Below, piece after piece: positions 1-64,000 of a stretch of DNA of 64,000 nt. A program made the position numbers and the translations under genes. A model generated the notes under the pieces. The model made no database searches and was not told the DNA's origin. It saw only the letters and a program-made list of their open reading frames with translations. This DNA is from a virus, in the IMG/VR virus record IMGVR_UViG_3300048592_000244, positions 1 to 64,000 of that record, one strand, 5' to 3'. How positions within the stretch are numbered: position 1 is the first letter of the stretch; every line of letters begins with the position of its first letter.

Positions 1-20
1 GGGAAAAGCGAGACGACCGC

Positions 21-740
21 GTGAACAAGAAGTATTGGGGGATGCTTCATATCGTCGTCGAGTTCGGGAAGGAGCACGCCGTGAACTTCGGCGAGCACAA
101 TCGGTTCATCTCAGCGTTCGGTGGCATCGTCGGCAAGGCCGGGTTCTACGGCCAGCACCACTACACGGTGATGCAGGGACAGCCTGACGCTCGTGTGGTG
201 TTTTCCGCCACCTTCCGTATGGAAGCAGAACGCCCGAAGGAAATTCCCGACAAGGAGTTCATGCTCTCCGCTCTCGGCGGTGAGGAAGTAATGAAGTCCA
301 CCTTCACCCGGTATGCCGAGCTTGCCGAGGAGTACACCAAGATGTACGAGCACGAGGAGGAGGTGAAGCGGCAGGCCAACAACATCGTCCGTCACTTCAC
401 TGAGGAAGCGTGCGCCGAGGCGAAGAAGGTGGTCCGGTACGAGCAGCGCATGGCGGCGTTGCAGGCTGAGTACGTCGCTGAGGTTGAGGCGGTGGTCAAA
501 GCGAACATGAACGACTGGAAGGCGACTCTGGTGAAGGACAATGACGTCATCACCGAAGCGATCAAGCTGGGCATGGAGCATGTACCGGCGCACGCTGTCG
601 GAGCCGCGAAGAAAACAGGCGTGTTCAGGTCCGGCAATACGGACCCGGTGAAGTACGACGTTGCCACCATTGACGAGTGGCTGGAGGAAAAAGGCCATGT
701 CGATCAAGTTGTCAGTGGGAGTCCAACCGTCGAAGGGTAA
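21..740 (+). CDS. Hypothetical charged helical protein
   Basis: A 239-residue protein I do not recognise. The first 85 residues look globular and mixed. Residues about 88-170 are rich in Glu, Lys, Arg and Ala without proline, which suggests a long helix or coiled coil. The GTG start at 21 follows a GAGACGACCGC leader that resembles the GGAGACCGAC box seen before many later genes, so I prefer it to the ATG at 42, which has only a run of G three bases upstream. The gene overlaps the next reading frame by 44 bases. No catalytic motif is visible. Confidence 0.7.
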   Translation: MNKKYWGMLHIVVEFGKEHAVNFGEHNRFISAFGGIVGKAGFYGQHHYTVMQGQPDARVVFSATFRMEAERPKEIPDKEFMLSALGGEEVMKSTFTRYAELAEEYTKMYEHEEEVKRQANNIVRHFTEEACAEAKKVVRYEQRMAALQAEYVAEVEAVVKANMNDWKATLVKDNDVITEAIKLGMEHVPAHAVGAAKKTGVFRSGNTDPVKYDVATIDEWLEEKGHVDQVVSGSPTVEG

Positions 741-948
741 GACCCAGATCGTCGTGCATTATCCGGTGCTGGAAGTCGAGAGCCCGGAGGAGGCCGAAGC
801 TCTGCTGGCTTTCACATGCAGCAAGAACAGCGACGGTCTGCACATCGCCAACGAAGTAGAACTCGACAGATCGAACGCGCTGCTTGCGTTCCAGCGGCGG
901 CTGGCCGATGCCTACGCCGTGATGAAAAGGAAACCGAGGAGGAAATAG
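697..948 (+). CDS. Hypothetical small protein (83 aa)
   Basis: The open frame extends further upstream, but the ATG at 697 is preceded by GGAGGAAAAAGG, a strong ribosome binding site lying inside the end of the previous gene. The product has a beta-like N-terminal half (Val- and Ile-rich) followed by an acidic helix and a basic tail ending in Arg-Arg-Lys. I do not recognise a family. The overlap with the upstream gene and the two-base gap to the next start suggest translational coupling in one operon. Confidence 0.65.
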   Translation: MSIKLSVGVQPSKGKTQIVVHYPVLEVESPEEAEALLAFTCSKNSDGLHIANEVELDRSNALLAFQRRLADAYAVMKRKPRRK

Positions 949-950
949 CT

Positions 951-1211
951 ATGACGAAGCGAACCTCGCACTACGAGTCCGAGGAGTACAAGAAGCTGCG
1001 TGAGCATCTTCGAGAGCACGCCACCGGCTACTGCCAGCGTGAGCATACTGGCGTGAGCGAAAGCGGCTACGGCTACCACCTCGAAATCTGGACGAACAAG
1101 CACACCATATACCCGGTGATGTTGACAGCGTGGGAGCAGCCGAGTGGTGAGTGGTACTGTCAACTTTGGGACGGCGGTCCCATTGAATTTCCCACAGAAG
1201 ACGAGGAGTAG
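951..1211 (+). CDS. Hypothetical small protein (86 aa)
   Basis: Translation most likely starts at ATG 951, placed 8 bases after GAGGAGGAAA; a longer frame beginning at 816 runs through the previous gene and has no site of its own. The protein has a charged N-terminal helix and an aromatic C-terminal half with several Trp and Tyr residues and a Gly-Tyr-Gly-Tyr stretch, ending in an acidic tail. It looks like a small folded domain of unknown function. It directly precedes the TOPRIM gene with a two-base gap. Confidence 0.65.
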   Translation: MTKRTSHYESEEYKKLREHLREHATGYCQREHTGVSESGYGYHLEIWTNKHTIYPVMLTAWEQPSGEWYCQLWDGGPIEFPTEDEE

Positions 1212-1213
1212 CC

Positions 1214-2164
1214 ATGCCGTTCATCGACTACACAGGTAAGGGCCGCAAGGGGCTGGGGAAAAAGACGCTCTGGCTGATTGAGCAGGCCAACATCATTCTG
1301 GATGAGTACACAGAGCAGGGCTACGTCCTTACGTTGCGGCAGTTGTACTACCAGATGGTCAGCCGCAATATGATCCCTAACTCCGACAAGTCCTATAACA
1401 ACCTCGGCAGTGCAATTTCCACCGGGCGTGAACGTGGTCTGATTGATTGGGACCAGTTGACTGACCGCCTGCGAGAACTGGTGGAGTGGCAGACCTACGA
1501 CAACGTGCCGGAAGCCATCAGCCAACTGGCCGAGAGATTCCGACTGGACAAGTGGCGCAACCAGTCCTACCGACCGGAGGTGTGGGTAGAGAAGGACGCG
1601 CTGAGTGACGTCGTTCGTCGTGCCTGCTGGAAATTGCAGGTGCCCTACCTTGTGTGTCGTGGCTACGGCAGTTCGTCAGCACTGTGGCAGGCAGGCCGCC
1701 GCATGATCGAGCACAGGAAGTCCGACCAGCAACCCTACGTGATCCACCTTGGCGACCATGACCCGTCCGGCCTGCACATGACGGAGGATAATCGCAACCG
1801 CATCAGCTTGTTCGGCCTGCCAGCGATGGTAGGTGACAAGCGAGCCAGACCACAACTCAAGCGTATCGCTCTGAACATGGATCAGATCGAGCAGTACAAC
1901 CCGCCGCCGAACCCGGCCAAGCAGACAGACTCACGCTGGCAAAGCTACGTGGATCAGACCGGGCTCGATGAGTCGTGGGAGCTTGACGCACTGGAGCCAG
2001 CAGTCATTGAGGAACTGATTGAGTATGCCGTGCTGGAAATTCGTGACGATGATGCGTGGGAGGAAATGGTCAAGCTGGAAAATGAAGGCCGTAAACTGTT
2101 GACCACATGCTCCGATGGCTGGGGCGATGTGCGGGAATTTTTGAATGACACGTTTGGTGAATAA
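1214..2164 (+). CDS. TOPRIM protein, TopoVI-A/Spo11-like
   Basis: This 316-residue protein resembles the A subunit of topoisomerase VI and Spo11, which cut DNA through a tyrosine. Residues 41-46 (LRQLYY) match the position of the catalytic tyrosine motif, with Tyr45 or Tyr46 as candidate. A TOPRIM metal site follows: Glu126 in VWVEKD, then Asp181 and Asp183 in GDHDPSG. Length is close to that of TopoVI-A. No ATPase B subunit is visible nearby, as in the stand-alone Mini-A group reported from phages and plasmids. The role in this phage, perhaps strand breakage for replication or recombination, is inference. A simple TOPRIM nuclease without topoisomerase activity is the alternative. Confidence 0.75.
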   Translation: MPFIDYTGKGRKGLGKKTLWLIEQANIILDEYTEQGYVLTLRQLYYQMVSRNMIPNSDKSYNNLGSAISTGRERGLIDWDQLTDRLRELVEWQTYDNVPEAISQLAERFRLDKWRNQSYRPEVWVEKDALSDVVRRACWKLQVPYLVCRGYGSSSALWQAGRRMIEHRKSDQQPYVIHLGDHDPSGLHMTEDNRNRISLFGLPAMVGDKRARPQLKRIALNMDQIEQYNPPPNPAKQTDSRWQSYVDQTGLDESWELDALEPAVIEELIEYAVLEIRDDDAWEEMVKLENEGRKLLTTCSDGWGDVREFLNDTFGE

Positions 2165-2175
2165 GGAGTGAACCC

Positions 2176-2898
2176 ATGACCGACAATGTGATAACCAAGA
2201 TCAAGCTCAACAAGCTATACACGCAGAACTGGTGGTACTTGGAGAAAATATTGCCACAGTTCTGTACCAAGCTGCCGCAGGAAAAGAAGGGCGACGTCGC
2301 CAGATTCCGCATCGACAAGCCATTGCCGACGCAGGATGAAATGACGGCGTTGATTGCCAAGTGGTACACCACCAGCGCCGAAGGACTCATCAGTGACGCG
2401 AACAGTGAGATCGAAGACCTGAAAAACGAGGTTGAGGAGTGGAAAGACAACATCGAGGAAAATTTCAGCGGCACGGAGAAGTACAACCAACTGGAGGAAG
2501 CATACGATCAGCTTGAGAACTATAGCGAACTCGAATGGCCGAGTGAAATTGAGGACTTCGAGATAGTCTACATTCCTCCGGTGCCAAAGATGTTCCGTGG
2601 GCGCATCACCCAGAGCCGTGCGTCACGTCTTGAGGAAGCCTGCGACAAGTTGCAGGTGGTTATGGACTGCCTCGAAGACCACAAGACAGAAGTCGTTGAG
2701 AAGTTGCGGAAATTGCTGGAAGACCTTGAGGACGTCGAGCGCACTGATGAGCAGCGCCAGCAGTTCTGTGATGAAAACGGCATCACAGGCGATGAAAGCC
2801 CGGATGATCTTGAGTCGGCTATCGACGACTTCATTGGTGAAATTGAAAACAACAAGTCGGAAGTCGAGGGCGTGGAGTTCCCCGGCATGTTTGGCTAA
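2176..2898 (+). CDS. Hypothetical acidic coiled-coil protein
   Basis: A 240-residue very acidic protein with no family I recognise. The N-terminal 60 residues look globular (aromatic and basic). Residues about 75-115 and 145-190 are strongly helical with heptad-like spacing of Leu and Val among Glu, Asp and Lys, so a rod or dimer is likely. The sequence ends with Phe-Pro-Gly-Met-Phe-Gly. GGAGTGAACC precedes the ATG. It lies in the same operon as the TOPRIM gene and a 112-residue protein that shares the phrase ARFR near its start, which hints at related N-terminal folds. Confidence 0.7.
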   Translation: MTDNVITKIKLNKLYTQNWWYLEKILPQFCTKLPQEKKGDVARFRIDKPLPTQDEMTALIAKWYTTSAEGLISDANSEIEDLKNEVEEWKDNIEENFSGTEKYNQLEEAYDQLENYSELEWPSEIEDFEIVYIPPVPKMFRGRITQSRASRLEEACDKLQVVMDCLEDHKTEVVEKLRKLLEDLEDVERTDEQRQQFCDENGITGDESPDDLESAIDDFIGEIENNKSEVEGVEFPGMFG

Positions 2899-2910
2899 CA
2901 GGAGACCGCT

Positions 2911-3249
2911 ATGTTCAATGACGCTTCGCCGTTCCCGTGGCTTGTGGAAGGCAACGTCCTATACCGGATCGACAAGGTGGAAGGGGGTACGGAAAAAAAG
3001 ACGGAAATTGCCAGATTTCGAGTGTTCCAGATTCAAGGCAAAAGTAAGTTGAAGGGTGTCAGCATCGAGGAGGCACACGACAACGCAGCACTGGTCGCCC
3101 ACGCTATGAAGCTCTACATGAAGATGGAGGAATTCCTGACCGATGTCTTCAACGACGCGACGACAGAGGCTGGCGGCAAGTTGGTATCAAAGGAAGCGAA
3201 GAAACTGCGGGACGAATTCTATGCCCATGAGGACGTGTCGCAGGAGTAG
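2911..3249 (+). CDS. Hypothetical protein (112 aa)
   Basis: The ATG follows an AGGAGACCGCT box, the translation-start box common in this genome. The protein begins with a beta-rich section (residues 10-48, alternating charged and hydrophobic residues) and continues as a charged helical region. The phrase EIARFRVFQ echoes the GDVARFRID phrase of the preceding gene, so the two may contain distant copies of one fold. I see no catalytic or metal-binding motif. Function unknown. Confidence 0.65.
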   Translation: MFNDASPFPWLVEGNVLYRIDKVEGGTEKKTEIARFRVFQIQGKSKLKGVSIEEAHDNAALVAHAMKLYMKMEEFLTDVFNDATTEAGGKLVSKEAKKLRDEFYAHEDVSQE

Positions 3250-3289
3250 GTAACATCAACCCATCACTTTTTTGAACAGGAGCTACACA

Positions 3290-4726
3290 ATGACAGAACA
3301 GACGACAATCGAACCGACCCCAGCATTCGAGACCGCTGAGGTCCAACAGGCACTGCGGACAGCACGCACCGTTCGCATGTCCTACGAGCCGGTCCAGAAT
3401 CTCATGGCCGAACTCAAGAACATGCAGGAGCGCAGCCGTGACTTCCTCGTCCCCTTCGACAAGTTGAAGGCGAAGCTGGTGGAAAACACCTTGCTCAAGG
3501 ACGACGGTGTTTACAGCACCTACAAGATGGTGCTGGAACTGAGCGAGGTGCCGGAAATTGGCACCATCGAACTCGGCCTGTACGAGCACGTCATCACTCA
3601 GCTTTGCCAGTTGACGACCATCAACGGCAAGGCGGGCGTGCCGACGCAGTACCTCAAGCGCCTGCTGAGTGATAACACCGACCGTGGTCTCGTGGCCCTC
3701 GGTGCCGTCAACGTGCAGGAATTGTTGAGCCGACGCTATGGCGAGGTTCACACCCGTGGCAAGACCGGCGAGGCGAAGGCGGTGCTGGTCCGCACCTTCA
3801 AGTTCGACGACGGGTTCAAGTGCCGGGCACTGTGCAGTGACCGCTACTTTCCGATCAAGACACTGGAGATGGTGACGATTGCGCTCGGCTTGGCCGGTGG
3901 CGCGATCAAGGTCAACGCTGACGGCGAGACGGCGGTGCAGGGTGCCTTCGTTTTCGACAAGCACGTCAGTGTGCAGAAGTGCAGCGTAGGCTTCACCAAC
4001 CCCAGCTACGCCTTCGACCTGCGCAACCCGGACAAGGGAATCATCCGGGCGGAGAGCATCACCAAGAACGAGGGCGGCAACCCGGTGTTCCACTACCCCG
4101 GTGGCGCGACCTACACCCTCGGCGGGAAATTCAACTACCCGGAGAGCGGGCCGCGCCAGCACCTCGTCTTCCCGGCGTGCCGAATTTCCAACAGCGAGAC
4201 CGGGGGCGGCAGCGCCGTCATCCAGCCGATGCTGTTTGAGGGTGCGTGCCTCAACGGTATGGTCTTCGCCACCGAGATGCGCCGGACACACATCGGCTCC
4301 ATCATGGAGGAAGCCAACGAGTTCGAGTCCAACGAGACCAAGAAGAAGAAAATGGAGACTGTCATCAGCATGATGACCGACGCCATGAAGCAGGTCTTCT
4401 CGATGGAGTCGTTCGAGGACAACTGCAAGAAATTCCTCAAGCTCAAGGACGTCCACCTCAAGTCGAACGTCGTCAAGGAAGTCACCGAGGAATTGCTGTC
4501 GGCGATTCCGGGCGGTGAGGGTCTGCTGGAGGACGTGCTCAAGTCCTACGAGCAGTTCACCTCCGGCATCGACTCGCTGTTCGATGTCCAGCGTGCGTTG
4601 ACCAACGTGGCGCAGGACCAGAACTACGACAAGCAGTCGGCGCTTGAGGAACTCGGCGGGATGCTGGCGTCCGGTGAGAAGAAGGTCGCTGACAAGTACC
4701 TCGTCGCGGCGACTGGCGCTCGCTAA
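3290..4726 (+). CDS. DUF932-like protein
   Basis: Start ATG 3290 has AGGAG eight bases upstream; the TTG at 3272 does not. The 478-residue product shows the layout of the phage/plasmid DUF932 family: SDRYFPI near residues 183-189, a Gly-rich middle section, and a C-x-N-G motif (Cys320, Asn322, Gly323) followed by His334 in a THIG phrase. The C-terminal 150 residues are helical and charged. DUF932 proteins are common in large phages and plasmids, often near replication genes, but their biochemical role is not established. A strong terminator follows directly, so this gene probably ends the first transcription unit. Confidence 0.7.
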   Translation: MTEQTTIEPTPAFETAEVQQALRTARTVRMSYEPVQNLMAELKNMQERSRDFLVPFDKLKAKLVENTLLKDDGVYSTYKMVLELSEVPEIGTIELGLYEHVITQLCQLTTINGKAGVPTQYLKRLLSDNTDRGLVALGAVNVQELLSRRYGEVHTRGKTGEAKAVLVRTFKFDDGFKCRALCSDRYFPIKTLEMVTIALGLAGGAIKVNADGETAVQGAFVFDKHVSVQKCSVGFTNPSYAFDLRNPDKGIIRAESITKNEGGNPVFHYPGGATYTLGGKFNYPESGPRQHLVFPACRISNSETGGGSAVIQPMLFEGACLNGMVFATEMRRTHIGSIMEEANEFESNETKKKKMETVISMMTDAMKQVFSMESFEDNCKKFLKLKDVHLKSNVVKEVTEELLSAIPGGEGLLEDVLKSYEQFTSGIDSLFDVQRALTNVAQDQNYDKQSALEELGGMLASGEKKVADKYLVAATGAR

Positions 4727-4749
4727 ACACCCTACTGTCGGAAAAGGTT

Positions 4750-4781
4750 GAGGGGCTTCCCTTTGGGCGGCCCCTCTTTTT
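4750..4781 (+). terminator. Rho-independent terminator
   Basis: A seven-base-pair GC stem (GAGGGGC with GCCCCTC) is followed by five T. It sits just after the DUF932-like gene and before the next start at 4800. Confidence 0.85.
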
Positions 4782-4799
4782 CCCGCAAGGGGGTGTACC

Positions 4800-5237
4800 G
4801 TGTCGGAAATTATGGTAAACCCCGTGGTCGCAGTGCCGATCTATGGGGTGTGCCCGGAAGGGTACATCAAGCACGAAGGCTACCCGGTCCTTGGCGTCGA
4901 TGGACGTCCGGTGCCGAGCCCGAGAGGATGGAGTGGGATGGTCGATGACCCTGACGGGTCTGTCGGCTTGATCCTGTTCGCCGCCTTCTTACCCGAGAGG
5001 GTGACTGGCGGTGAGATCATTCCTCTCGGTAGAACCTTCGCGGAAAATCTAGGGCAGGCAGCAGCAGTCATCTGCTCTTTTCCTCCGGTGTACCCCAAGA
5101 TCGAACATTTCCGAGCACGACACATGCGGGTCGTATCGGACACAGCAATCAGGGCGGATGTATTTTTCCCGCAGTGGCTGTTGGCAACAATGCTAGGGAG
5201 GAAAAAGGATGGCGGAAGTCACAGCCTATTTCGTTGA
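4800..5237 (+). CDS. Hypothetical protein (145 aa)
   Basis: The GTG at 4800 follows AAGGGGGTGTACC; an ATG at 4812 lacks a site, so GTG is preferred. The protein has a Pro- and Gly-rich N-terminal third with short beta-like segments, then a hydrophobic section (residues about 55-66) and a helical end. There is no recognisable motif. It is the first gene after a terminator, yet I see no clear sigma-70-type promoter in the 20 bases between. Its 3' end overlaps the next gene by 29 bases. Confidence 0.6.
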   Translation: MSEIMVNPVVAVPIYGVCPEGYIKHEGYPVLGVDGRPVPSPRGWSGMVDDPDGSVGLILFAAFLPERVTGGEIIPLGRTFAENLGQAAAVICSFPPVYPKIEHFRARHMRVVSDTAIRADVFFPQWLLATMLGRKKDGGSHSLFR

Positions 5238-5601
5238 AGACACATTGCACGCTGAACTCAAGCGGAATATCACGCACGACTTCCGTCTGCCTGATGTTTT
5301 CCGTCAGATTCTCCTAAAGGGAATCGAGGATTTTGACGATGTAGTATTTCCATACTTCGAGAATGAGGAGTTTGTCGCCTACCTCAAAGACCCGAAGTTC
5401 AAGAGCAGAAGGAACGGACACAGTGTCCCCGTGGAATTTCCCACGAAACGCGCATTGAAGAATTTCCAGAAGGCGACAAAGGAGGCAGCAGAGAGAGTAG
5501 AAGAAACCCTGAACCTGTCCGGCATAAGGGTGCATCACATTGTGCGGGCCATCTTCCGTAGCTGGCTCGATAAGAAACTTGAAACAACGCTGGTCAACTA
5601 G
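5209..5601 (+). CDS. Hypothetical protein (130 aa)
   Basis: AGGGAGGAAAAAGG immediately precedes the ATG. The 130-residue protein is helical and charged with a basic central part (residues 60-95) and a final helix containing Ile-Phe-Arg-Ser-Trp-Leu. It is not assigned to a family. The next gene starts 15 bases downstream behind its own GACAGGAG site, consistent with one operon. Confidence 0.65.
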   Translation: MAEVTAYFVEDTLHAELKRNITHDFRLPDVFRQILLKGIEDFDDVVFPYFENEEFVAYLKDPKFKSRRNGHSVPVEFPTKRALKNFQKATKEAAERVEETLNLSGIRVHHIVRAIFRSWLDKKLETTLVN

Positions 5602-5616
5602 AGACAGGAGATTGGA

Positions 5617-7293
5617 ATGAACGAGGCCATGCAGGAAACCACGCGAGCAACTCAGGCAGATTTTCACCCAGAGAATCTGCTGACCGGCGCGATGGTTTCA
5701 GGCACGCATCCGGTCAGTGCGCCGGGCGGCCTGCTCAATCGAGTCTGGCACCTGTTCGACCAAGCCCAGAAGGGCGGCATCAGCACAGAACGTGTGCATG
5801 AGATCGTCCGGGGCTTGCCGGAACTGCGCCAACTCGTCGAGCAGTACACCGACCCCAGCACGGGCAAACCGCGTGCAGAGTGTGCCGACCCATCGAACCC
5901 CGGTGTGGTCGCAATGAAAGATGAGACCGCGTGCTTCGGCAGGAAGTGCGGATTCGCGTCCGGCTGCTTCTTGCAGTGCTCACTCGGTCCATCACATCGA
6001 CAGGACGGGACGCCCCTCGGCGTAGAGGGACAGGCCCCGGCCTACAACACAGCAGGACAGCCGCTCGGCAACGAGCAGTACACAGGCGTGCTCAAGGTGG
6101 ACGCCGAGGGGAACGTAATTTCCCCACAGCGCCACCGGGACAACTCGTGCATCACGCTGAGTATGTTCCTGCGTCTGGCGGGGATACCGCCCGCGCCGAC
6201 ACAACAACTGTCGGATGCACTGTGGGACATACTCCCGCAGGCACTGACAGCAGTGGAGCAGGGACTGCAAGCCCAGCCACAGCCGACCCCCGCAGCAGCG
6301 GCCCCGGCACAGGCACCGCCTGCACCACCGTCAGCACCACCGGCACCGCCACAGCCAGCCGCACCACCGCAGGCTGCTCCGCCCCAGCCGCAGGCTGCAC
6401 CACAGCCCCCGCAGGCGGCACCGCAGACTGCACCTCCAGCGCAGACACCGGCCCCGGCGACTCCGCCTGCTGGTCATGGATTGCCGCCGATTTTCCCCGG
6501 CGTCAATCTGAGCTACGACCAGCAGTGCGAATTGCACGCACTGATGTATGCGCTGGAGCACTCGCCGGAAAAGCCGAAGGGCGCACAGGCGATCAAGAAC
6601 ATGGAGAAGCGACACGCAGAAGCGAAGAAAACGCCGAAGGCAATTCTCGCTGCGTGGCGTAAGCCGTGCGAAGATCGCTCGCTGGTCATCGGTAGCGGCA
6701 CCAGTGCCCGGTTGAAGCCGGAGTTCTGGCCGCAGCACATTCCGGTTCCTGCGGGATATTACGAGACCGAAGCGCAGGCGTCGGCCACTCCGCAACCAGC
6801 ACCGCCTGCAAACGTACCGCCCGCTGCCGCGCCAGTGACTCCGGCAGCACCACAGACTGTGGCAGTGAAGCCGCAGGCTCCCGTGAACCCGCCGCAGAAG
6901 GTCGATTCCGACCAGAACGCGCCGGTGGCACCGGGAGGAAATTCACCCGTGGACATCAACACTGTCACACTGGACCCGGAATCAAAGGAGGCCCTCAAGG
7001 CGCACACCGAGGCTATGAACAATCTCGCTGCCGCGCTGCGAGGAGCGACGTTTCAAGGAGCAGGGCAAGACGGAGGAAATTCAGCAGGGACTCAACAAGC
7101 TGGCCAACCTCCTGCTCAAGTTCAGCAAGCTCCCCAACAGCCCGCAGGGCCTCCGCCAGTCTACGCCCAGCAACCTGCCCCAGCCCAGCAGCCCCCAGCC
7201 CCTCCCCCTCCACCAACCACCTTCCGTGACTACGGAAATCCCGTCAACGCCAGCGGTCCCATCGTTGACCCCGGACAGCCAACCATCAGGTAA
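5617..7293 (+). CDS. Cys- and Pro-rich hypothetical protein
   Basis: A 558-residue protein of three parts. Residues 1-190 are globular and contain a cysteine cluster (CFGRKCGFASGCFLQC, about residues 106-121) that could bind metal. Residues about 215-290 are an Ala-Pro-Gln linker. A helical domain with further cysteines follows (about 295-395), then a second Pro-Ala-Gln tail with a run of prolines near the end. The long disordered segments suggest a scaffold that tethers partners, perhaps in replication because the polymerase and ssDNA-binding candidate are close. Its last 65 bases overlap an open frame leading into the H1-like gene. Function is not recognised. Confidence 0.65.
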   Translation: MNEAMQETTRATQADFHPENLLTGAMVSGTHPVSAPGGLLNRVWHLFDQAQKGGISTERVHEIVRGLPELRQLVEQYTDPSTGKPRAECADPSNPGVVAMKDETACFGRKCGFASGCFLQCSLGPSHRQDGTPLGVEGQAPAYNTAGQPLGNEQYTGVLKVDAEGNVISPQRHRDNSCITLSMFLRLAGIPPAPTQQLSDALWDILPQALTAVEQGLQAQPQPTPAAAAPAQAPPAPPSAPPAPPQPAAPPQAAPPQPQAAPQPPQAAPQTAPPAQTPAPATPPAGHGLPPIFPGVNLSYDQQCELHALMYALEHSPEKPKGAQAIKNMEKRHAEAKKTPKAILAAWRKPCEDRSLVIGSGTSARLKPEFWPQHIPVPAGYYETEAQASATPQPAPPANVPPAAAPVTPAAPQTVAVKPQAPVNPPQKVDSDQNAPVAPGGNSPVDINTVTLDPESKEALKAHTEAMNNLAAALRGATFQGAGQDGGNSAGTQQAGQPPAQVQQAPQQPAGPPPVYAQQPAPAQQPPAPPPPPTTFRDYGNPVNASGPIVDPGQPTIR

Positions 7294-7357
7294 GAGTGGG
7301 AAAGGGCCTGCCACTCCACCACCTTTGAATTCTCAGGCCGACAAGAAGGGAGCAGCC

Positions 7358-7753
7358 GTGAAGAAGACGGCGAAGAAAAAGCCCGCTGCCAAGAAGAAGG
7401 CGGCTGCCAAGAAAAAGGCACCCGCCAAGAAGAAGGCACCGGCAAAGAAGTCCGCAGCAAAGAAGAAGCCCGCTCCGAAGAAGTCGGCTGCCAAGAAGAA
7501 GACGGCAGCCAAGAAGACGGGCGGGGCGAAGAAGGAAAATCGCCCGCGCAACATCGAGCCGCACAAGCGTTACCCGGACGTCGAGTCCCTGCCCTACAAG
7601 TGGCAGCCGGGCACGAAGAACAAGCCGGGCAGTCGTGGTCGTCCGCCCACCGGCTGGAAGAAGAACAAGGACGGCGAGTACGTGGCACCGAAGGGCTGGC
7701 GGAAAATCGCTGGCAAGTGGCACAAGCCCGTGGAGAAGGCCAAGCGAAAGTAG
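7358..7753 (+). CDS. Histone H1-like Lys-rich protein with AT-hook
   Basis: GTG 7358 follows AAGGGAG at good spacing; the frame is open back to GTG 7226 but that start has no site and lies inside the previous gene. The 131-residue product has an N-terminal tail of AAKKK, APAKKK and PAPKKS repeats (residues 1-60), like the C-terminal tails of histone H1 and bacterial Lys/Ala-rich nucleoid proteins. Residues 91-100 contain SRGRPPTGW, with the RGRP core of an AT-hook, which binds the minor groove of A/T-rich DNA. The C-terminus is basic and rich in Trp and Gly. It probably binds or compacts DNA; whether phage or host DNA is unknown. Confidence 0.75.
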   Translation: MKKTAKKKPAAKKKAAAKKKAPAKKKAPAKKSAAKKKPAPKKSAAKKKTAAKKTGGAKKENRPRNIEPHKRYPDVESLPYKWQPGTKNKPGSRGRPPTGWKKNKDGEYVAPKGWRKIAGKWHKPVEKAKRK

Positions 7754-7762
7754 AGGTGCGCC

Positions 7763-8329
7763 TTGAGCAAGAGGATGTACGACGCGCTCAAGGACATCGA
7801 CGACATGGGTCTCGTCAGGCTGCGTGAGCAGCACAAGCGTGACCCGCTTTGGTGTGACATGAAATTCGGTTCTTGGCTGGAGGTGCATTGTGCCTTCCGT
7901 GAGGAACGCGGTCATGCCAGAGGCTTTCGCAAGGGAGTGAAGGCTGGGTTGGCGCAGGCCGAAGGGTCTGCGCCGCCCGTCTCCATGAGGACGCTGGCGT
8001 TAGTCTGGAGCGTGATAGTCCCGGCCCTCGCGGTCGTGAACGCTCTGCTGCTATTGCTGGCAATCAGGTTGATTGAGCAGGACTTAGTGATGTGGTTCGC
8101 CCTCGTCATGGTGCTCCTGCCTTTCACAGTTGTGTCGCAGGCAACAGGTACAGGCTTCCTGTTCCAACGGCTCTACAACTGGTGTCTCAAACGACCGGAT
8201 GATGAGCAGGTGATTGTCGTAAAGGTTCCGATGGAATCTGCCGATAAGGAAGACGACGAATACAGCCTGTGGGGAACGGAGCAGATCAACGATGCCATCA
8301 ACGAAGGTACAAGTAGCGACAGCGACTGA
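7763..8329 (+). CDS. Two-helix membrane protein
   Basis: The TTG at 7763 follows GAGGTG at good spacing and is preferred to ATG 7775, whose only purine run is too close. The 188-residue product has a soluble basic N-terminal domain (about 70 residues), two strongly hydrophobic segments at about 75-97 and 104-124, and an acidic soluble C-terminal tail. Both ends would lie on the same side of the membrane. The 3' end overlaps the polymerase start by 38 bases. It is not a recognised holin; a membrane anchor for replication is conceivable from position only. Confidence 0.6.
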   Translation: MSKRMYDALKDIDDMGLVRLREQHKRDPLWCDMKFGSWLEVHCAFREERGHARGFRKGVKAGLAQAEGSAPPVSMRTLALVWSVIVPALAVVNALLLLLAIRLIEQDLVMWFALVMVLLPFTVVSQATGTGFLFQRLYNWCLKRPDDEQVIVVKVPMESADKEDDEYSLWGTEQINDAINEGTSSDSD

Positions 8330-11309
8330 TCTCTGGTCCCAGACAGACATCCAAAAGTCGTGTGAGAAATGCGGCTTGGCAGCAAGGTGTGCAAAGGCCG
8401 CCCCCACCATGTTCCCATCGGTGGGGGCGGACGCGCCCCAGATCATGGTGGTGCTCCCGTACCTTGAAGACTACGACGTAGCCTGCCGCAGAATTTCCCT
8501 CGACACACCGGAGAACCGCGCACTGCACCAGATGGGTGTGAACGTCGGCCTACCGGCTGACTGGTTGCAGTCGATGACACGGGTAGCCGTGGCTGTGAAG
8601 TGCCCCGGCAAGTTCACCAACAAGCAGCAGAAAATCTGCCGCGACTTCCTGCTGGCGGAAATTGCCCACTACCGACCGAAGCTGGTCATCACTGTGGGCA
8701 AGCAGGCAACGCAGGCACTACTTGGCCGCGCTGACGGGATACCGGGGCGCGGTCGTGTGTTCAGACTGGATGAGGAAATTGGCCTTGCTGTGAAGTCCAC
8801 GGACGGAGGGTCTGTTTCCCTGACTGGTTTGCAGGAAATTCGGGTCATGCGTATCCAGAGACCGGGTGTGTGTCTGGACGACCCCGGCTTTATGGAGTAC
8901 CTCCACCATGACTTCACCAAGATACCGCGTGTACTCAACGGCACGTTCGCAGAGAAGACCAGCTTCGAGGGCAGGAACTACCACCTGTGCATGGACTTCG
9001 CCTTCGCCAAGCAGGCGCTTGAGTATTTCATGCAGGTTCCGTCACTCAGCTTTGACATCGAGACTGGCCCCGGCCAGTACGGCTTGGAGCCTTACTCAGC
9101 CAAGAGCAAAATCCTTTGCATCGCGTTTGCTGACCGTCAGCGGAACTCGTATTGCATTCCTCTCGATCACAAGGACAGCCCCCTCCGAGAGCATCTACCG
9201 GAGCTTGTACCACTTATCCGCGACGTCTTGACGCGTAAAGAGTGCGAGATCAATGCCCACAACGGGAAGTTCGATACCCGGTGGGTGAAATTGAAGTACG
9301 GCTTCGACACAGCACTGACCGATGACACGATGATTATGCACGGCGTGCTGGACGAGAACAAAGAGCACGCTCTCAAGACACTGGCTGAACTCGACACTGA
9401 CCTTGGCTACTACGACGACGAACTCCTCGAATGCTTCCGTGACGAGAAGGGGAAATTAGTCAGCAAGTTCAAGCGTGACTACGAGGCGCACGTTCCGCTG
9501 GAAACTCTCATGCGGTATTGCTGCGCCGACGCCGACGCCGCTGAGGTGCTCAAGTGGGTATATAAGGAAAGGCTTGAGCAGCAGTACCTCTGGACGTACT
9601 ACCGCGAACACAAGATGCCGGACCTGCTGGAGACGTCGTACACCGAGCAACACGGCATAGCGTTTGACCGGAAACATCGAGATGAAGTAGAAGCAAAAGC
9701 GAAGACCCGGCTGGCGGAAATTTCCACAGCCATCGCTGACGACCCTTGGCTCCATCATTGGCGTGTGCAGCGATCAGCGGAATATGAGGCCGAAGGCCGG
9801 GTCTTCCTTCATCTCGACACCATCTGGTCGAGCTACCAAGCCTACCTGCGCAATGACACCCCGTTATTTTCCATCGCCCATCAGGCTGACTGGCACAACG
9901 GTGCCAGCACCAAGGCGCTGACGGACAACAAAATCCTGCGCAAGATGAAGGGCAAGCTGGAGCCGTACAAGTCGAAGGTCTACACGCTGGAAGGCGACGA
10001 CGGCATCACGCTGAACATGAACTCGTCGAAGCAGTTGCAGACCTTCTTGTACGACTCGCGGTTCCTCAACCTCAAGGTCACGAAGACGACGAAGAAGGGC
10101 GGGGCACCGGCGACCGACAAGAATTTCCTCAAGCTGCACGAGGATAAATTCCCCGTGCTCAAGAACCTGCTGGCGTACAAGTCAGTCATCAAGTGGAAGT
10201 CCACCTACCTCGATCCGTTCGTCTGCGGCGAATACTACGACGAGGAAAAGAACGAGACCCGCATTGGCTACATCAAGGAAGACGGGCTCATTCACCCGGA
10301 GTACCTGCTCACCGGCAATGACAAGGGCATGGACAAGAAGGGTGACGCACGCGGCACCAAGACCGGCAGAAAATCCTGCATCAACCCGAACATCCAGAAT
10401 CAGAAGAAGCGCGGTGAGGGTGCCAAGGACATCTACAAGTATTTCATCTCCCGCTGGCGTGACGACGGCGGTCTGATTCTACAGGCCGACTTCTCGCAGC
10501 TTGAGTTGCGTGTCTTCGCCGCCATCGCCGGTGTCCGGTGGATGATCGAGAAGTACCAGCAGGGCGCTGACTTGCACACCGAGATGGGCATGGAGGCTTT
10601 CCGCAAGTCGCGGGAAGAAGTCTTGGCCAACGGGAAATTGCTGCGTGCTGCTGCGAAGGAATTGTGGTTCGGCCCGATCTACGGTGAAGGCTGGAAGGCG
10701 ATCAAAGAAGTGCTGGAGCAGAAGCACAAGATCAAGATGACAGACGAGGAAGCCAAGGCGCTCATGGATAGCATGTACGCCAAGATGCCTGAGTACCAGC
10801 AGTACAAGGCAGGCTACGAGCAACTCCTCGACAAACACGCTGCTGTGTGGACTCCGTTCGGTCGCCGCCGCTACCTGCCGATGTGGTTCTCCCGCGAGAA
10901 GTGGATGAAGGCACGCGCCGGTCGTCAGGCTGGTAATTTCATCATCCAGTCCACCGGCTCTGACATGACGTCGTGGGCTTGGGTGATCCTGAACAGGTGG
11001 GCACGCGAGAACGGCGTCCAGTCCAAGCTCATCATCAGCGTGCATGACTCGCTGGTCTGGGACGTGTACCCCGGTGAGCGGGAAATCATCGCAGCCGTGA
11101 CCCGGTACGTGATGGAGCATCTGCCGTTCAGCTTCGTTAGGAACTGGCCGGTGCCGATCCTCGCTGACATCGAGTACGGTGACGCCGGTGGTTCGTGGGG
11201 CGATATGGAGGAAATTGAGCGTGGTGTGATCGACCAGCATGAAGGTCAGATCATCACGCTGCCGCAGTACCAGAGTGTTGTCGCAACGTGTGATAGGATG
11301 ATTGCATGA
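8292..11309 (+). CDS. Family A DNA polymerase with UDG-like domain
   Basis: Replicative polymerase, 1005 residues. N-terminal domain (about 20-215) matches family 4 uracil-DNA glycosylases: Cys24, Cys27, Cys104 and Cys116 fit the 4Fe-4S ligands and VITVGKQA follows. The catalytic GEAPG is replaced by a VLPYLED stretch and the HPS motif by RPG, so glycosylase activity is doubtful. The 3'-5' exonuclease has Asp255/Glu257 (FDIETG), Asp328 and Tyr409/Asp413. The polymerase domain has motif A Asp733 and Glu738 (ADFSQLELR), motif B Arg785, Lys789, Phe793, Tyr797 (FGPIYG) and motif C His918-Asp919. The architecture recalls phage SPO1 DNA polymerase. The start overlaps the upstream gene; the end overlaps the next by ATGA. 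Confidence 0.93.
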   Translation: MPSTKVQVATATDLWSQTDIQKSCEKCGLAARCAKAAPTMFPSVGADAPQIMVVLPYLEDYDVACRRISLDTPENRALHQMGVNVGLPADWLQSMTRVAVAVKCPGKFTNKQQKICRDFLLAEIAHYRPKLVITVGKQATQALLGRADGIPGRGRVFRLDEEIGLAVKSTDGGSVSLTGLQEIRVMRIQRPGVCLDDPGFMEYLHHDFTKIPRVLNGTFAEKTSFEGRNYHLCMDFAFAKQALEYFMQVPSLSFDIETGPGQYGLEPYSAKSKILCIAFADRQRNSYCIPLDHKDSPLREHLPELVPLIRDVLTRKECEINAHNGKFDTRWVKLKYGFDTALTDDTMIMHGVLDENKEHALKTLAELDTDLGYYDDELLECFRDEKGKLVSKFKRDYEAHVPLETLMRYCCADADAAEVLKWVYKERLEQQYLWTYYREHKMPDLLETSYTEQHGIAFDRKHRDEVEAKAKTRLAEISTAIADDPWLHHWRVQRSAEYEAEGRVFLHLDTIWSSYQAYLRNDTPLFSIAHQADWHNGASTKALTDNKILRKMKGKLEPYKSKVYTLEGDDGITLNMNSSKQLQTFLYDSRFLNLKVTKTTKKGGAPATDKNFLKLHEDKFPVLKNLLAYKSVIKWKSTYLDPFVCGEYYDEEKNETRIGYIKEDGLIHPEYLLTGNDKGMDKKGDARGTKTGRKSCINPNIQNQKKRGEGAKDIYKYFISRWRDDGGLILQADFSQLELRVFAAIAGVRWMIEKYQQGADLHTEMGMEAFRKSREEVLANGKLLRAAAKELWFGPIYGEGWKAIKEVLEQKHKIKMTDEEAKALMDSMYAKMPEYQQYKAGYEQLLDKHAAVWTPFGRRRYLPMWFSREKWMKARAGRQAGNFIIQSTGSDMTSWAWVILNRWARENGVQSKLIISVHDSLVWDVYPGEREIIAAVTRYVMEHLPFSFVRNWPVPILADIEYGDAGGSWGDMEEIERGVIDQHEGQIITLPQYQSVVATCDRMIA

Positions 11310-11818
11310 AAGCTGACCTGAATCCTGAGAGGAAGGTGACGGTGCTCGATGTAGAGGAGCACCGTTACATCTTTGATCTCACCAACATCGTGTCGGAAAA
11401 TGTGGTAGGCTCCGAGGCCGCACTGCGTGAAGCATCCCAGATGCTCGCCACTGTGGTCACGCTCAAGCCCATCGTGGATTCCGAGTACGCCAAGACCAGC
11501 GGAAAAACTTACGCCCTATTCTGGGACGAGGGCACGGTCAACATCGTTCCGGGGAAAAAGAAAACGAAGGAGGACTACGCCCACTGGAAACACACGCAGC
11601 CGGAGTATGTTGCGGCGCTCAAGGCCAGAGACTATATTGCCTCGCTGACCGACAAGCTGACGTACAACTACATCCCGCGACTGCGAGACCTAACCGACAG
11701 CACGAAGTCAGCCGAAAGAAATGCAAGGGCGGGTGAGAACGCCCAGCCAGCATTGCCAAGGGTTCCGGTATCGCCGCCTGCCCCGTTCGGGCCGCCGACG
11801 TCACCGGGCGCAAGATAA
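11306..11818 (+). CDS. Hypothetical protein (170 aa)
   Basis: The ATG overlaps the polymerase stop in an ATGA, so translation is probably coupled to the polymerase. The protein has a beta-rich N-terminal half and a basic helical region (about residues 90-135), then a short Pro- and Gly-rich tail. The phrase DEGTVNIVPGKKKTKE may form a basic loop. Being linked to the polymerase and to the ssDNA-binding candidate, it could be a replication accessory factor, but no sequence motif proves that. Confidence 0.65.
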   Translation: MKADLNPERKVTVLDVEEHRYIFDLTNIVSENVVGSEAALREASQMLATVVTLKPIVDSEYAKTSGKTYALFWDEGTVNIVPGKKKTKEDYAHWKHTQPEYVAALKARDYIASLTDKLTYNYIPRLRDLTDSTKSAERNARAGENAQPALPRVPVSPPAPFGPPTSPGAR

Positions 11819-11830
11819 GGAGATTGGAAA

Positions 11831-13321
11831 ATGTCAGGATACCCGCAGCAAAATGTCCCGGCGTGGTTGCAGGGGCACCAGAAGCAGAGCCAAGACAACG
11901 AGGAAGGTGGCGGCCTCGAAGGCGTGACTCCGCCAGCAATGAAGTTCAAGGAAGGCGACAGTCACTTCCGCCTGATGCCACCGGCAGAAGCTATCCCGGC
12001 TGCGCTCGCCGCTGCCCGCGCCGGGCAGTCAGCCGACTGGTCGGGCGGTGGCATGTCCCCGGTCTGCCGCATGAAGGTGTATTTTCCTTCATGGTCTGAC
12101 GGTGCCTCCAAGGGAATTTCCCTGTTCGGCAACAAGGCTGTGGTAAGCCCGTCCACGGTGTTCCCGAATGAGGCCGGGCCGATCTACGGCAACGACCCGG
12201 CAGCCGAGTGGCTGGAGAAGGAAGGCATCCGTTACATGAAGACGGATGATCTCAAGAAGAACCCGATGCTCGCTGCATTCCGTGAAGCTCTGTCGTACAA
12301 GGACCGCACGGTGTTGCAGCTTGTGAACCTCGGGCTGTCGCAGAATGGTGGACCGATTTACCTCCAGCCCGGACAGGGCAACGTGGAGACGTACTTCGTC
12401 TACGCCAATGACTTCGACAGCAAGTGGACACGCCCGCTGTTCACTGAGGTGATCGAGCGCGGTCGCCATCCGTTCGACCCCGGCTGGTACGGCATCCACT
12501 TCGGTATCTACCGCAAGGGCACCGACCGCAACACGGAGTACAGCAATCTCCGTGGTCTGTTCGGTGCGCCCTACGGTGACGCCGCGCAAAGCTACGGCTA
12601 TGCCATGTGCGTTGATTTCCAGACGGGCCAACCGAACTGGCAGGAAATCGAACGCCTGCTGGCACAGGTCAAGCCGTGGAAGCAGGTCATGCACATCGCC
12701 ACCGTGGAGGAGGTGAAGGAAAATCTCGAACGAGTGATCGCCACGATCCACGAGAAGTTCGCCCCCGCGCAGTCGTCAGTGCCGCAGATGCCGGGAGGAA
12801 ATTACGCGGCCCCTCCGTCGTCCGGGTTGCCGCCATCATCCCCGGCGATGCCCGGTGGAGGACCGGCTGTACCTCCGCCTCCGGGCGGCGTGCAGTATCC
12901 TCCGCAGGCGGGTGCCCCACAGGGTCCGCCGCAGGCACCGCCCAGCGCACCACCGGCACCACCGGCACCACCGGCTCCGCCAGCAGGACCGCCGTCCGGG
13001 CCGCCACAGGGTCAGCCGTCTGGTCCTCCAGCGCCCGGTGGCTACGCCCCGCCAGCAGGACCACCGCAGCAACCGCAATATCCGCAGCAGGCACCACCGG
13101 CAGGTCCGCCGCAGTACGGACAGCCGCCGCAGTATCCGGGCTCGACGGTGCCGAACACGCCGCCGAACACTCCGCCGCTGTCAGCGCCACCGCAGGGTAT
13201 GAACCCGGCAGGCGTGCAGGGAGCAGCACAGGGGGCGGCACCACCGGCTCCGCCTGCACCACCGGCTCCGCCGTCTCAGCCGGGCGGTCCTCCTGTTCCG
13301 CCTCCGCCCCCGACGCGTTGA
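11831..13321 (+). CDS. Putative ssDNA-binding protein, Pro-rich tail
   Basis: A 496-residue protein. The N-terminal 300 residues form a folded domain beginning with KFKEGDSHFRLMPP (residues 38-51), a phrase like the start of T4 gp32-type ssDNA-binding proteins, in which a lysine-rich strand leads to RILPP. Several aromatic residues follow that could stack on bases. From about residue 320 the chain is almost pure Pro, Ala, Gly and Gln and ends in five prolines and Thr-Arg. Bacterial SSB tails are also Pro/Gly/Gln-rich but end acidic, which is not the case here. Position after the polymerase supports the role; motif evidence is modest. A terminator follows. Confidence 0.45.
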   Translation: MSGYPQQNVPAWLQGHQKQSQDNEEGGGLEGVTPPAMKFKEGDSHFRLMPPAEAIPAALAAARAGQSADWSGGGMSPVCRMKVYFPSWSDGASKGISLFGNKAVVSPSTVFPNEAGPIYGNDPAAEWLEKEGIRYMKTDDLKKNPMLAAFREALSYKDRTVLQLVNLGLSQNGGPIYLQPGQGNVETYFVYANDFDSKWTRPLFTEVIERGRHPFDPGWYGIHFGIYRKGTDRNTEYSNLRGLFGAPYGDAAQSYGYAMCVDFQTGQPNWQEIERLLAQVKPWKQVMHIATVEEVKENLERVIATIHEKFAPAQSSVPQMPGGNYAAPPSSGLPPSSPAMPGGGPAVPPPPGGVQYPPQAGAPQGPPQAPPSAPPAPPAPPAPPAGPPSGPPQGQPSGPPAPGGYAPPAGPPQQPQYPQQAPPAGPPQYGQPPQYPGSTVPNTPPNTPPLSAPPQGMNPAGVQGAAQGAAPPAPPAPPAPPSQPGGPPVPPPPPTR

Positions 13322-13346
13322 GCATCGGGTGATGGACTTGTATCGT

Positions 13347-13376
13347 GGGTGCGGTCTGATAAAGGCCGCACCCTTT
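13347..13376 (+). terminator. Terminator hairpin
   Basis: GGGTGCGG pairs with CCGCACCC in an eight-base-pair stem followed by a short run of three T. It separates the ssDNA-binding candidate from the next gene. Confidence 0.65.
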
Positions 13377-13392
13377 GCGGAGCAGCGGGAAA

Positions 13393-14034
13393 ATGACAGA
13401 CGCCGTGGTTAGAAACTGGTCCGACTTGAACGATGATGAAAAAGCCATCATCAAGCTGCTGTACGTCAATGGCGTCCATTCGCTTGCTCAGGTAGCTCGC
13501 ATCTGGAACCTGAACTACAACGGGCTGAACCAGATATGCTACAAGAAGGGATGGACGAAGGAAAAAGAGCAGTGTGAAACTTCGGTCCAGCAGAACTGGC
13601 TGGCGCATACGAAGTTCATGCAGCGCGTAACCCAGATGATGGAAATTATTCATCAGGGCTACGAAGACCTGATGATGCGCCACCAGCTTGCTGACTCGTT
13701 CGATCAATTTCCTTTCGAGACCTACTTCACCTTCTTGGAGACGTACTCCAAGCTGGTGACTTCGCTCGGCGGCGTGAAGCCTGTGTCGCAGGATACGCAC
13801 CTGTACTTGCAGCAGAACAACTTGCAGCAGAACAACCTGAACATGGGCAACCAGAACGACGTGCTCGACAGTCCGGCTGTAGCCAGCATCACCAACAAGG
13901 ACGCCAAGGTGATGTTGAGGAAGGTGATCGAGAACATTGTGCTGCACACCAAGCCGCCACAGCCGCAGGAGATTCCGGCACAGATTGTGGCACCGGAAAA
14001 TGAGCCTGACCCAGCGCGAGGGAAATTCAGATGA
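13393..14034 (+). CDS. Helix-turn-helix protein
   Basis: ATG 13393 follows GGAGCAGCGGGAAA; the TTG at 13375 is less likely. In the 213-residue product, residues about 15-50 contain a probable helix-turn-helix (SLAQVARIWNLNYNGLNQIC), followed by a long helical region and a Gln/Asn tract in which LQQNN occurs twice, encoded by two direct 15-base repeats near 13806-13835. The order of an N-terminal homeodomain-like helix-turn-helix and a helical oligomerisation region fits small terminase subunits, but the large subunit lies 19 kb away. A transcription regulator is equally possible. The end overlaps the next gene by ATGA. Confidence 0.6.
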   Translation: MTDAVVRNWSDLNDDEKAIIKLLYVNGVHSLAQVARIWNLNYNGLNQICYKKGWTKEKEQCETSVQQNWLAHTKFMQRVTQMMEIIHQGYEDLMMRHQLADSFDQFPFETYFTFLETYSKLVTSLGGVKPVSQDTHLYLQQNNLQQNNLNMGNQNDVLDSPAVASITNKDAKVMLRKVIENIVLHTKPPQPQEIPAQIVAPENEPDPARGKFR

Positions 14035-14393
14035 AGGTGACAATCGAAGTGCTTGGTGACACGCAGGAAAACGATCTTGCCGTGCTTGAGGAACTCGTCA
14101 GTTTCAGGGGTTTTGACGACATCCTGCCCGGCGATGGATTCGTGCTGGAGGAGAAGGAAGGGCAGCCGCCGCGCATCGCCTATCTGAATCGACGTCTGTT
14201 TCGACCAAGCCCGAAATTTCACAAGCTCATCTTTGAGGTGGGCGAGCCACAGAGACCGACCGTCAAGCTGGACCCGCAGGCATTGCGGGCTGAGTTGCAG
14301 GAATTCGTGATCCGCAAGAGCGCAGCATTCGCTCGACCGGAGATCGCCGCGAAGGAATTGACCGACTTCTTTACTAAATTCATTGGGAGATAG
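14031..14393 (+). CDS. Hypothetical protein (120 aa)
   Basis: Coupled to the helix-turn-helix gene by an ATGA overlap. The product begins with a beta strand (KVTIEVLG) and has a mixed fold ending in an amphipathic helix (residues about 85-120). It is not recognised. Together with the upstream gene it could form a regulatory pair, but this rests on position only. Confidence 0.6.
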   Translation: MKVTIEVLGDTQENDLAVLEELVSFRGFDDILPGDGFVLEEKEGQPPRIAYLNRRLFRPSPKFHKLIFEVGEPQRPTVKLDPQALRAELQEFVIRKSAAFARPEIAAKELTDFFTKFIGR

Positions 14394-14394
14394 C

Positions 14395-15282
14395 GTGCCG
14401 TTCAACATGCGCTTAGAGGAAATTGCGCCGAGCAAGACCGACGCGTTCCCCGACCACGAGTTCAAACACAAGTTCGTGATCGTAGACGACAACGAAAAAC
14501 CGACAGGGCAGGAGTGGATCGCCGGGCAGGCGTTCGACTGGCAGAAGGAGTTGCTACCGGCCAAGCCGGACAGTGATTGGTTCGCCTTCATCAAGGACAT
14601 CAACTCCCTGATCGACGATGCCAAGCATTTCCGCGAGAACGAAATTCCCCGCCTCCAGAAGAAGGAGGAGGCGCTGGCGAAGAAGGTAGAAGACTTGAGC
14701 TTCCACCTTGAGGTTCGCAAGAAGGAATTGGGCACGGCGCTCAACCGGAATACCCGCAACCGCTCGGCCTACTACACGCTGCGTGACTACGAGGCGCGGT
14801 TCAACCTGCTGCATGGGCTGGCGCAACTCACACAGGTGCAGTCCCAGATCATCGACCTGATAACCGCCTGCATTATCCGCCGCGTACAGGCTCGGATGCG
14901 CTGGCTGGTGCCATTGTTCTGCAAGGTCGGAATGCGCAAGCCTGACGGACCCATCGAGAAGCTGAACGAGATGGTGGATGAGGAGCCGTACTTCGAGATG
15001 TACGTCTGGCACCCGTTCACTGACGACCTCGGCAACATCATGGAGGACTACCTCGACATTGACGCCATGCGTGACTACCCGCTGATTCTCCAGCAGGTGA
15101 TGGACCCGGTGAAGTACCGGACGCTCGTGAAGGAAAAGCAGAAGCAGGCACAGCAGGCCGCCGAGCGCAAGGCGCGTGGAGACGACGGCAAGGTCATCAT
15201 CGCCAGCGAACAGGACGAGCGTAACATCGCCGACTTCCACAAGAAATTCGGAGACCAGCTTGGCGGATTGGGAAAGAAATGA
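14395..15282 (+). CDS. Hypothetical coiled-coil protein (295 aa)
   Basis: GTG 14395 follows TTGGGAGATAGC and is preferred over the TTG at 14383. Residues about 70-115 form a charged coiled coil (Glu/Lys/Leu-rich). Residues about 120-165 are a second helical region with a hydrophobic patch, and the C-terminal 40 residues are rich in Lys, Gln and Ala. There are no catalytic motifs. It overlaps the start of the next small gene. Confidence 0.65.
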   Translation: MPFNMRLEEIAPSKTDAFPDHEFKHKFVIVDDNEKPTGQEWIAGQAFDWQKELLPAKPDSDWFAFIKDINSLIDDAKHFRENEIPRLQKKEEALAKKVEDLSFHLEVRKKELGTALNRNTRNRSAYYTLRDYEARFNLLHGLAQLTQVQSQIIDLITACIIRRVQARMRWLVPLFCKVGMRKPDGPIEKLNEMVDEEPYFEMYVWHPFTDDLGNIMEDYLDIDAMRDYPLILQQVMDPVKYRTLVKEKQKQAQQAAERKARGDDGKVIIASEQDERNIADFHKKFGDQLGGLGKK

Positions 15283-15463
15283 TGACGACACGTACACCTT
15301 CTATGGGTACGGGCGTGTCATTCAAGACAAGCAGTTGCAGGGGATGCTGGCCGACCTTGTGGCCGGTGTGCCTATCAAGCAGGTAGCAAAAGAACGACGT
15401 CTACCGCCGAAGGCAGTGAAGGAAATCTGGGATTTCTTTTACGAGAAGATGATGGATGAGTGA
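15260..15463 (+). CDS. Small HTH-like protein (67 aa)
   Basis: The frame is open from 15176, but the TTG at 15260 is the first start with a site (GGAG six bases upstream) and lies at the end of the previous gene. The peptide contains VPIKQVAKERRLPPKAVKEI, which reads like a helix-turn-helix with basic first helix and a turn at Leu-Pro-Pro. It may bind DNA or act as an adaptor. Overlap with both neighbours supports translational coupling. Confidence 0.55.
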   Translation: MADWERNDDDTYTFYGYGRVIQDKQLQGMLADLVAGVPIKQVAKERRLPPKAVKEIWDFFYEKMMDE

Positions 15464-16223
15464 ACGCTACCCACGTCTGAGGATGTCAGTGTTGATCGAG
15501 GACCGCGTGACAGGACGAGCGGTCCTCCGGTCTATTCACCTGACCCCGCAGCAACTCGACGCCTACAAGGCGAACGTGTTTGTCGCTGCGGCCCGGACGT
15601 TGACAGCGAGTTTGATAACGCAGGAGGAATTTCTGTCCTTCTTGGAGAAGGCTGACCCCCTGTGGAAGAATATCCTGCTGGAAGTACCAGTGGGTAAACG
15701 TGGTGTGTCCGCGACCGGCGACATGCTGGCATACCGCTACTGTGACAAGGAGGTTGGAATGTTCAATGAAGTGTTTCACCGCCAGTGCTTGACCAAGTTC
15801 GGCGGAGACCCGGAGCATCATCTCCGTTCTCCGTACTTCTTGGTGGAAATTCCCATCAACCACTACAACGAGAAGCAGGGTGAGCTTCTGGTGGTGGCGA
15901 CGGGCGACCCCGAGAACATCGACAAGCTGGTGATCCATCAGACGATCAGCGGCGTGGTCAACCACGACACGATGATGGCGCTGTCAGAGGCCATTCTCAC
16001 CGGCAAGTTGGCGCTGCCGGGCGAAGGTCAGATTTACGGCAAGTACACGCTCGACTGGCTCAAGAGTCAGGGCTGGGTGTCCTCGAAGGACAAGGCGCTG
16101 ACGCTGCGGGAAAAAGCACGAGCCGATGCCCGTATGCTGATCGAGGAGGAGCGCAAGCGCAAAGACGCGCTCAAGCCCAAGGTGCCGACGAACGTGGCGT
16201 CCACCGCAGCCGGGGCTCGGTAA
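15456..16223 (+). CDS. Hypothetical protein (255 aa)
   Basis: Start ATG 15456 overlaps the previous stop. The chain has a mixed alpha/beta core (residues 1-190) and a long charged C-terminal helix rich in Arg, Glu and Lys (about 205-240). No family is recognised. The same operon continues with an overlapping TAATG junction. Confidence 0.65.
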   Translation: MSERYPRLRMSVLIEDRVTGRAVLRSIHLTPQQLDAYKANVFVAAARTLTASLITQEEFLSFLEKADPLWKNILLEVPVGKRGVSATGDMLAYRYCDKEVGMFNEVFHRQCLTKFGGDPEHHLRSPYFLVEIPINHYNEKQGELLVVATGDPENIDKLVIHQTISGVVNHDTMMALSEAILTGKLALPGEGQIYGKYTLDWLKSQGWVSSKDKALTLREKARADARMLIEEERKRKDALKPKVPTNVASTAAGAR

Positions 16224-16723
16224 TGGGTCTCGCCGCACGCTACCTGTCTACGCTGCCTGTGACGGTCGTAGTCGAGGTGAAGTACAACCACATGCTGCCG
16301 CTGTGGTATTTCTGCATGGTCAAGTTCGGGACGAAATTCCGCGAGACTGTCATTGCCATCAGGCAGGGCTTGGTGTCGTTGAAGATTCATCCTGACCGGC
16401 CAGCATCACCGGCGTCGGCACACCTCGTGCGTGAGGAAAAGAAGCTAGGGCGCAAAGACTGGATCGGTCACATGACCAACCCGGACACGATGGTGTTCTG
16501 TCGTGTGATTGCGGAGCACTTCACGCTGGAGTCGCTGGATGAAATCCGGTGCCCGTACCTCAGTGTACGGGGCGACACGTACCGACGTCCTATCGGTGGT
16601 GGCTTGCTCACCAGTGCCCAGCACGCTAGTCTGCCGGACCTGTACCAAAGCGTGTTCGACAACATGGAAGTGCCGGTCCTGATATTTTCCGACGCAGCAG
16701 CGGAGTGGTTTGATGCCGCTTGA
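16223..16723 (+). CDS. Hypothetical protein (166 aa)
   Basis: ATG shares its A with the preceding TAA stop. The N-terminal 60 residues are hydrophobic and aromatic with a beta pattern, followed by a basic linker and a C-terminal alpha/beta section. There is no long enough hydrophobic run for a confident membrane segment. Function unknown. Confidence 0.6.
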   Translation: MGLAARYLSTLPVTVVVEVKYNHMLPLWYFCMVKFGTKFRETVIAIRQGLVSLKIHPDRPASPASAHLVREEKKLGRKDWIGHMTNPDTMVFCRVIAEHFTLESLDEIRCPYLSVRGDTYRRPIGGGLLTSAQHASLPDLYQSVFDNMEVPVLIFSDAAAEWFDAA

Positions 16724-17297
16724 ATACATCTGGTTTTGGCAGCCACGAGCAGACAACCCTCACTGCCGCTACGGCGAGCCGGGAGGGTTGGTGGTTGGCA
16801 AGATCATCAGTGCGGCCACCAAGACAGACATCAACATCGAAGTCACGCACAGCGTCCATCCTCGATTTCCTGTCGGGTCGAAGTGCAGACGCTGCCGTAT
16901 GAAAACCAGAGACATCATCATGGTTGATGGTGTACCGACCGACCGACAGACAAAGAAGGAAATCATGCCGAGCGAACCCGCAGGAAAAGAAGTGGCGTCT
17001 GAGGGAAATGAAGACGCCAGTTTCAACCCGAACAAGTATTCCGTCTACAAGACCCGCGACCTCGACAACCAGACCGCTGATGAAGTCCGCAACGCCTTCG
17101 TCCTGCTGCCGGAAAAAGACCCCGCTGCGCTACAGGCGTTGCGCTCATACGCCGCACTGTGCAAGTCGCCCAGCTACCAGAAGGAATTGGTGGAGTGGAT
17201 CAAGCGCATCGAGCGTGAAATCGTCCCACAGTGGCAAAAGGGAGAGCACCTCGGTAGCATGGGCCGCATCAACGCAGGCATCGACAAACTCGTCTAG
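16713..17297 (+). CDS. Hypothetical protein with CxxC (194 aa)
   Basis: ATG 16713 lies inside the end of the previous gene with GGAG seven bases upstream. Residues 1-70 include a GSKCRRCRMK motif, a Cys-x-x-Cys pair that may be half of a zinc site together with an upstream His or Cys. Residues 85-190 are helical and appear to be a second domain with an acidic linker between. The two-part layout might reflect a fusion. Not recognised. Confidence 0.6.
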   Translation: MPLEYIWFWQPRADNPHCRYGEPGGLVVGKIISAATKTDINIEVTHSVHPRFPVGSKCRRCRMKTRDIIMVDGVPTDRQTKKEIMPSEPAGKEVASEGNEDASFNPNKYSVYKTRDLDNQTADEVRNAFVLLPEKDPAALQALRSYAALCKSPSYQKELVEWIKRIEREIVPQWQKGEHLGSMGRINAGIDKLV

Positions 17298-17303
17298 GAA
17301 GAA

Positions 17304-17906
17304 ATGGCCAGTACGCGGCAACCGAGTTGCAAGTTGTTGGCGATGCAGGCCGACAAGCTATTCCCTGCGGAGGAGCAACCGCTGCCGGAATGCGTGCTGT
17401 GCCACCTCGCTCGATCTGACGGAAATTTATTCTACTGCGGCATGGTCGAGCGGATGAAGGGCCGGTACATCAACCGCCCGTCGCTGACCGACCGCGAAGT
17501 GAAGCTACACCGTGGTGTGATTGTAGACGGCAACGCCATACCCGCTGGCACCGTGCTCAAGATCGTGGGCGGCAAAGCCTCTGATCGAGTCTGGTGCCGG
17601 AGACTGATGGGCAGGGCCACGCCGAAGCCATTCCTTGTAGCTAAGGACGCTCTCGACTTCGGTGAGGAGATCATCGTCGTAGACTTTGAGGGCAAGCTGG
17701 AACAGGTGTTTGTCCACGCTCTCCAGATCGGTAGTCTGCTGTTCCCGCTCAGGGGGCATGGCAATGAGATCGCCGTGGTCATGCAGATTGCCGGGGAATG
17801 GGTTGCTGGCAACGAGGCCGCCAGCTATATAGGAGGGGCGGTTACGAAGCTCCGGCTGCCTGTGTGGCTGGCGCGTGAAAAGGGCCTCTACCCCGTTCGT
17901 AGATAA
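17304..17906 (+). CDS. Hypothetical protein with CxxC (200 aa)
   Basis: AGGAAGAA precedes the ATG. Near residue 30 there is a Cys-Val-Leu-Cys pair followed by another Cys at about 45, suggesting an N-terminal metal-binding knuckle. The rest is beta-rich with many Val, Ile and Gly, like a small barrel or jelly-roll domain. It ends with Pro-Val-Arg-Arg. No assignable function. Confidence 0.6.
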   Translation: MASTRQPSCKLLAMQADKLFPAEEQPLPECVLCHLARSDGNLFYCGMVERMKGRYINRPSLTDREVKLHRGVIVDGNAIPAGTVLKIVGGKASDRVWCRRLMGRATPKPFLVAKDALDFGEEIIVVDFEGKLEQVFVHALQIGSLLFPLRGHGNEIAVVMQIAGEWVAGNEAASYIGGAVTKLRLPVWLAREKGLYPVRR

Positions 17907-17943
17907 AGCGTAACCGGAAACCAAACGCAGGGAGGAAATAACC

Positions 17944-18246
17944 GTGCCTGACATCAACATCGACGAGAACGCCAGCAAGGCGACCAAAGAGAACGGCATC
18001 CCGAACACCAACGAGGCGCTGACCAACGACGACGACCAGCACGAGGCCGCTGTGAAGCAGAGCGCCGTGAAGATGCTGGAGAACAAGTTGAAAGGCGAGA
18101 AGCCGGACTGGCCGGATGATAAGGTCAAGACCATTGCCCTCGCGGCTTTCAACCGCGCCATCAAGAAGGACGGCGGCAAGGCCAGCAACGAAGGCAACGC
18201 CGAAGAACGCCCGCCCCAGACCAAGCCGGGCATGGGCGGCGAGTAG
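17944..18246 (+). CDS. Hypothetical acidic protein (100 aa)
   Basis: GTG 17944 has a perfect AGGAGG five bases before it (AGGGAGGAAATAACC). The protein is hydrophilic with an acidic N-terminal half, a helical core containing VKTIALAAFNRAIKK and a disordered Gly/Pro/Glu tail. The core reads like the small helical hairpin found in short phage proteins of unknown role. A strong terminator follows. Confidence 0.6.
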   Translation: MPDINIDENASKATKENGIPNTNEALTNDDDQHEAAVKQSAVKMLENKLKGEKPDWPDDKVKTIALAAFNRAIKKDGGKASNEGNAEERPPQTKPGMGGE

Positions 18247-18270
18247 TAGCAAAACAACCTCTGCGTTACT

Positions 18271-18302
18271 CAGGTCGTGCCTTGTTGGGCACGACCTGTT
18301 TT
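18271..18302 (+). terminator. Rho-independent terminator
   Basis: An eleven-base-pair stem (CAGGTCGTGCC with GGCACGACCTG) with a six-base loop is followed by TTTT. It separates the acidic protein gene from the co-chaperonin gene. Confidence 0.9.
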
Positions 18303-18333
18303 CGTATTCTGCGGAAATTCAGGAGAGACCGAC

Positions 18334-18702
18334 ATGGCACAGAAGCAGTATCTGACGATGGATGTGAGGCCGACCGAATTTCCGCCTCTGCCACACAACT
18401 ACAAGAAGGTCAAGGAGCCGCTGCGTGATCTCGTCCACGTACAGCTTGACCGGGCACCGGATGTCGTGGCCACGCCGCACGGGGACATCATGCTGCGTGG
18501 CAGCTACAAGGCTGAATGCGCTGTCTGTCAGGCGCTGGTGTTGGCCATCGGCCCCAAGGCTCAGGGCGACATCGAAGTAGGTCAGACGGTGCTGATCGCA
18601 CAGCACGCTGGCAGCGACAATCAGGGCAGTGTTCGTACAGACGGCACCATGCTCATTCAACGCCAGCATGTGCTGGCCGTGGTTGAGCAGGACGATTCGT
18701 AG
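18334..18702 (+). CDS. GroES-like co-chaperonin
   Basis: A 122-residue protein starting after AGGAGAGACCGAC. It follows the GroES pattern: LRDLVHVQLDRAPDV in place of the first strand and RV motif, a short mobile-loop region with PHGDIML for GGI-L, ALVLAIGPKA for the VVAVGPG strand, DIEVGQTVLIAQHAG for VKVGD-V-F--Y-G, and LIQRQHVLAVVEQ for the final ILAVIE strand. Length is slightly above the usual 95-100. Phage co-chaperonins such as T4 gp31 replace GroES on host GroEL to fold capsid protein; that role here is inference. No GroEL is in the window. Confidence 0.75.
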   Translation: MAQKQYLTMDVRPTEFPPLPHNYKKVKEPLRDLVHVQLDRAPDVVATPHGDIMLRGSYKAECAVCQALVLAIGPKAQGDIEVGQTVLIAQHAGSDNQGSVRTDGTMLIQRQHVLAVVEQDDS

Positions 18703-18721
18703 ATAGAGCAGGAGACCAACT

Positions 18722-19060
18722 ATGCCTCAGCCAAAATACGTCTACGTCATTGATAAGATCGGTGTGAACATCGACCTCGGTGCCGTCCCGCAGGATTACT
18801 ATTTCCGAGCCCTCTCCATCGACGGTGGATTCTGGGCATTCGGTAACGGCATCAATGCAGCGGCAGGAGATTTTGCCCCGGCGTTCGTAGCCCTTGGTGC
18901 GCAGAAATTGCGTGGCACTGGCGAGCGCACCGGCGACCCCGGTGACGAGCGCATCGAAAAGGTCACGTCGGTAGCAGGTGACATTCTCGGCCTGCGCCTT
19001 CCAGCGGACTACTACCGAGACACGGTGTGTATCGAAATCTGGGCCGACAAGCCGTGGTAG
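18722..19060 (+). CDS. Hypothetical protein (112 aa)
   Basis: AGGAGACCAACT precedes the ATG. The product is beta-rich, with many Gly, Ala and Asp, and ends in Trp-Ala-Asp-Lys-Pro-Trp. It could be a small structural or decoration-type domain, but no motif supports a firm call. The GTAGATA sequence lies just upstream of its ribosome binding site, at the end of the co-chaperonin gene. Confidence 0.6.
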   Translation: MPQPKYVYVIDKIGVNIDLGAVPQDYYFRALSIDGGFWAFGNGINAAAGDFAPAFVALGAQKLRGTGERTGDPGDERIEKVTSVAGDILGLRLPADYYRDTVCIEIWADKPW

Positions 19061-19320
19061 ATGACGACTTCACACTGCCCGAGAATGATGGCCTGAACGT
19101 CAACCGCCTTGTGCGTCGTGACGTTCAGGTCGGCGTCAATCCAGATACCTTGCTCGCCACAGTGGTCAACGACTACAAGCTGGCTTACGGCCTTACCGGC
19201 GAAGATGCGCTGGAGGCCGCCGTGGTGAAGAAATTTCGCAGGGAAGGCAACGCGTCTGGCGAGTGGGTTGTCTACTACCGGATCACCGGCACGCTGGCCG
19301 TAGTGCCACCTTCAAGCTAA
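19054..19320 (+). CDS. Hypothetical protein (88 aa)
   Basis: The frame opens at GTG 19027. I place the start at GTG 19054 because it overlaps the previous stop (GTGGTAG), but neither has a clear ribosome site, so the start is uncertain. The product is a small alpha/beta domain with a C-terminal strand of Val, Tyr and Ile. Function unknown. Confidence 0.5.
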   Translation: MVDDDFTLPENDGLNVNRLVRRDVQVGVNPDTLLATVVNDYKLAYGLTGEDALEAAVVKKFRREGNASGEWVVYYRITGTLAVVPPSS

Positions 19321-19335
19321 AAAACCCTTCAAGTT

Positions 19336-19376
19336 CAGGCTCTCCATTGTCGATAATAAGGCGATGAGAGAGCCTG
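19336..19376 (+). terminator. Hairpin spanning the next start codon
   Basis: CAGGCTCTC pairs with GAGAGCCTG (nine base pairs). The ATG at 19364 lies in the loop. Only a weak T-rich sequence follows (TCTTC), so this may be a poor terminator or a structure that regulates translation of the following gene. Confidence 0.5.
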
Positions 19377-19693
19377 TCTTCATTGAGTGCAAGGGTTGCT
19401 GGAAATTGGCTGTGTTGGGCTTTTCTAATCGTGAGGGCAAGGAAGTCGTCACGGACAAGGAAGGCAACGTCAAGGCCATCGTCCAGAAGCCGCTGCCAGC
19501 CCACGATACAGAGGTGTGCTCTGTGTGTGGCGCGGAGTATGAATTTCCGCCATTGGATGAACGCCGACCAGATGAAGACGAGGAGTTCGTCTTCGTGTCG
19601 TACAGGTATGGACCGCCAAGCTGGCCGGAGAACGCTGAGGAAAATCTATGCTTACATCAGAAGAACTACAGGGAATCATCCAGTCGTTGGTAG
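19364..19693 (+). CDS. Small zinc-ribbon protein (109 aa)
   Basis: Two Cys-x-x-Cys knuckles (ECKGC near residue 9 and VCSVC near residue 52) form a likely zinc ribbon. The tail is acidic, then aromatic. The start codon lies in the loop of a nine-base-pair hairpin and there is no clear ribosome binding site before it, so translation may depend on that structure. The last 46 bases overlap the next gene. Confidence 0.6.
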   Translation: MREPVFIECKGCWKLAVLGFSNREGKEVVTDKEGNVKAIVQKPLPAHDTEVCSVCGAEYEFPPLDERRPDEDEEFVFVSYRYGPPSWPENAEENLCLHQKNYRESSSRW

Positions 19694-20082
19694 ATGACTG
19701 GAGGAAAAGTTACCCGACCCCCGCGTTTTTTCTTTATTGGCTGGACAAGCTGCACACAGAACGTGGCGGTGGAGTCGGTCTATGCGGGAAATTCATGCTC
19801 GCCGTGTTGCCGTCGCCGGAATGGGAGCAGTGGTTTGTAGCGACTGCCATGTTCATCGCTCGCAACGCATGGGGCGACCCGGCGTGCAACGAGGAGATGC
19901 AGAAGCTCCACTATGAGTTGGCTCGTGAGGAGACGACCATCGCAAACCAGTGGATGCACGAACGAGATCATCGGCTGCTGGCATTGATGAAGCAATACTG
20001 GTTCCCGAACTGGAACCCGCCAGCAGGGCAGGCTCATTATTTCCCCACGAAGGGGATTTCACCAACAGCAGGGGTTAGATAA
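19648..20082 (+). CDS. Hypothetical protein (144 aa)
   Basis: GAGGAAAATCT precedes the ATG. The protein is helical and unusually rich in Trp and Phe (about a dozen aromatic residues), ending with a Pro/Gly-rich tail. The aromatic content suggests a compact helical bundle or membrane-surface contact. Not recognised. Confidence 0.6.
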   Translation: MLTSEELQGIIQSLVDDWRKSYPTPAFFLYWLDKLHTERGGGVGLCGKFMLAVLPSPEWEQWFVATAMFIARNAWGDPACNEEMQKLHYELAREETTIANQWMHERDHRLLALMKQYWFPNWNPPAGQAHYFPTKGISPTAGVR

Positions 20083-20093
20083 AAGGGGACGAC

Positions 20094-20357
20094 ATGCAGA
20101 ACATCATCGACAGCTATGACGTAGACAAGGCTTCCGACGCCTTCATGGATCATCTGTACGCCAAGGGGGAGCCGGGCTCGTTTTTCAAGGACGCTGATGG
20201 CAAGCGGTGGAAGTACCTTGCCAAAACCACTGAGGACATCACAGGCAATGATGTCTATGTCGCATCGCACGGGGACTTCGGTATCGTGATGACACTGCAC
20301 GATCTCGGCAACGGCAAGGTCCGTGCGGAAACTGAACTCAAACGCCGCGAAGACTAA
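20094..20357 (+). CDS. Hypothetical protein (87 aa)
   Basis: AAGGGGACGAC precedes the ATG, a variant of the common start box. The small alpha/beta protein contains DVYVASHGDFGIVM and an acidic-basic alternating end. Function unknown. Confidence 0.6.
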   Translation: MQNIIDSYDVDKASDAFMDHLYAKGEPGSFFKDADGKRWKYLAKTTEDITGNDVYVASHGDFGIVMTLHDLGNGKVRAETELKRRED

Positions 20358-20374
20358 ACAGGAGAACAGAAGTT

Positions 20375-20824
20375 ATGACCGACGCACCGAAGACCGTCAT
20401 CCAGCATGACGGCGACGAACTTGCCAAGGCCGCTGCTGCTGAAAAAGAGCGGCAGGCAAAAATGGGCCACGGCGACGATGGCAACCTGATGATTCTTGAG
20501 ATGGATCAGAACAGCGGAGCCCAGACACTGATCTCGGCACCGAACCTGTCCATCCCCATCAAGAACCCGGACGACACGCAGGCTACCGACCCGGAGACAG
20601 GCGAGCCACTGTATCAGTGGCAGGCGTTGATCTTCCCGCATCGTGCGCAGGCTGAGGAGTGGGTGAAGGAGAGGGGTGAAAAAGGATTTTCCTACCTCAT
20701 CCTGCAAGCTGTCCACGCCATGCAGGGCGACCGCAGCACGGAAGAACTACTGGCGCAGGCGGAGTCCGATGCAGAAGCCATGCAGGAAGCTGTCCGCCAA
20801 GATCAGGAGGACAGACAGGCATGA
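20375..20824 (+). CDS. Hypothetical acidic protein (149 aa)
   Basis: AGGAGAACAG precedes the ATG. A charged helical N-terminus is followed by a central domain (about residues 45-110) and a very acidic C-terminal helix rich in Glu, Gln and Ala. The stop overlaps the next ATG (GCATGA), pointing to coupled translation with the DUF6378-like gene. Confidence 0.6.
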   Translation: MTDAPKTVIQHDGDELAKAAAAEKERQAKMGHGDDGNLMILEMDQNSGAQTLISAPNLSIPIKNPDDTQATDPETGEPLYQWQALIFPHRAQAEEWVKERGEKGFSYLILQAVHAMQGDRSTEELLAQAESDAEAMQEAVRQDQEDRQA

Positions 20825-21204
20825 TTTACGCGCCGAGCGAGGGGCAGACGCCAGAAGAATTTCTGGCAGAGCTTGCCAAGCATCCTGATTTCGAGGGGAA
20901 ATTCACCACTCACCCTCTGCTCATAGAAGCAGCGGCCACGGTGAGTGGTGCCCGCGAGAAGGAGTACGGCGACAAGTTCGACAACTTCCAAGACATCAGT
21001 GAATTTTGGACGACCTATCTACGGCTCAAGCTCAGGCCGGGGGCGAAGATCGACAGACTCGACGTCGCTTTGATGCAGGACTTGACCAAGACAGCCCGGA
21101 TGATGAAGACACCTGCTCACCCGGATTCCCGCAAGGACAAGGTGGGGTACGTCATCTGTTTTGATGACATCATCAAACGCATGATTGAGGAAAACCTGTT
21201 ATGA
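20821..21204 (+). CDS. DUF6378-like protein
   Basis: This 127-residue protein has the hallmark of the small phage DUF6378 family: AREKEYGDKFDNF (residues 44-56), an aromatic helix with FWTTYL, a conserved Asp in KIDRLDVALMQDL, and the ending HPDSRKDKVGYVI. The pattern of paired helices with conserved acidic residues recalls all-alpha NTP pyrophosphatases, but enzymatic function is not established for the family. It overlaps both neighbours by four bases. Confidence 0.75.
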   Translation: MIYAPSEGQTPEEFLAELAKHPDFEGKFTTHPLLIEAAATVSGAREKEYGDKFDNFQDISEFWTTYLRLKLRPGAKIDRLDVALMQDLTKTARMMKTPAHPDSRKDKVGYVICFDDIIKRMIEENLL

Positions 21205-21359
21205 CCGACGAATCCAAGGAAGCCAGAACCCTGAGCAGGAAATTCACTAACGCTGCCATCAGCCTGATGCTGCTGTGGGTCGGCACCTTCTTCTGTGGCG
21301 TGGCCGTCATCGTCCTCATCCGGGCATGGATGTGGATATGGCAGAACACGGAGCTTTAG
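21201..21359 (+). CDS. Small membrane protein (52 aa)
   Basis: A short gene with ATGA overlap to the previous stop and a TAG-ATGG junction with the next gene. The peptide has a charged N-terminus of about 15 residues, one hydrophobic segment of about 25 residues rich in Leu, Val, Ile and Trp, and a short tail. Single-pass membrane peptide; an accessory lysis or inhibitor role is possible but unsupported. Confidence 0.6.
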   Translation: MTDESKEARTLSRKFTNAAISLMLLWVGTFFCGVAVIVLIRAWMWIWQNTEL

Positions 21360-21716
21360 ATGGCCGAGGAAAAAGGCCCGATGCCACAGGAGAACGAGTA
21401 CGCTACGTTGGAGTGCCTGATTCGCAGCGCCGTCAGCCGTAGCCACGATTCAGTGGACTATGTAATGGTGGCGCTGGCTTCGTTCAGGGGAGCAGAAAAG
21501 TACAGCTTCGAGCAGGCCCTGAAATGCGCTGAAACCCTGTACCTTGAGTCCTACACGGCATGGACTGCCGAGAAGAACGACAAAGCTACCTACAGGGAAC
21601 TCCACGAGAAGGCCAAGGCTATCAGGGATAAGCTGCTGGAGGTGAAAAAGCTGCTAGACGAGCTTGAATGTGAGGGGGATAGGCTCCTACAATTCGTTCA
21701 CGCCCTTCGGACGTAG
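21360..21716 (+). CDS. Hypothetical helical protein (118 aa)
   Basis: Starts one base after the previous TAG. The product is mostly helical, with heptad-like Leu spacing at residues 70-110 (charged coiled coil) and two cysteines in the first half. GTAGATA overlaps its stop codon. Function unknown. Confidence 0.6.
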   Translation: MAEEKGPMPQENEYATLECLIRSAVSRSHDSVDYVMVALASFRGAEKYSFEQALKCAETLYLESYTAWTAEKNDKATYRELHEKAKAIRDKLLEVKKLLDELECEGDRLLQFVHALRT

Positions 21717-21755
21717 ATAAACCAGAACAGGATTTTTTTCTAAGGAGAACACACG

Positions 21756-22439
21756 ATGTCGCTACCCGCAATCGCCGCGCTCATGCGTGCATCCTCGTAC
21801 CCGAACGTAGCCAACGCGGGTGCGCGGTTTTTCGAGGGCCTCACCGCCCTGTTGGCATCCGGCGCGAATGACGCGCTGGACACTGAACTCAAAGCCGTGC
21901 TGGACGAATCCGGGGCGCAGGTGTTCCCCAACGGGACAGCCACCACAGAAGCCGCCGCGCAGGAAATCTTCGAGGAGCGTCCGCAGTTCCTTGAGGAGTT
22001 CGGCACCATCGTCACTCGCTACCTGAGCGACGGCGCTGCTGGCGGCTCAGGCACCAGCGAACTTCGCGTTCGCCTGACGGCCAAAGACCTGCGTGACGCC
22101 GGTGCCACCACGTCGCTCACCGTGGCTCTCGGCAACCAGCTTGCCAAGGCCCGTGCGACTCGCGCCTACGTCCTCAACCTCGGCATCGCACTCACCGGGT
22201 TGGTGTCGCTGGTAGCGAAGGTCGGCCACATCGGCAACGACGACAGCCTGCTGGTGGACGCCACGGTGTTCGCGGCCAACGCCGCCAACGAGACCGCGCC
22301 GGTCACGCCGGTCACGAGTTACATAGCGGACACCATTCTGGAAGCCATCTTCACAGCCGGTGCGAACTTCGACCTGCTGGATGCTGGCATCCTCGACGAC
22401 ACCGAAGTGCTGGAAATTGTCGTCGAAATGACGAACTAA
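21756..22439 (+). CDS. Module-A paralogue 1 (227 aa)
   Basis: First of three consecutive genes that share an N-terminal module of about 80 residues: a Tyr-Pro start (SSYPNVANAG), a conserved LDTELKAVLD segment, a PNGT phrase and an FEERPQ phrase. Here the module is followed by a 140-residue Ala/Val/Thr-rich domain with beta-like repeats. AAGGAG precedes the ATG. The pattern suggests gene duplication with different C-terminal domains. The role is unknown; a virion decoration or small structural protein is one possibility. Confidence 0.6.
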   Translation: MSLPAIAALMRASSYPNVANAGARFFEGLTALLASGANDALDTELKAVLDESGAQVFPNGTATTEAAAQEIFEERPQFLEEFGTIVTRYLSDGAAGGSGTSELRVRLTAKDLRDAGATTSLTVALGNQLAKARATRAYVLNLGIALTGLVSLVAKVGHIGNDDSLLVDATVFAANAANETAPVTPVTSYIADTILEAIFTAGANFDLLDAGILDDTEVLEIVVEMTN

Positions 22440-22466
22440 GTCTTTCGACTGAGAGTGAGTGAAAAT

Positions 22467-22490
22467 GGGGCGGCGAATTTCCGCCGCCCC
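22467..22490 (+). terminator. GC-rich terminator hairpin
   Basis: GGGGCGGCG pairs with CGCCGCCCC (nine base pairs); the loop holds the AATTTC core of the dispersed heptamer. No T tract follows (ACTTCG), so termination efficiency is uncertain. Confidence 0.55.
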
Positions 22491-22512
22491 ACTTCGATAA
22501 GGGAGAGCATCA

Positions 22513-23142
22513 ATGTCATTCGCCCAGAGCCCATACCCGGAAGTTGTCAATCTTGGCCTGCGGATTGAGCGCATCCGCACTCAGCTTCTGTTGGCCGGTT
22601 GGGACATGACGACGTTGGACACATCCCTCAAGGCTCTGCGCGACGACAATGGTGGCGTGCCTCTGCCGAACGGGGCAACTGAGACGGCCTCTGTGATGAG
22701 GGCCGTATTCGAGCTTCGCCCGCAGATCATGCGACAGGCGCACAGCCTGTATGAGCGCGAATACAAGAAGCTGGCACCGACTCAGCCAGCCGCTCCACCA
22801 CAGACGGCGACGTTCGAGTTCACGGCGGACTTGTTTTTCTTCGACCACGGCTTCCAGAATGGTGCCCAGAATATCCCGGTGCGTGTATTGACCGACGACT
22901 TGCAACCGCTGGCCGTGGAAACCGAGATAGACGCAATAGATGTTGGTACAGGCACATGCCCGACACCGGGGGGTTACACGTTCGCCTCGCCGCAGACTTT
23001 GATATTTCCAGCCGGTGTAGCACACAACAGTACGCAAAACGCAGTCATCGAAATTGTGGCATTCGGTAGTACAGGTACAGTTGATCTGCAACTTGACAAT
23101 GGGGACACGACCACGGTGGACATCCAAGCCGGGGCGAACTAA
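22513..23142 (+). CDS. Module-A paralogue 2 (209 aa)
   Basis: The N-terminal module matches the neighbours: SPYPEVVNLG, IRTQLL, LDTSLKALRDDNG, LPNGAT and FELRPQ. A Pro/Gln linker at about residues 92-102 leads to a beta-rich C-terminal domain of about 105 residues with many Thr, Val and Asp, like an immunoglobulin-type sandwich. AAGGGAGAGC precedes the ATG. It probably arose by duplication of the short version (23179) with addition of the C-terminal domain. Confidence 0.6.
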   Translation: MSFAQSPYPEVVNLGLRIERIRTQLLLAGWDMTTLDTSLKALRDDNGGVPLPNGATETASVMRAVFELRPQIMRQAHSLYEREYKKLAPTQPAAPPQTATFEFTADLFFFDHGFQNGAQNIPVRVLTDDLQPLAVETEIDAIDVGTGTCPTPGGYTFASPQTLIFPAGVAHNSTQNAVIEIVAFGSTGTVDLQLDNGDTTTVDIQAGAN

Positions 23143-23178
23143 ACAGGAAATTAGCGCAATCACGCGCAGGAGGAAAAT

Positions 23179-23457
23179 ATGGCGATCATCGACAGTCCTT
23201 ACCCGCGTGTGGCAGACGTCGGCCCACGCATCCTTGAGATCAGAACGCAGTTGAACATCGGGCCGTGGAATACCGGGCCGCTGGACACTGCGCTCAAGGC
23301 CCTGACCGACGACAACGGAAATCAAGTTCTGCCGGACGGTCACACGACCAGCGAGGATGCTTTCCAGCAGGCATTCGAGACTCGCCCGCAGGTGATGGAA
23401 GATTGCCTTCGCCTGTACGAGAACGAGTTCAAGCAGTTCGCAGTCACCGTTCCGTAA
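23179..23457 (+). CDS. Module-A paralogue 3, module only (92 aa)
   Basis: The shortest of the three paralogues, consisting of the shared module alone: SPYPRVADVG, IRTQLN, LDTALKALTDDNG, LPDGHT and FETRPQ. AGGAGG precedes the ATG at good spacing. The module therefore folds independently. A very strong terminator follows, closing this unit. Confidence 0.6.
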   Translation: MAIIDSPYPRVADVGPRILEIRTQLNIGPWNTGPLDTALKALTDDNGNQVLPDGHTTSEDAFQQAFETRPQVMEDCLRLYENEFKQFAVTVP

Positions 23458-23477
23458 ACAGCCCTCAAGTTGTAGAT

Positions 23478-23514
23478 ACAGCCTGCCGATGTACTGGCAG
23501 GCTGTTTTTTTTTT
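23478..23514 (+). terminator. Strong rho-independent terminator
   Basis: ACAGCCTGCC pairs with GGCAGGCTGT (ten base pairs) and is followed by ten T. It is one of the strongest terminators in the window. Confidence 0.95.
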
Positions 23515-23526
23515 CAGGAGACCGAC

Positions 23527-24168
23527 ATGAGAAGTATGGAGTCAATGCTGTTGGAATTTCACCGCTCTTTTGGTGCGACGACCAACGTAGTGCCCACGGT
23601 GCCGAGTAAGAAGGACCGTGGCATGAGGCACTCTATTGTGACCGAGGAATTGCTGGAGACAGAGGAGGCATTGACCGAGGAGAAATTCGATGAATTCGTA
23701 GACGGTCTGATCGACTCCCTCTACGTCCTTGTCGGCACCAACGTCACCTACGGGCTGGAGACAGTCGAGCCCATCTACCGGCTGCCGTCACGAGCGCCGT
23801 CCTTCCCCGATAAGTCAGGCAAGCACCTGATCGCCGGTATGCTCGACGGCATGAGGCGTGTGGCTGGCATCAGCCTTGGTCACGAAGAAGGCACAATGAA
23901 GCCTGAGTGGTTGCCCTCAGTGCAGTTGTGCATGAACAAGCTGATCTCTGACTGCCTGAGCATTCTCTACCTGTGCGGCGTGGACACGATGCACGTCTTT
24001 GCTGAGGTGCATCTGGCCAACATGCGGAAATTGGGACCAGACGGATTGCCTATCAAACGTGACGACGGTAAGGTGATGAAGCCCGAGGGTTGGCAGCCGC
24101 CCGACATCCAGCGTGTGCTGGACGAGCAGACCCGCAGGTTCGACTACCCGCTGCCCGGTGTAGGCTAG
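23527..24168 (+). CDS. MazG-like NTP pyrophosphohydrolase
   Basis: This 213-residue enzyme belongs to the all-alpha NTP pyrophosphatases (MazG/HisE/dUTPase-2 superfamily) in a form like Deinococcus DR2231. Metal ligands are visible: Glu40, Glu41 and Glu44 in TEELLETEEA and Asp59/Asp63 in VDGLIDSLY. The C-terminal half carries the characteristic VHLANMRKLGPDG and GKVMKPEGWQPPD phrases of phosphoribosyl-ATP-pyrophosphohydrolase-like proteins. It would hydrolyse NTPs or dNTPs to monophosphates, fitting with ThyX in nucleotide pool control. AGGAGACCGAC precedes the ATG. Confidence 0.85.
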   Translation: MRSMESMLLEFHRSFGATTNVVPTVPSKKDRGMRHSIVTEELLETEEALTEEKFDEFVDGLIDSLYVLVGTNVTYGLETVEPIYRLPSRAPSFPDKSGKHLIAGMLDGMRRVAGISLGHEEGTMKPEWLPSVQLCMNKLISDCLSILYLCGVDTMHVFAEVHLANMRKLGPDGLPIKRDDGKVMKPEGWQPPDIQRVLDEQTRRFDYPLPGVG

Positions 24169-24180
24169 GGAGAGACCGAC

Positions 24181-24648
24181 ATGCAGAGCAAGTTCGACAT
24201 CATCGCCGATCTGGGGAATTTCCGTTTCAGTGTCCAGTGCTTGAAGTGCGGACACGACTTCACCCACAGGTCGGGGCAGGAAAATTCCTTCACCATCAGC
24301 GAGGGCAAGACGACGCCTGTCTGCCCGATCTGTGGTGCCAAGGACGACGGCGCTGCTGACGACAAGCAGGAGGTGTTGTCGAACACAGAAGCTCTGGCAG
24401 CATTCGGCATCACGCTGGTGGAAAACATCGAGCCCAACCAAGAGCCGTGGAAGGTCTACGACAGCAAGATGCGTGAGTCGATGTCACGCAGGCAGGACGA
24501 GTGCATCGCTGAGGGCAAGCGATGGATCGAGCAGGACATCAGCAGCAATGACTACGACGGCACTCTGAACGAAAAGCAGATCGCCGCCATCAAGTACCTT
24601 TTCCCGGTGAAGGGTCCAGAGCTTCTGGCCTTCTGCCGGGCTAAATAG
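24181..24648 (+). CDS. Zinc-ribbon protein (155 aa)
   Basis: Residues 20-55 form a zinc ribbon with two knuckles, CLKC and CPIC. The remainder is helical and acidic. GGGAGAGACCGAC precedes the ATG. Such ribbons bind nucleic acid or protein; the partner is unknown. It sits between the NTP pyrophosphohydrolase and another small gene with the same type of start box. Confidence 0.65.
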   Translation: MQSKFDIIADLGNFRFSVQCLKCGHDFTHRSGQENSFTISEGKTTPVCPICGAKDDGAADDKQEVLSNTEALAAFGITLVENIEPNQEPWKVYDSKMRESMSRRQDECIAEGKRWIEQDISSNDYDGTLNEKQIAAIKYLFPVKGPELLAFCRAK

Positions 24649-24660
24649 CAGGAGACTGAC

Positions 24661-25011
24661 ATGCCGAAATCCCGTGGGGCCATGATCGCCAAGCTGGACG
24701 ATGTAGAGTGTCTCTACAAGATCGTCATGGCCAGCAAGGTTACGTTCGCCTTCAAGCACGGCACGCTGGTGATCTACCGGGTAGACCCGAACGATCTGGA
24801 GTTCATCATCCGGTACAGGCTGGGTGAAAATAACTTCGAGACCGGGATCACCAACATCAAGATGCTGGAGGGCGATCTGATCGAGTGCAATAACAAGGTG
24901 TATCAGGTCAACAAGATCGTTCGCTGCACGAAGGAAAAGCTGGTGTTCGCAGAGGCCACGTTGTTCTCCGACCGGCTTGAACCGCCGCCATTCAGGGTAG
25001 TAGCTGCATGA
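24661..25011 (+). CDS. Hypothetical protein (116 aa)
   Basis: AGGAGACTGAC precedes the ATG. The product is beta-rich with alternating hydrophobic and charged residues throughout (for example TLVIYRVD), which suggests a small beta barrel. The end overlaps the next start in ATGA. Not recognised. Confidence 0.6.
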   Translation: MPKSRGAMIAKLDDVECLYKIVMASKVTFAFKHGTLVIYRVDPNDLEFIIRYRLGENNFETGITNIKMLEGDLIECNNKVYQVNKIVRCTKEKLVFAEATLFSDRLEPPPFRVVAA

Positions 25012-25283
25012 TAATGGTGGACATGCTGATGCACCACGGCTGGGAGATGAGAGGCAGGACAGTGATGTCCTGCCATCTTATATGCGACGGCGACCTGAAC
25101 GAACTACACGCCTTCGCAACCAGCATCGGAATGAAGCGGCGTTGGTTTCAGCCGCATGGGGCAGTCCCGCACTACGACCTTGTGGAGTCCAAACGTGAAC
25201 AGGCAGTCGCTGCTGGAGCCATCGAACTCGACCGACGTCAGATCGTTGAATGGATCAGGCGCTGGAGGTGGTGGCGTGGCTAG
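25008..25283 (+). CDS. DUF4031-like protein
   Basis: A 91-residue protein matching the small DUF4031 family: an early GRTVMSCHLICD segment, ELHAFATSIGMKRRWFQ, PHYDLVESKREQAV and AGAIELDRRQ. Members are about 85-100 residues and widespread in phages and actinobacteria; a conserved His-Tyr-Asp triad is present but the reaction is unknown. It overlaps both neighbours by a few bases. Confidence 0.8.
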   Translation: MIMVDMLMHHGWEMRGRTVMSCHLICDGDLNELHAFATSIGMKRRWFQPHGAVPHYDLVESKREQAVAAGAIELDRRQIVEWIRRWRWWRG

Positions 25284-25518
25284 GCACCACCTTGCCAAGC
25301 TGACGCCGGAGATTGTGTGGGAAATCCGCGACATCTACAAGATGAACACGCACGACGGGAAAATCAACCAAGGGCTGATGCAGGACTGGCTGGCCCGGAA
25401 ATTCAATCTGCCTGTTGGCACCATCAGGAAGATCATTCACAACACTACTTGGAAGCGCCCTTACGTCGGCATGACGTGGGCTGAGTGGGAAAAGGAAAAT
25501 GGCAGGTCCAGTACATGA
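25276..25518 (+). CDS. Small HTH protein (80 aa)
   Basis: GTG 25276 follows GGAGGTGGTGGC; the frame is open further upstream without a site. The 80-residue product contains LTPEIVWEIRDIY and a helix-turn-helix with WLARKFNLPVGTIRKIIHN, the pattern common in phage regulators and in the C-terminal part of homing endonucleases. It probably binds DNA. It overlaps the preceding and following genes. Confidence 0.65.
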   Translation: MARHHLAKLTPEIVWEIRDIYKMNTHDGKINQGLMQDWLARKFNLPVGTIRKIIHNTTWKRPYVGMTWAEWEKENGRSST

Positions 25519-26047
25519 TTGGCTCTGCCTCCGCGCTTACCACTGGCTCCTGACCTCCGGTGGCTGCCGGTGGGCTCTGCGTGAGACAGGCGAGTCACGC
25601 TATGGAGAGCGCCCTGACGCGCTGGGCTGGCAGACTAACCAGCGGTCCATCCTGATCGAATGCAAGGCTACCAGAGCGGATTTCCACGGCGACAAGAAGA
25701 AGCCTTTCCGTGATCCTGACAAGCCGGGCTTGGGTCTTGGGCAAGACCGCTACTACATGGCCCCACCGGGCGTGCTGACAGCAGACCTGATACCGGAGGC
25801 ATGGGGCTTCATGGAGTGTCACCAGTACAAGATCGTCGTGGTGAAAGAGCCCGTGAAGTACGTGCCCAACAAGGCCGTGTTGTTCAACGAGGTGAAATTG
25901 CTGTTCAACCTGTTTGCCGACACCAGCGGGATTCCCTTCGGCCACAACTACGAGCACAACGACTACGTGGGTCGGATAAACCGGATGCTGGGTGAGGAAA
26001 AGCCTTGGGAGAGGAAATCACGACCGAGGAAGCCGAAATTCCGCTAG
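25499..26047 (+). CDS. PD-(D/E)XK nuclease-like protein
   Basis: The 182-residue product shows a PD-(D/E)XK core: Arg-Pro-Asp40 in GERPDALGW, then Glu54 and Lys56 in ILIECKATRADF, followed by DKKKPF. This order and the K-x-x-R-x-D-F phrase are like MmcB/VRR-type DNA repair nucleases. It could process DNA ends or recycle host DNA. The promoter-like region follows after its stop. Confidence 0.75.
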   Translation: MAGPVHDWLCLRAYHWLLTSGGCRWALRETGESRYGERPDALGWQTNQRSILIECKATRADFHGDKKKPFRDPDKPGLGLGQDRYYMAPPGVLTADLIPEAWGFMECHQYKIVVVKEPVKYVPNKAVLFNEVKLLFNLFADTSGIPFGHNYEHNDYVGRINRMLGEEKPWERKSRPRKPKFR

Positions 26048-26050
26048 GTC

Positions 26051-26096
26051 TTGACACGTCAAAAATTTCTGATTTTCAGTGTTTTCCCGCTACCAT
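26051..26096 (+). promoter_or_regulatory. Possible promoter region
   Basis: A perfect TTGACA at 26051 is followed by an unusually A/T-rich stretch and, 34 bases later, GCTACCATCT. The same ten-mer lies after TCGACA at 43132. No good -10 stands 16-18 bases from TTGACA here, so the true -10 is uncertain. It precedes a small gene and the AAA+ gene after a gene end. Confidence 0.4.
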
Positions 26097-26153
26097 CTGG
26101 TGCGGGATTTTCGTTGAATGGTGTCAGAAGGTTCTGAGGAAAGGAGGACGCAC

Positions 26154-26330
26154 ATGACTGACAACACGGTTGCAGAGGAAAAGTTGACGGAAAACTTGCT
26201 CATGCTGGAGTCCGACGACTTGCAGGCGGTGGAAGACCGCGCCGCATTCCTCACGGAAATCGGCTGGAAGGAAAGCTCACGCACCTTCAACGCCGGTAAA
26301 GTCCGCGCCATGCTTGAGAAGGCTGCGTAG
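26154..26330 (+). CDS. Small hypothetical protein (58 aa)
   Basis: ATG 26154 follows AGGAGG at ideal spacing; the ATG at 26118 has none. The small acidic protein is helical. It is the first gene after the promoter-like region and is followed by a terminator, so it forms a nearly separate transcription unit. Short leading genes like this in phages are often anti-host or regulatory proteins, but nothing in the sequence proves that. Confidence 0.6.
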   Translation: MTDNTVAEEKLTENLLMLESDDLQAVEDRAAFLTEIGWKESSRTFNAGKVRAMLEKAA

Positions 26331-26351
26331 GACAGGGCGACAATTTCATTG

Positions 26352-26391
26352 AAAAAAAGGCCGCCTTGGGCTAAAGGCGGCCTTCGCTTTT
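26352..26391 (+). terminator. Rho-independent terminator
   Basis: AAGGCCGCC pairs with GGCGGCCTT (nine base pairs), flanked by seven A upstream and CGCTTTT downstream. It could work in both directions. Confidence 0.85.
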
Positions 26392-26432
26392 GCCGATAAG
26401 CACACTGCTCGTTTTACTACAAGGGGACCGAC

Positions 26433-28316
26433 ATGAAGGTAAAGCTAAACTCTGATTTCTGCCGCGCATTGATCGAGGCCAAGATCAAGCACAAGGCGTT
26501 CTCCGACAGGGAGAACTACCACAGCTACGTGACCATCGACCCACTGGAGGTCAAGGACAAGGACCGTGAGATTTTCCTCAAGGTGCTGTCGTCTGACAAG
26601 TTCCAGAAGGGACAGGGCTCGACTGAGTTCAAGACCATGCTCCGGTTGGTCAGCGCCGTCTACGAGGTGGAGCAGGTCGGCCACGCTGGCGTGAAGCTGA
26701 ACAACCTCGAAAAGCTGGCACCGGCGATCACCAACAAGATGAACGACACGCCGCGCCGGTGGGTATTCACTAAGGACGATGAGTACGAGCAGTTGGTGCC
26801 GTACTTCTTCACCTCAGCCGTTTACCATCCTCCCCGCAAGCATCGTGGGTTTTATAGCTCTGCCTACGTGACGGTGAATTTCGTAGCCACCTCACGCGGG
26901 CACAAGGTAGAGCACACCATGCGCTTCTACCGCTCGCACCTTGCCGGGCACCCCACGCTGGATGAATTGTTCGCGGAGGAAAATGTTTTCTTCGCCACGC
27001 AACAGCATCTTGATGATTTCCAGAAGCAACTGGACAACTACAAGGATTGGGCTCCGCACGCTGGCAAGCAATTCATGGCTGGTGGCATTGGTATCACTGC
27101 CGAAGACACTGACATGGAAGACGACGATGACCACAACCGTCGCTGGTATCGTCGCTGGTACGGGCGTCGTAGTGACGATCAGGTGCAGATGGTCGTGGAC
27201 GGCATGGAAGCCAAGGTGGTGATGGACGACGCCATCGAGCAGGGCGAGGACAACAACACCGTCGCCTACGCTCTCAGCCAAGACGAGAACGCTGAGGAAT
27301 ATCAGGACGATGAGGACGATTGGGAGGAGTGGGAAGACCCCGAAGACCCGGAGGACGAAACTCCTAAGCAGCGTGCGAAGCGTCTGGCTGCCGAGCAGAA
27401 GTCGAGGGAACTCGAACTCAGTGACGCGCCGACAGAGAAGGAAAAGCTGGTCGTCCGCAAGCTGCCTACTCACCCGGTTGTGCGTGTGTTCAACCTGCGC
27501 ACACACAGCTTCGTCACGATCCATGTGGCTGACCTGACGCTCTACCCCTACGACAAGACGATGGGTGAAAAGCTGGTGCTGCCGCCTGACCACAAGCAGT
27601 TGATCGACGCGCTGACCGACAGTGCCATCACCCGCTACGAGGACATCATTTCCGGCAAGGCCAGCGGCGTGATAATCCTCTGCTCAGGTACGCCGGGCAC
27701 GGGCAAGACGCTGACGGCTGAGGTGTACTCGGAAATTGCAGAGCGTCCGCTGTACTCCGTCCAGTGCAGCCAGCTTGGCACCGACGTAGAGGAGCTTGAG
27801 AAGAAGCTCAGTGTGGTGCTCAAGCGTGCTGTGCGGTGGAACGCCATCCTGCTGATCGACGAGGCTGACGTCTACATCCATGAGCGCGGTAGCGACATGG
27901 AACAGAACGCGGTCGTGGGCGTGTTCCTGATGGCGCTGGAATACTATCAGGGCATTCTGTTTATGACCACGAACCGGGGAAATTACGTGGACGACGCGAT
28001 CATTTCCCGCATGACGGCGCACATCAAGTACGAGGTGCCGACAGACGAGTCACGCAACCGCATCTGGCACATCCTCTCTAAGCAGTTCGAGGTGGAGATG
28101 TCAGAGCAGATGGTGAAGAAGGCTGTTGAGCAGTTCCCCAAGGTCAGCGGGCGCACGATCAGGCAGATGCTCAAGCTGGCGAAGTTCATGGCGGAAAAGT
28201 CCAGCGGTGGGCGTGTGACTCTGGAGGCTCTGCGTCATGCCGCCAAGTTCCACAACTTCACCGAAGACGAGGAAATGAATTCCGAAACTATCGAAGACGT
28301 GTTGGCGCACCGCTAA
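26433..28316 (+). CDS. AAA+ ATPase
   Basis: A 627-residue ATPase. The C-terminal AAA+ module has Walker A GTPGTGKT (419-426), Walker B LLIDEAD (473-479), a sensor-1 Asn514 in TTNR and an arginine-finger candidate near Arg526 (ISRMTAH), closest in style to classical AAA proteins. The N-terminal 210 residues are a separate domain, followed by a very acidic linker (residues 225-310) holding Arg/Trp-rich and Asp/Glu-rich runs. It could remodel replication or host protein complexes; the substrate is unknown. AGGGGACCGAC precedes the ATG. Confidence 0.88.
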   Translation: MKVKLNSDFCRALIEAKIKHKAFSDRENYHSYVTIDPLEVKDKDREIFLKVLSSDKFQKGQGSTEFKTMLRLVSAVYEVEQVGHAGVKLNNLEKLAPAITNKMNDTPRRWVFTKDDEYEQLVPYFFTSAVYHPPRKHRGFYSSAYVTVNFVATSRGHKVEHTMRFYRSHLAGHPTLDELFAEENVFFATQQHLDDFQKQLDNYKDWAPHAGKQFMAGGIGITAEDTDMEDDDDHNRRWYRRWYGRRSDDQVQMVVDGMEAKVVMDDAIEQGEDNNTVAYALSQDENAEEYQDDEDDWEEWEDPEDPEDETPKQRAKRLAAEQKSRELELSDAPTEKEKLVVRKLPTHPVVRVFNLRTHSFVTIHVADLTLYPYDKTMGEKLVLPPDHKQLIDALTDSAITRYEDIISGKASGVIILCSGTPGTGKTLTAEVYSEIAERPLYSVQCSQLGTDVEELEKKLSVVLKRAVRWNAILLIDEADVYIHERGSDMEQNAVVGVFLMALEYYQGILFMTTNRGNYVDDAIISRMTAHIKYEVPTDESRNRIWHILSKQFEVEMSEQMVKKAVEQFPKVSGRTIRQMLKLAKFMAEKSSGGRVTLEALRHAAKFHNFTEDEEMNSETIEDVLAHR

Positions 28317-28325
28317 GGAGAGGAA

Positions 28326-29099
28326 ATGTTTAGATTGCATTATTCTGGGGTGCTTACTTCCGTTGATGAAAAGATCGAGGCTCGCCAGAGGCTGGTCTCC
28401 TTCCTGCGTGAGTTTGACATTCCGTTCGTTGAGGGCCTCCGCGAGTTCACTGAGTGTTACATCGAAGTGGCGGATTACTACAGGCCGGTCATCGAGATTT
28501 ACAATGAGCATCGGATGCTGATTTCCTCGCAGGAGGAAAAGTTCAAGGCTGTGGTGAAGACCACACTCAAAGGCATCACCAAGATACCTCCTTCGGCACC
28601 ACCGCCAGTGGGTCTACCAGCAAAGCCGAAATTCCACGACAAGCAGCTTGTCCGCATCCTGCCGGAATTTCAGGGACGTGGCAAAGTGCATCCGTTCGGC
28701 GACCGCATCTGGTACGTCCAGTACAGCGAGGATCGTGGTGGCCGCTATGACTACCACTGCAAGCTGGCGGCAGAGCACAACAGCGACATACCCGTTGCTG
28801 AACTCACACGCAAAGCTGCATGGTGCATGGAGAGCGAGTTGTACGAGGCGCTGTTTGATGGGGAGCGCATCGACGGGCAGAAGTACGGCCCAGAGATGAA
28901 AAAGGTGGAGAGCACCAACGTGGACTCCATCGGCTACACCCACACCACACAGACGCTGCGCGTGAAATTCACCAACGGCGATGTCTACGACTACGAACAA
29001 GTACCGCCTGATATTGCTGAGGGTCTCCAGACTGCCCGGAGTCCCGGTGGCTTCCTAGCCGCACACATCAAGGGCAGCTTCAAGTACAAGAAACTCTAA
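28326..29099 (+). CDS. KTSC-domain protein
   Basis: The C-terminal 70 residues (about 187-257) match the KTSC domain, named after lysyl-tRNA-synthetase-associated sequences: MKKVESTNVDSIGYTH, TLRVKFTNGDVYDYEQVP, then ARSPGGFLAAHIKG. The first 100 residues are helical and a short Pro-rich linker (about residues 87-103) separates a middle domain rich in aromatic and basic residues. The domain's function is unknown; it often sits at the C-terminus of phage proteins. AAGGAGAGGAA precedes the ATG. Confidence 0.75.
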   Translation: MFRLHYSGVLTSVDEKIEARQRLVSFLREFDIPFVEGLREFTECYIEVADYYRPVIEIYNEHRMLISSQEEKFKAVVKTTLKGITKIPPSAPPPVGLPAKPKFHDKQLVRILPEFQGRGKVHPFGDRIWYVQYSEDRGGRYDYHCKLAAEHNSDIPVAELTRKAAWCMESELYEALFDGERIDGQKYGPEMKKVESTNVDSIGYTHTTQTLRVKFTNGDVYDYEQVPPDIAEGLQTARSPGGFLAAHIKGSFKYKKL

Positions 29100-29109
29100 G
29101 GACCGACGC

Positions 29110-29964
29110 ATGAAAATCTGGAAAGAACCACGCTGTACGCTGCTGACCAAGACGGAGATACATCAGCCCGGCTTCAAACGATTCTTGTCTCTGCATGATA
29201 CCACCATGCCCGAGGAGTCGTTTGCTGCTCGTGACGGTGATCTGGTGCCGGAAATTGCCGGTCGTCTGTGCTACATGAGCTTCGGTGACAAGGCAGGGCG
29301 CAAGGGGCCTGAGTACCTCAAGCACATCCTCAGCGTAGGCCACGGCTCTGTGCTGGAGCACGTCAACATGGGCGTGATCCTTGAGGGAATTTCACGCAGC
29401 CTCAGCCATGAACTGGTACGCCACAGGGCGGGCTGCGCCTACAGCCAGTTGAGCCAGCGGTACGTGGACACCGACGACATGGGATTGGTCATTCACCCAG
29501 CCTGCGTCGGCAATGCTGTGATGGAGAAGATGGCCGAGGAGAGTTTCCGCGTTGCGCTGGTTGACTACGAGAGCGTGGTGGAAATTCTGATGGAGGAGTA
29601 CCTCAAGAACATGGGCTCCATCGCCTACGACCAAGGCCACAGCAAAGCTGCGATCTCCGTGATGGACGAGAAGGAACTCAAGTCCATCACACGCACAACT
29701 CGCAGGAAAATGGCACGCGAGGCAGCAAGGGAATGGCTGCCCAACATGACCGAGACCAAGATTGTCACGACGATGAACGTCCGGGCATGGCGTCACTTCT
29801 TCAACATGCGTGGAGCCCCGGCTGCTGACCGGCAGATCAGGCGCTGCGCTGTGCTGATTTTCAGCGTGATCCAGCCGCAGGCACCGTGGTGCTTCCAAGA
29901 CATCCACCGAGAGGACACGGAGGACGGCATTGGCTGCCTCGTGAGTGAAAACCCGAAGGTGTAG
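29110..29964 (+). CDS. thyX: Flavin-dependent thymidylate synthase ThyX
   Basis: This 284-residue enzyme converts dUMP to dTMP using methylene-tetrahydrofolate and FAD/NADPH. The ThyX signature is clear: Arg104-His105-Arg106, then Ser115 in RHRAGCAYSQLSQRY. The spacing between RHR and the catalytic Ser is one residue longer than in the Mycobacterium type (RHRHFSYSQLS), but the YSQLSQR block is intact. Folate-binding HGSVLEHV and the conserved C-terminal Arg-rich helix (AWRHFFNMR) are present. Phage ThyX supplies dTMP for replication. The overlap-free operon includes the pyrophosphohydrolase upstream. Confidence 0.95.
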   Translation: MKIWKEPRCTLLTKTEIHQPGFKRFLSLHDTTMPEESFAARDGDLVPEIAGRLCYMSFGDKAGRKGPEYLKHILSVGHGSVLEHVNMGVILEGISRSLSHELVRHRAGCAYSQLSQRYVDTDDMGLVIHPACVGNAVMEKMAEESFRVALVDYESVVEILMEEYLKNMGSIAYDQGHSKAAISVMDEKELKSITRTTRRKMAREAAREWLPNMTETKIVTTMNVRAWRHFFNMRGAPAADRQIRRCAVLIFSVIQPQAPWCFQDIHREDTEDGIGCLVSENPKV

Positions 29965-29966
29965 TC

Positions 29967-30155
29967 ATGGACCTGCATACACTGGTGCTCAAGACGCGTG
30001 AGGAGTGCGACAAAGCCAAGGGGCACCTGATCGGTTTGCGTCGTGGGACGCCAGTGTATGTGGACACTAAGGACAGGTTGCAGCGGCTGGTGAATATCAC
30101 GGACACGCTTTTGAAAAAGCTAGGTGATAAAGACCCTACGGAAGATGAACAGTAA
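29967..30155 (+). CDS. Small hypothetical protein (62 aa)
   Basis: The ATG lies two bases after the ThyX stop. The small charged helical protein (Leu/Lys/Arg-rich) reads like a short amphipathic coiled coil. Its stop overlaps the likely start of the next gene. Function unknown. Confidence 0.6.
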   Translation: MDLHTLVLKTREECDKAKGHLIGLRRGTPVYVDTKDRLQRLVNITDTLLKKLGDKDPTEDEQ

Positions 30156-30588
30156 GTACGATACCCCGCAGGAAAAAGGTGCAGCACGCGCAGCCATAGA
30201 AGGCAGGCGCAGGAGGCAGCGTTTCGTTGACCGGGTAGAACTGAAAGCCTACAGGCGTGTATTCAAGGAGAAGGGAATTCTGATGACCACAGTGATTGAG
30301 GAAATTGCAGCAGAGCGTCAGCGTCAGCGTGACGAGGAGGGCTGGACAGACGAGCATGATGACAAGCACGACGACGGCTCGATGGCTTTGGCAGCAGCGT
30401 GCTACTCGGTTCATGCAGTCTACGGCGCGAACAGTGCGATGAGCCAAACCATCTTCACGCGTCTTTGGCGCTGGTCTACGCTGTGGTGGAAGCCCAAGAG
30501 CCGACGCCGCGATCTGGTCAGGGCAGCCGCGCTCATCGTTGCAGAAATTGAGCGCCTTGACCGTGCTGAGGCGAGAGCCAAAGCCTAA
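30145..30588 (+). CDS. Conserved phage protein, EIERLDR type
   Basis: ATG 30145 (in the end of the previous gene) gives 147 residues; ATG 30283 behind AAGGGAATTC gives a 101-residue form and is also plausible. From that point the protein matches a small phage family: AAERQRQRDEEGWTDEHDD, a hydrophobic AALAACYSVH-like helix, a Trp-rich WWKPKSRRRDLVRAA segment and ALIVAEIERLDRA. The upstream part is strongly basic (an RRRRQR run). Family function is unknown. It is common among hypothetical proteins near nucleotide genes. Confidence 0.65.
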   Translation: MNSKYDTPQEKGAARAAIEGRRRRQRFVDRVELKAYRRVFKEKGILMTTVIEEIAAERQRQRDEEGWTDEHDDKHDDGSMALAAACYSVHAVYGANSAMSQTIFTRLWRWSTLWWKPKSRRRDLVRAAALIVAEIERLDRAEARAKA

Positions 30589-30620
30589 CTGATTATCAAC
30601 CCATCACACAGGAGACCGAC

Positions 30621-30842
30621 ATGCCGTTCAAAGTAGGACAGAAGGTGAAATTCCTTTTCCGCACGTACAGCAAGGCGGAAAAGCACGATGAGTACACCAA
30701 GACTCGTGTGCAAGGCACAGGCAGGGTCGTCGAGTTCAAGGACGAAGGCGAGAAGGAGTTCCTCGTGGTAGACACCGGGGCGAGCTACTTCGACCTGCCG
30801 ATCAACGCGGACAAAGACTGCTACATCCAGCCACTGGACTAA
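30621..30842 (+). CDS. Small beta-barrel-like protein (73 aa)
   Basis: AGGAGACCGAC precedes the ATG. The protein begins MPFKVGQKVKFLF and continues with alternating charged and hydrophobic residues, a pattern like SH3/KOW-type barrels (RVVEFKDEGEKEFLVVD). It may bind nucleic acid or protein. The next gene starts two bases after its stop. Confidence 0.6.
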   Translation: MPFKVGQKVKFLFRTYSKAEKHDEYTKTRVQGTGRVVEFKDEGEKEFLVVDTGASYFDLPINADKDCYIQPLD

Positions 30843-30844
30843 CC

Positions 30845-31174
30845 ATGAGCAACGAGATCGTAGGGATCAGCGCGAGCATTCCATCAGAGCCGGGGGATAA
30901 TTACTCCGGCCTTGGCCGCGTGGAAAATCCAGCGTGGAGCCGACACGAGGGCAAGTTCGTCATAGACGAATCTCCGTTGGCTGGTCTCTACGATCTCCCC
31001 GGTGCTATCAAGCAACTGGAGGAGACAGAGCCTGCTGTGCGGAAATACGTCATGCAGGAGTATGCCAAGTGGAAAATGGAGCGGGACTGCTGGCAGCCGC
31101 TGAATGAACTGGCAGCCTTCCTGCGCGTCAGCATTGCCAAGAACCAGTTCTACGTTGACCTGTGGAGATACTAA
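30845..31174 (+). CDS. Hypothetical protein (109 aa)
   Basis: The ATG lies two bases after the previous TAA. The N-terminal half is Gly/Pro/Ser-rich, the C-terminal half helical with several Trp. A stretch after Trp31 carries an acidic-basic pattern. Nothing recognisable. Confidence 0.6.
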   Translation: MSNEIVGISASIPSEPGDNYSGLGRVENPAWSRHEGKFVIDESPLAGLYDLPGAIKQLEETEPAVRKYVMQEYAKWKMERDCWQPLNELAAFLRVSIAKNQFYVDLWRY

Positions 31175-31519
31175 ATGAGAGTTCAATGCCCCGACTGTGG
31201 GAAAATGTACGACGACGAATTCCGCTGGACGATCTGTCCACACCACTCTCTCGATTGGGGCGTAAAAGGGCCTCCAGTGGCCTCACCGTACCTTCCCCCG
31301 AAGCCAGAGGAAGCAGAGCAGGAATTCCTGAGTGACGAGGTGGCACAGGGCTACCATCCGGTGACAGGAGAACTGGTGGGCAAGCCCTACAGGATTTCCC
31401 TCTGCTGGTACTGGAGGAATTTCTGGGTCGGCGTGCGCTACAGCGGCAACCGCCACGCCATCTACATCAACATGATCCCATGCCTCAGCCTGCGGATTGA
31501 ATTGAGGAAAAAGCCATGA
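31175..31519 (+). CDS. Zinc-ribbon protein (114 aa)
   Basis: The protein opens with VQCPDCGKMY and a later ICPHH, giving Cys, Cys, Cys and His ligands for a zinc knuckle. The C-terminal part has two aromatic beta-like segments (YRISLCWYW and WVGVRY). The ATG follows the previous TAA directly, and the stop overlaps the next ATG (ATGA). Confidence 0.6.
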   Translation: MRVQCPDCGKMYDDEFRWTICPHHSLDWGVKGPPVASPYLPPKPEEAEQEFLSDEVAQGYHPVTGELVGKPYRISLCWYWRNFWVGVRYSGNRHAIYINMIPCLSLRIELRKKP

Positions 31520-31800
31520 ACCCACTCATCGAGAAGCTGTATGGTCTGCGGCAGGGTGCCAGCGGTGGCAGCCGGGAGAAGTTCATCGCGGCCAAGGACG
31601 TGCTCAAGGCGTTCGCTGACTACGCAGAGAAGGAGAGATTCCCCACAGCACCCAGAGGCGTGATTCACGTAGATCGGTTCATGGACATCGAGATCATTTC
31701 CCACAAGGACATGCCGGATGGGGAAATGATCTTGGTGCCCTACGATGCCAACGAGGACATCGCGGTGAAAATGTATCTGGCCAGCAAGAAAAAGGACTGA
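31516..31800 (+). CDS. Hypothetical protein (94 aa)
   Basis: Overlaps the previous stop by ATGA. A helical N-terminal half is followed by a beta-rich half with an acidic loop, then a Lys-rich end. Not recognised. Confidence 0.6.
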   Translation: MNPLIEKLYGLRQGASGGSREKFIAAKDVLKAFADYAEKERFPTAPRGVIHVDRFMDIEIISHKDMPDGEMILVPYDANEDIAVKMYLASKKKD

Positions 31801-31803
31801 GCC

Positions 31804-32094
31804 ATGCGGAAATACGAGAGAGTACCCCTGATCGTCTTGGCGCAGAAATTCACGCCACCAGCCGAGCTAGGCAAGGACCACGCGTTCATCAAGCAGAACA
31901 AGAAGCAGGGCTGGTGGATCACCCAGCACCACAGCTACTGCCCCACCACAGATGAGTACAGGGGCACGTACTACAAGCTGATGCACGAGAGCGTGATCGC
32001 AGACATCAAGCCGGGCGACTACATCGTGGTCATCAGGGGCAGAGTGACAGCGATGTCGCCAGAGGAATTCAAGAGGGATTTTGCACTCGTTTGA
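31804..32094 (+). CDS. Hypothetical protein (96 aa)
   Basis: The ATG lies three bases after the previous stop. The product has mixed alpha/beta features with two His-rich phrases (TQHHSY and KLMHES) and a strand IVVIRGRV. The size and position match other small phage proteins in this block. Function unknown. Confidence 0.6.
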   Translation: MRKYERVPLIVLAQKFTPPAELGKDHAFIKQNKKQGWWITQHHSYCPTTDEYRGTYYKLMHESVIADIKPGDYIVVIRGRVTAMSPEEFKRDFALV

Positions 32095-32105
32095 GGAAAT
32101 AGCCA

Positions 32106-32645
32106 ATGCAGGAAAACTGGAGAGCCATCCCCGGCTACAACGGGCGCTATGAGGCGTCAGACCAAGGCAACATCCGCTCCCTGCCGTGGGAATTCACGCG
32201 GGTCATTCGTGGGCGTCTACAGACCTTCAAGAGCAAGTTGAAGCTGATGAAATTGCGCAAGGCCAAGGACGGCTACCTCCAAGTCGATCTGGTGATGCCA
32301 GAGGGCAACAAGACCACCATACAGGTACACCGGCTCATATTGATGACGTTTGTGGGACCACCGGAAGAAGGACAGCACGCGTGCCATTACCCTGACCCGG
32401 ACAAGACCAACAACAAGCCGGAAAATCTGTGCTGGGCGTCCCGGCAGGAAAATGAGGCGCACAAGCTGGAGCATGGTACACACCAGCGCGGGGAGAATTC
32501 CCCCACAGCCAAACTGACTGACGATGACATCAGGGCCATCCGTGCCAGCGATGAAACAGGGACCGTGCTGGCCAAGAGATACCATGTGTCAGACAGCCTG
32601 ATCTCGAAAATCCGCAGGGGCCTGAAATGGGCTCATGTGAAATAG
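32106..32645 (+). CDS. HNH homing endonuclease (NUMOD4)
   Basis: A 179-residue free-standing homing endonuclease. The N-terminus is a NUMOD4 domain (WRAIPGYNGRYEASDQGNIRSL). The HNH core begins with VHRLILMTFVG (His75), followed by His94 and Asn-rich KTNNKPENLCW. The C-terminus has a helix-turn-helix (residues about 140-175, SDSLISKI) for DNA binding. Such genes spread by cutting genomes lacking them; it sits between two ordinary small genes, as expected of an intergenic mobile element. Confidence 0.88.
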   Translation: MQENWRAIPGYNGRYEASDQGNIRSLPWEFTRVIRGRLQTFKSKLKLMKLRKAKDGYLQVDLVMPEGNKTTIQVHRLILMTFVGPPEEGQHACHYPDPDKTNNKPENLCWASRQENEAHKLEHGTHQRGENSPTAKLTDDDIRAIRASDETGTVLAKRYHVSDSLISKIRRGLKWAHVK

Positions 32646-32663
32646 GAAAAGGAGGAGACCGAC

Positions 32664-33248
32664 ATGAAGTACAAGACAGCCCTATGCCCACAGTGCTCGA
32701 CTGCGCTGGAAAAAGTGAAGAACCCAGCGGGCAGCTACATGAACAACGAGCAGTTCGACGCTGTGAAAGCAGGCGACTGGTTCTGCAAGCTCTGCCGCAG
32801 CAACGGCAGGAATAAGATCAACAAGGTCTGCTACTGGTGGGACAAGGAGGTGGACTACGCCATCAACGAGGGCGTCTACGTGCTCGTCAAAGTCAGCGGC
32901 GGCATCCGGGTAGCTCAGGTGACGGCAGAGGACACACAGAAGCCCGACTCAGCCTGCGTGCTATTTCCGGGCGGCCACTGCAATGTGCTGCACAACACTG
33001 AGATGGAAATTCTGGAGACCACTGAGAAAATCGACGATGCCCTTCACTATCTGTTCGGGTGCGTGGAAAAAGACGTGCAGAGATCGGAAAAGGTTTTCGG
33101 TTTGCTCAAGGGCATCTGCCGGGAAATCAGGGAGCGTGATCTCGTGGCACCGGATTTCTTCCGTGACCATGACAGGCGTCCGACTACAGACGAGGAGATG
33201 GCCGAGAATATCCTCAAGTACATGAAGCGGTTCGCGCCTGTGAAATAG
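32664..33248 (+). CDS. Zinc-ribbon hypothetical protein (194 aa)
   Basis: GGAGGAGACCGAC precedes the ATG. Residues 8-45 contain CPQC and CKLC knuckles, a probable zinc ribbon. The rest is helical, with cysteines in the middle portion and an aromatic region. It is the last gene before the terminator/promoter region that precedes the terminase. Function unknown. Confidence 0.6.
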   Translation: MKYKTALCPQCSTALEKVKNPAGSYMNNEQFDAVKAGDWFCKLCRSNGRNKINKVCYWWDKEVDYAINEGVYVLVKVSGGIRVAQVTAEDTQKPDSACVLFPGGHCNVLHNTEMEILETTEKIDDALHYLFGCVEKDVQRSEKVFGLLKGICREIRERDLVAPDFFRDHDRRPTTDEEMAENILKYMKRFAPVK

Positions 33249-33322
33249 ACGAGCGACAGGAATGAACGGGTCTGAGCAACCCGCCTGCACCCGCAGATAG
33301 TTCCTGTGGCTCCCCCGACCGG

Positions 33323-33362
33323 CCCCGTTTGGTTCGTCCCCTGCGGGGCCGGTTCTATTCTC
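33323..33362 (+). terminator. Terminator hairpin before terminase
   Basis: ACCGGCCCCG pairs with CGGGGCCGGT (ten base pairs) and is followed by TCTATTCTCTT. It lies in the 183-base gap that separates the accessory block from the morphogenesis block. Confidence 0.75.
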
Positions 33363-33394
33363 TTGACAAGGACTGAGCCAGCAACGACGATAAT
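33363..33394 (+). promoter_or_regulatory. Promoter-like sequence before terminase
   Basis: A perfect TTGACA at 33363-33368 is followed by GATAAT at 33389-33394. The 20-base spacer is longer than the usual 16-18, so strength is uncertain. It sits directly after a terminator and 38 bases before the terminase GTG, a logical place for a late-gene promoter. Confidence 0.5.
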
Positions 33395-33431
33395 CCACGA
33401 GCGAACCCTTGACCGACAGTGAAACAATGCC

Positions 33432-35390
33432 GTGCCAGCCACTCTGGAGCTACCAGAAGCAGTCACGTTAGAATCTATCGCTGAGAGCGACCTCGGCGTA
33501 GACCTTGCTGTATTCGAGGAGAACGCTGCCAAGTTCGGGCAGGAGAGCTTCACGTTCTTCTGCTGGTACTACATGCGGCACCACCTCACCGACGAACTCG
33601 CTGAGTACCATCTCAAGGTCATGCGGTCGTTAGAAGGATTGATGCCGGGCAGGCACCTTGAGCTTCTCCTGCCTCGTGAGCACGGGAAATCCACGCTGGT
33701 TTCTCTCTGCTTCCTGATGTGGAATATCGTCTACAGGAAAAAGCGGCACATCCTCCTCGTGTCGTCCACCTCAGAGAACGCGCAGAAATTCCTTGGCAAG
33801 ATCAATCAGGAATTGCGCAGCAACGAACTTATCCGCAGGGACTTCGGTGACCTAACCGGCTCAGAGAACGTGGGCCGCAAGGAAGTGTGGAAAGCCTCGA
33901 AGCTCAAGACGGCAAACCAAGTGCTCGTCCTTGCTGTGGGTACAAACGGATCAGTACGTGGTGCCAACGAATCGCTGCCGGAAAATCTACAGCTTGATTT
34001 TGTGGAGTACGACCGGCATGGCCGTCCTCGCTACAAGAAGCTGAAATCATTCCGTCCTGATCTGGTTCTGCTGGACGACGTGATCGAGGACAAGTGGGTT
34101 CTCACCAAGCACGTGCGTGACCAGACGTGGAACTGGTTCTGGAAATCTCTCTACAACACGATGGACCGCGACAGGGGAAATTGCGTCGTGGTCGGTACGA
34201 CTCTGCATGACGACGATCTGGTGAGCAGGCTTTTCCGCGACCCCGTGCAGACGATGGCGTGGAAGAAAATCAAGATGCCTGCGTGCGAGGGCTTCGATCA
34301 GACCACGCTCAACCCCATCAACTGTTTGTGGCCTGCGGCGTGGCAAGCACCAGACTTGAACAAGCCAGTCAACCGCAAGGGCGAACTCATTCCGCTGGAT
34401 GAGTTGGACAACTGGCCGCTGGATGATGTGTTCTACCTCAGCAAGCTCTACTGGAAACGAATCGAAATCGGTGAGCGTGCGTTTGCGCAGGAATTCTTGC
34501 TTGACCCGTTGAGCGACAGCTTCCAGTTCTTCAAGCGTCAGTGGTTCAGGTATTTCATCATGCAGGAGAGCTATTTCACCGCAGAGGCGGAACTGGCTCT
34601 CACACGTCTGGGCCACGAGATTGAAGTATTGCCTGACGACCTGATCGTAGTGACAGCCATCGACCCGGCTGGCACGAGACAGGAACAGGTGAAGGAAGGG
34701 GCTGATCCTGATTACACCTGTATCTGCACTGTGGGATATTCACCACGTCATCGCCGGTTCTACATTCTCGACATCTGTCGTGAGCGAATTTCAGCACTAC
34801 GTCAGCAGGAAGTGCTGATGGAGCAGTACAGGAAATTCAGCAGTGAGTTCGCAGCTACTGGCACAGACGGTAGCTCAGACACAGCCAAGTTCAATTTCAC
34901 GCACATGGGCATCTTGGTGGAGAGCGTGGCATACCAGAAGGCGCTGGCTACCATGCTGGATGAAATTGCTCCGGCTCTGGGCATGTACCCTCGCATCGTG
35001 GAAGTCAAACGCGGGCGCAGGGACAAGACCACACGAGCCACAGGCGTGTCTCCTCTGTTCGAGCGCAGAACAGTTGTGTGGCCTGAGCAGTTTGATCTAA
35101 AGTTGAAGAAGCGAGATGTCGAAGAAGCAATGGACGAGCTTGATCGTTTCCCACAGGGCGACCACGATGACTGTGTGGACGCAGTGGTAGACGCTCTGGC
35201 TTTCCTGAACAGAATGAGCCTGAGTCTGAACCGGGGGCTCAATGCGTTGAACGTCATGCGGGCGATGGTGAAATCCTCGCCGGAAATGTACGCCTTCGTG
35301 AGCAAGCGTGAGGATGAGGGCATGGACTTCCAAGACGCCAGTGCCAAGTGGGCGCAGTACAACAGAGAGCACGCTGGGATGACCGCATGA
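33432..35390 (+). CDS. terL: Terminase large subunit
   Basis: A 652-residue motor that cuts and packages DNA. The ATPase has a Walker A PREHGKST (81-88) and Walker B LVLLDDVIED (211-220). The RNase-H-like nuclease has Asp411 in AIDPAG, Glu497 in ILVESV and Asp579/Asp580 or Asp583 in GDHDDCVDAVVDAL. The GTG start has no ribosome binding site; no better start fits the frame, and a leaderless or coupled mechanism is possible. It overlaps the next small gene by ATGA. Length is at the upper end for terminases but domains are complete. Confidence 0.93.
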   Translation: MPATLELPEAVTLESIAESDLGVDLAVFEENAAKFGQESFTFFCWYYMRHHLTDELAEYHLKVMRSLEGLMPGRHLELLLPREHGKSTLVSLCFLMWNIVYRKKRHILLVSSTSENAQKFLGKINQELRSNELIRRDFGDLTGSENVGRKEVWKASKLKTANQVLVLAVGTNGSVRGANESLPENLQLDFVEYDRHGRPRYKKLKSFRPDLVLLDDVIEDKWVLTKHVRDQTWNWFWKSLYNTMDRDRGNCVVVGTTLHDDDLVSRLFRDPVQTMAWKKIKMPACEGFDQTTLNPINCLWPAAWQAPDLNKPVNRKGELIPLDELDNWPLDDVFYLSKLYWKRIEIGERAFAQEFLLDPLSDSFQFFKRQWFRYFIMQESYFTAEAELALTRLGHEIEVLPDDLIVVTAIDPAGTRQEQVKEGADPDYTCICTVGYSPRHRRFYILDICRERISALRQQEVLMEQYRKFSSEFAATGTDGSSDTAKFNFTHMGILVESVAYQKALATMLDEIAPALGMYPRIVEVKRGRRDKTTRATGVSPLFERRTVVWPEQFDLKLKKRDVEEAMDELDRFPQGDHDDCVDAVVDALAFLNRMSLSLNRGLNALNVMRAMVKSSPEMYAFVSKREDEGMDFQDASAKWAQYNREHAGMTA

Positions 35391-35578
35391 TGAAGGACAG
35401 GATCAACAAGGCCAGCCAGTACACTGAACGCAACGCGCAGGAGAAGTACATCTTCGAGCAGGCCAAGCTCTACATGGTGGCGGTGGCTAAGTACGACAAG
35501 ACAGCTACGATGACCGACATCGTGCAGGAAATTAGAGATGCCCTGAGCAGAACTTGGGGCTGGTTAGGAAAAGAATGA
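35387..35578 (+). CDS. Small helical protein (63 aa)
   Basis: ATGA overlap with the terminase stop places the start at 35387. The product is a charged helix pair ending with Trp-Gly-Trp-Leu-Gly-Lys-Glu. It overlaps the next gene by ATGA. Function unknown; position suggests a packaging accessory. Confidence 0.55.
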   Translation: MMKDRINKASQYTERNAQEKYIFEQAKLYMVAVAKYDKTATMTDIVQEIRDALSRTWGWLGKE

Positions 35579-35787
35579 AAATCCTCCAGTGTAAGCATTG
35601 TGGTGACTGGCAGGTTGAGCACAACGGCACCGTCTACTACAAGCCCTACACAGGCGATTGGACCGTAGGTGCGCCGGTGTGCTTGATTCTCGGCAGGTAC
35701 GGCTCGCATGAGTTGAGTGAATGCAATGCGTCCGATGAGCCGTGGCCTCTGGTGATAAAGCAGTTGAAGAAATTTCTGGAGAAGTAA
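35575..35787 (+). CDS. Small zinc-knuckle protein (70 aa)
   Basis: Start ATG 35575 overlaps the previous TGA. It has one Cys-x-x-Cys (LQCKHCGD) and two further Cys, so may bind zinc, and is otherwise aromatic and compact. The AGGAAAAGA site is in the end of the previous gene. Not recognised. Confidence 0.55.
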   Translation: MKILQCKHCGDWQVEHNGTVYYKPYTGDWTVGAPVCLILGRYGSHELSECNASDEPWPLVIKQLKKFLEK

Positions 35788-35788
35788 A

Positions 35789-36133
35789 ATGACGATGGCA
35801 CTGAAACCGTGGATCGGCGTAGACCTTGACGGCACGCTGGCCAAGTACGAAGGCTGGCAGGGGATCGACCACATTGGTGACCCGATCCAGCCAATGCTTG
35901 AGCGTGTGAAAGGCTGGCTTGCTGATGGCATCAAGGTGAAGATATTCACCGCACGCGCTAGTGAGCCGGATGCTGAGGCCCTCAAGGCAGTAATTTCCTA
36001 CATCGAAGACTGGTGTGAGGAGCACGTTGGACAGAAGCTCGAAGTCACCTGCAAGAAGGACTTCGCCATGACCGATCTCTATGACGACCGCTGTCACCGG
36101 GTAGAGGCGAACACGGGACGGGTACTGGCATGA
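35789..36133 (+). CDS. HAD-superfamily phosphatase
   Basis: The 114-residue enzyme carries the HAD nucleophile motif with Asp12 and Asp14 in GVDLDGTLA, motif II Thr54 in IFTARA and motif IV acidic residues in TDLYDDR (Asp99, Asp100). Family members of this size often act on small phosphates or nucleic-acid ends in phages. Substrate unknown. It starts one base after the previous stop and overlaps the next gene by ATGA. Confidence 0.85.
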   Translation: MTMALKPWIGVDLDGTLAKYEGWQGIDHIGDPIQPMLERVKGWLADGIKVKIFTARASEPDAEALKAVISYIEDWCEEHVGQKLEVTCKKDFAMTDLYDDRCHRVEANTGRVLA

Positions 36134-36306
36134 CCAGAGACGAACGCATGTCGCTGCTCCTCACCTGCGTGGATTTCTACGCCACCAACAAACAGGGTGA
36201 CTACGGTAGACGAGCGAACGCCGTGCTGGCTAAGATAGCTGACGATGAACGTCAGGAAGGCATGAAAAAGGAACGAGAGAAGGAAAAGGAACGAGGTACA
36301 GAATGA
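36130..36306 (+). CDS. Small charged protein (58 aa)
   Basis: Overlaps the HAD stop (ATGA) and the next gene's start (ATGA at 36303). The N-terminal half is a compact helix pair; the last 15 residues are a run of Lys, Glu and Arg. Codon usage is like the neighbours, so I accept it as real. Confidence 0.6.
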   Translation: MTRDERMSLLLTCVDFYATNKQGDYGRRANAVLAKIADDERQEGMKKEREKEKERGTE

Positions 36307-36746
36307 AGTACGTGATGATTTTCCTGATTGCTCTGCTGGCGTGTGCGTGTGACGCCCAGATCGTCGTGAACGGCAACCCTCCTGATGGCTCGGCGGGGAA
36401 AAGCTATAGCACGACGTTCACAGCCAGCGGCGGCACGGCACCGTACACCTACTTCGTCACCAACCCGCCTGACTTCCTCAGCATGGACACGAACACCGGC
36501 GTGCTGAGTGGGACGCTTCAAGCGCCGGTCATAGGTGACATCTACACGTTCACCGTCACGGCCTTTGACGCCACAATGGCTCATGGTCAGTCGAATTTCA
36601 CCATCACCGTGAGTACGTCCAGTGGTGGAAAATCTGGTAGCGACAACGGCGGCTGCACGGCAGCGCGTGGAACTGGACTGCGTTGGCTGCTGGTAGCAGC
36701 ACTCGGTCTTCTTCTCGTCCGCCAACGGAAGAAGACATGCGGGTAG
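36303..36746 (+). CDS. Secreted Ig-like protein with sorting tail
   Basis: A 147-residue exported protein. Residues 1-18 are a signal peptide with a lipobox-like LLAC; residues about 25-105 resemble putative-Ig/cadherin-like repeats (GTAPYTYFVTNPP, TGVLSGTLQAP, YTFTVTAFDA). A Ser/Gly linker with GGCTAARG leads to a hydrophobic helix (LRWLLVAALGLLLV) and a basic end RQRKK, the layout of CTERM-type surface-sorting signals such as MYXO-CTERM. It probably sits on the host cell surface, as a receptor mask or exclusion factor. The sorting assignment is inference from pattern. Confidence 0.65.
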   Translation: MKYVMIFLIALLACACDAQIVVNGNPPDGSAGKSYSTTFTASGGTAPYTYFVTNPPDFLSMDTNTGVLSGTLQAPVIGDIYTFTVTAFDATMAHGQSNFTITVSTSSGGKSGSDNGGCTAARGTGLRWLLVAALGLLLVRQRKKTCG

Positions 36747-37084
36747 AATGTACCGATCCGAACTGCTACGGCTTCAAGCGCCCTGTTCTCCCTCTAGGCC
36801 GGGACAGGGCGCTTCACATTCTACGCTGCCATGACGGCGATCAGATCATGCAGGTGGTGGACATCGACCCTGACGGCAGTGTGGGTGAAGCCTGCATTGC
36901 CCGGATGCTGAAATTGATGGATGATCTGGAAGCGATGGGCGGGAAGATGTACTACACCTCAGCCAAGTACCGCAGAGTATTTTCTGCAATGCAGTCCGAG
37001 TGCGAGCATGACATCCAGCAGTTGAGCATCGCTGCCAAGGAGAAAGCATGTGGAAATTCATCCGAGTCTGCTGGGGCCGAATAA
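36737..37084 (+). CDS. Hypothetical protein with Cys pair (115 aa)
   Basis: ATG 36737 follows GGAAGAAGAC inside the end of the previous gene. The start contains ECTDPNCYGF and a HILRCHDGD phrase, so Cys and His ligands for zinc are likely. The rest is helical with an acidic tail. Unknown function. Confidence 0.55.
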   Translation: MRVECTDPNCYGFKRPVLPLGRDRALHILRCHDGDQIMQVVDIDPDGSVGEACIARMLKLMDDLEAMGGKMYYTSAKYRRVFSAMQSECEHDIQQLSIAAKEKACGNSSESAGAE

Positions 37085-37257
37085 TCCTCTGGCTGGGGGA
37101 CTGCCCCTACTGCTACAGCAAACCCGCTCACAAGCATTCCTGCCCTGTGTGTTTGGGTGAAAAGGTGGGTGACAAGCACGCGTACCGCGACTATAACTGG
37201 AAGACACGGCTCTGGAGGAGGTTCAGAGCACACATTGACAGCGATTACGGACGCTAA
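37048..37257 (+). CDS. Small zinc-ribbon protein (69 aa)
   Basis: Two Cys-x-x-Cys knuckles, CPYC and CPVC, separated by His residues make a likely zinc ribbon. The amino end is hydrophobic (FIRVCWGRIILWLG), perhaps a membrane contact; the carboxyl end is basic and aromatic. It overlaps the previous gene by 37 bases. Confidence 0.6.
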   Translation: MWKFIRVCWGRIILWLGDCPYCYSKPAHKHSCPVCLGEKVGDKHAYRDYNWKTRLWRRFRAHIDSDYGR

Positions 37258-37295
37258 TCCGTAGATACCACAGAACCTTTCAAGGAGTGAACGTC

Positions 37296-37646
37296 ATGGC
37301 AGGAATGCAACCACAGGCAGCGCCCGCTGCGGCTCCCGCTGCGGCCCCAATGGGCGGTGGCATGGGACCGACCGGCCCGATGCCCGGCGCACAGGCCAAG
37401 CAGCAGATCGAGGAGAACGCGAACATCGCCATTCAGGGCGGTATCGCAGCAGCGGAAGCAGCCAAGGCTGCCCCTGACGTTCCCCCGGAAGCTGCGGCCA
37501 AGATCGAAGAAGGCGTGATGATGATAAACGAGGGCAAGCAGGAAGCCCTCGCACCAGCCGCGCCCACAGACGCTGGCAGCAAGCCCGGCAACCCCGTAGA
37601 GGGCACCGGCGCTCAGGCCAGCGGCACCAAGGAAGGCGGCGAGTAG
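37296..37646 (+). CDS. Ala/Pro/Gly-rich protein (116 aa)
   Basis: ATG 37296 follows AAGGAG eight bases upstream; the GTG at 37287 is too close. Residues 1-35 are Ala, Pro and Gly, residues 36-85 helical and Ala/Glu-rich, and the end Ala/Pro/Gly again. It looks like a short scaffold or disordered tether preceding the portal. GTAGATA lies upstream. Function unknown. Confidence 0.6.
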   Translation: MAGMQPQAAPAAAPAAAPMGGGMGPTGPMPGAQAKQQIEENANIAIQGGIAAAEAAKAAPDVPPEAAAKIEEGVMMINEGKQEALAPAAPTDAGSKPGNPVEGTGAQASGTKEGGE

Positions 37647-37680
37647 CCACAAGACACGCAGCCCATCCAGAAGTAAAGTG

Positions 37681-37712
37681 ACGGCAGGCGGGAATATCCT
37701 GCCTGCCGTTTT
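37681..37712 (+). terminator. Rho-independent terminator
   Basis: ACGGCAGGC pairs with GCCTGCCGT (nine base pairs), and the loop itself adds paired bases, followed by four T. It lies between the Ala/Pro-rich gene and the portal gene. Confidence 0.85.
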
Positions 37713-37727
37713 CCGTAGGAGAGCCCA

Positions 37728-39959
37728 ATGCCCGGCATCAACCCAACAGGCATCGCCTTCGCTCAGGAACTCCGTGTGGCGTTCCAGTACAGCCGCTTCA
37801 TTGATGAGTTGAGCAAGAGCATCGCCAGCGACGGGACGTACCAGTCCAGCAACAACACCTTCCGTGATCCCACGTACATCGTGAAGGACAAGGAGGGCAA
37901 CATCAAACGGTACTGGCGCTCACCGCAGGATGCAGCCCGACAGGCGAAGTACGAGAAGTACATGCGGATATTGCTGGAGGGCTTGGACTTCCTCAAGCCT
38001 CAGTGGTATCAGGCACGCCAGTACACGGACACCTCGCATCAGGCTGTCTACCAAGGCTACAATTTCCTCACCCTCATCAGTGAGGCATTCGCTGACCTGA
38101 CGTGCGGTGGTGGTGTCGAGATCAAGACCGGCATCGAGTCCATCGACAAGCTGCTGACTGAGCAGCTTCGCTTCGAGGACAAAATCTACGAATGGATTTT
38201 CGAGGCCAGCGTGTTCGAGTTCGTGGGCGTGCAGGTCGTCACCCACGACGATTCCGGTGTGCTGGAAATTCAGCGCGTTCTGCCTCACTTCCTCTATCCG
38301 ATGTTCCCGAAGAACAAGGAGAACGAGCCCGTCTGCATCAGCAAGAAGGTGTGGATGCAGAAGGAGGACATCTCCGAGTGGCAGCAGATCAGGCCGGAGA
38401 ACACCAGCGACAAGATCGACCTCAACGGTGTGAAATTCGATGGCTTCGTGTTCGAGGAGCGTCACTTCAAGGGCATGGTAGAGAACTACCTGTGGGCTGT
38501 GCATGGCAATCAGATCGTCACACGCGTAGACCTGAAATTCTACGACCCGAACCTCGACGCTGTGTCCCTCACTGGCCTGCCTGACTTCGCAATCAAGCTG
38601 ATCCCCAACAAGGTGATGGTGGGGAAATTCATCAGCGATTGGGACAACATCATCGACATCAACCTGAACTTCAATGACCGCGCAAGCCGTGCAGGCGACC
38701 TGTTGAACCAGTACGCCGAGCCTCAGCTTGTCATCAACGACAGTCAGGCGACCTACGACCCGGCTACGGGCAAGGTCCATTACCGGCGTCCTCGTGGTGG
38801 CGTGATAATGATGCGCCCGCAGGACAGGCACCAGCCGAATTTCATGCAGCCGGGTGTGGACACAGCAGGCACGGAGAACAACCTCAAGTTCCTGCTCGAC
38901 ATGCTGTCCACTCACTCACAGGCTGCTGCTGTGCTGCTGAACCCAGAGGCACAGGGCAACATCGAGAGCGGTGTGGCCTACAAGCTGAAATTGACGCCCA
39001 CGCTCAAGAAGATCGCACGCAGGAAGACTCAGCAGGAAATTGCCGTGAAGGGCCTGATCCTGAACATCCTCGCGGCCATCAACTTCTACCACGACAAGGA
39101 ACTCATCACCCGTGAGTTGGAGGAGCGCGTCAACTCGTCAGACGACATGACCATGCGTACCCGCTGTGAGGATGCACTGGCCAAGATCAATCAGGGCTCG
39201 GTACTGATCTCGCTGGAGTCGTTCGACGACTATTTCTCCAAGCTGGATGTGTTCAACGACAACCCCTACGGCATTTTCATCAGCGACCCTGCACAGGCGA
39301 CCACCGGCGACCAGTTGCAGTACCTCGCTGACGGAGACCTGCTGACGGCCATCGAGAACAAGCGCACTGAGGTGATGGAATATCTCCGGCTGGATGACAT
39401 CCAAGTCGAGATGACTCCTTCCATGCCGCAGGATATTGCGCAGGCTCTTGAGCGCCTTGGTGGCCAGAAGTCCATGAGCCTGAAACGCTACCTCATGGAA
39501 TTCGACGGCTTCACTGAGGAGCAAGCCGAGGAGGAAATTCAGCGCATCATGGACGAGGACCGTGAGGTGATGGCTCAGGGCATCAGCGATTCATCCGTCA
39601 TGCTCAACCCGCGTGGTGGGTTGCAGCAGGCCATCCTCGACTTCGGTCAGACCGATCACCAGCATGAAGTGTTGCTGGACGCAGAGGGCAACGGAATTTC
39701 CGAGCGTGCTCCTGATGGCCACAACCACCGGGTACTCAACGGGCAGGCGCTCATGGAAATGGGCCACACTCACCCTGTGGTTTTCCAGCAGGAGCAGAAC
39801 ACACAGCCTGAGCCGATGATGGCCGGGGCTGGCATGGCACCAAGCAATCAGAACGTCGGAGCCGCAGGAATGAGCCCCGGCGCACCCAGCCAGACTAACC
39901 TACAGAGCACAGCGATAGCTGCTGGCACGACTCCTCAACCCGTTGGTGGGTTCAGGTAG
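37728..39959 (+). CDS. Portal protein
   Basis: This 743-residue protein follows the terminase cluster and fits an SPP1 gp6-type portal in length, position and helical pattern (residues about 190-480). AGGAGAGCCC precedes the ATG. The C-terminal part (about 643-686) carries a cluster of His-x-His motifs (DHQHEV, DGHNHRV, GHTHPV), unusual for a portal, then a Gln/Pro/Gly-rich tail. Portals form the dodecameric DNA channel of the head. The His cluster may bind metal or peptidoglycan, which is inference. Confidence 0.75.
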   Translation: MPGINPTGIAFAQELRVAFQYSRFIDELSKSIASDGTYQSSNNTFRDPTYIVKDKEGNIKRYWRSPQDAARQAKYEKYMRILLEGLDFLKPQWYQARQYTDTSHQAVYQGYNFLTLISEAFADLTCGGGVEIKTGIESIDKLLTEQLRFEDKIYEWIFEASVFEFVGVQVVTHDDSGVLEIQRVLPHFLYPMFPKNKENEPVCISKKVWMQKEDISEWQQIRPENTSDKIDLNGVKFDGFVFEERHFKGMVENYLWAVHGNQIVTRVDLKFYDPNLDAVSLTGLPDFAIKLIPNKVMVGKFISDWDNIIDINLNFNDRASRAGDLLNQYAEPQLVINDSQATYDPATGKVHYRRPRGGVIMMRPQDRHQPNFMQPGVDTAGTENNLKFLLDMLSTHSQAAAVLLNPEAQGNIESGVAYKLKLTPTLKKIARRKTQQEIAVKGLILNILAAINFYHDKELITRELEERVNSSDDMTMRTRCEDALAKINQGSVLISLESFDDYFSKLDVFNDNPYGIFISDPAQATTGDQLQYLADGDLLTAIENKRTEVMEYLRLDDIQVEMTPSMPQDIAQALERLGGQKSMSLKRYLMEFDGFTEEQAEEEIQRIMDEDREVMAQGISDSSVMLNPRGGLQQAILDFGQTDHQHEVLLDAEGNGISERAPDGHNHRVLNGQALMEMGHTHPVVFQQEQNTQPEPMMAGAGMAPSNQNVGAAGMSPGAPSQTNLQSTAIAAGTTPQPVGGFR

Positions 39960-40005
39960 GGTGTCAACTCGTAGATACAGCAGGAACGCACACGGAGAGT
40001 AGAAC

Positions 40006-41484
40006 ATGGCCTTTGACCTGACACTTGCACGCGGTGGATTCGGCGAGCCCTGCGACAGCCCTGTGGCTGACTACCGCCAGTTTTACCAGATGTACGTGTC
40101 CGTGGATGCACGGTCCAACCCGGCTACGCAGACGAACTGGTTGAATGCGCTGGGTGCTATCTTCGGCACCACCATCGACACCTACGCACACTGGTCGAAG
40201 ATGGACAAGCACGCTCGTCGGCGTGTGCTGGAATACGCTCGCTGCCAGATCGAGGTGAACGTGTGGTCGTTCATGGCCCTCGGTCCTCGCCCGCCTGAGC
40301 AGTTCCTGATCGACTCACACCAGAGCGGGAATTTCCTGCGCAAGCCTCAGCGTGAGGTGGACGCCATCATCATGCGCTCCGAGTTCAACCACATCACTGA
40401 GCGCGGGGATGACCCGGCGCTGGCTGCCATCGCACTCACAGCCCTTGGCCTGCCCAGCACTCCGCTGGCGCTATTCAAGGATTGGGATGCGACCACGGCT
40501 CGTGCTGTGCTGAGTTTCCTGCGCATCTACGGCTCGGCCTACGAGAGCATCGTCAACGCCGACGACAACGAACTGGATTATCAGGACGTTGCCACGGGCG
40601 CACGCTTCTCCGCAGCCAGCCGCCATGACGCGACCTTCATGGACTTCATGGAATTTCACTCATGGCTGGCAGAGGCGACCTTCTGGCACGTCTCGCCCAC
40701 CGACCTGTTTGACGAGATCACGCAGACGGAAGTCGGCGTGGATGCGCTGGACGCCACGCAGGCAGAGGCGCTGGAATTGTTCAGCCTGCTTCGCGGCGTA
40801 GGTCAGGTTGCTGGCAAGCAGCGTCACATGGACATGCCCAAGGCGATTTACTTCGCCCAGCTTTCCGCCTACGGCTACCTGCCGTCGATGGACGTCCTGC
40901 TGTTCGGCCTGACGGAAAACATCGCTCTGCGCGATCTGGACGGCAACGTCATCGCCGGTCGCGTCTACATGCGAGCGCAGGCACCGATCAACGGCTCACA
41001 CCCGCAGCGCGACACATGGGTGAACACCGGCGCACAGGTCTTCGAGATGGTGGTCGAGGTGCCTGCCGGGCAGACGCCGGATCACATCGAAGCTGTGGTG
41101 GACGTGCTCCAGCCGAGCGCAGGCACACGCTGGTTCAATTTCAGCGGGCCAGCCGCCGTGGACGCCGACACATTCACCATGACGCCTGTGGTGGACGTTG
41201 CAGGAAAAACCCGCTGGACAATCGACGCCACCAAGGCAGCGAAGTGGGCCGCTGGTGAAAACATCATCGGTGAGTTCGTGCTCGCGCAGGGACCGCACCT
41301 CAAGATGTCTCCTGCCAACGGCATCCCCGTGGAGAACGTCAGCCTGCTGGTAGAGGACGGCGCGTCCGACGAATCCGCTCTCTACAGCGTGGTGCCGAGC
41401 CGCGTGCTGACCGGGCTGGAAATGCCGCCCACACGCACGCCTGTCTTCGCGCAGCGAGCGTCAGGTACACTCGACAACCTGTAG
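40006..41484 (+). CDS. Probable virion protein (492 aa)
   Basis: ATG 40006 follows a weak GGAGAGTAGAAC site. The first 300 residues are helical and rich in Trp, Phe and Ala; the last 190 are beta-rich with Asp, Thr and Val, resembling an immunoglobulin-like or decoration domain. It lies between the portal and other structural genes and is probably a structural or ejection protein, but no homology is recognised. A GC-rich hairpin follows. Confidence 0.55.
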   Translation: MAFDLTLARGGFGEPCDSPVADYRQFYQMYVSVDARSNPATQTNWLNALGAIFGTTIDTYAHWSKMDKHARRRVLEYARCQIEVNVWSFMALGPRPPEQFLIDSHQSGNFLRKPQREVDAIIMRSEFNHITERGDDPALAAIALTALGLPSTPLALFKDWDATTARAVLSFLRIYGSAYESIVNADDNELDYQDVATGARFSAASRHDATFMDFMEFHSWLAEATFWHVSPTDLFDEITQTEVGVDALDATQAEALELFSLLRGVGQVAGKQRHMDMPKAIYFAQLSAYGYLPSMDVLLFGLTENIALRDLDGNVIAGRVYMRAQAPINGSHPQRDTWVNTGAQVFEMVVEVPAGQTPDHIEAVVDVLQPSAGTRWFNFSGPAAVDADTFTMTPVVDVAGKTRWTIDATKAAKWAAGENIIGEFVLAQGPHLKMSPANGIPVENVSLLVEDGASDESALYSVVPSRVLTGLEMPPTRTPVFAQRASGTLDNL

Positions 41485-41499
41485 CCGGGTAGCTTGAGA

Positions 41500-41519
41500 C
41501 CGGGGGCTTCGGCCCCCGG
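41500..41519 (+). terminator. GC-rich hairpin (UUCG loop)
   Basis: CCGGGGGC pairs with GCCCCCGG around a TTCG loop. It is very stable but lacks a T tract (AGTTGT), so it may be a weak terminator or an RNA-stabilising structure. Confidence 0.6.
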
Positions 41520-41539
41520 AGTTGTACTGAGGGAAATTC

Positions 41540-41692
41540 ATGCCGCTGCAATCTGGTAAATCCAAAGAGGCCATCAAGAACAACATCAGGAAACTGATGC
41601 ACGAGGGCTACCCGCAGAAGCAAGCGATAGCCATAGCTTTCAGCAACGCGGGGTTATCCCGCAAGAAGGACGGCAAGAAGAAGAAGGACTGA
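41540..41692 (+). CDS. Small DUF6496-like protein (50 aa)
   Basis: The short gene starts after GAGGGAAATTC. The peptide MPLQSGKSKEAIKNNIRK continues with HEGYPQKQAIAIAFSNAG and a Lys-rich end. The NI(R/K)-HEG-QAIAIA pattern is a recurrent small phage protein of unknown function, related to DUF6496. The stop nearly touches the next ATG. Confidence 0.7.
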   Translation: MPLQSGKSKEAIKNNIRKLMHEGYPQKQAIAIAFSNAGLSRKKDGKKKKD

Positions 41693-41693
41693 C

Positions 41694-42014
41694 ATGCTCT
41701 ACATCTTGATGATCCTACTTGAGACAGAAGCCTACTCCGGCCCGTGGGGTGAACTCACCGTGGGCGGTATTCTCATGGCTGGTCTGGTCGTGGTGTGGCG
41801 GGTGAACACCAAGATGGCCGAGCAGAATGAGAAGCTCCATGTCCGCATTGCGGAAATTCAGGAGGAGCGAGCCAAGGCTGCTGTGGTAGAAACCAAAGCC
41901 ATAACTGAGGCGCTCAATGCCAGCACCGAGGCCATGAAGTCTATGACCTCTGCTGTGAAGAATAACAACGCCCTGTTGGAAAGGCTCATCAATGCGCAAA
42001 ACAACGCTGCTTGA
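41694..42014 (+). CDS. Membrane-anchored coiled-coil protein (106 aa)
   Basis: Residues 1-38 include a hydrophobic segment (about 22-37, GGILMAGLVVVW), followed by a charged coiled coil (about 40-85). The ATG lies one base after the previous TGA. The type I-like layout (membrane helix plus cytoplasmic or periplasmic coil) suits a holin partner or spanin-like protein, but no signature confirms it. It overlaps the next gene. Confidence 0.55.
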   Translation: MLYILMILLETEAYSGPWGELTVGGILMAGLVVVWRVNTKMAEQNEKLHVRIAEIQEERAKAAVVETKAITEALNASTEAMKSMTSAVKNNNALLERLINAQNNAA

Positions 42015-42228
42015 CCGGGTAGTGAAGTTTGTGACGGGCCGGACACCCGGACTGGCCAAGGAAAATGAGGCAACGTGCAAACGCTCCTCTGACCAGATTG
42101 ACGCGTCCGGCAAGGAACGATATAGCGCCAGCGTGAATTTCCGCAAGGCGCAGCACGAGTTGAAGGACGAGATCGACAAGAACGTGACGTTGAACGAGAG
42201 CGTGTTCATCAAGCCGCAGAAGGCGTAG
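41992..42228 (+). CDS. Hypothetical protein (78 aa)
   Basis: Start ATG 41992 lies in the end of the previous gene. A basic N-terminal half and a helical C-terminal half rich in Lys and Glu. Function unknown. It begins a run of coiled-coil genes. Confidence 0.5.
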   Translation: MRKTTLLDRVVKFVTGRTPGLAKENEATCKRSSDQIDASGKERYSASVNFRKAQHELKDEIDKNVTLNESVFIKPQKA

Positions 42229-42231
42229 TAC

Positions 42232-42690
42232 ATGGCCATGACGCCACAGGAGAGGAAGGAAGCTGCGCGGATCGAAGATGATCTGCGCAGTATGGCGTTG
42301 AGGATCAACGAGACCAAGCAGAAGATCGACGTAGCAGAGCAGGAAATTCGTGACTTGCAGAAGGCGATGAAGCCGAAGCAGGTGGCAGTACGACGCAGGC
42401 GGTTACAGGTGCTGTACGAGCGCCTGTCTGAAAAGAGCGTTACGAAGGCATCGACATCAGCGGCTCTTTCGGCAGCAGGCATGTCGAGTGTGGCATCAGA
42501 AATTGACGCGCTTGAGCGAGAGGTAGAATTGCTTGAGCGCATGAACACTAAGGAAATTCCCGGCAAGGTGCAGACCAAGCGAGCGCAGATACGTCTGGAA
42601 AAGCAGGTGCTGGAGCGGCTCTACTCGAAGATCAGGGAAAAGAGCAAACGCCTAGACCGGATCAAGCTGAAATTAGGAACAGAGGACTAA
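42232..42690 (+). CDS. Coiled-coil protein (152 aa)
   Basis: The ATG lies three bases after the previous stop. The protein is nearly all charged helix with heptad Leu/Ile (residues 8-60 and 85-145) separated by a Ser/Ala-rich hinge. It resembles DNA- or membrane-associated coiled coils of unknown role. Paired with the following gene, which has the same character. Confidence 0.6.
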   Translation: MAMTPQERKEAARIEDDLRSMALRINETKQKIDVAEQEIRDLQKAMKPKQVAVRRRRLQVLYERLSEKSVTKASTSAALSAAGMSSVASEIDALEREVELLERMNTKEIPGKVQTKRAQIRLEKQVLERLYSKIREKSKRLDRIKLKLGTED

Positions 42691-42692
42691 CC

Positions 42693-43127
42693 ATGAGCGC
42701 AGCATCTGAACTACGCGACGTACAGCGCAAACGCAGCGGGCTCAAGAAGCTGATCGCCGGGCACGTCCGTCTGGATAACCAAGGTCAGGCTGCTGAACTG
42801 GAGAAGGAATTCAACAAGCTCACCAATAAGATGCGTGAGCTTGAGCAGCAACTGCTTGAGGAGGAGCGCGAGGCAAAGGAGACAGCAGCACGCGTTGCCA
42901 AGGAAGCGGAAAAGAAAAAGAAGGACAAGAAGGCAGCCAACAATGAGTACGAGCGCCTGATGTCCAACGTCAAGGATGTCGAGGGCGCACTGTCTGACGT
43001 CCGCAAGGCCCTCTCCCGTGAGAAGGACGACAAGAAGAAGTCCAAGCTCTATCAGGAAGAAGGCAAGCTCAAGAAGCTGTGGTCCCGGCTGGTCATGGAG
43101 GCCAAGCACGCGAGGGACGGGAAATAA
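42693..43127 (+). CDS. Coiled-coil protein (144 aa)
   Basis: The ATG lies two bases after the previous stop. Residues 30-80 are a Glu/Lys/Arg-rich coiled coil including EKKKKDKK; the rest is similar with a basic end. Its partner is probably the preceding coiled-coil protein. Not recognised. A promoter-like region follows. Confidence 0.6.
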   Translation: MSAASELRDVQRKRSGLKKLIAGHVRLDNQGQAAELEKEFNKLTNKMRELEQQLLEEEREAKETAARVAKEAEKKKKDKKAANNEYERLMSNVKDVEGALSDVRKALSREKDDKKKSKLYQEEGKLKKLWSRLVMEAKHARDGK

Positions 43128-43131
43128 TTCC

Positions 43132-43159
43132 TCGACACCTTTCAGCCTAAAGCTACCAT
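43132..43159 (+). promoter_or_regulatory. Promoter-like sequence
   Basis: TCGACA at 43132-43137, a 16-base spacer and TACCAT at 43154-43159 form a sigma-70-like pair. GCTACCATCT is shared with the region at 26088. It stands 40 bases before the lipoprotein gene. Confidence 0.5.
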
Positions 43160-43205
43160 CTCCGTGTTGCCCTGACGGCTCAGGGGGAAATTACCGGAGA
43201 TGAAG

Positions 43206-43523
43206 ATGAAACGCACCACACTGTTCCTGCTCCTCGTGTTCACAGCCTGCCTCGCGGTGGGCTGCTCGAACATTCAGGTCCAGCAGGACGTTGCCGAGCA
43301 GAACGAAGTCAACGTCAACCAAGCGGCGGAAGACGTCGTGACGATGGCCGACCTGCTCGACCGCGCTGCCAAGGGCGACGAAACTTGGAAGGAGGAATGG
43401 GACGATCCGAACACGACCGACCCGGACCTCAAGGGAGCTATTCGCGGCTCCATCACGGCGAACATCGCTGGATGGAAAAAGACCGCGAAGGAAATTGTGG
43501 AGATCGCCAAACTCAGTGAGTAG
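43206..43523 (+). CDS. Small lipoprotein (105 aa)
   Basis: ATG 43206 has CCGGAG six bases upstream and is preferred over ATG 43200. The N-terminal 20 residues form a signal peptide ending in LAVGCSN, with Cys19 a likely lipidated residue, although Ala replaces the usual Leu at -3. The mature part is acidic and helical. It likely sits in the periplasm or outer membrane; a spanin or superinfection-exclusion role is possible. Confidence 0.65.
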   Translation: MKRTTLFLLLVFTACLAVGCSNIQVQQDVAEQNEVNVNQAAEDVVTMADLLDRAAKGDETWKEEWDDPNTTDPDLKGAIRGSITANIAGWKKTAKEIVEIAKLSE

Positions 43524-43561
43524 CTGAGTAGCGACCACAGCGATTCTGAGGGAGAACCCAG

Positions 43562-44572
43562 ATGCCAGAGGACACGCCCAATGCAGAACAGCCAGAAGTC
43601 GCCGGAGCAGGAGGTGCGGGAGACGGTGAAGGAAGTCCGCCGCATCCAACAGAGCAGCCTGCCGGAGAGCAGCCTGCGCCTGACGCCGGAACAGGAAGCC
43701 CTGATTCGGGAGCAGATGGAGCAACCGACTCCGCAGCACCAGCCGGGGAGAGTGAACCCGGAGGCGTTGCCGGAGGAGGAACAGGAGGCGAGAGCCAGCC
43801 TGAACCGACGCCAGCGGAAGGCAGCGGACAAGAAGTTCCTGAAATCGCGGGGAGTGAAGAAACCCCGACTGCGGAAACTCCTGCGCCGGAATCCGCCCCG
43901 GTAGTTCCGCCGCCTCCACCGGCGACACCGCCCGTAGCAGCAGTGCCGACCGTGCCGATGGCGTCTGACGATCCGCGTAAGATGACCATGTTGGGTGCCG
44001 GACCCACGACACCTGATACACCACCGACCGAGGCACCATCCGACCCTACCACGCCGCCATCGTCCGACGTGCAGCCAGCGGTGGGGCTGCCTACCGAGAA
44101 CGAGAGCGACGAGAGCGATTCCGATGGTTTGAGTGACGAGGAAAAAAGCATCGGAGAAGAACTCACCGAACTCGGTGGCGAGGCGCTGGACAAGGCGAAG
44201 GAAATTGGGCGTGCCACGCTCAAGTCCGCGCTGAACGAGTCACGCGATTTCATCAAGACCGTGCTGAACAACAAGGACATGACCGAGGCGGAGAAGCACG
44301 AAGTCGCCCGGCTGTATCGCGCTGCCGAGAAGCACGCCCTGATGGGCAAGGTGGCCACAGCACACGCGATGGGCAAGCGTCTCGACAACTTCGTCAAGAG
44401 CAGCAGCAAGGTGCTCAAGAGCCAGAAGGCGCGGGCCTCACAGAATTATCTGACGGGCCTGCTCAAGCTCGCAACCGGCGCTGTGAGCACGTTCTTCGGT
44501 GCATTCGGCACCCCGCTGGTGGACAAGCTCACCGATATTGGCTTGAAAGCCACGGACGAGTTTTTACAGTAA
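43562..44572 (+). CDS. Acidic Pro-rich protein, overprinted (336 aa)
   Basis: GGGAGAACCCAG precedes the ATG. Residues 1-180 are a low-complexity Pro, Ala, Glu, Gly, Ser and Thr tail; residues 190-336 are helical with normal codon use and a hydrophobic stretch near 300-318. The first 110 codons overlap an alternative +1 frame (43581-43904) whose codons look far more normal than those of this frame. A hydrophobic C-terminal segment and a long disordered stem suggest a membrane-linked fibre or stalk. Unknown function. Confidence 0.55.
   Translation: MPEDTPNAEQPEVAGAGGAGDGEGSPPHPTEQPAGEQPAPDAGTGSPDSGADGATDSAAPAGESEPGGVAGGGTGGESQPEPTPAEGSGQEVPEIAGSEETPTAETPAPESAPVVPPPPPATPPVAAVPTVPMASDDPRKMTMLGAGPTTPDTPPTEAPSDPTTPPSSDVQPAVGLPTENESDESDSDGLSDEEKSIGEELTELGGEALDKAKEIGRATLKSALNESRDFIKTVLNNKDMTEAEKHEVARLYRAAEKHALMGKVATAHAMGKRLDNFVKSSSKVLKSQKARASQNYLTGLLKLATGAVSTFFGAFGTPLVDKLTDIGLKATDEFLQ
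43581..43904 (+). CDS. Nested overprinting gene candidate (107 aa)
   Basis: A 107-residue frame lies wholly within the previous gene in the +1 register. Its codons are GC-rich in third positions (AAG, GAG, CAG, CTG), typical of this genome, whereas the enclosing frame here uses many GGA and GCA codons. The product is a charged helical protein with a very basic end. No site directly precedes ATG 43581 beyond AGAGG. Either this is the older gene and the outer frame was overprinted, or both are translated. Confidence 0.45.
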   Translation: MQNSQKSPEQEVRETVKEVRRIQQSSLPESSLRLTPEQEALIREQMEQPTPQHQPGRVNPEALPEEEQEARASLNRRQRKAADKKFLKSRGVKKPRLRKLLRRNPPR

Positions 44573-44623
44573 GGGCACGGACAGGAAAGTGATGGGTTCG
44601 CTCCCTGCTTCCTCATGGCTAAG

Positions 44624-44650
44624 GACGGCTGCTCTCGGGCAGCCGTCTTT
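44624..44650 (+). terminator. Rho-independent terminator
   Basis: GACGGCTGC pairs with GCAGCCGTC (nine base pairs) followed by TTTG. GTAGATA lies immediately downstream, before the next ribosome binding site. Confidence 0.75.
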
Positions 44651-44676
44651 GCGTAGATAAGCCAAGGAGGCTTTAC

Positions 44677-44931
44677 ATGGACAAGCTCATCGAATTGGTT
44701 CCTGAGCGCCTGCGCTCACGCAAGCTGGCACTGACGTCGGTGCTGATGTACGTGCTCTCGCAACTACAGTCGTTCGGCATCGAGATTCCTGCGGAGACGC
44801 AGGCGTACTTGATCGCCGGTGCCGGTGGGCTCTACGTCACCGTGCAGGGTGTGCAGGACACGATTGAGAAGGCCATCAAGGCGTGGAAGGGCACGCCGAC
44901 CGAGCCAATCGTAGATACACCGGAAGGGTAG
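44677..44931 (+). CDS. Small membrane protein, holin-like (84 aa)
   Basis: AAGGAGG precedes the ATG. The product has a basic N-terminus, a hydrophobic helix (about residues 18-32), a short acidic turn, a second moderately hydrophobic segment (about 44-60) and a hydrophilic end. Two-segment proteins of this size are often phage holins, but no family motif confirms it and the endolysin is not in the window. A lysis role is suggested only by the membrane layout and nearby lipoproteins. Confidence 0.5.
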   Translation: MDKLIELVPERLRSRKLALTSVLMYVLSQLQSFGIEIPAETQAYLIAGAGGLYVTVQGVQDTIEKAIKAWKGTPTEPIVDTPEG

Positions 44932-44960
44932 CCACGGCACTGCACTTCCAATCTCCTGAT

Positions 44961-44997
44961 GACCCCGTTGGGAGTCGGTCCCCAGCGGGGTCTTCTT
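44961..44997 (+). terminator. Rho-independent terminator
   Basis: GACCCCGTTGGG pairs with CCCAGCGGGGTC (with one G-T pair) followed by TTCTTCT. It separates the holin-like gene from the lipoprotein gene. Confidence 0.75.
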
Positions 44998-45015
44998 CTG
45001 TCTAGGGAGCAGATG

Positions 45016-45549
45016 ATGAAACGACTGGCACTGTTGCTCCTGCTGTTCCTCGCGGGATGCACGATACCTCTTTACGAGTCAAGAGACCGCGTGGGCATTG
45101 ACTTGTGGGGCTCGCCCACCGTCACTGAGGACAGCTACGAATTCCAGATGAAATTCGACTCGCCTACTGATGATCCTTACCTCATCCAGTGGATCGACGT
45201 AGGTCCGTACCACGGGGTGGAAGCATTCCGTGTGGTCGAGCCCTACAAGAGTCAGGTGGACACGCACTCAGTCAGCGAGACCAATTTCCAGCACAGGCGC
45301 ATCACCATCGCGCCGGGTGACATCGAAGGCGCTGATGAGACCTTCTGGGGGTTCTCCATGCTGCCCTCGCAGTGGCCTGACAACTTCAACGCGACCTACC
45401 GAGCCAACCACAACATTCAGGGCAGGGTCGTCTACCGCAAGCCTGAGCATGAGACTGTCTACTACCTGCACTTCGAGAACGGCGTCCTGACGTGGTGGAT
45501 AGAAGGCCACGAGGATGAAAAGCGGGAGTGGCGGGCAGAGGGAAAGTAG
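45016..45549 (+). CDS. Lipoprotein (177 aa)
   Basis: ATG 45016 has AGGGAG six bases upstream; an ATG three bases earlier is too close. The signal peptide MKRLALLLLLFLAGC ends with a perfect lipobox (LAGC). The mature part is beta-rich with many Trp, Tyr, Asp and Glu, like an outer-membrane lipoprotein domain. It resembles superinfection-exclusion or surface lipoproteins encoded by phages; function is not proven. Confidence 0.7.
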   Translation: MKRLALLLLLFLAGCTIPLYESRDRVGIDLWGSPTVTEDSYEFQMKFDSPTDDPYLIQWIDVGPYHGVEAFRVVEPYKSQVDTHSVSETNFQHRRITIAPGDIEGADETFWGFSMLPSQWPDNFNATYRANHNIQGRVVYRKPEHETVYYLHFENGVLTWWIEGHEDEKREWRAEGK

Positions 45550-45563
45550 GCTAATCTTTCCGC

Positions 45564-46883
45564 ATGGCACGCACGACAAGCACATCATTCAGCATCAACG
45601 ACGCAGGCACGTTCTTTGCCAACAAGTCGCTGCTGCTCGATCTCCAGAAGTTCCAGCAGGAGGTTGAGGAAGACCCCAACAAGTACAACCGGGGCGTACT
45701 GCTTGGATTCCAGACACAGTTCGACATCTATGGCACCGGGGAGTTCGACCGGATGTACGCGGCGATGGTGCAGCGGGACTTCGGTGACACGCTGGACGGC
45801 AGGCAGGAAAGAATGCTGGCAGCCATGCTGGACCGCCATAAGGGCCTCTGGACGCAGGCGATCACGAAAGCCTTTTCTGTGGCCGCCAACAGCGTAGAAG
45901 GCAGGACACAGTTCGGTCAGCCGACCATCCTCCAGCGCATTGTCAATTTCTTCACTCAAGAAGACCGACAGCAATCATCGCTGGGCTTCTTCGTGGATGA
46001 GCATGATCGTGTGTTCAGCACACGGAAGCTGGCTACTGCCGCAGCCGAGGAAACGACGATCACGGTGAAAATGTCCGCACTGGATTGGGTGCTCGACGCC
46101 AAGGTGATGATAATTGAGGTGCCGGGCGAGCCGGACAAGTACGTCACTCCGCGTCAGTTGATTCGGCTGGTGGACACAGGCCAGTACCCAGAGAACGACG
46201 TGCAGAATCACGTGAACAGAACTGCACGCGCCAACTTGAATTTCCCCATTATCATCAGCAAGTGGGGGACTGTAGACGCGACTGTTGTGGATGGAATTCA
46301 CCGCATACTCAAAGCCCACCTTCTCGGACGGCGTACCATCAAGGCGCAGGTCTTGCGCGGGGGCGTACCGGAGTCTGCTACAGCAGTGCGATTCAAGATA
46401 CCCACCGAGGCACAGATGAAGCCGCAGCTACTCGGTGTTGCTCGCGCAGCCACACAGGGGAGCAGTAAACGTATCTTCAAACAGCGGTTGGCACCCTTCG
46501 TCCAGATGCTTTACAAGACGATGGGCATGAATTTCCGCAGGGACTTCGAGATCATGGTGGCCCGGTTTGCTGTCAGCCAGAAGGGCGGCGAACAGCTATT
46601 CCTCATCAACAGCCACGTCTCGCAGGTTAGCAGCAAGACATGCAGATTATGCGCAGGGAGGGTTTTCACCCGTGAATCTCTACGCTATGCTGCGCAGGAG
46701 TTGTCACCGAATCTTTTCCACCCGAACTGTGTTCACTACGTCGTCAGGTCTTTTCAGGAAACGACCGAGACCTACGACGGCAAGCAGGGCGCGGTTGTCA
46801 CGATGCAGGAGATCGGCAGGTGGATTTCATCCGGCAGGACGAAGAAGGCAAAGCGTCAGGCCCCGGTAAGCATAAACGTCTAA
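45564..46883 (+). CDS. Minor head protein with ParB-like motif
   Basis: A 439-residue protein. The C-terminal section has the Mu gpF/SPP1 gp7-type minor head signature: CRLC (360-363) and a HPNCVHYV phrase (386-393). The middle part (about 195-265) contains VVDGIHRILKAHLLG, a D-G-x-H-R motif characteristic of ParB/Srx-like folds, which is unusual in head proteins. Such proteins bind the portal and travel with DNA. I therefore suggest a fused polyvalent protein that may act on DNA or host factors after injection. AAAGTAGGC precedes the ATG without a strong site. Confidence 0.7.
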   Translation: MARTTSTSFSINDAGTFFANKSLLLDLQKFQQEVEEDPNKYNRGVLLGFQTQFDIYGTGEFDRMYAAMVQRDFGDTLDGRQERMLAAMLDRHKGLWTQAITKAFSVAANSVEGRTQFGQPTILQRIVNFFTQEDRQQSSLGFFVDEHDRVFSTRKLATAAAEETTITVKMSALDWVLDAKVMIIEVPGEPDKYVTPRQLIRLVDTGQYPENDVQNHVNRTARANLNFPIIISKWGTVDATVVDGIHRILKAHLLGRRTIKAQVLRGGVPESATAVRFKIPTEAQMKPQLLGVARAATQGSSKRIFKQRLAPFVQMLYKTMGMNFRRDFEIMVARFAVSQKGGEQLFLINSHVSQVSSKTCRLCAGRVFTRESLRYAAQELSPNLFHPNCVHYVVRSFQETTETYDGKQGAVVTMQEIGRWISSGRTKKAKRQAPVSINV

Positions 46884-46895
46884 GGAGATTGGATC

Positions 46896-48053
46896 ATGGC
46901 AGGAGCAGCGCAACAGCCGCAAGGCCAGCCGGTGGCGACCGACCCCACCAAGGCACAGGACGGCCAGATTTTCAAAGGTGGTGATGTCAAGGGCGAGGGC
47001 TACGACGACTTCGACAAAGCCCGCGAGGGCATGAACCAGAAGCTGCGTCAGAAGCAGGAAGCAGACGCCGCTGCTGAACAGGCCAAGATCGCGGAGGGCC
47101 AGACAAAGGCCAAGATCGAGGGCAAGGCCGCAGCCATCGTCGAAGGCATCGACATCAACGCCATCGCTGATGAGGTGGATGCTGATTTCAAGATGGCGGA
47201 AAAGATTCGCGCCTTCCGCAAGCTGTCGCCGGAAAATGAGCAGAAGCTCGCGGCCATTTCCAAAAGTGTCCAGCAGCGCCGACAGGAGCGCATTGACAAG
47301 TTGCTCAACGACCCTGATATGAACAGCGATCTTGACAATGCGCTGGACGCCGCTGGTGCCCAACCGCCGACGCAGCCGCAGAAGCCTGCTGGTCAGCAGG
47401 AGCCTGCCGGGCAACAGGCACCGGCAGAAGGTACGCCACAGGCACAGCCCGGCCAGCAGCCCCCGGTACAGCAGCCCGATCAGCAACTGGACATCAACCA
47501 GTTGTTGGACAGCAAGTTGGCCGGTGTGCGCAAGGAACTGGAAGACAAGATCAAGAAGACGAACAACGAGCTTGAGCAGGAGCGCATCCGCCGCCAAGAA
47601 GCTGAAAACAAGATGAAGGAAATGAAGCAGGCGGAAGAAAATCGTGTCCAGCAGGAAGTACGCACGAATTTCAACAGCAATGCTGGCAAGCTGGGTATCC
47701 CCGAAGACCTGCTTGACGTAGCCTTTGGCAAGGCACGCGACATTGTGAACGCCAACCAGCGCCAGATGTCGTGGGACGACATTTTCGCTGCCATGAAGAC
47801 GCAATTCCCGTCGCTTTTTCGCGGCAAGCAGGCCACGGCCCCAGCCGAGGGCGGTGGAAACGCTGGCGCAGACGCTGGCGAGGCGGCGAAGAAAGTCACT
47901 GTGAAGGCCGGAACCGGCACCGGCGCAGGTGGAGCAGGCCCCAAAAATCCGCCCCCGGCAGCAGGCGGAAAGAAGGAGCATGATTCCTTCGACGAAGCCA
48001 AGAAAGCCCTGAGCAAGCGGGCGGAGCAGATGGCAGCAGGTGGTGGGGGATAA
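46896..48053 (+). CDS. Scaffold-like protein
   Basis: The 385-residue protein sits directly before the major capsid gene. It is rich in Gln, Ala, Glu and Lys with coiled coils (about residues 40-80 and 205-245), a Pro/Gln linker (about 150-200) and a Gly/Ala/Pro-rich C-terminal tail. Scaffolding proteins of HK97-type phages have this position and helical character and are removed from the mature head. AAGGAGATTGG precedes the ATG. A separate protease is not visible. Confidence 0.7.
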   Translation: MAGAAQQPQGQPVATDPTKAQDGQIFKGGDVKGEGYDDFDKAREGMNQKLRQKQEADAAAEQAKIAEGQTKAKIEGKAAAIVEGIDINAIADEVDADFKMAEKIRAFRKLSPENEQKLAAISKSVQQRRQERIDKLLNDPDMNSDLDNALDAAGAQPPTQPQKPAGQQEPAGQQAPAEGTPQAQPGQQPPVQQPDQQLDINQLLDSKLAGVRKELEDKIKKTNNELEQERIRRQEAENKMKEMKQAEENRVQQEVRTNFNSNAGKLGIPEDLLDVAFGKARDIVNANQRQMSWDDIFAAMKTQFPSLFRGKQATAPAEGGGNAGADAGEAAKKVTVKAGTGTGAGGAGPKNPPPAAGGKKEHDSFDEAKKALSKRAEQMAAGGGG

Positions 48054-48081
48054 TTTCGGCCTGACACCCATCGAATAAATT

Positions 48082-48128
48082 CCAGCGGTATTTCTCCCAC
48101 AGGGGTTGAAATACCGCTGGTTTCTTTT
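48082..48128 (+). terminator. Strong rho-independent terminator
   Basis: CCAGCGGTATTTC pairs with GAAATACCGCTGG (thirteen base pairs) and is followed by TTTCTTTT. It separates the scaffold gene from the major capsid gene, which may have its own promoter downstream. Confidence 0.92.
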
Positions 48129-48196
48129 CCATGCTCAGGGGGCACCGCAGTAACCCCGCTCTGTGCGGGAAATTGTTTTCGGACTAGGAGTAACAC

Positions 48197-49198
48197 ATGC
48201 CCGGCGTAGCAGGCTTCAATTTCGCTGACGCCGCCGTCATGGTGAAAGAGGAGTTCGAGTCCACGTTCTACCGGACTTTCGTCCGCAACAACGTGTTCAT
48301 GGAACTGCTCAACCCCACTCGTGAGGAGTACGTCGAAAAGGACATCCGCTGGAAGCTCTACTACAGCGGAAACCCTGCGGCGGGCTCGTACAGCGAGGAC
48401 GGCGACATTGGCATCAACCGCACCGACCTTGGTGAGCGTTTCACCACGGCCCAGCTTGACTGGAAGCTGAACGGTGTGCCGATCAAAGTGAGCGGTCTGG
48501 CGCAGGCCATCACCCAGAGCCCCAAGGCGATCATCGACGCCGTGGGGGAAAACACCGAGCAGGCCCTCAAGCAGTTGCAGGCGAACATGAACCTGCAACT
48601 CCTGAGCGACGGCGCTGGCAACCTGAACGGCGTCAACCCGGCCCTCAACGCCGGTCTTGACATCACCGGAATTCAGGCGGCCATCGACGACGGTGGTGAC
48701 GTAGCGATCTACGGTGGCATCGACCGCACCGTGGACGTCTACTGGCAGAGCTTCGTGCTCCGCAATCCACTGGCCCCCGGCACCCCGCGCCCGCTGACCG
48801 AAGCACTGATGCACCAAGTGATGAACGAGCTTCGTCAGGTGCGTCAGGGCCGCGTCACGCACATCCTGTGCAGCCCGAACGTCTTCACGCAGTACGGTCT
48901 CCTGCTTCAAGGCGACCGTCGCTACCCGCTTACGGGCGGTGGCGCGAACCGCTATGTCGGCGGTTTCGAGGCGTTGAAGTTCGACGACGTTGCACTGGTG
49001 AGCGTTCCTCTCTACGAGGAAGGCCGCATGGACTTCGTGGACATGGACCTGTTGAAGTACAAGATTCTCTTGGACTTCACCATTTCCCCGCGTGACGCAG
49101 GCATCCGCGATGCCAACGTCATGCACGCGAAGACCTACAGCCAGTTCCAGTGCAAGAACAGCTTCGTCATGGGAAGCATCCGCGACCTGATCGTCTAG
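48197..49198 (+). CDS. Major capsid protein
   Basis: This 333-residue protein follows the scaffold-like gene and precedes connector genes. The fold is HK97-type by pattern: an N-terminal helical arm, an E-loop section with FTTAQLDWKLNGVPIKVSG, a P-domain helix (ENTEQALKQL) and late strands ending in FVMGSIRDLIV. AGGAG precedes the ATG. It is flanked by strong terminators on both sides, consistent with high, separate expression. Identification rests on position and pattern. Confidence 0.85.
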   Translation: MPGVAGFNFADAAVMVKEEFESTFYRTFVRNNVFMELLNPTREEYVEKDIRWKLYYSGNPAAGSYSEDGDIGINRTDLGERFTTAQLDWKLNGVPIKVSGLAQAITQSPKAIIDAVGENTEQALKQLQANMNLQLLSDGAGNLNGVNPALNAGLDITGIQAAIDDGGDVAIYGGIDRTVDVYWQSFVLRNPLAPGTPRPLTEALMHQVMNELRQVRQGRVTHILCSPNVFTQYGLLLQGDRRYPLTGGGANRYVGGFEALKFDDVALVSVPLYEEGRMDFVDMDLLKYKILLDFTISPRDAGIRDANVMHAKTYSQFQCKNSFVMGSIRDLIV

Positions 49199-49229
49199 TA
49201 GAGCAGGCGGTCTGACAAGCTAGGAAAAG

Positions 49230-49264
49230 AGGGCCGTCCTTCGGGGCGGCCCTTGCATTATTTA
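49230..49264 (+). terminator. Terminator after capsid gene
   Basis: AGGGCCGTCC pairs with GGGCGGCCCT around a stable TTCG loop, followed by TGCATTATTT. It closes the capsid unit. Confidence 0.8.
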
Positions 49265-49317
49265 TGATGCAAACCACAATGAGGGCCTTGGTTTGAATTT
49301 CTCACAGGAGATGGAAA

Positions 49318-50538
49318 ATGTCAGGACCGACGTCTGGACTCCCTGCTGGTTATCCTGCACCGCCCGCTGCGCCGACAGGGCTGGTTCCGCAGGGACAAGC
49401 AGGACCGTATCAGTACGGGAGAAATCGTGGCCAGAACCGGCCCGACATGAACCCGCTCAACAGCCGACCGGCGATGCTGGTGAAAAACAGCGCCCGCAAA
49501 CGCCTAAACGAGTACCTTCGGGACCAAGGGCTCCAGCCCTTCGCAGAGCACGAGGAAATTCCCGGCCTGTTTATCCTGATCGAACTCATGCACATGACCG
49601 TGGAGCCACTGCGCACAGACGCCAACCGCGCCTTCCGCGACATGCCCGTCAAGCTGTCCACCAGCCAGACTGTCCGCACAGTCTGGCGTCGTCTTCCCTA
49701 CGAGGCCGTGCCCTACGAGGCCCGCACATTCCCGCTGCACGTCGCCCGGATGATGCTCCAGCAGATCGAGAATTACAGCTACACGATCTACCCGGAACTC
49801 GTTCAGCAGGGCAACTTGCAGGTCTGGCAGGCGCGTCCACTGATGCAGGGTGAAGGCGTGCAGATCGCGCCGGTGCGCTGGCGTGCGCCGACCCAGCAGG
49901 AATTGAACGCCATGAACGCGATGGCGAATCGCCTCAGCCAGTCAGACGGCATTGCCAGTCGTCGTCCGGGCGGAGGTGGTGGCCTGATGGTGTCGCTCAA
50001 CCCTGAGAAGGACAGACGGGTGATGGACGCCACGCAGACAGCAGAGGCGAAGGGAAATCCCGATGTCCACACATTCCAGCAGCCACAGGCACCGCAAGGA
50101 GCCCCGGCACCGACGCCGGAATATCCGCAGCCGCAGTCAGCACCACCGTCCGCTCCACCGGCGTCGAGCCAGCAGTACGCCCAGACACCACAGGGACAGC
50201 AGGTGCAGCAGGGCCTGCCTCCGCAGCCAGCGCCGCAGATGCAGGTTGACCCGCAGGCGTCACCGCAGCAGGCAGGGCAGAGCACCAGCATGAAGTCCGA
50301 TCTGCATGAGCCTGTGAACGCGACCAACGAGATACCTGAGACAGTCCGCCGCAACACCGCTGCCAGCAATGAAGCGACAGCGGAGGAAAATCAGGAAGCT
50401 CTGGCGGCGGGCCACCGGGAAATCCCCGAGGATGCACCGCCACCGGCGACCAGCAAGGCGCACGTTCCACCGCCGCCAACGACACAGGCGCAAAACCCCG
50501 GCAACGTACCACCTCCGCCTCCGCCACCGACTCGCTAG
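49318..50538 (+). CDS. Virion-associated protein, Pro-rich tail
   Basis: The 406-residue protein begins with a short Pro/Gly-rich segment, has a folded region at about residues 45-230 (NSRPAMLVKNSARKRL onward) and a long Gln, Pro, Ala and Ser tail ending in seven prolines, Thr and Arg. The same Pro-run plus Thr-Arg ending occurs in the ssDNA-binding candidate at 11831. GGAGATGG precedes the ATG. It lies just after the major capsid gene, suggesting a head-associated or decoration-type role. No family is recognised. Confidence 0.55.
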   Translation: MSGPTSGLPAGYPAPPAAPTGLVPQGQAGPYQYGRNRGQNRPDMNPLNSRPAMLVKNSARKRLNEYLRDQGLQPFAEHEEIPGLFILIELMHMTVEPLRTDANRAFRDMPVKLSTSQTVRTVWRRLPYEAVPYEARTFPLHVARMMLQQIENYSYTIYPELVQQGNLQVWQARPLMQGEGVQIAPVRWRAPTQQELNAMNAMANRLSQSDGIASRRPGGGGGLMVSLNPEKDRRVMDATQTAEAKGNPDVHTFQQPQAPQGAPAPTPEYPQPQSAPPSAPPASSQQYAQTPQGQQVQQGLPPQPAPQMQVDPQASPQQAGQSTSMKSDLHEPVNATNEIPETVRRNTAASNEATAEENQEALAAGHREIPEDAPPPATSKAHVPPPPTTQAQNPGNVPPPPPPPTR

Positions 50539-50545
50539 AAAAGAC

Positions 50546-50577
50546 ACCGGCCAGCTTCGCGCTGGCCGGTTCTCTTT
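50546..50577 (+). terminator. Rho-independent terminator
   Basis: ACCGGCCAGC pairs with GCTGGCCGGT (ten base pairs) followed by TCTCTTT. Confidence 0.85.
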
Positions 50578-50590
50578 GTAGGATGCACGC

Positions 50591-50989
50591 ATGGGTGACG
50601 GCAGCATTTCCATCAACGTGACGAAGAAATTTCCTCTCAGGGCGCTGAGGAAGGGGTTCGCTGCTGCCACTGAGTACGCTCTCAAGCGAGTGGCCGACCG
50701 GCTGTTGTCAGACTCACGTCAGTTCGTCCCTGTGCTCACCGGCGCGTTGAAGGACAGCGGCTTCGTGGAAGTGATGCCCACGGTCGATCAGGCGTTCGCT
50801 ATGGTGAAGGTGATCTACCCACTGGACTACGCTGAGACACAGCACGAGGATGAGTACCGGCACCCATCCCTTGGATTCAGGGGCGCAGCCAAGTACCTAC
50901 AGAAACCACTAGACCTCTACACTGACTTTTACTTTGAGCTTTTCGCCTTTGAATTCGATGAGTACGTTGAAAGGAACGGCCTCTCGTAG
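50591..50989 (+). CDS. HK97 gp10-like minor capsid/neck protein
   Basis: The 132-residue product contains SRQFVPVLTGALKDSG and VIYPLDYAETQHEDEYRHP, matching the HK97 gp10-type tail-completion or neck family (VPVDTGALR, then YA--VEYG in typical members). A GTAGGATG leader with weak site precedes the ATG. It would connect head and tail. The position in the connector cluster supports this. Confidence 0.75.
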   Translation: MGDGSISINVTKKFPLRALRKGFAAATEYALKRVADRLLSDSRQFVPVLTGALKDSGFVEVMPTVDQAFAMVKVIYPLDYAETQHEDEYRHPSLGFRGAAKYLQKPLDLYTDFYFELFAFEFDEYVERNGLS

Positions 50990-51008
50990 ATAAGGGAAGG
51001 AGACGACC

Positions 51009-51695
51009 ATGCCTGACAAGGTTCTTGAGCACATCTGCTTCGGGGGCACCATTGAAGGTGGCCCGTTTGACCAACACCGACTCCGCGTGAGCGCCAATCG
51101 TGAGGGCCGCAAGTACGTCCCCAGCGTCACTGTCATGGGGCCTGACGGAATGTATCTACCGGCGAATCCGCTGGAAATTCCATCAGCGATCCTGCGCACC
51201 AGCAAGGAGAGCCCGGCTGCCGCGCTGGACGTAGCATTCAAGGCGCTCTACTTCTACCTGAACAACGAAGTCGCTGCTGCCCGCCTCAGTGAAGTGCAGG
51301 AGGAGTCCAAGCACTGGATTTACCTCGACGAGATGGGCAAGCGCGATTACACGGCCATGCCTGACTACGACACCGAGGAGTACAAAACCTTCCAAGAGGA
51401 GGAATTCAACTACACGCCGCCCAACAGCGAAGCCGTGGTTGAAGCAGGGCTGATGACCATTGGCTCCAGCGCCAGCGTTGAGTCTGACGACGGTGTTGAC
51501 GGCGATGCCGCTGATGTCGGCGGCCAGAGCAAAGGCACGGGGGAGGGAGGTGTTGGTGCTGCCCCCGGCTCCGAGTCGTCTGTAGATGGCAACATGGCCG
51601 CAGACGAGGGCCTCCAGAATTTCCTCAAGAGCAATTCCGGCCTCAACCCGGAACTGTCCAGCACGCAGGGAGTAGGCACCGGCGAGAAGGGCTAA
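51009..51695 (+). CDS. Structural protein, acidic tail (228 aa)
   Basis: GGAGACGACC precedes the ATG. The first 140 residues are a folded beta/helix domain, and the last 85 residues a Gly, Ser, Asp and Glu-rich tail. Position between the neck and adaptor genes suggests a head-tail interface role. Not recognised. GTAGATA lies upstream. Confidence 0.55.
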   Translation: MPDKVLEHICFGGTIEGGPFDQHRLRVSANREGRKYVPSVTVMGPDGMYLPANPLEIPSAILRTSKESPAAALDVAFKALYFYLNNEVAAARLSEVQEESKHWIYLDEMGKRDYTAMPDYDTEEYKTFQEEEFNYTPPNSEAVVEAGLMTIGSSASVESDDGVDGDAADVGGQSKGTGEGGVGAAPGSESSVDGNMAADEGLQNFLKSNSGLNPELSSTQGVGTGEKG

Positions 51696-51698
51696 ACC

Positions 51699-52517
51699 AT
51701 GCCAGAGACAGTCACGTTCGAGGACAAGGTGATCGACCCGACCACGCTACTCGGCGTGCCGGTGACTGCGTTGACGCTGGAGATCAGGAACCGCAACAAG
51801 GCCCTGCAAGAAACACTGGTCTTTCCTGCGGGAATTTCCGAGATCATCGGTGCCGGTCCTGACTACAGCTACAAGGTCACGGACTTCGACATCAGCGATC
51901 AGGAGAAATTCCCCGGCACGTTCATCTGCGTGCGGTGGTTCGCCACTACAGCAGCCGGTGTCGTGCGCCCGTGGGATCAGGTCGTGTCCATCACCGGCGC
52001 GGCGTCACCCACGATCCCTGCCAACCGTGAGCCCTACATCGACATCACCGAGGCGGAGGAATTTTTCCAGACCCGACTCGACTACGTGGATTGGGACCGC
52101 TTCGACGCCATCACTCAGTTGCGGGCACTCGTCTCCGCCAGCGACTGTCTTGACGGTGAGCGGTACAAGGGTCTGAAAATCCGTTTCTTCGAGACGGACA
52201 CCACGCGCCAGTGGCCCCGCACGATGCCGTTTGAGGAAGCGATGGCCAGCTTCTTCCTTGGCATCGACCGCATCCCCACGCGCATCCGCTGGGCGACTGC
52301 TGTGCAGGCTTTGTACCTGCTCAAGCAGATCGAGCGCGGGCACGATTGGGAGGCACGCCGCGACATGCAGTTGAAGGGCCTGACCGGCATCACCCGTGGC
52401 GATAACAGTGAGCAGTGGTCACTGGAGTTCGCCACGCGCCGGTCGATCTGCGAGGAAGCCTACGAACTGATCCATCCGTTCTTGGCTCAGAGCATCGACA
52501 GCATGAACGCGTATTAG
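51699..52517 (+). CDS. DnaT-like head-tail adaptor protein
   Basis: The 272-residue protein has an N-terminal beta-rich extension (1-110) and a C-terminal helical domain (about 115-260) that matches the DnaT-like/gp15-type adaptor pattern: ITEAEEFFQTRL, ALVSASDCLD, QWPR, IPTRIRWATAVQALYLL. Such adaptors dock on the portal. The N-terminal extension is unusual in length. The ATG lies three bases after the previous stop. Confidence 0.65.
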   Translation: MPETVTFEDKVIDPTTLLGVPVTALTLEIRNRNKALQETLVFPAGISEIIGAGPDYSYKVTDFDISDQEKFPGTFICVRWFATTAAGVVRPWDQVVSITGAASPTIPANREPYIDITEAEEFFQTRLDYVDWDRFDAITQLRALVSASDCLDGERYKGLKIRFFETDTTRQWPRTMPFEEAMASFFLGIDRIPTRIRWATAVQALYLLKQIERGHDWEARRDMQLKGLTGITRGDNSEQWSLEFATRRSICEEAYELIHPFLAQSIDSMNAY

Positions 52518-52525
52518 GAGCAGGC

Positions 52526-53320
52526 GTGGGCATCGAGAGCAAACTACAGGGGTTCGAGCGTGACGCGGAACGCGGCGAGAAGCTGCGTGAGGAAATTGGC
52601 AAGAAGCTCGGCCTCCTCAACCGCGATCTCATGCGGGACATCTCCGAGATGGTCCGTGTGATGTTCCGCTCTGACAAGGAGTTTGAGCGTGCCCTGAAAC
52701 AGCGCCTTGATGCAGCCGCTACCAGCAAGAAGGAATTCATCCTCACGCAGAGCGGTCAGAAGTTCAAGGTCAGCGACATCGACCCCAAGCGCGTGATCGC
52801 CCAGCGCGAACTCACCGGCTTCGAGGAGGAAAAGCTCAAGAAAATCAAAGAGACCATCGGTGAGGTAGAGACCGCTGCCAAGGCCGCCATCGGTGCCGTG
52901 CGTCGGGAGCGTGTGCTGCTGAACGAGTTCTCCAAGGACGCCCGGTCTATCGCCAGCGATCTGCGCCGGGAACTCCGCGACAGTGACGACAAGAGCAAGC
53001 TCGAAAGCCAGATCAACGATTTCGAGAGTAAGGCCGGAAGAATTTCCTCCGCTGAGTCCGATCTGGAAGGAATGCAGCGTGAGGCGCTCAAGGTGATGCA
53101 GACGGCCAAGTCAGCACAGTCTGTGATCTCCGGTGTGAGCAGCCGGACAGACCTTGAGGAAATTCTTGTGGGCGCAGCAGGTGGCTTTGGCATCACAGCC
53201 GCCGTGGCCGCGCTAGTGGGATCAATGGGCGCTGCCGGTATTCTGGCGATGCCTGCTCTGATAGCATTCGCCCTGTCACGTATCGTGAAGCTGGTGAAAG
53301 ACGTGGCAGGGGACGACTGA
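52526..53320 (+). CDS. Coiled-coil protein with hydrophobic C-terminus
   Basis: GTG 52526 has AGGAG five bases upstream; the open frame continues upstream to 52415 without a site. The 264-residue protein is a long charged coiled coil (about residues 10-220) ending in a hydrophobic stretch rich in Gly and Ala (residues about 222-255) that could enter a membrane. Within a tail-connector cluster this may be a minor tail or ejection protein. The stop overlaps the next ATG. Confidence 0.6.
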   Translation: MGIESKLQGFERDAERGEKLREEIGKKLGLLNRDLMRDISEMVRVMFRSDKEFERALKQRLDAAATSKKEFILTQSGQKFKVSDIDPKRVIAQRELTGFEEEKLKKIKETIGEVETAAKAAIGAVRRERVLLNEFSKDARSIASDLRRELRDSDDKSKLESQINDFESKAGRISSAESDLEGMQREALKVMQTAKSAQSVISGVSSRTDLEEILVGAAGGFGITAAVAALVGSMGAAGILAMPALIAFALSRIVKLVKDVAGDD

Positions 53321-53712
53321 TGTTCTACTATCCGCACATGATTGTCGCGCTCATCAAGCGAGACGCACGCCCCAAGTCCATCTACGAGGGGCTGTGTGAA
53401 AACGACTTCATCAAGTGCCGCATCCCGTGCTCGTGGGACACCAAGCGCCAGTGGATCGGCCCGAGGGAAAAGCGCGTCGAGATCGAGGGCACGCTTTCGG
53501 TCAAGCTGAACAAGACGACAGAGCGGTACATCGCTGTCGTAGGAAATGCTGTGATTCTGCGGCACATCCCCAGCGTTATCTGGGTGATCGAGCAGGTGAA
53601 CCACAATGACGGCGTGTTCATCAGCGACGGCACATTCGACCTGTTGTTGAGCCGCCACGGGGTTGAAGTACCGCCCACAGGCGATCTGCGGAAATACTTG
53701 GACGAGTTCTAA
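53320..53712 (+). CDS. Probable head-closure protein (130 aa)
   Basis: The ATG overlaps the previous stop. The 130-residue product is beta-rich with alternating charged and hydrophobic residues (EIEGTLSVKLNK, VIWVIEQV) and ends in a Pro-Thr-Gly linker and helix. Size, fold pattern and position between the adaptor and tail tube genes fit head-closure or stopper proteins. No sequence motif makes this firm. Confidence 0.5.
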   Translation: MFYYPHMIVALIKRDARPKSIYEGLCENDFIKCRIPCSWDTKRQWIGPREKRVEIEGTLSVKLNKTTERYIAVVGNAVILRHIPSVIWVIEQVNHNDGVFISDGTFDLLLSRHGVEVPPTGDLRKYLDEF

Positions 53713-54410
53713 TGCCTGACTTTGACGACCTGTTCGTAGTGATCGAGGAAGGCGAGGACACCATTGAGGTGCGCCAGCGTGCCCCGGTCCAAGGCATGGA
53801 CCCGGCTGCCATCACACGCCACAGGGTCTACCCAAGGAAATTCCGCATCAGGGCTACCATCGCTCAGGCGCTGGCCGTCTACATGGAATCCATCCAATTT
53901 CCAGTGGACATTCCGCTGGCACCGGGTGTCGCCGCAGCCCTCCCTGCTGGCTCGATCCCGATACCCTCAACGGAAATTCACGACTTCATCCCAGCAAAAA
54001 TGTTTGAAAATCTGTTCTGGGGCTTGACTTCGGATGACCTTTTCCAAGACCGTAAGTACGAGGGCAGTTTGGTAGGGTTCCTGTCGGATGCAGGATCGTT
54101 CAACCTGAGAGGGAGGCAAGGTGCCAACCAACAGGTCACGACAGTCGAAGTCGTAGTTGAGTCTTCGCCTGCCCGGACAGCCCTCGATACGGCTATGCGC
54201 TTGTGGTCGATGTTCTTGGAGCCGATTGGTTTCACAGTAGAGTCCGAGTTGCTGGATACACAAACTGGTCAACGGCTGAAAGTCCGACAGCCAGACCTCG
54301 CGGTGCAGCGAGTGGAACCAGCAAACGAACCACGGATACTCGAACGTGTGGGAGCAGGACGCGTCAAGGCAGCTTTCAGGCTCATAGTCAAGTACACACG
54401 GTTTATTTAG
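53712..54410 (+). CDS. Probable tail completion protein (232 aa)
   Basis: The ATG shares the A of the previous stop (TAATG). The protein is mixed alpha/beta with Arg- and Pro-rich surface sections. It precedes the tail tube gene, the usual place of the tail terminator or completion protein. Codons in part of it (about 54050-54330) are less GC-rich than in neighbours. Assignment is by position only. Confidence 0.5.
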   Translation: MPDFDDLFVVIEEGEDTIEVRQRAPVQGMDPAAITRHRVYPRKFRIRATIAQALAVYMESIQFPVDIPLAPGVAAALPAGSIPIPSTEIHDFIPAKMFENLFWGLTSDDLFQDRKYEGSLVGFLSDAGSFNLRGRQGANQQVTTVEVVVESSPARTALDTAMRLWSMFLEPIGFTVESELLDTQTGQRLKVRQPDLAVQRVEPANEPRILERVGAGRVKAAFRLIVKYTRFI

Positions 54411-54419
54411 GGAGCACTC

Positions 54420-55655
54420 ATGCCACAGATCGGTCGTTCGGTGGTGAGCCCTTTCAACCCGCAGAACCTCGTGCTGCCGTCACGAATTTCTGTGTGGTTC
54501 GCGCCTTTCGACGCGCAGGGCCGCCAGTCCGACTACTTCGAGCTTGGCGATGTCTCGGACATTGAAATCAACATCGCTGAAACCTTTGCTGAAAAGAAGT
54601 CAGCGCGACAGGGCACCTTCCAGACCATCAAGCGCCTCATCAACGACCTCGTTGGCGAGATCACGATGAACCTCTCGGAAGTCGTCGGTCGCAACCTCGA
54701 ACTTCTTTTCCGCCCAGCCCAAGTCCTCCTCCGCGACGGCGTAGCAAACGCTCTCAGTGTGTGGCACGAGAGCACTCGTCCTCGCCTGACCGGAACCACA
54801 CCGTCCGACGTAGCACCCGGCATCGCGCAGGAGCGCGTTGACGGCGGCGCGTTGAACGAGCAGGACTTGACCATCCTGAGCGTCACGAACCTCGCGGGCA
54901 ACGTCCAGTACATTTCCGGCACGGACTACACGTTCGTGCAGGCAGTGACTGGCGTGTTCGACTCGGCCACGCTGACGTTCGCCACGTTCACCACGGCAGT
55001 CGGTGACGAAATCATCCTCACCGAAGACGACGGCACCATCACGACTCTGACGGCAGGTACGGAGTTCGAGGATGGCGCAACCGCAGGTTCAGTAGGTGCT
55101 CTGGCGGCGGGAGTGGCGGAAGCCATCAACGCTTACAGCAGCAGCTACCACGCCACGGCGGCTGCTGGCGTCGTCACGATCAACCACAACAGCCTCAGTG
55201 CGGCGGCCCCGGCTGCCATCACTGTGACTGGCGCGGCCCTGATCGTGGACGTCGGTGCAGGCCCGTTTGCCTTCGCTGGCTTCGTCGCCACGGTCCCGGC
55301 CACCATCGCACGCATCAGCACCGGAGCCATTCCGAACGGTGCCGAAGTGAAGGTGACGTTCACCTTCGAGCGTGCAGCGGTCGAGTACCAGTTGCAGTCG
55401 GGGCAGGTCTTGGAGGGAGCGATGAAGCTCCAGATTCTCTCCACGTCCGGCCCGCAGGGGTTCTACGAGTTCTACCGCGTGAACCTCGAAATCGGCGGCA
55501 ACATCACCGTCAACCCGCAGGAATTTATGATGGCCCCTCTCAAGGCCACCATTCTGACGGGCGGCGACGGACGCCGAGGCCGCTTCGTGCAGGCGTGCAA
55601 CTTCGCTGACTTCTTCGTGCAGTCCAGCGTCACGACCTGCTCGGCAGTTGCGTAA
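54420..55655 (+). CDS. Major tail tube protein
   Basis: The 411-residue protein precedes the G/GT chaperone and tape measure genes, the universal place of the tail tube protein in siphoviruses. The N-terminal (ELGDVSDIEINIAETFAEKK) and C-terminal (IGGNITVNPQEFMMAPLKAT) parts fit the tube fold, while about residues 160-315 are an Ala/Thr/Val-rich inserted domain with repeated ITEDDGT-like strands, as in surface-exposed Ig-like insertions. AGGGAGC precedes the ATG. Confidence 0.75.
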   Translation: MPQIGRSVVSPFNPQNLVLPSRISVWFAPFDAQGRQSDYFELGDVSDIEINIAETFAEKKSARQGTFQTIKRLINDLVGEITMNLSEVVGRNLELLFRPAQVLLRDGVANALSVWHESTRPRLTGTTPSDVAPGIAQERVDGGALNEQDLTILSVTNLAGNVQYISGTDYTFVQAVTGVFDSATLTFATFTTAVGDEIILTEDDGTITTLTAGTEFEDGATAGSVGALAAGVAEAINAYSSSYHATAAAGVVTINHNSLSAAAPAAITVTGAALIVDVGAGPFAFAGFVATVPATIARISTGAIPNGAEVKVTFTFERAAVEYQLQSGQVLEGAMKLQILSTSGPQGFYEFYRVNLEIGGNITVNPQEFMMAPLKATILTGGDGRRGRFVQACNFADFFVQSSVTTCSAVA

Positions 55656-55693
55656 GCAGCAGCCTTGCAGTAAAAATCCGACATGGATAGACT

Positions 55694-55729
55694 CAGCCCC
55701 GGTGCTCCTAGCCGGGGCTGTTTCTTTTT
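55694..55729 (+). terminator. Rho-independent terminator
   Basis: CAGCCCCGG pairs with CCGGGGCTG (nine base pairs), followed by TTTCTTTTT. It separates the tail tube gene from the chaperone gene; the ribosome binding site of the latter lies just downstream. Confidence 0.92.
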
Positions 55730-55744
55730 CAGCAGGAGGAAATT

Positions 55745-56278
55745 ATGGCACGCAAGATCGACACTGCCGAGACGCGGGAAATCACCCTACGAGGTGGCAC
55801 CGTGCTCGTCGTGCAGGAGTTCGCGTCCTTTGGCTTCATGCAGGCCGTGGGCTCGATCAGGAAAATCGTCACCAGAATCCGTGAGTCCGGTGACTTGGAG
55901 GCCATGTTCCGTGGCCTCTGGGACGCGGCCCCAGATGAGGGCGGCGACCGCAAGGTGAACATCAACCAGCTTGTGGAATTGCTGGAGATGGTCATGGGGG
56001 CAATGGGCGATGACCCGGACCCGCTGTTCAAGATCATCGAACTCAGTGTGCGCGACGGCGACAAGAAATTCACCGCTGATGACGCGCACAACCTCATGGT
56101 TGAAGACGTCGTGGGCATCCTCAAGGCCATCTACGAGTTGAATTTCACCAAACTAAAAAAGGCTCTGACCAAGGCGGGGTTGGTCAAGGAGACCAGCGAC
56201 GAAAATCCCTCGCCGAGTCCCTCGACCAGCTTGCCGACGACGCCGAGCGAGCCCTCGACGACGCCCGCAGCGAGCTAG
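55745..56278 (+). CDS. Tail assembly chaperone (gpG-like)
   Basis: The 177-residue product lies directly upstream of the tape measure gene and acts with its frameshifted form to load tape measure protein for tail assembly. It is helical in the core with a Pro/Ser/Thr tail after residue 155. AGCAGGAGGAAATT precedes the ATG. In its final part the slippery heptamer A-AAA-AAG at 56155 allows a -1 shift into the overlapping frame (next entry). Ribosomes that do not shift end at 56278. Confidence 0.85.
   Translation: MARKIDTAETREITLRGGTVLVVQEFASFGFMQAVGSIRKIVTRIRESGDLEAMFRGLWDAAPDEGGDRKVNINQLVELLEMVMGAMGDDPDPLFKIIELSVRDGDKKFTADDAHNLMVEDVVGILKAIYELNFTKLKKALTKAGLVKETSDENPSPSPSTSLPTTPSEPSTTPAAS
56155..56185 (+). 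promoter_or_regulatory. -1 ribosomal frameshift signal
   Basis: The heptamer A-AAA-AAG at 56155-56161 is in the correct phase (XXY-YYZ) for -1 slippage, the same heptamer as in E. coli dnaX. Five bases later GACCAA (56167-56172) pairs with TTGGTC (56180-56185) around a seven-base loop, a stimulatory hairpin. Confidence 0.85.
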
Positions 56279-56868
56279 ATGCACGACGTGCAGAGCACCA
56301 GCTAATCGCTGCGGGTTTCGACCCGGAGTTCATTCGCTGGGGCTGCACGATCAAGGACTTCAAGGCGTACCTGCTGTCCGTGATGAAGGACCGGATGGAG
56401 CGGCAGCGGGAACAGAGCATGGCGCTTTCGCTGGCGGTGGCTTCCTTGTTCGACCCGAAGGTAGGCAAGGAAGCCTCCACAGCAATCCAGAAGGCCATCG
56501 AAGCTCTTGAAGACCAGCAAGAGGGGCTGTACGGATTACAGGAATTCGCCAGAACAGGAGAACGACCAGTCCGGCAGACCAAGCAGGAACGTCGGGCGCA
56601 GGAAAATCAGAAGGACGAGTCGGGGCTCACCAAGAAGCAGGTGGACACTTGGAAGGACGCAGGGAAAATCGACCTGCTGATGGCTAAGATGACCGGCAGG
56701 CCCACAGGGGCGCTCTGGTCGGGTGTCACTGACGGCAACCTCCAGATGAATGCTGACGGCCTGAATTCTATGGTCGAAGGCGTTACAGGAGCCCAGATCG
56801 TAAGTAAGATGCAGAACATCCACCAACGGATGAGAAGCAGCGTTAGGGCCGGACCACGGAAAAAGTAA
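56161..56868 (+). CDS. Tail chaperone frameshift extension (gpT part)
   Basis: This frame has no start with a ribosome site at its upstream end and is open from 56104, so it is best explained as the C-terminal part of a gpGT fusion made by -1 frameshifting from the gene at 55745. The extension begins with GSDQGG and runs through RRKSLAESL and a charged helical region to the basic end RAGPRKK, adding about 235 residues. TAA is followed immediately by the tape measure ATG. A downstream start at 56380 is possible but unneeded. Confidence 0.85.
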   Translation, partial: GSDQGGVGQGDQRRKSLAESLDQLADDAERALDDARSELDARRAEHQLIAAGFDPEFIRWGCTIKDFKAYLLSVMKDRMERQREQSMALSLAVASLFDPKVGKEASTAIQKAIEALEDQQEGLYGLQEFARTGERPVRQTKQERRAQENQKDESGLTKKQVDTWKDAGKIDLLMAKMTGRPTGALWSGVTDGNLQMNADGLNSMVEGVTGAQIVSKMQNIHQRMRSSVRAGPRKK

Positions 56869-59800
56869 ATGGCGCTGTCAGTCGGTGAAGTAGCAGTCGA
56901 TTTCGTCGCTAACCTCGACGACCTTTTCAAGAGCTTGGAGAAGCTCGGGGAAAAGTTGGACGAGGCTCTCAGCGGCAAGCAGGAGATCAAGGTCTCCTTC
57001 GATGAGCGCATTATTGCTCAGATCGACAAGATGGCCGATGGGGTTGAAAAGATTTCCAACCTCACTGAGCGCGTCCGCACCGTGGCAGAAGGCGTCTTCG
57101 ATTCACTGGACGGTCGCATTGGCAACACCAGTGAGCAGATCGAGAAGTCATTCGGTGGCGCGGTCAAGAACATCGAAGGCCAGACAGACGACTTCATCAC
57201 CACGTTCATCAACAAAGTCACCAAGGGGGTCTCGCGCCTGAGCCCCTTGGTGCTTGGACAGTTGTTCGGTGCCACGCTGCTGATCGAGCGGCTTGTCGCC
57301 GGTGGGTTCAAGCTCACATCCATCCTGCCGAAATTCCTTGTGTCTGGCACCGGCGCTGTCGGGATCATGCAGGGACTTGTGCAGGCAGTGAAGACATTGA
57401 ATTTCCCGTTCCTGCTCGGCTTCCTTGTGGATGTGTCGCAGTCCCTGCTGTCGGTGACGACAGTGGTGGCGTTGTTGACTACAGGGCTCCGTGGATTGAC
57501 AGGTCTGGCTTTGCGCTTCCTTGGCAAACGCCCAGAATCGCAGGTGCAGAAATTCGTCGTCCTGCTGGAAACTCTGAACGCCGGTCTGACGGACATGCTG
57601 GCCAAGACGCGCATCTTCATTGAGCGCATGTTCTTCATCACGTCCGGCCTGACGTCCATCGCAGGCTTGCTCACGATTCTCGGCACAGGCGTTACCGGCC
57701 TGACAGCCGTGGTCAGCCCGTTCCTCGCTGCGGTCTTCGTCGGAATTTCCGGCATCAGGCTGGCCGCTGCTCGTGTGTCGGACATGCTGCTGCGCTTCCG
57801 TGCCTCAGCCGGTGACGGTCGTGCCCAGACCACTTTGTTCCTGCGTGCGCTTCGTAGCCTGTTCCCGATCCTTGACGCCATCGCTCGCAACGCCAAGCCG
57901 ATTGCGAAGATGATAAACGAGTTCGCAAAGGGCGGGTTCGCCAAGCGCATGAAGCAGGTGATCGGTGAATTCCAGAAGGCACTGAGCGGAATTTCCCGCA
58001 TCGAAGACGCCATCAACCGTCTTGCTGCCACGATGGAGAAGACGTCGAAGCAGGTGATGAAGCAGATGGGCCAGTTCATCAGCAAGGCTGATGAGTTGTT
58101 CAAGAAAATTGGGCGTCAGGGTGCCCGTGATGCTCTCGCATCAATCGAGCGCGTCCGTTCGTCGGCCACCAGTGCGACGAAGGAAGTCCAGCAGAGCGTG
58201 GCCCAGATCGCGCCCGCAGCCGACAAGGCAGAGAAATCTGCAACGAGGCTGGGGGCGCGTCTCGTTGAGATGGGCAAGCGGACTCTCGGACTGATCGGAC
58301 GCACTGGTGTTGCTGGCACCGGGTCGCTGCTCGGCCTCATGTTGTTCGGCACGTCCGGTAATATCGCACCGTTCCTCGCTCCTCTCGCACAATTCCGTGA
58401 CCGGCTGCTTGGTGGATTTTCCGAAGTCAGCAAGGGCGCACGTCAGGTAGGCGACACAGTAGCTGAATCGTTCGGCTCTGGCGCGGCAGTAGAAGCTGCG
58501 ACAGGCTTCCTTGACGCAATGTTCTCCACGCTGGGCGGGCTGCTCGACGTCGGCGTTGAACTCAGCAAGAAATTCTGGGGCGTCTTCGTTGACCCCGCGA
58601 CACTAACCAGCGCATTCGCTTTTGCCGGTCAGACGGTCGCAGGATTGGCCCCGCTTCTAGCGACAGGGGCTGGTGCTGTCCTCACGCCCTTGGTGTTGCG
58701 CGGCGTAAAGAACCTGACTGTCGCCAGCGCCGGTGTGATTCGTGACGCTGCCTCGGGCGTCTGGCCGGTCGTCCGTAAGAGTCTTGTCGAGCCGGTGAAG
58801 GATTTCCTCCTTTTCCTGCCACGGCAGACCAAACGCTTCGCTACGCAGACCGTACCTGATATGGTCAACCGTCTCACTGCTCGTGTCTTCAAGGGCACGG
58901 TTGCTGTGGGAGAGCGCGTCAAGCAGTTCTTCGGCCTCGCTGAACTCACCGAAGAACAGGCGAATGAAAAAGCGATAGCGGCCATCCAAGAGCGCACCGC
59001 AGGGATGCGTGAGCAGCGTTCCGCTCTCAAGGAGCAACTCAACCTGCTCCAGCGCAGTAAGGACTTCGGTGAGGATGAAGTTGCCCGGCGTGCCAAGCTC
59101 AAGCAGGTCGAAGATCAGCTAACCACGGCACGGTCCAAGGCGGCGGAGCTTGAACGCAAACTCAAGGGCGATCTGACGGTTGACCCGGAAGGCGCGAAGA
59201 AAAAGCTCGCTGCTACACGTGAGGAAATAAAGCGACTGGCGCAGGAAGCCAGCACGCTCGACGCGCCGTTTACCGAAGTGCAACAGCGCATCATTGAGGC
59301 GGAGACACAACTTCGTTCTCTGACCGATGCGCTGTCCAAAGAACTGTCGCAGGAAGCCATCGAGAAGCTGACTGCGGACATCAAGGCGAACAGCAGGCCG
59401 ATCCGCTCTGCCATTGCCAACGTCGGCATTGACGCAGGAAAATCATTCGCCTCCGGCATGAAGGCTGCAACATCGTTGGTCCGCGCTGTACTGGTGTCTC
59501 CATTCTCGTCTGCGGCCACCAAGCGCAACATTCAGGCAGCGGCCAGTAACTTGTCCAAGTCGTTCCGGTCGGCATTTTCCGCAGCCTTCCGCATCGGTGG
59601 TGGCATCCTCGGCCTGATCCCCGGCCTCAAGGGAATTGGTGAGCGGCTCAAGGCACGCGCTGGCACCACAGCCGGGCTCACTGCTGGTACGCCGGAAGAA
59701 GAAGCTGCCAAGCGCAAAGCGGCGGCTGACGTCAAGGCTGCCAAGGCACAGGACGAACTCACGCAGGTGCTGCGTGCGGAAAAGGTCGTAGCCGAAGCGG

Positions 59801-62800
59801 CTATCAGACAGAAGGAACTTGAGAAGGCTGCCAGCGAACTCCAGATCAACAACCAGATGCTCATGTCTGGTCAACTGGAGAAGACCGAAAACGTCATGCG
59901 GGAAATGACCGGCTCGTTCCTCGGGCTGGCGAATCTCGCCGGGCGGCTAGAGGAGACAACAAACGAAACTGCCACCAGTGCTCGTCTGTTGTCTAAAAAT
60001 CTGCGGGCCGCTGATTTCCAGCCAGCGATTGATCTTGCCCGGCAGATCGACCAGTCGATGCCGTCGTTGCAGGACATGCGCTCACAATTCGAGCGGCTGG
60101 CCGATGCGGTTGGTATGGATGTAAAGACGCGGGAAGCGGCCCGCGCTCAACTGGATGCTGCCGAAGACAAGATCACTTCTGTATTGGGTGAGCGTGCAGA
60201 AGCCCTCGTCAAACTTACCGGCTCCGACAGCTTGCAGATTGAAGCTGCCCAGAAGGAATTGAAGGCGCTTGAAGCCAAGGCTGCCTCTGACTTGGGCACG
60301 GTGCAGGATCAGGAAGCTGTCGTCGCACAGCGCGTCAAAGTAGCCAAGATGGTACAGGCTGCTGAGACCAAGCTGATTCAGGAATTGAAAGACGCGGAAG
60401 AAGCAGTGAACGTCAACTCGGCGGCATTCGCCAAGTGGACGAAGGAAATTGATAAGCAGCAAGCGATCATCGACACGTCCGGTAAGTCTTCCAAGGCTGG
60501 TAAGGAGGCGCAGGAAAAACTTACGCGGGCGATGGAAAACCGCCAGAAGGTGGCGGCCACGGCAGAAAATGAACTCACCAAGCGTGTAGACGAAGTGCAG
60601 CAGGTGATGCTGGCTTCGCGGGCAGCGTTGAACAAGCTGCCGAATGCGGTGAAGGATTTTGCGGCCACGTTCAACCGGATCACTAATGTTGAGGGCGTGC
60701 AGACGCTGGCATCATTGGCTGCTCAGGAAGCCGCTGGTGAAGAACTACGTATCTTCACAGATCAGTATGCGAACTCTCTCAAGGAGCAGGCTGCGGAAAT
60801 TGAATTGCAGCAGCAGGTGCTCAAGGAAGAAGAAGCTGCTGCCCGCGCTCTGTTGAAGGAAAAGCGTTCGTCCGCTGTGATCCAGAAGGAATTGGACGCT
60901 GCGCTCAAGCTGTCCACCATCCGCGAGGAACAACTTGCTGTGGCTGCCAAGGGCGCACAGCTTGCGATGGAAGACATCAAGGTCGCCGAGGAAGAAACAG
61001 CGGACGCGGCCACAAAGCATGAAAAAGCACTCCAGCAGGGAACATCAGCCACGAAGGAAATGTCCACGCAGGCGCTGCGAGTCGCCGGTGCGCTGGAGAA
61101 GGCCAAGCTCGCCATTGACGAGGGCGGCCAGTCCATGAAGGAACTGGCTGTCGCCGCTGATGAAACTGCGACAGGTACTGGTACAGCGAAGCCACCACGT
61201 TCAGGCGCACGCATTGGCCAAGGACAGACTGGTCAGCTTGCCGATCTGGCCGCTGTGCTGCTTTCCGGGGCGACAGCAAAAGACATCGAAAAGGCACCAC
61301 TCACGCCGATCCGCGAGCGCATGAAGAATGCACCGGAAGTTCAGGCGATCCAAGCCTTGGTTGGAACTGAGGACGCTCTTGAGCGCGTGCTGGCCATCCT
61401 CAATCAGATCACGCAGCAGCCTGTTCAGCGCCTCAAGAAATTGAGCGACGGGTTCTCGAACTTGCTGACGTTGCTCAAGCGGTTGGAGGCGAGCCCCGAG
61501 CGGTTGGAGAAGTTCACCCAGCAGTTCTCTGGTGAGGTGATCGGCGATATGTCGCGCATGGTCGGCCTGATGGACAAGATGGTCGCCAATGTGAAAAAGC
61601 TCAAGGTGCCCGGTGGTGCGGGAGCCCGTGGGCAGTTGAAGGGTTTCGAGTCTTTTGCTTTGCGCACACAAGCGCAGCTTATGCAAAAGGCTATGGAAGG
61701 CGCTATTGATTGGTCTACGGTAATTGAACGCTGGATGGCAGCACTCCGAGCGGAATTTCCGAATGTCAAGATAGACTTGAGCGCGGGGCAGCAAGTATTA
61801 GCGACCGAACTTGAACTTGCTGCTAGAAATGCTCTCAAGCAGGTCATGGGGCGTCTGTCTGCTCGTGGTAATCAGGGCGAAAAACTGGTTGCCATGATTT
61901 TCGACGGTGCTCGTGCTGCAAAATCCAAAGCAGGCAAAGCTGGCGAAGAAGTAGCTGATGAATTCGCCGCCAATTTCCCGCAGTCGATGCCAAGGCGTGG
62001 TCCTCTGCGTGAAATGCTGACCAAGCTGCCGATGCTCGGCCAGATGATCGGGCAGCGTATGCTTGCTGGCATTGGTGTGCTCAAGGAGCTTACCAGCCAG
62101 TTCATGCGTCAGGGCTTCGAGGGGTTCCTGCCCGCTGCATTCAACATGGGTGCGAGCGTAGCTGAGAAGTTCTTTGGTGGCCTCGGCAGTGGGCTCAACA
62201 AGATTGGTGACGCGCTCCGCAAGATTCCGGTCATCGGCATCCTTGGTGAAATTCCTCTCAAGGTAGCAGGCTTCATCGCTAAGGGTCTCGGCGTCATCAC
62301 CGCAGGCATCGCCAAGATGGCGGCGCAGGTCAGCGGTGCTGTCACCAACCTCGTCAAAGAGACGAGCACGAAATTGTTGAAGCTCGGTCTGGACGCTACC
62401 CGGCTGCGTCTCGATCCGAATAACCTCCAACGCTTCAATGAGGCGATGGGGATTCTCGGTGGGTCTGCATCTGATGCGGAGGCCGGGCTTCAACAGCTTA
62501 CCCAGAGCATTGAGCAAGTGGCGCGTGGTTCCGCACCGGAACTGGAAGCGGCCTTTGCCGATGCTGGCCTGTCGATGCAGGACTTGAGCAAGCTCGGTTC
62601 TGACGAGATTTTCCTGCGCATCGCCAAGGCAGCCAACGAAGCAACCGGGGATATTCGCAAGCAGAGCGATCTCCTGCGCCTGATCGGTGCGGATTTCAGC
62701 AGCCTGCGTGGCGTGGTGCTCTCAGGTAGCGAAGCCATTGCTGACGCCTTCACCCGCGCCAACAAGAACCCGCCGATCAGCCAGAAGACGCTGGAGCTTG

Positions 62801-64000
62801 CCTCCAAGTTCACCGGCGTGATGTCGCAGATCGAACAGACCATCGAGCGCATCAAGATCATCGTGTTCGAGGAACTCGCGCCGGTACTCAACGACGCGCT
62901 GGAGACGTTCGGCAAGGACAGCCGCACGCAGATCGACTTCATTCTGGAGAACGTCCGCACAGCCGTCCGCATCGTCATCAACACGATCATGCTCGTGGCG
63001 GATTTCATCAACAAGCGGTACATCCAAGCAGGCAACGGCGCGGAGCAGTTGTTCGCGGACATTGTGGTGGCCGGACGCATCGCATGGAATGCTATCGGCG
63101 ATCTGCTCGGCATTGCGATGGAGCATGGCGTGCGTCTGGCTGGCGCTGTCCTCGATGCAGCGTGGAATTCACTTGAAGGAAAAAGCAAGAGCAAGCTGTT
63201 TGGGGTGTTAGTTTGGTTTGGTGGTTTGCTAGGAAAAGCAGGCGCGTCCATCATTGCTTTGGTAGGTGCTACTTTTGAAAGTGCTCTTGTCGTAGGCGGA
63301 AATTGGGTCGATGAAGTCAAGATCATTGCCTTGAAATTAGGGGCATGGCTGTTGGAGCAGTCCGAAGGGCTCATCAATAAAATCGGCGGTGGTGTCTTCG
63401 ACGTCATCAATGCAGTTCGTGCGTTCTTCGGCGAAGAAGCCCTCGATATACCGGGGCTAGATAAGTTGGTTCAGGGGCGTCTTGCGATAGAGAAGTCCAT
63501 CGCCTCTATCGCGGCTGAAAACGCGAAGGAAAATAAAAAGTCCCTATCGTTTGCAGAGCAGTTCTCCAAGATTTTTGGAGACATTAGTAAGAAGGTAGAC
63601 GAGGGCGGCGCGTCTTTACAAAAGATGTTCGATACTTCGCTCGCTACAGACGAAGTAAACGCGTTTCTTGAAAGCATCGAAGGAGCAAGCGATGAAGCAG
63701 AACGTCTTAGTGGCGTAATCGACCGCCTGAATAAAGATGGCACGCTAGATTTCGCCCTCTCCGGTGAGGAAAGTGTTGAACGTCTGCGCAGTGTGCTTGT
63801 TGATTTTGCTGAACGGGGCATCATCCCACCGGGTGCTGTTTCGGAAGGCACAGAACGTCTGCGTAAAGAAGCCATCAAGGCGCTGGGCGACGTCGCCGAC
63901 GAAACTGGTCAGGCACTCAAGACGGCGTTCGAGGTTGGCTTTGACAAGCTGGCAGATGAATTTCCCGAAGTCGTCGAACTGCTCAAGCAGATCGGCATTG
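56869..64000 (+). CDS. Tape measure protein (partial, 3' end missing)
   Basis: The ATG follows the T-part stop directly. The frame stays open to the right edge: at least 2377 residues. It contains long coiled-coil stretches (about residues 700-880 and 960-1440, Ala/Glu/Lys/Gln-rich), several hydrophobic segments (about 120-300, 460-500 and 1700-1840) and helical repeats, all typical of tape measure proteins that set tail length. Patches with AT-richer codons (about 61650-61830 and 63180-63780) suggest mosaic origin. At about 1.5 angstroms per residue the tail would exceed 350 nm. No lysozyme or peptidase motif is evident in the visible part. Confidence 0.93.
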   Translation, partial: MALSVGEVAVDFVANLDDLFKSLEKLGEKLDEALSGKQEIKVSFDERIIAQIDKMADGVEKISNLTERVRTVAEGVFDSLDGRIGNTSEQIEKSFGGAVKNIEGQTDDFITTFINKVTKGVSRLSPLVLGQLFGATLLIERLVAGGFKLTSILPKFLVSGTGAVGIMQGLVQAVKTLNFPFLLGFLVDVSQSLLSVTTVVALLTTGLRGLTGLALRFLGKRPESQVQKFVVLLETLNAGLTDMLAKTRIFIERMFFITSGLTSIAGLLTILGTGVTGLTAVVSPFLAAVFVGISGIRLAAARVSDMLLRFRASAGDGRAQTTLFLRALRSLFPILDAIARNAKPIAKMINEFAKGGFAKRMKQVIGEFQKALSGISRIEDAINRLAATMEKTSKQVMKQMGQFISKADELFKKIGRQGARDALASIERVRSSATSATKEVQQSVAQIAPAADKAEKSATRLGARLVEMGKRTLGLIGRTGVAGTGSLLGLMLFGTSGNIAPFLAPLAQFRDRLLGGFSEVSKGARQVGDTVAESFGSGAAVEAATGFLDAMFSTLGGLLDVGVELSKKFWGVFVDPATLTSAFAFAGQTVAGLAPLLATGAGAVLTPLVLRGVKNLTVASAGVIRDAASGVWPVVRKSLVEPVKDFLLFLPRQTKRFATQTVPDMVNRLTARVFKGTVAVGERVKQFFGLAELTEEQANEKAIAAIQERTAGMREQRSALKEQLNLLQRSKDFGEDEVARRAKLKQVEDQLTTARSKAAELERKLKGDLTVDPEGAKKKLAATREEIKRLAQEASTLDAPFTEVQQRIIEAETQLRSLTDALSKELSQEAIEKLTADIKANSRPIRSAIANVGIDAGKSFASGMKAATSLVRAVLVSPFSSAATKRNIQAAASNLSKSFRSAFSAAFRIGGGILGLIPGLKGIGERLKARAGTTAGLTAGTPEEEAAKRKAAADVKAAKAQDELTQVLRAEKVVAEAAIRQKELEKAASELQINNQMLMSGQLEKTENVMREMTGSFLGLANLAGRLEETTNETATSARLLSKNLRAADFQPAIDLARQIDQSMPSLQDMRSQFERLADAVGMDVKTREAARAQLDAAEDKITSVLGERAEALVKLTGSDSLQIEAAQKELKALEAKAASDLGTVQDQEAVVAQRVKVAKMVQAAETKLIQELKDAEEAVNVNSAAFAKWTKEIDKQQAIIDTSGKSSKAGKEAQEKLTRAMENRQKVAATAENELTKRVDEVQQVMLASRAALNKLPNAVKDFAATFNRITNVEGVQTLASLAAQEAAGEELRIFTDQYANSLKEQAAEIELQQQVLKEEEAAARALLKEKRSSAVIQKELDAALKLSTIREEQLAVAAKGAQLAMEDIKVAEEETADAATKHEKALQQGTSATKEMSTQALRVAGALEKAKLAIDEGGQSMKELAVAADETATGTGTAKPPRSGARIGQGQTGQLADLAAVLLSGATAKDIEKAPLTPIRERMKNAPEVQAIQALVGTEDALERVLAILNQITQQPVQRLKKLSDGFSNLLTLLKRLEASPERLEKFTQQFSGEVIGDMSRMVGLMDKMVANVKKLKVPGGAGARGQLKGFESFALRTQAQLMQKAMEGAIDWSTVIERWMAALRAEFPNVKIDLSAGQQVLATELELAARNALKQVMGRLSARGNQGEKLVAMIFDGARAAKSKAGKAGEEVADEFAANFPQSMPRRGPLREMLTKLPMLGQMIGQRMLAGIGVLKELTSQFMRQGFEGFLPAAFNMGASVAEKFFGGLGSGLNKIGDALRKIPVIGILGEIPLKVAGFIAKGLGVITAGIAKMAAQVSGAVTNLVKETSTKLLKLGLDATRLRLDPNNLQRFNEAMGILGGSASDAEAGLQQLTQSIEQVARGSAPELEAAFADAGLSMQDLSKLGSDEIFLRIAKAANEATGDIRKQSDLLRLIGADFSSLRGVVLSGSEAIADAFTRANKNPPISQKTLELASKFTGVMSQIEQTIERIKIIVFEELAPVLNDALETFGKDSRTQIDFILENVRTAVRIVINTIMLVADFINKRYIQAGNGAEQLFADIVVAGRIAWNAIGDLLGIAMEHGVRLAGAVLDAAWNSLEGKSKSKLFGVLVWFGGLLGKAGASIIALVGATFESALVVGGNWVDEVKIIALKLGAWLLEQSEGLINKIGGGVFDVINAVRAFFGEEALDIPGLDKLVQGRLAIEKSIASIAAENAKENKKSLSFAEQFSKIFGDISKKVDEGGASLQKMFDTSLATDEVNAFLESIEGASDEAERLSGVIDRLNKDGTLDFALSGEESVERLRSVLVDFAERGIIPPGAVSEGTERLRKEAIKALGDVADETGQALKTAFEVGFDKLADEFPEVVELLKQIGI

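Follow-up and report, generated by a model that had tools for sequence, protein, structure and literature searches.

The HIP1 element of cyanobacteria (GCGATCGC) is palindromic, known Chi sequences are G-rich, and the uptake sequences of Haemophilus (USS) and Neisseria (DUS) are features of bacterial genomes that come with a competence machinery. In phages, the E. coli Chi sequence GCTGGTGG is over-represented, with an observed/expected ratio (O/E) of 2.3-3.1 at 0.2 copies per kb, and has been proposed to protect against end-degrading nuclease and restriction; its concentration between origin and packaging site is known for lambdoids only and does not define Chi in general (Bobay et al. 2013, PMC3784561). 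Elimination of restriction sites is seen in about one tenth of viral genomes and chiefly concerns orthodox Type II systems (Rusinov et al. 2018, PMC6286503). The phage described here combines an over-represented word, GGAAATT (AATTTCC on the other strand), with a purge of recognition sequences. Our literature search found no description of GGAAATT as a phage motif, and we found no report in the open-access literature of a genome with a comparably extreme purge.

The window is the whole stretch of DNA presented here, 64,000 nucleotides long, and corresponds to bases 1-64000 of the 106,113-base record IMGVR_UViG_3300048592_000244, the rest of which was also analysed. Judged from the gene content of the record, the virus is an uncultivated tailed phage. 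In addition to the genes listed in Table 1, it encodes a DnaB helicase, a Toprim primase, a sigma factor, small HTH, DnaD-like and DnaT-like proteins, and recombination and repair functions (an SbcCD-like pair, a UvsX/RecA-like recombinase and a UvsW-like helicase); no RecBCD inhibitor was recognised among the family matches seen. It should be noted that genes were called with our own simple codon-score caller and that a few boundaries may be off. The sole close genome, IMGVR_UViG_3300048591_000280, is the same phage (67,023 bases at 100% identity). A DNA-level query of a phage collection with 15 kb of the record gave no match, and two phage proteins searched against bacterial genomes for the host matched no bacterial locus.

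In its behaviour, the heptamer resembles Chi and the uptake sequences, which are over-represented words too. As with Chi in phages, a host-specific signal, it is a short, non-palindromic, genome-wide word enriched beyond composition (157 copies in the record vs. 33-52 expected, z = +24), and its O/E is of similar order. It differs from Chi in being an AT-centred degenerate heptamer, in its density (about 1.5 vs. 0.2 copies per kb) and in its even spread (9-23 copies per 10 kb), with no concentration between origin and packaging site; the phage also has its own recombinase, and the reader enzyme is a presumed one. The heptamer resembles USS and DUS in occurring genome-wide, in both orientations and in all phases, and in partly altering the protein sequence, but it is a phage feature without a known uptake role. 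With HIP1 it shares the short word, the high density and the use of synonymous sites; however, neither GCGATCGC nor its core CGATCG is enriched in this genome, where the core has 0 copies vs. 43 expected and most other 6-bp palindromes are absent too.

Exact program counts reproduced the hand counts on which the earlier note had based its claim of genome-wide over-representation (23 copies in 1-10000 and 12 in 20000-30000), and the claim itself holds. The window has 98 exact copies on the two strands, compared to 22.7 expected from a third-order Markov model, and AATTTCC ranks first among its over-represented 7-mers (z = 15.8). For the whole record the same model expects 35.5 copies (O/E about 4.4). 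Two outcomes had been named as speaking against a signal, namely that synonymous shuffling would reproduce the count, or that unrelated A/T-centred words would be equally enriched, and neither was seen. Synonymous shuffles gave 33.5 ± 3.0 copies when codon usage was kept, 38.5 ± 4.2 when each codon and its next base were kept, and 51.9 ± 5.4 when each codon and both its neighbouring bases were kept. A general preference for A-tracts was dropped, AAAAA having a z of -2.2 and AAAATT being depleted.

We also used a conditional codon-choice model, in which a synonym is picked for each codon given its real neighbours and the purged words described below are forbidden. Counted in model units (one motif counted once per codon touched), GGAAATT reached 402 observed vs. 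190 expected (z = +24), and with every tetranucleotide as a covariate it remained the top 7-mer (z = +11). The best 7-mer of eight control phages, a small set picked for convenience (≤50 kb each), had a z of 4.8-9.3, compared to 13.3-13.5 per 50 kb in the present phage. The over-representation of the heptamer is real, and codon usage, base neighbours and the identified purge do not account for it.

In the codon-choice model, each of the six strand/phase classes was enriched (z +6.9 to +13.3), in agreement with the earlier description of copies in three codon phases and both orientations. Where the encoded peptide permits the heptamer, it is carried at 85 of 192 sites in the sense orientation (44%) and at 53 of 122 in the antisense orientation (43%). 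This equal use places the signal in double-stranded DNA and not in mRNA; of the proposed DNA- or RNA-level signal, only the DNA part survives, and the heptamer is a DNA-level, strand-symmetric signal. The shuffles and the strand symmetry together rule out codon or codon-pair bias as the cause. The accompanying suggestion that heptamers draw on codons otherwise avoided by the genome was right in taking AAG (78%) and ATC (69%) as the norm, but GAA, at 43% of Glu codons in the record, is not rare.

The signal reaches amino-acid choice and intergenic DNA. Tripeptides capable of carrying the heptamer are themselves enriched (314 vs. 224 ± 14), Asn-Phe-[HLPQR] is encoded with the heptamer in 21 of 22 places, and the 8.7 kb of intergenic DNA in the record contain 18 copies, compared to 1.2-1.4 expected. 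All four variants with A or T in the centre are preferred, with log-odds (and raw counts) of +2.9 for GGAAATT (157), +2.6 for GGAAAAT (79), +1.7 for GGAATTT (53) and +1.3 for GGAATAT (14), giving the consensus GGAAWWT. In a model including all single changes, the strongest words were GGAAATT (+3.9), GGAAAAT (+3.0), TGAAATT (+2.5) and GGAAATA (+2.4), followed by GGATATT and AGAAATT (+1.8 each); G or C at positions 4/5 scored about 0 and GAAAATT was negative. GGAAGTT and GGAGATT, each one transition away from the heptamer, are strongly under-represented. The motif is a graded GGAAWWT consensus that peaks at GGAAATT, with a response resembling a binding matrix, rather than the single exact word first proposed. 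The flanks have little influence, G being slightly favoured three bases upstream, and a longer motif including them was dropped as their effect is almost nil.

The check on spacing recommended earlier revealed a fairly even density and random intervals (CV 0.94), with no regular period. Helical phasing or regular spacing was dropped, the 10.5-bp signal being weak at most. None of the 12 permitted sites in the capsid gene, the preceding gene and the major tail gene carries the heptamer, possibly since codon selection has the upper hand in these genes.

Table 1. Features of the window, including its 98 copies of GGAAATT/AATTTCC; in the list of copies, each is given by its leftmost base and strand.
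Feature	Position	Strand	Remarks
Heptamer copies	239+, 1186-, 1414-, 1629+, 2035+, 2708+, 3003+, 3553+, 4125+, 4183-, 4805+, 5435-, 5461-, 6117-, 6937+, 7075+, 8492-, 8657+, 8774+, 8834+, 9451+, 9716+, 9719-, 10122-, 10633+, 11210+, 12115-, 12797+, 13641+, 13706-, 14021+, 14418+, 15845+, 17421+, 18313+, 18377-, 19401+, 19542-, 19787+, 20897+, 21238+, 22412+, 22476-, 23146+, 24026+, 24217-, 25397+, 27731+, 27978+, 29250+, 29580+, 30300+, 33005+, 34176+, 34831+, 35527+, 35992-, 37052+, 38061-, 38264+, 38623+, 39035+, 39533+, 39695-, 40330-, 41532+, 41852+, 42136-, 42342+, 42552+, 43186+, 43490+, 44200+, 45283-, 46239-, 46530-, 48168+, 49554+, 50628-, 51173+, 51618-, 51833-, 52591+, 53041-, 53158+, 53836+, 53896-, 53972+, 55738+, 57400-, 57744-, 57990-, 60444+, 60795+, 61754-, 61972-, 63298+, 63959-	as given
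Window's first copy	239..245	+	within gene 21-740
Inverted copies overlapping as GGAAATTTCC	9716..9725	both	within DNA polymerase gene
Intergenic copy	52591..52597	+	one of the 18 intergenic copies of the record
Window's last copy	63959..63965	-	AATTTCC on +; within long presumed tape-measure gene
DNA polymerase, family A	8292..11309	+	heptamer at 10/17 peptide-permitted sites
Terminase large subunit	33432-35390
Portal	37728..39959	+	heptamer at 6/10 permitted sites
Major capsid protein	48197..49198	+	heptamer at 0/4 permitted sites
Major tail protein	54420..55655	+	heptamer at 0/4 permitted sites
Purged sequences, absent from window	1..64000		all 57, among them CCWGG, TTAA, CAAAT, RGATCY, CTGAAG, CTCTTC, CAGCTC, ACTGGG, CCGNCGG, CCANNNNNNTGG, GACNNNGTC, CCTNNNNNAGG, GATNNNNATC, most 6-bp palindromes

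The same genome lacks many restriction-type recognition sequences. Using the REBASE-derived list in Biopython, we found 68 of the 597 enzyme recognition sites with at least 5 expected copies to be absent from the record. After reduction to independent sequences and addition of TTAA (1 copy), CAAAT and CCGNCGG, 57 purged sequences have a single copy in the whole record vs. about 2,469 expected, and none in the window; for CCWGG, 261 copies were expected in the record and none is found. CCACCC, a further word among the predicted specificities, has 2 copies. Among six-base palindromes, 48 of the 64 are absent from the 106 kb, with 225 copies present vs. 1704 expected. Palindromes are not avoided as such, since GAATTC, GACGTC, ACGCGT, TGGCCA and TGCGCA, all with good expectations, have counts close to or moderately below the expected ones. 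Bipartite sites behave in the same way: CCA-N6-TGG has 0 copies while spacers N1-N5 and N7-N11 give 20-59, GAC-N3-GTC has 0 while other spacers give 22-50, and the spacer control is also clear for CCT-N5-AGG and GAT-N4-ATC. In an unbiased 3-N(4-9)-3 scan, the only depleted words were GATN4ATC, CCTN5AGG and CCAN6TGG. Recognition sequences are gone and near-identical controls remain, a pattern that, on the sequence evidence, we read as restriction-site elimination. The likeness to the published cases (PMC6286503), in which palindromic Type II sites are wholly lost in a lineage-dependent manner, concerns the purge of this phage and not its heptamer. The eight control phages (≤50 kb each) lack 0-22 sites, the present phage 47-48. 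In size, the purge, on which the earlier note is silent, is far larger than the heptamer signal of the same genome.

A capsid protein search identified two family-level relatives, IMGVR_UViG_3300017991_000075 (99,054 bases, here G003) and IMGVR_UViG_3300017992_000021 (77,059 bases, G004). Divergence is deep: the major capsid proteins are 74-76% identical and most other shared proteins 30-55%, and 92 of the 136 genes of the present phage have no counterpart in either relative. Conservation in related phages, a check put forward by the earlier note, was not found, the heptamer being at chance level in both G003 (11 copies, z = +1.0) and G004 (8 copies, z = -1.7) and occurring at none of six identical tripeptides at aligned positions. 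The relatives have capsid, terminase, portal and tail genes in common with the present phage and do not have the heptamer, which leaves a role as a conserved packaging or structural signal unsupported. Amino-acid identity to the relatives is 44% at heptamer codons vs. 46% in the background, indicating that the motif does not lie in unusually conserved or variable places. At the same threshold, 61 recognition sites are lacking in the present phage, 26 in G003 and 18 in G004, and their identity differs: copy numbers in the present phage, G003 and G004 are, respectively, 0, 213 and 0 for CCWGG; 0, 163 and 0 for CAGCTC; 0, 140 and 80 for CTGAAG; 0, 161 and 116 for CAAAT; and 29, 0 and 27 for ACGCGT. 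As the relatives lack the heptamer and have different, smaller purges, both features are lineage-specific, and they are probably host-specific. The first interpretation of the heptamer is partly supported, narrowed to a DNA-level, lineage-specific signal.

Some intergenic copies lie just upstream of genes and in gene orientation, as would be the case for a signal in the mRNA or an effect of translational context (codon pair bias or a ribosome-binding-like GGA, for example). However, antisense use is equal, the three phases are all used and the same word is laid over different codon pairs; such an effect is refuted by the strand symmetry and we give it almost no credence. A by-product of the purge, the heptamer being what remains once the alternatives are forbidden, is improbable and largely refuted: the absence of CAAAT, TTAA and most palindromes does narrow the choice of A/T words, but forbidding about 60 words moves the expectation only from 184.7 to 190.4 model units (402 observed), z is still +24, and rival words such as GGAAATC are not purged (48 copies). 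Some contribution from additional soft avoidance is conceivable, if improbable.

Two further explanations are almost as good as the Chi-like one discussed below. GGAAWWT may be the site of another DNA-binding protein, many bound copies of which would help compaction, replication or gene control; the binder could come from the phage (a nucleoid, condensation or replication protein) or be a nucleoid protein of the host, the sites acting for example as a xenogeneic silencer decoy. The PWM-like graded preferences with their degenerate AT centre and the strand symmetry are consistent with such a site, and a lineage-specific binder is easily possible given the many genes without counterpart in the relatives, the small HTH, DnaD- and DnaT-like proteins among the phage's products also being suggestive. 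With no candidate protein tied to the motif, random spacing and only weak 10.5-bp phasing, however, we consider this possible but rather unlikely. Equally tentative is a context-dependent mutation or mismatch-repair bias (cf. very-short-patch repair) that pushes towards GGAAATT without benefit to the phage. The depletion of the transition neighbours, the intergenic and amino-acid-level enrichment and the resistance of the presumably highly expressed capsid and major tail genes all point in this direction, but such a bias would have to favour two or more different substitutions, at two positions, together with the transversion variants (AA, TT), and selection at fixed amino acids also yields neighbour depletion.

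Our preferred reading, itself doubtful, is that GGAAWWT is a Chi-like signal for the end-processing recombination nuclease of the host. We lean towards it for the following reasons: Chi is a documented example, in phages, of a word favoured genome-wide; among the benefits proposed for it is that restricted DNA survives (PMC3784561); such a signal would be host-specific; and the genome bears the marks of extreme restriction pressure. GGAAWWT would be kept at about 157 places (about 300 with the W variants) in the phage lineage, each copy being under weak positive selection since it would be read by a host enzyme, most likely an end-processing nuclease of the RecBCD/AddAB class that it attenuates. 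In a host population rich in restriction enzymes, where phage DNA may be cut or enter in linear form, each copy would spare this DNA from degradation and recycle it by recombination. A Chi-like signal would also account for the differences in both motif and purged set between relatives, which presumably have different hosts. Weighing against it are the AT-centred motif, unlike the G-rich known Chi sequences, the even spread of the copies, unlike lambdoid Chi, and the phage's own recombination genes; moreover, a mutation or repair bias would produce a very similar picture.

Globally, the genome looks tuned, word by word, to the DNA-handling enzymes of some host. It is conceivable, if some way from likely, that this phage carries a host-specific positive DNA word, an 18- to 50-fold synonymous preference in hundreds of codons, that serves as a passport, protecting its DNA from degradation by the host, beside a purge of nearly all the sequences that its host population cuts, and that its relatives carry other passports for other hosts. 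Some of the 57 purged sequences, which are known or predicted sites, match no enzyme in the list used. If the word is Chi-like or otherwise read by the host, an uncultivated phage would show, through its sequence, what its hosts cut and what they protect. Host restriction repertoires, recombination signals and the hosts themselves would then be predictable from viral metagenomes, and there would be a direct test of how far a phage shapes its genome around the DNA defences of its host.

Across the 106,113-base record (the window together with the remainder), 57 independent restriction-type recognition sequences have been purged, a single copy being found against about 2,469 expected. The purged sequences include interrupted palindromes, for which the purge is specific to the spacer. 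Three words, CAAAT (0 vs. 159 expected in the whole record), CCGNCGG (0 vs. 52) and CCACCC (2 copies), have no enzyme in the REBASE-derived list of Biopython used here. All three are present in both relatives, with 161 and 116 copies of CAAAT, respectively, in G003 (IMGVR_UViG_3300017991_000075) and G004 (IMGVR_UViG_3300017992_000021), 10 and 30 of CCGNCGG, and 23 and 36 of CCACCC. These purged words would predict unknown restriction specificities.

The set of purged sites differs between these two family-level relatives. G003 lacks ACGCGT and CACGTG and has nearly lost TTAA and GACGTC, while CCWGG and CAGCTC are absent from G004. Each of the 18 sites absent in G004 is also absent either in this phage or in G003.

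Among the small genes of the window and the rest of the record are accessory genes for a ThyX-type thymidylate synthase, an HNH/NUMOD4 endonuclease and a patatin-like phospholipase, among others. The search for tRNA genes in the window and the rest of the record gave none, and no DNA methyltransferase was among the Pfam matches seen. In the capsid gene, the gene before it and the major tail gene, taken together (table), the heptamer GGAAATT/AATTTCC occupies 0 of 12 sites permitted by the protein sequence, vs. 44% over all genes. The second contig of this phage is identical apart from one gap. The final bases of the record recur near its start, which may reflect either circular permutation of the record or an assembly tail made up of the first 600 bases.

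Positions of features in the record
Feature	Positions	Remark
Small genes (window part)	2911-56868	
Gene before capsid gene	46896-48053	
Major capsid protein gene	48197-49198	
Major tail protein gene	54420-55655	
Probable tape-measure protein	56869-65244	one reading frame, 2,791 residues; crosses window end
Gap, second contig (IMGVR_UViG_3300048591_000280)	100305-100377	about 71 bases
Final 100 bases	106014-106113	found again near 603-702

Two control phages also lack multiple recognition sites, 22 in 50 kb of Pseudomonas phage ZY21 and 12 in 37 kb of FP_Mushu, and multi-site purging may thus be commoner than is usually reported.
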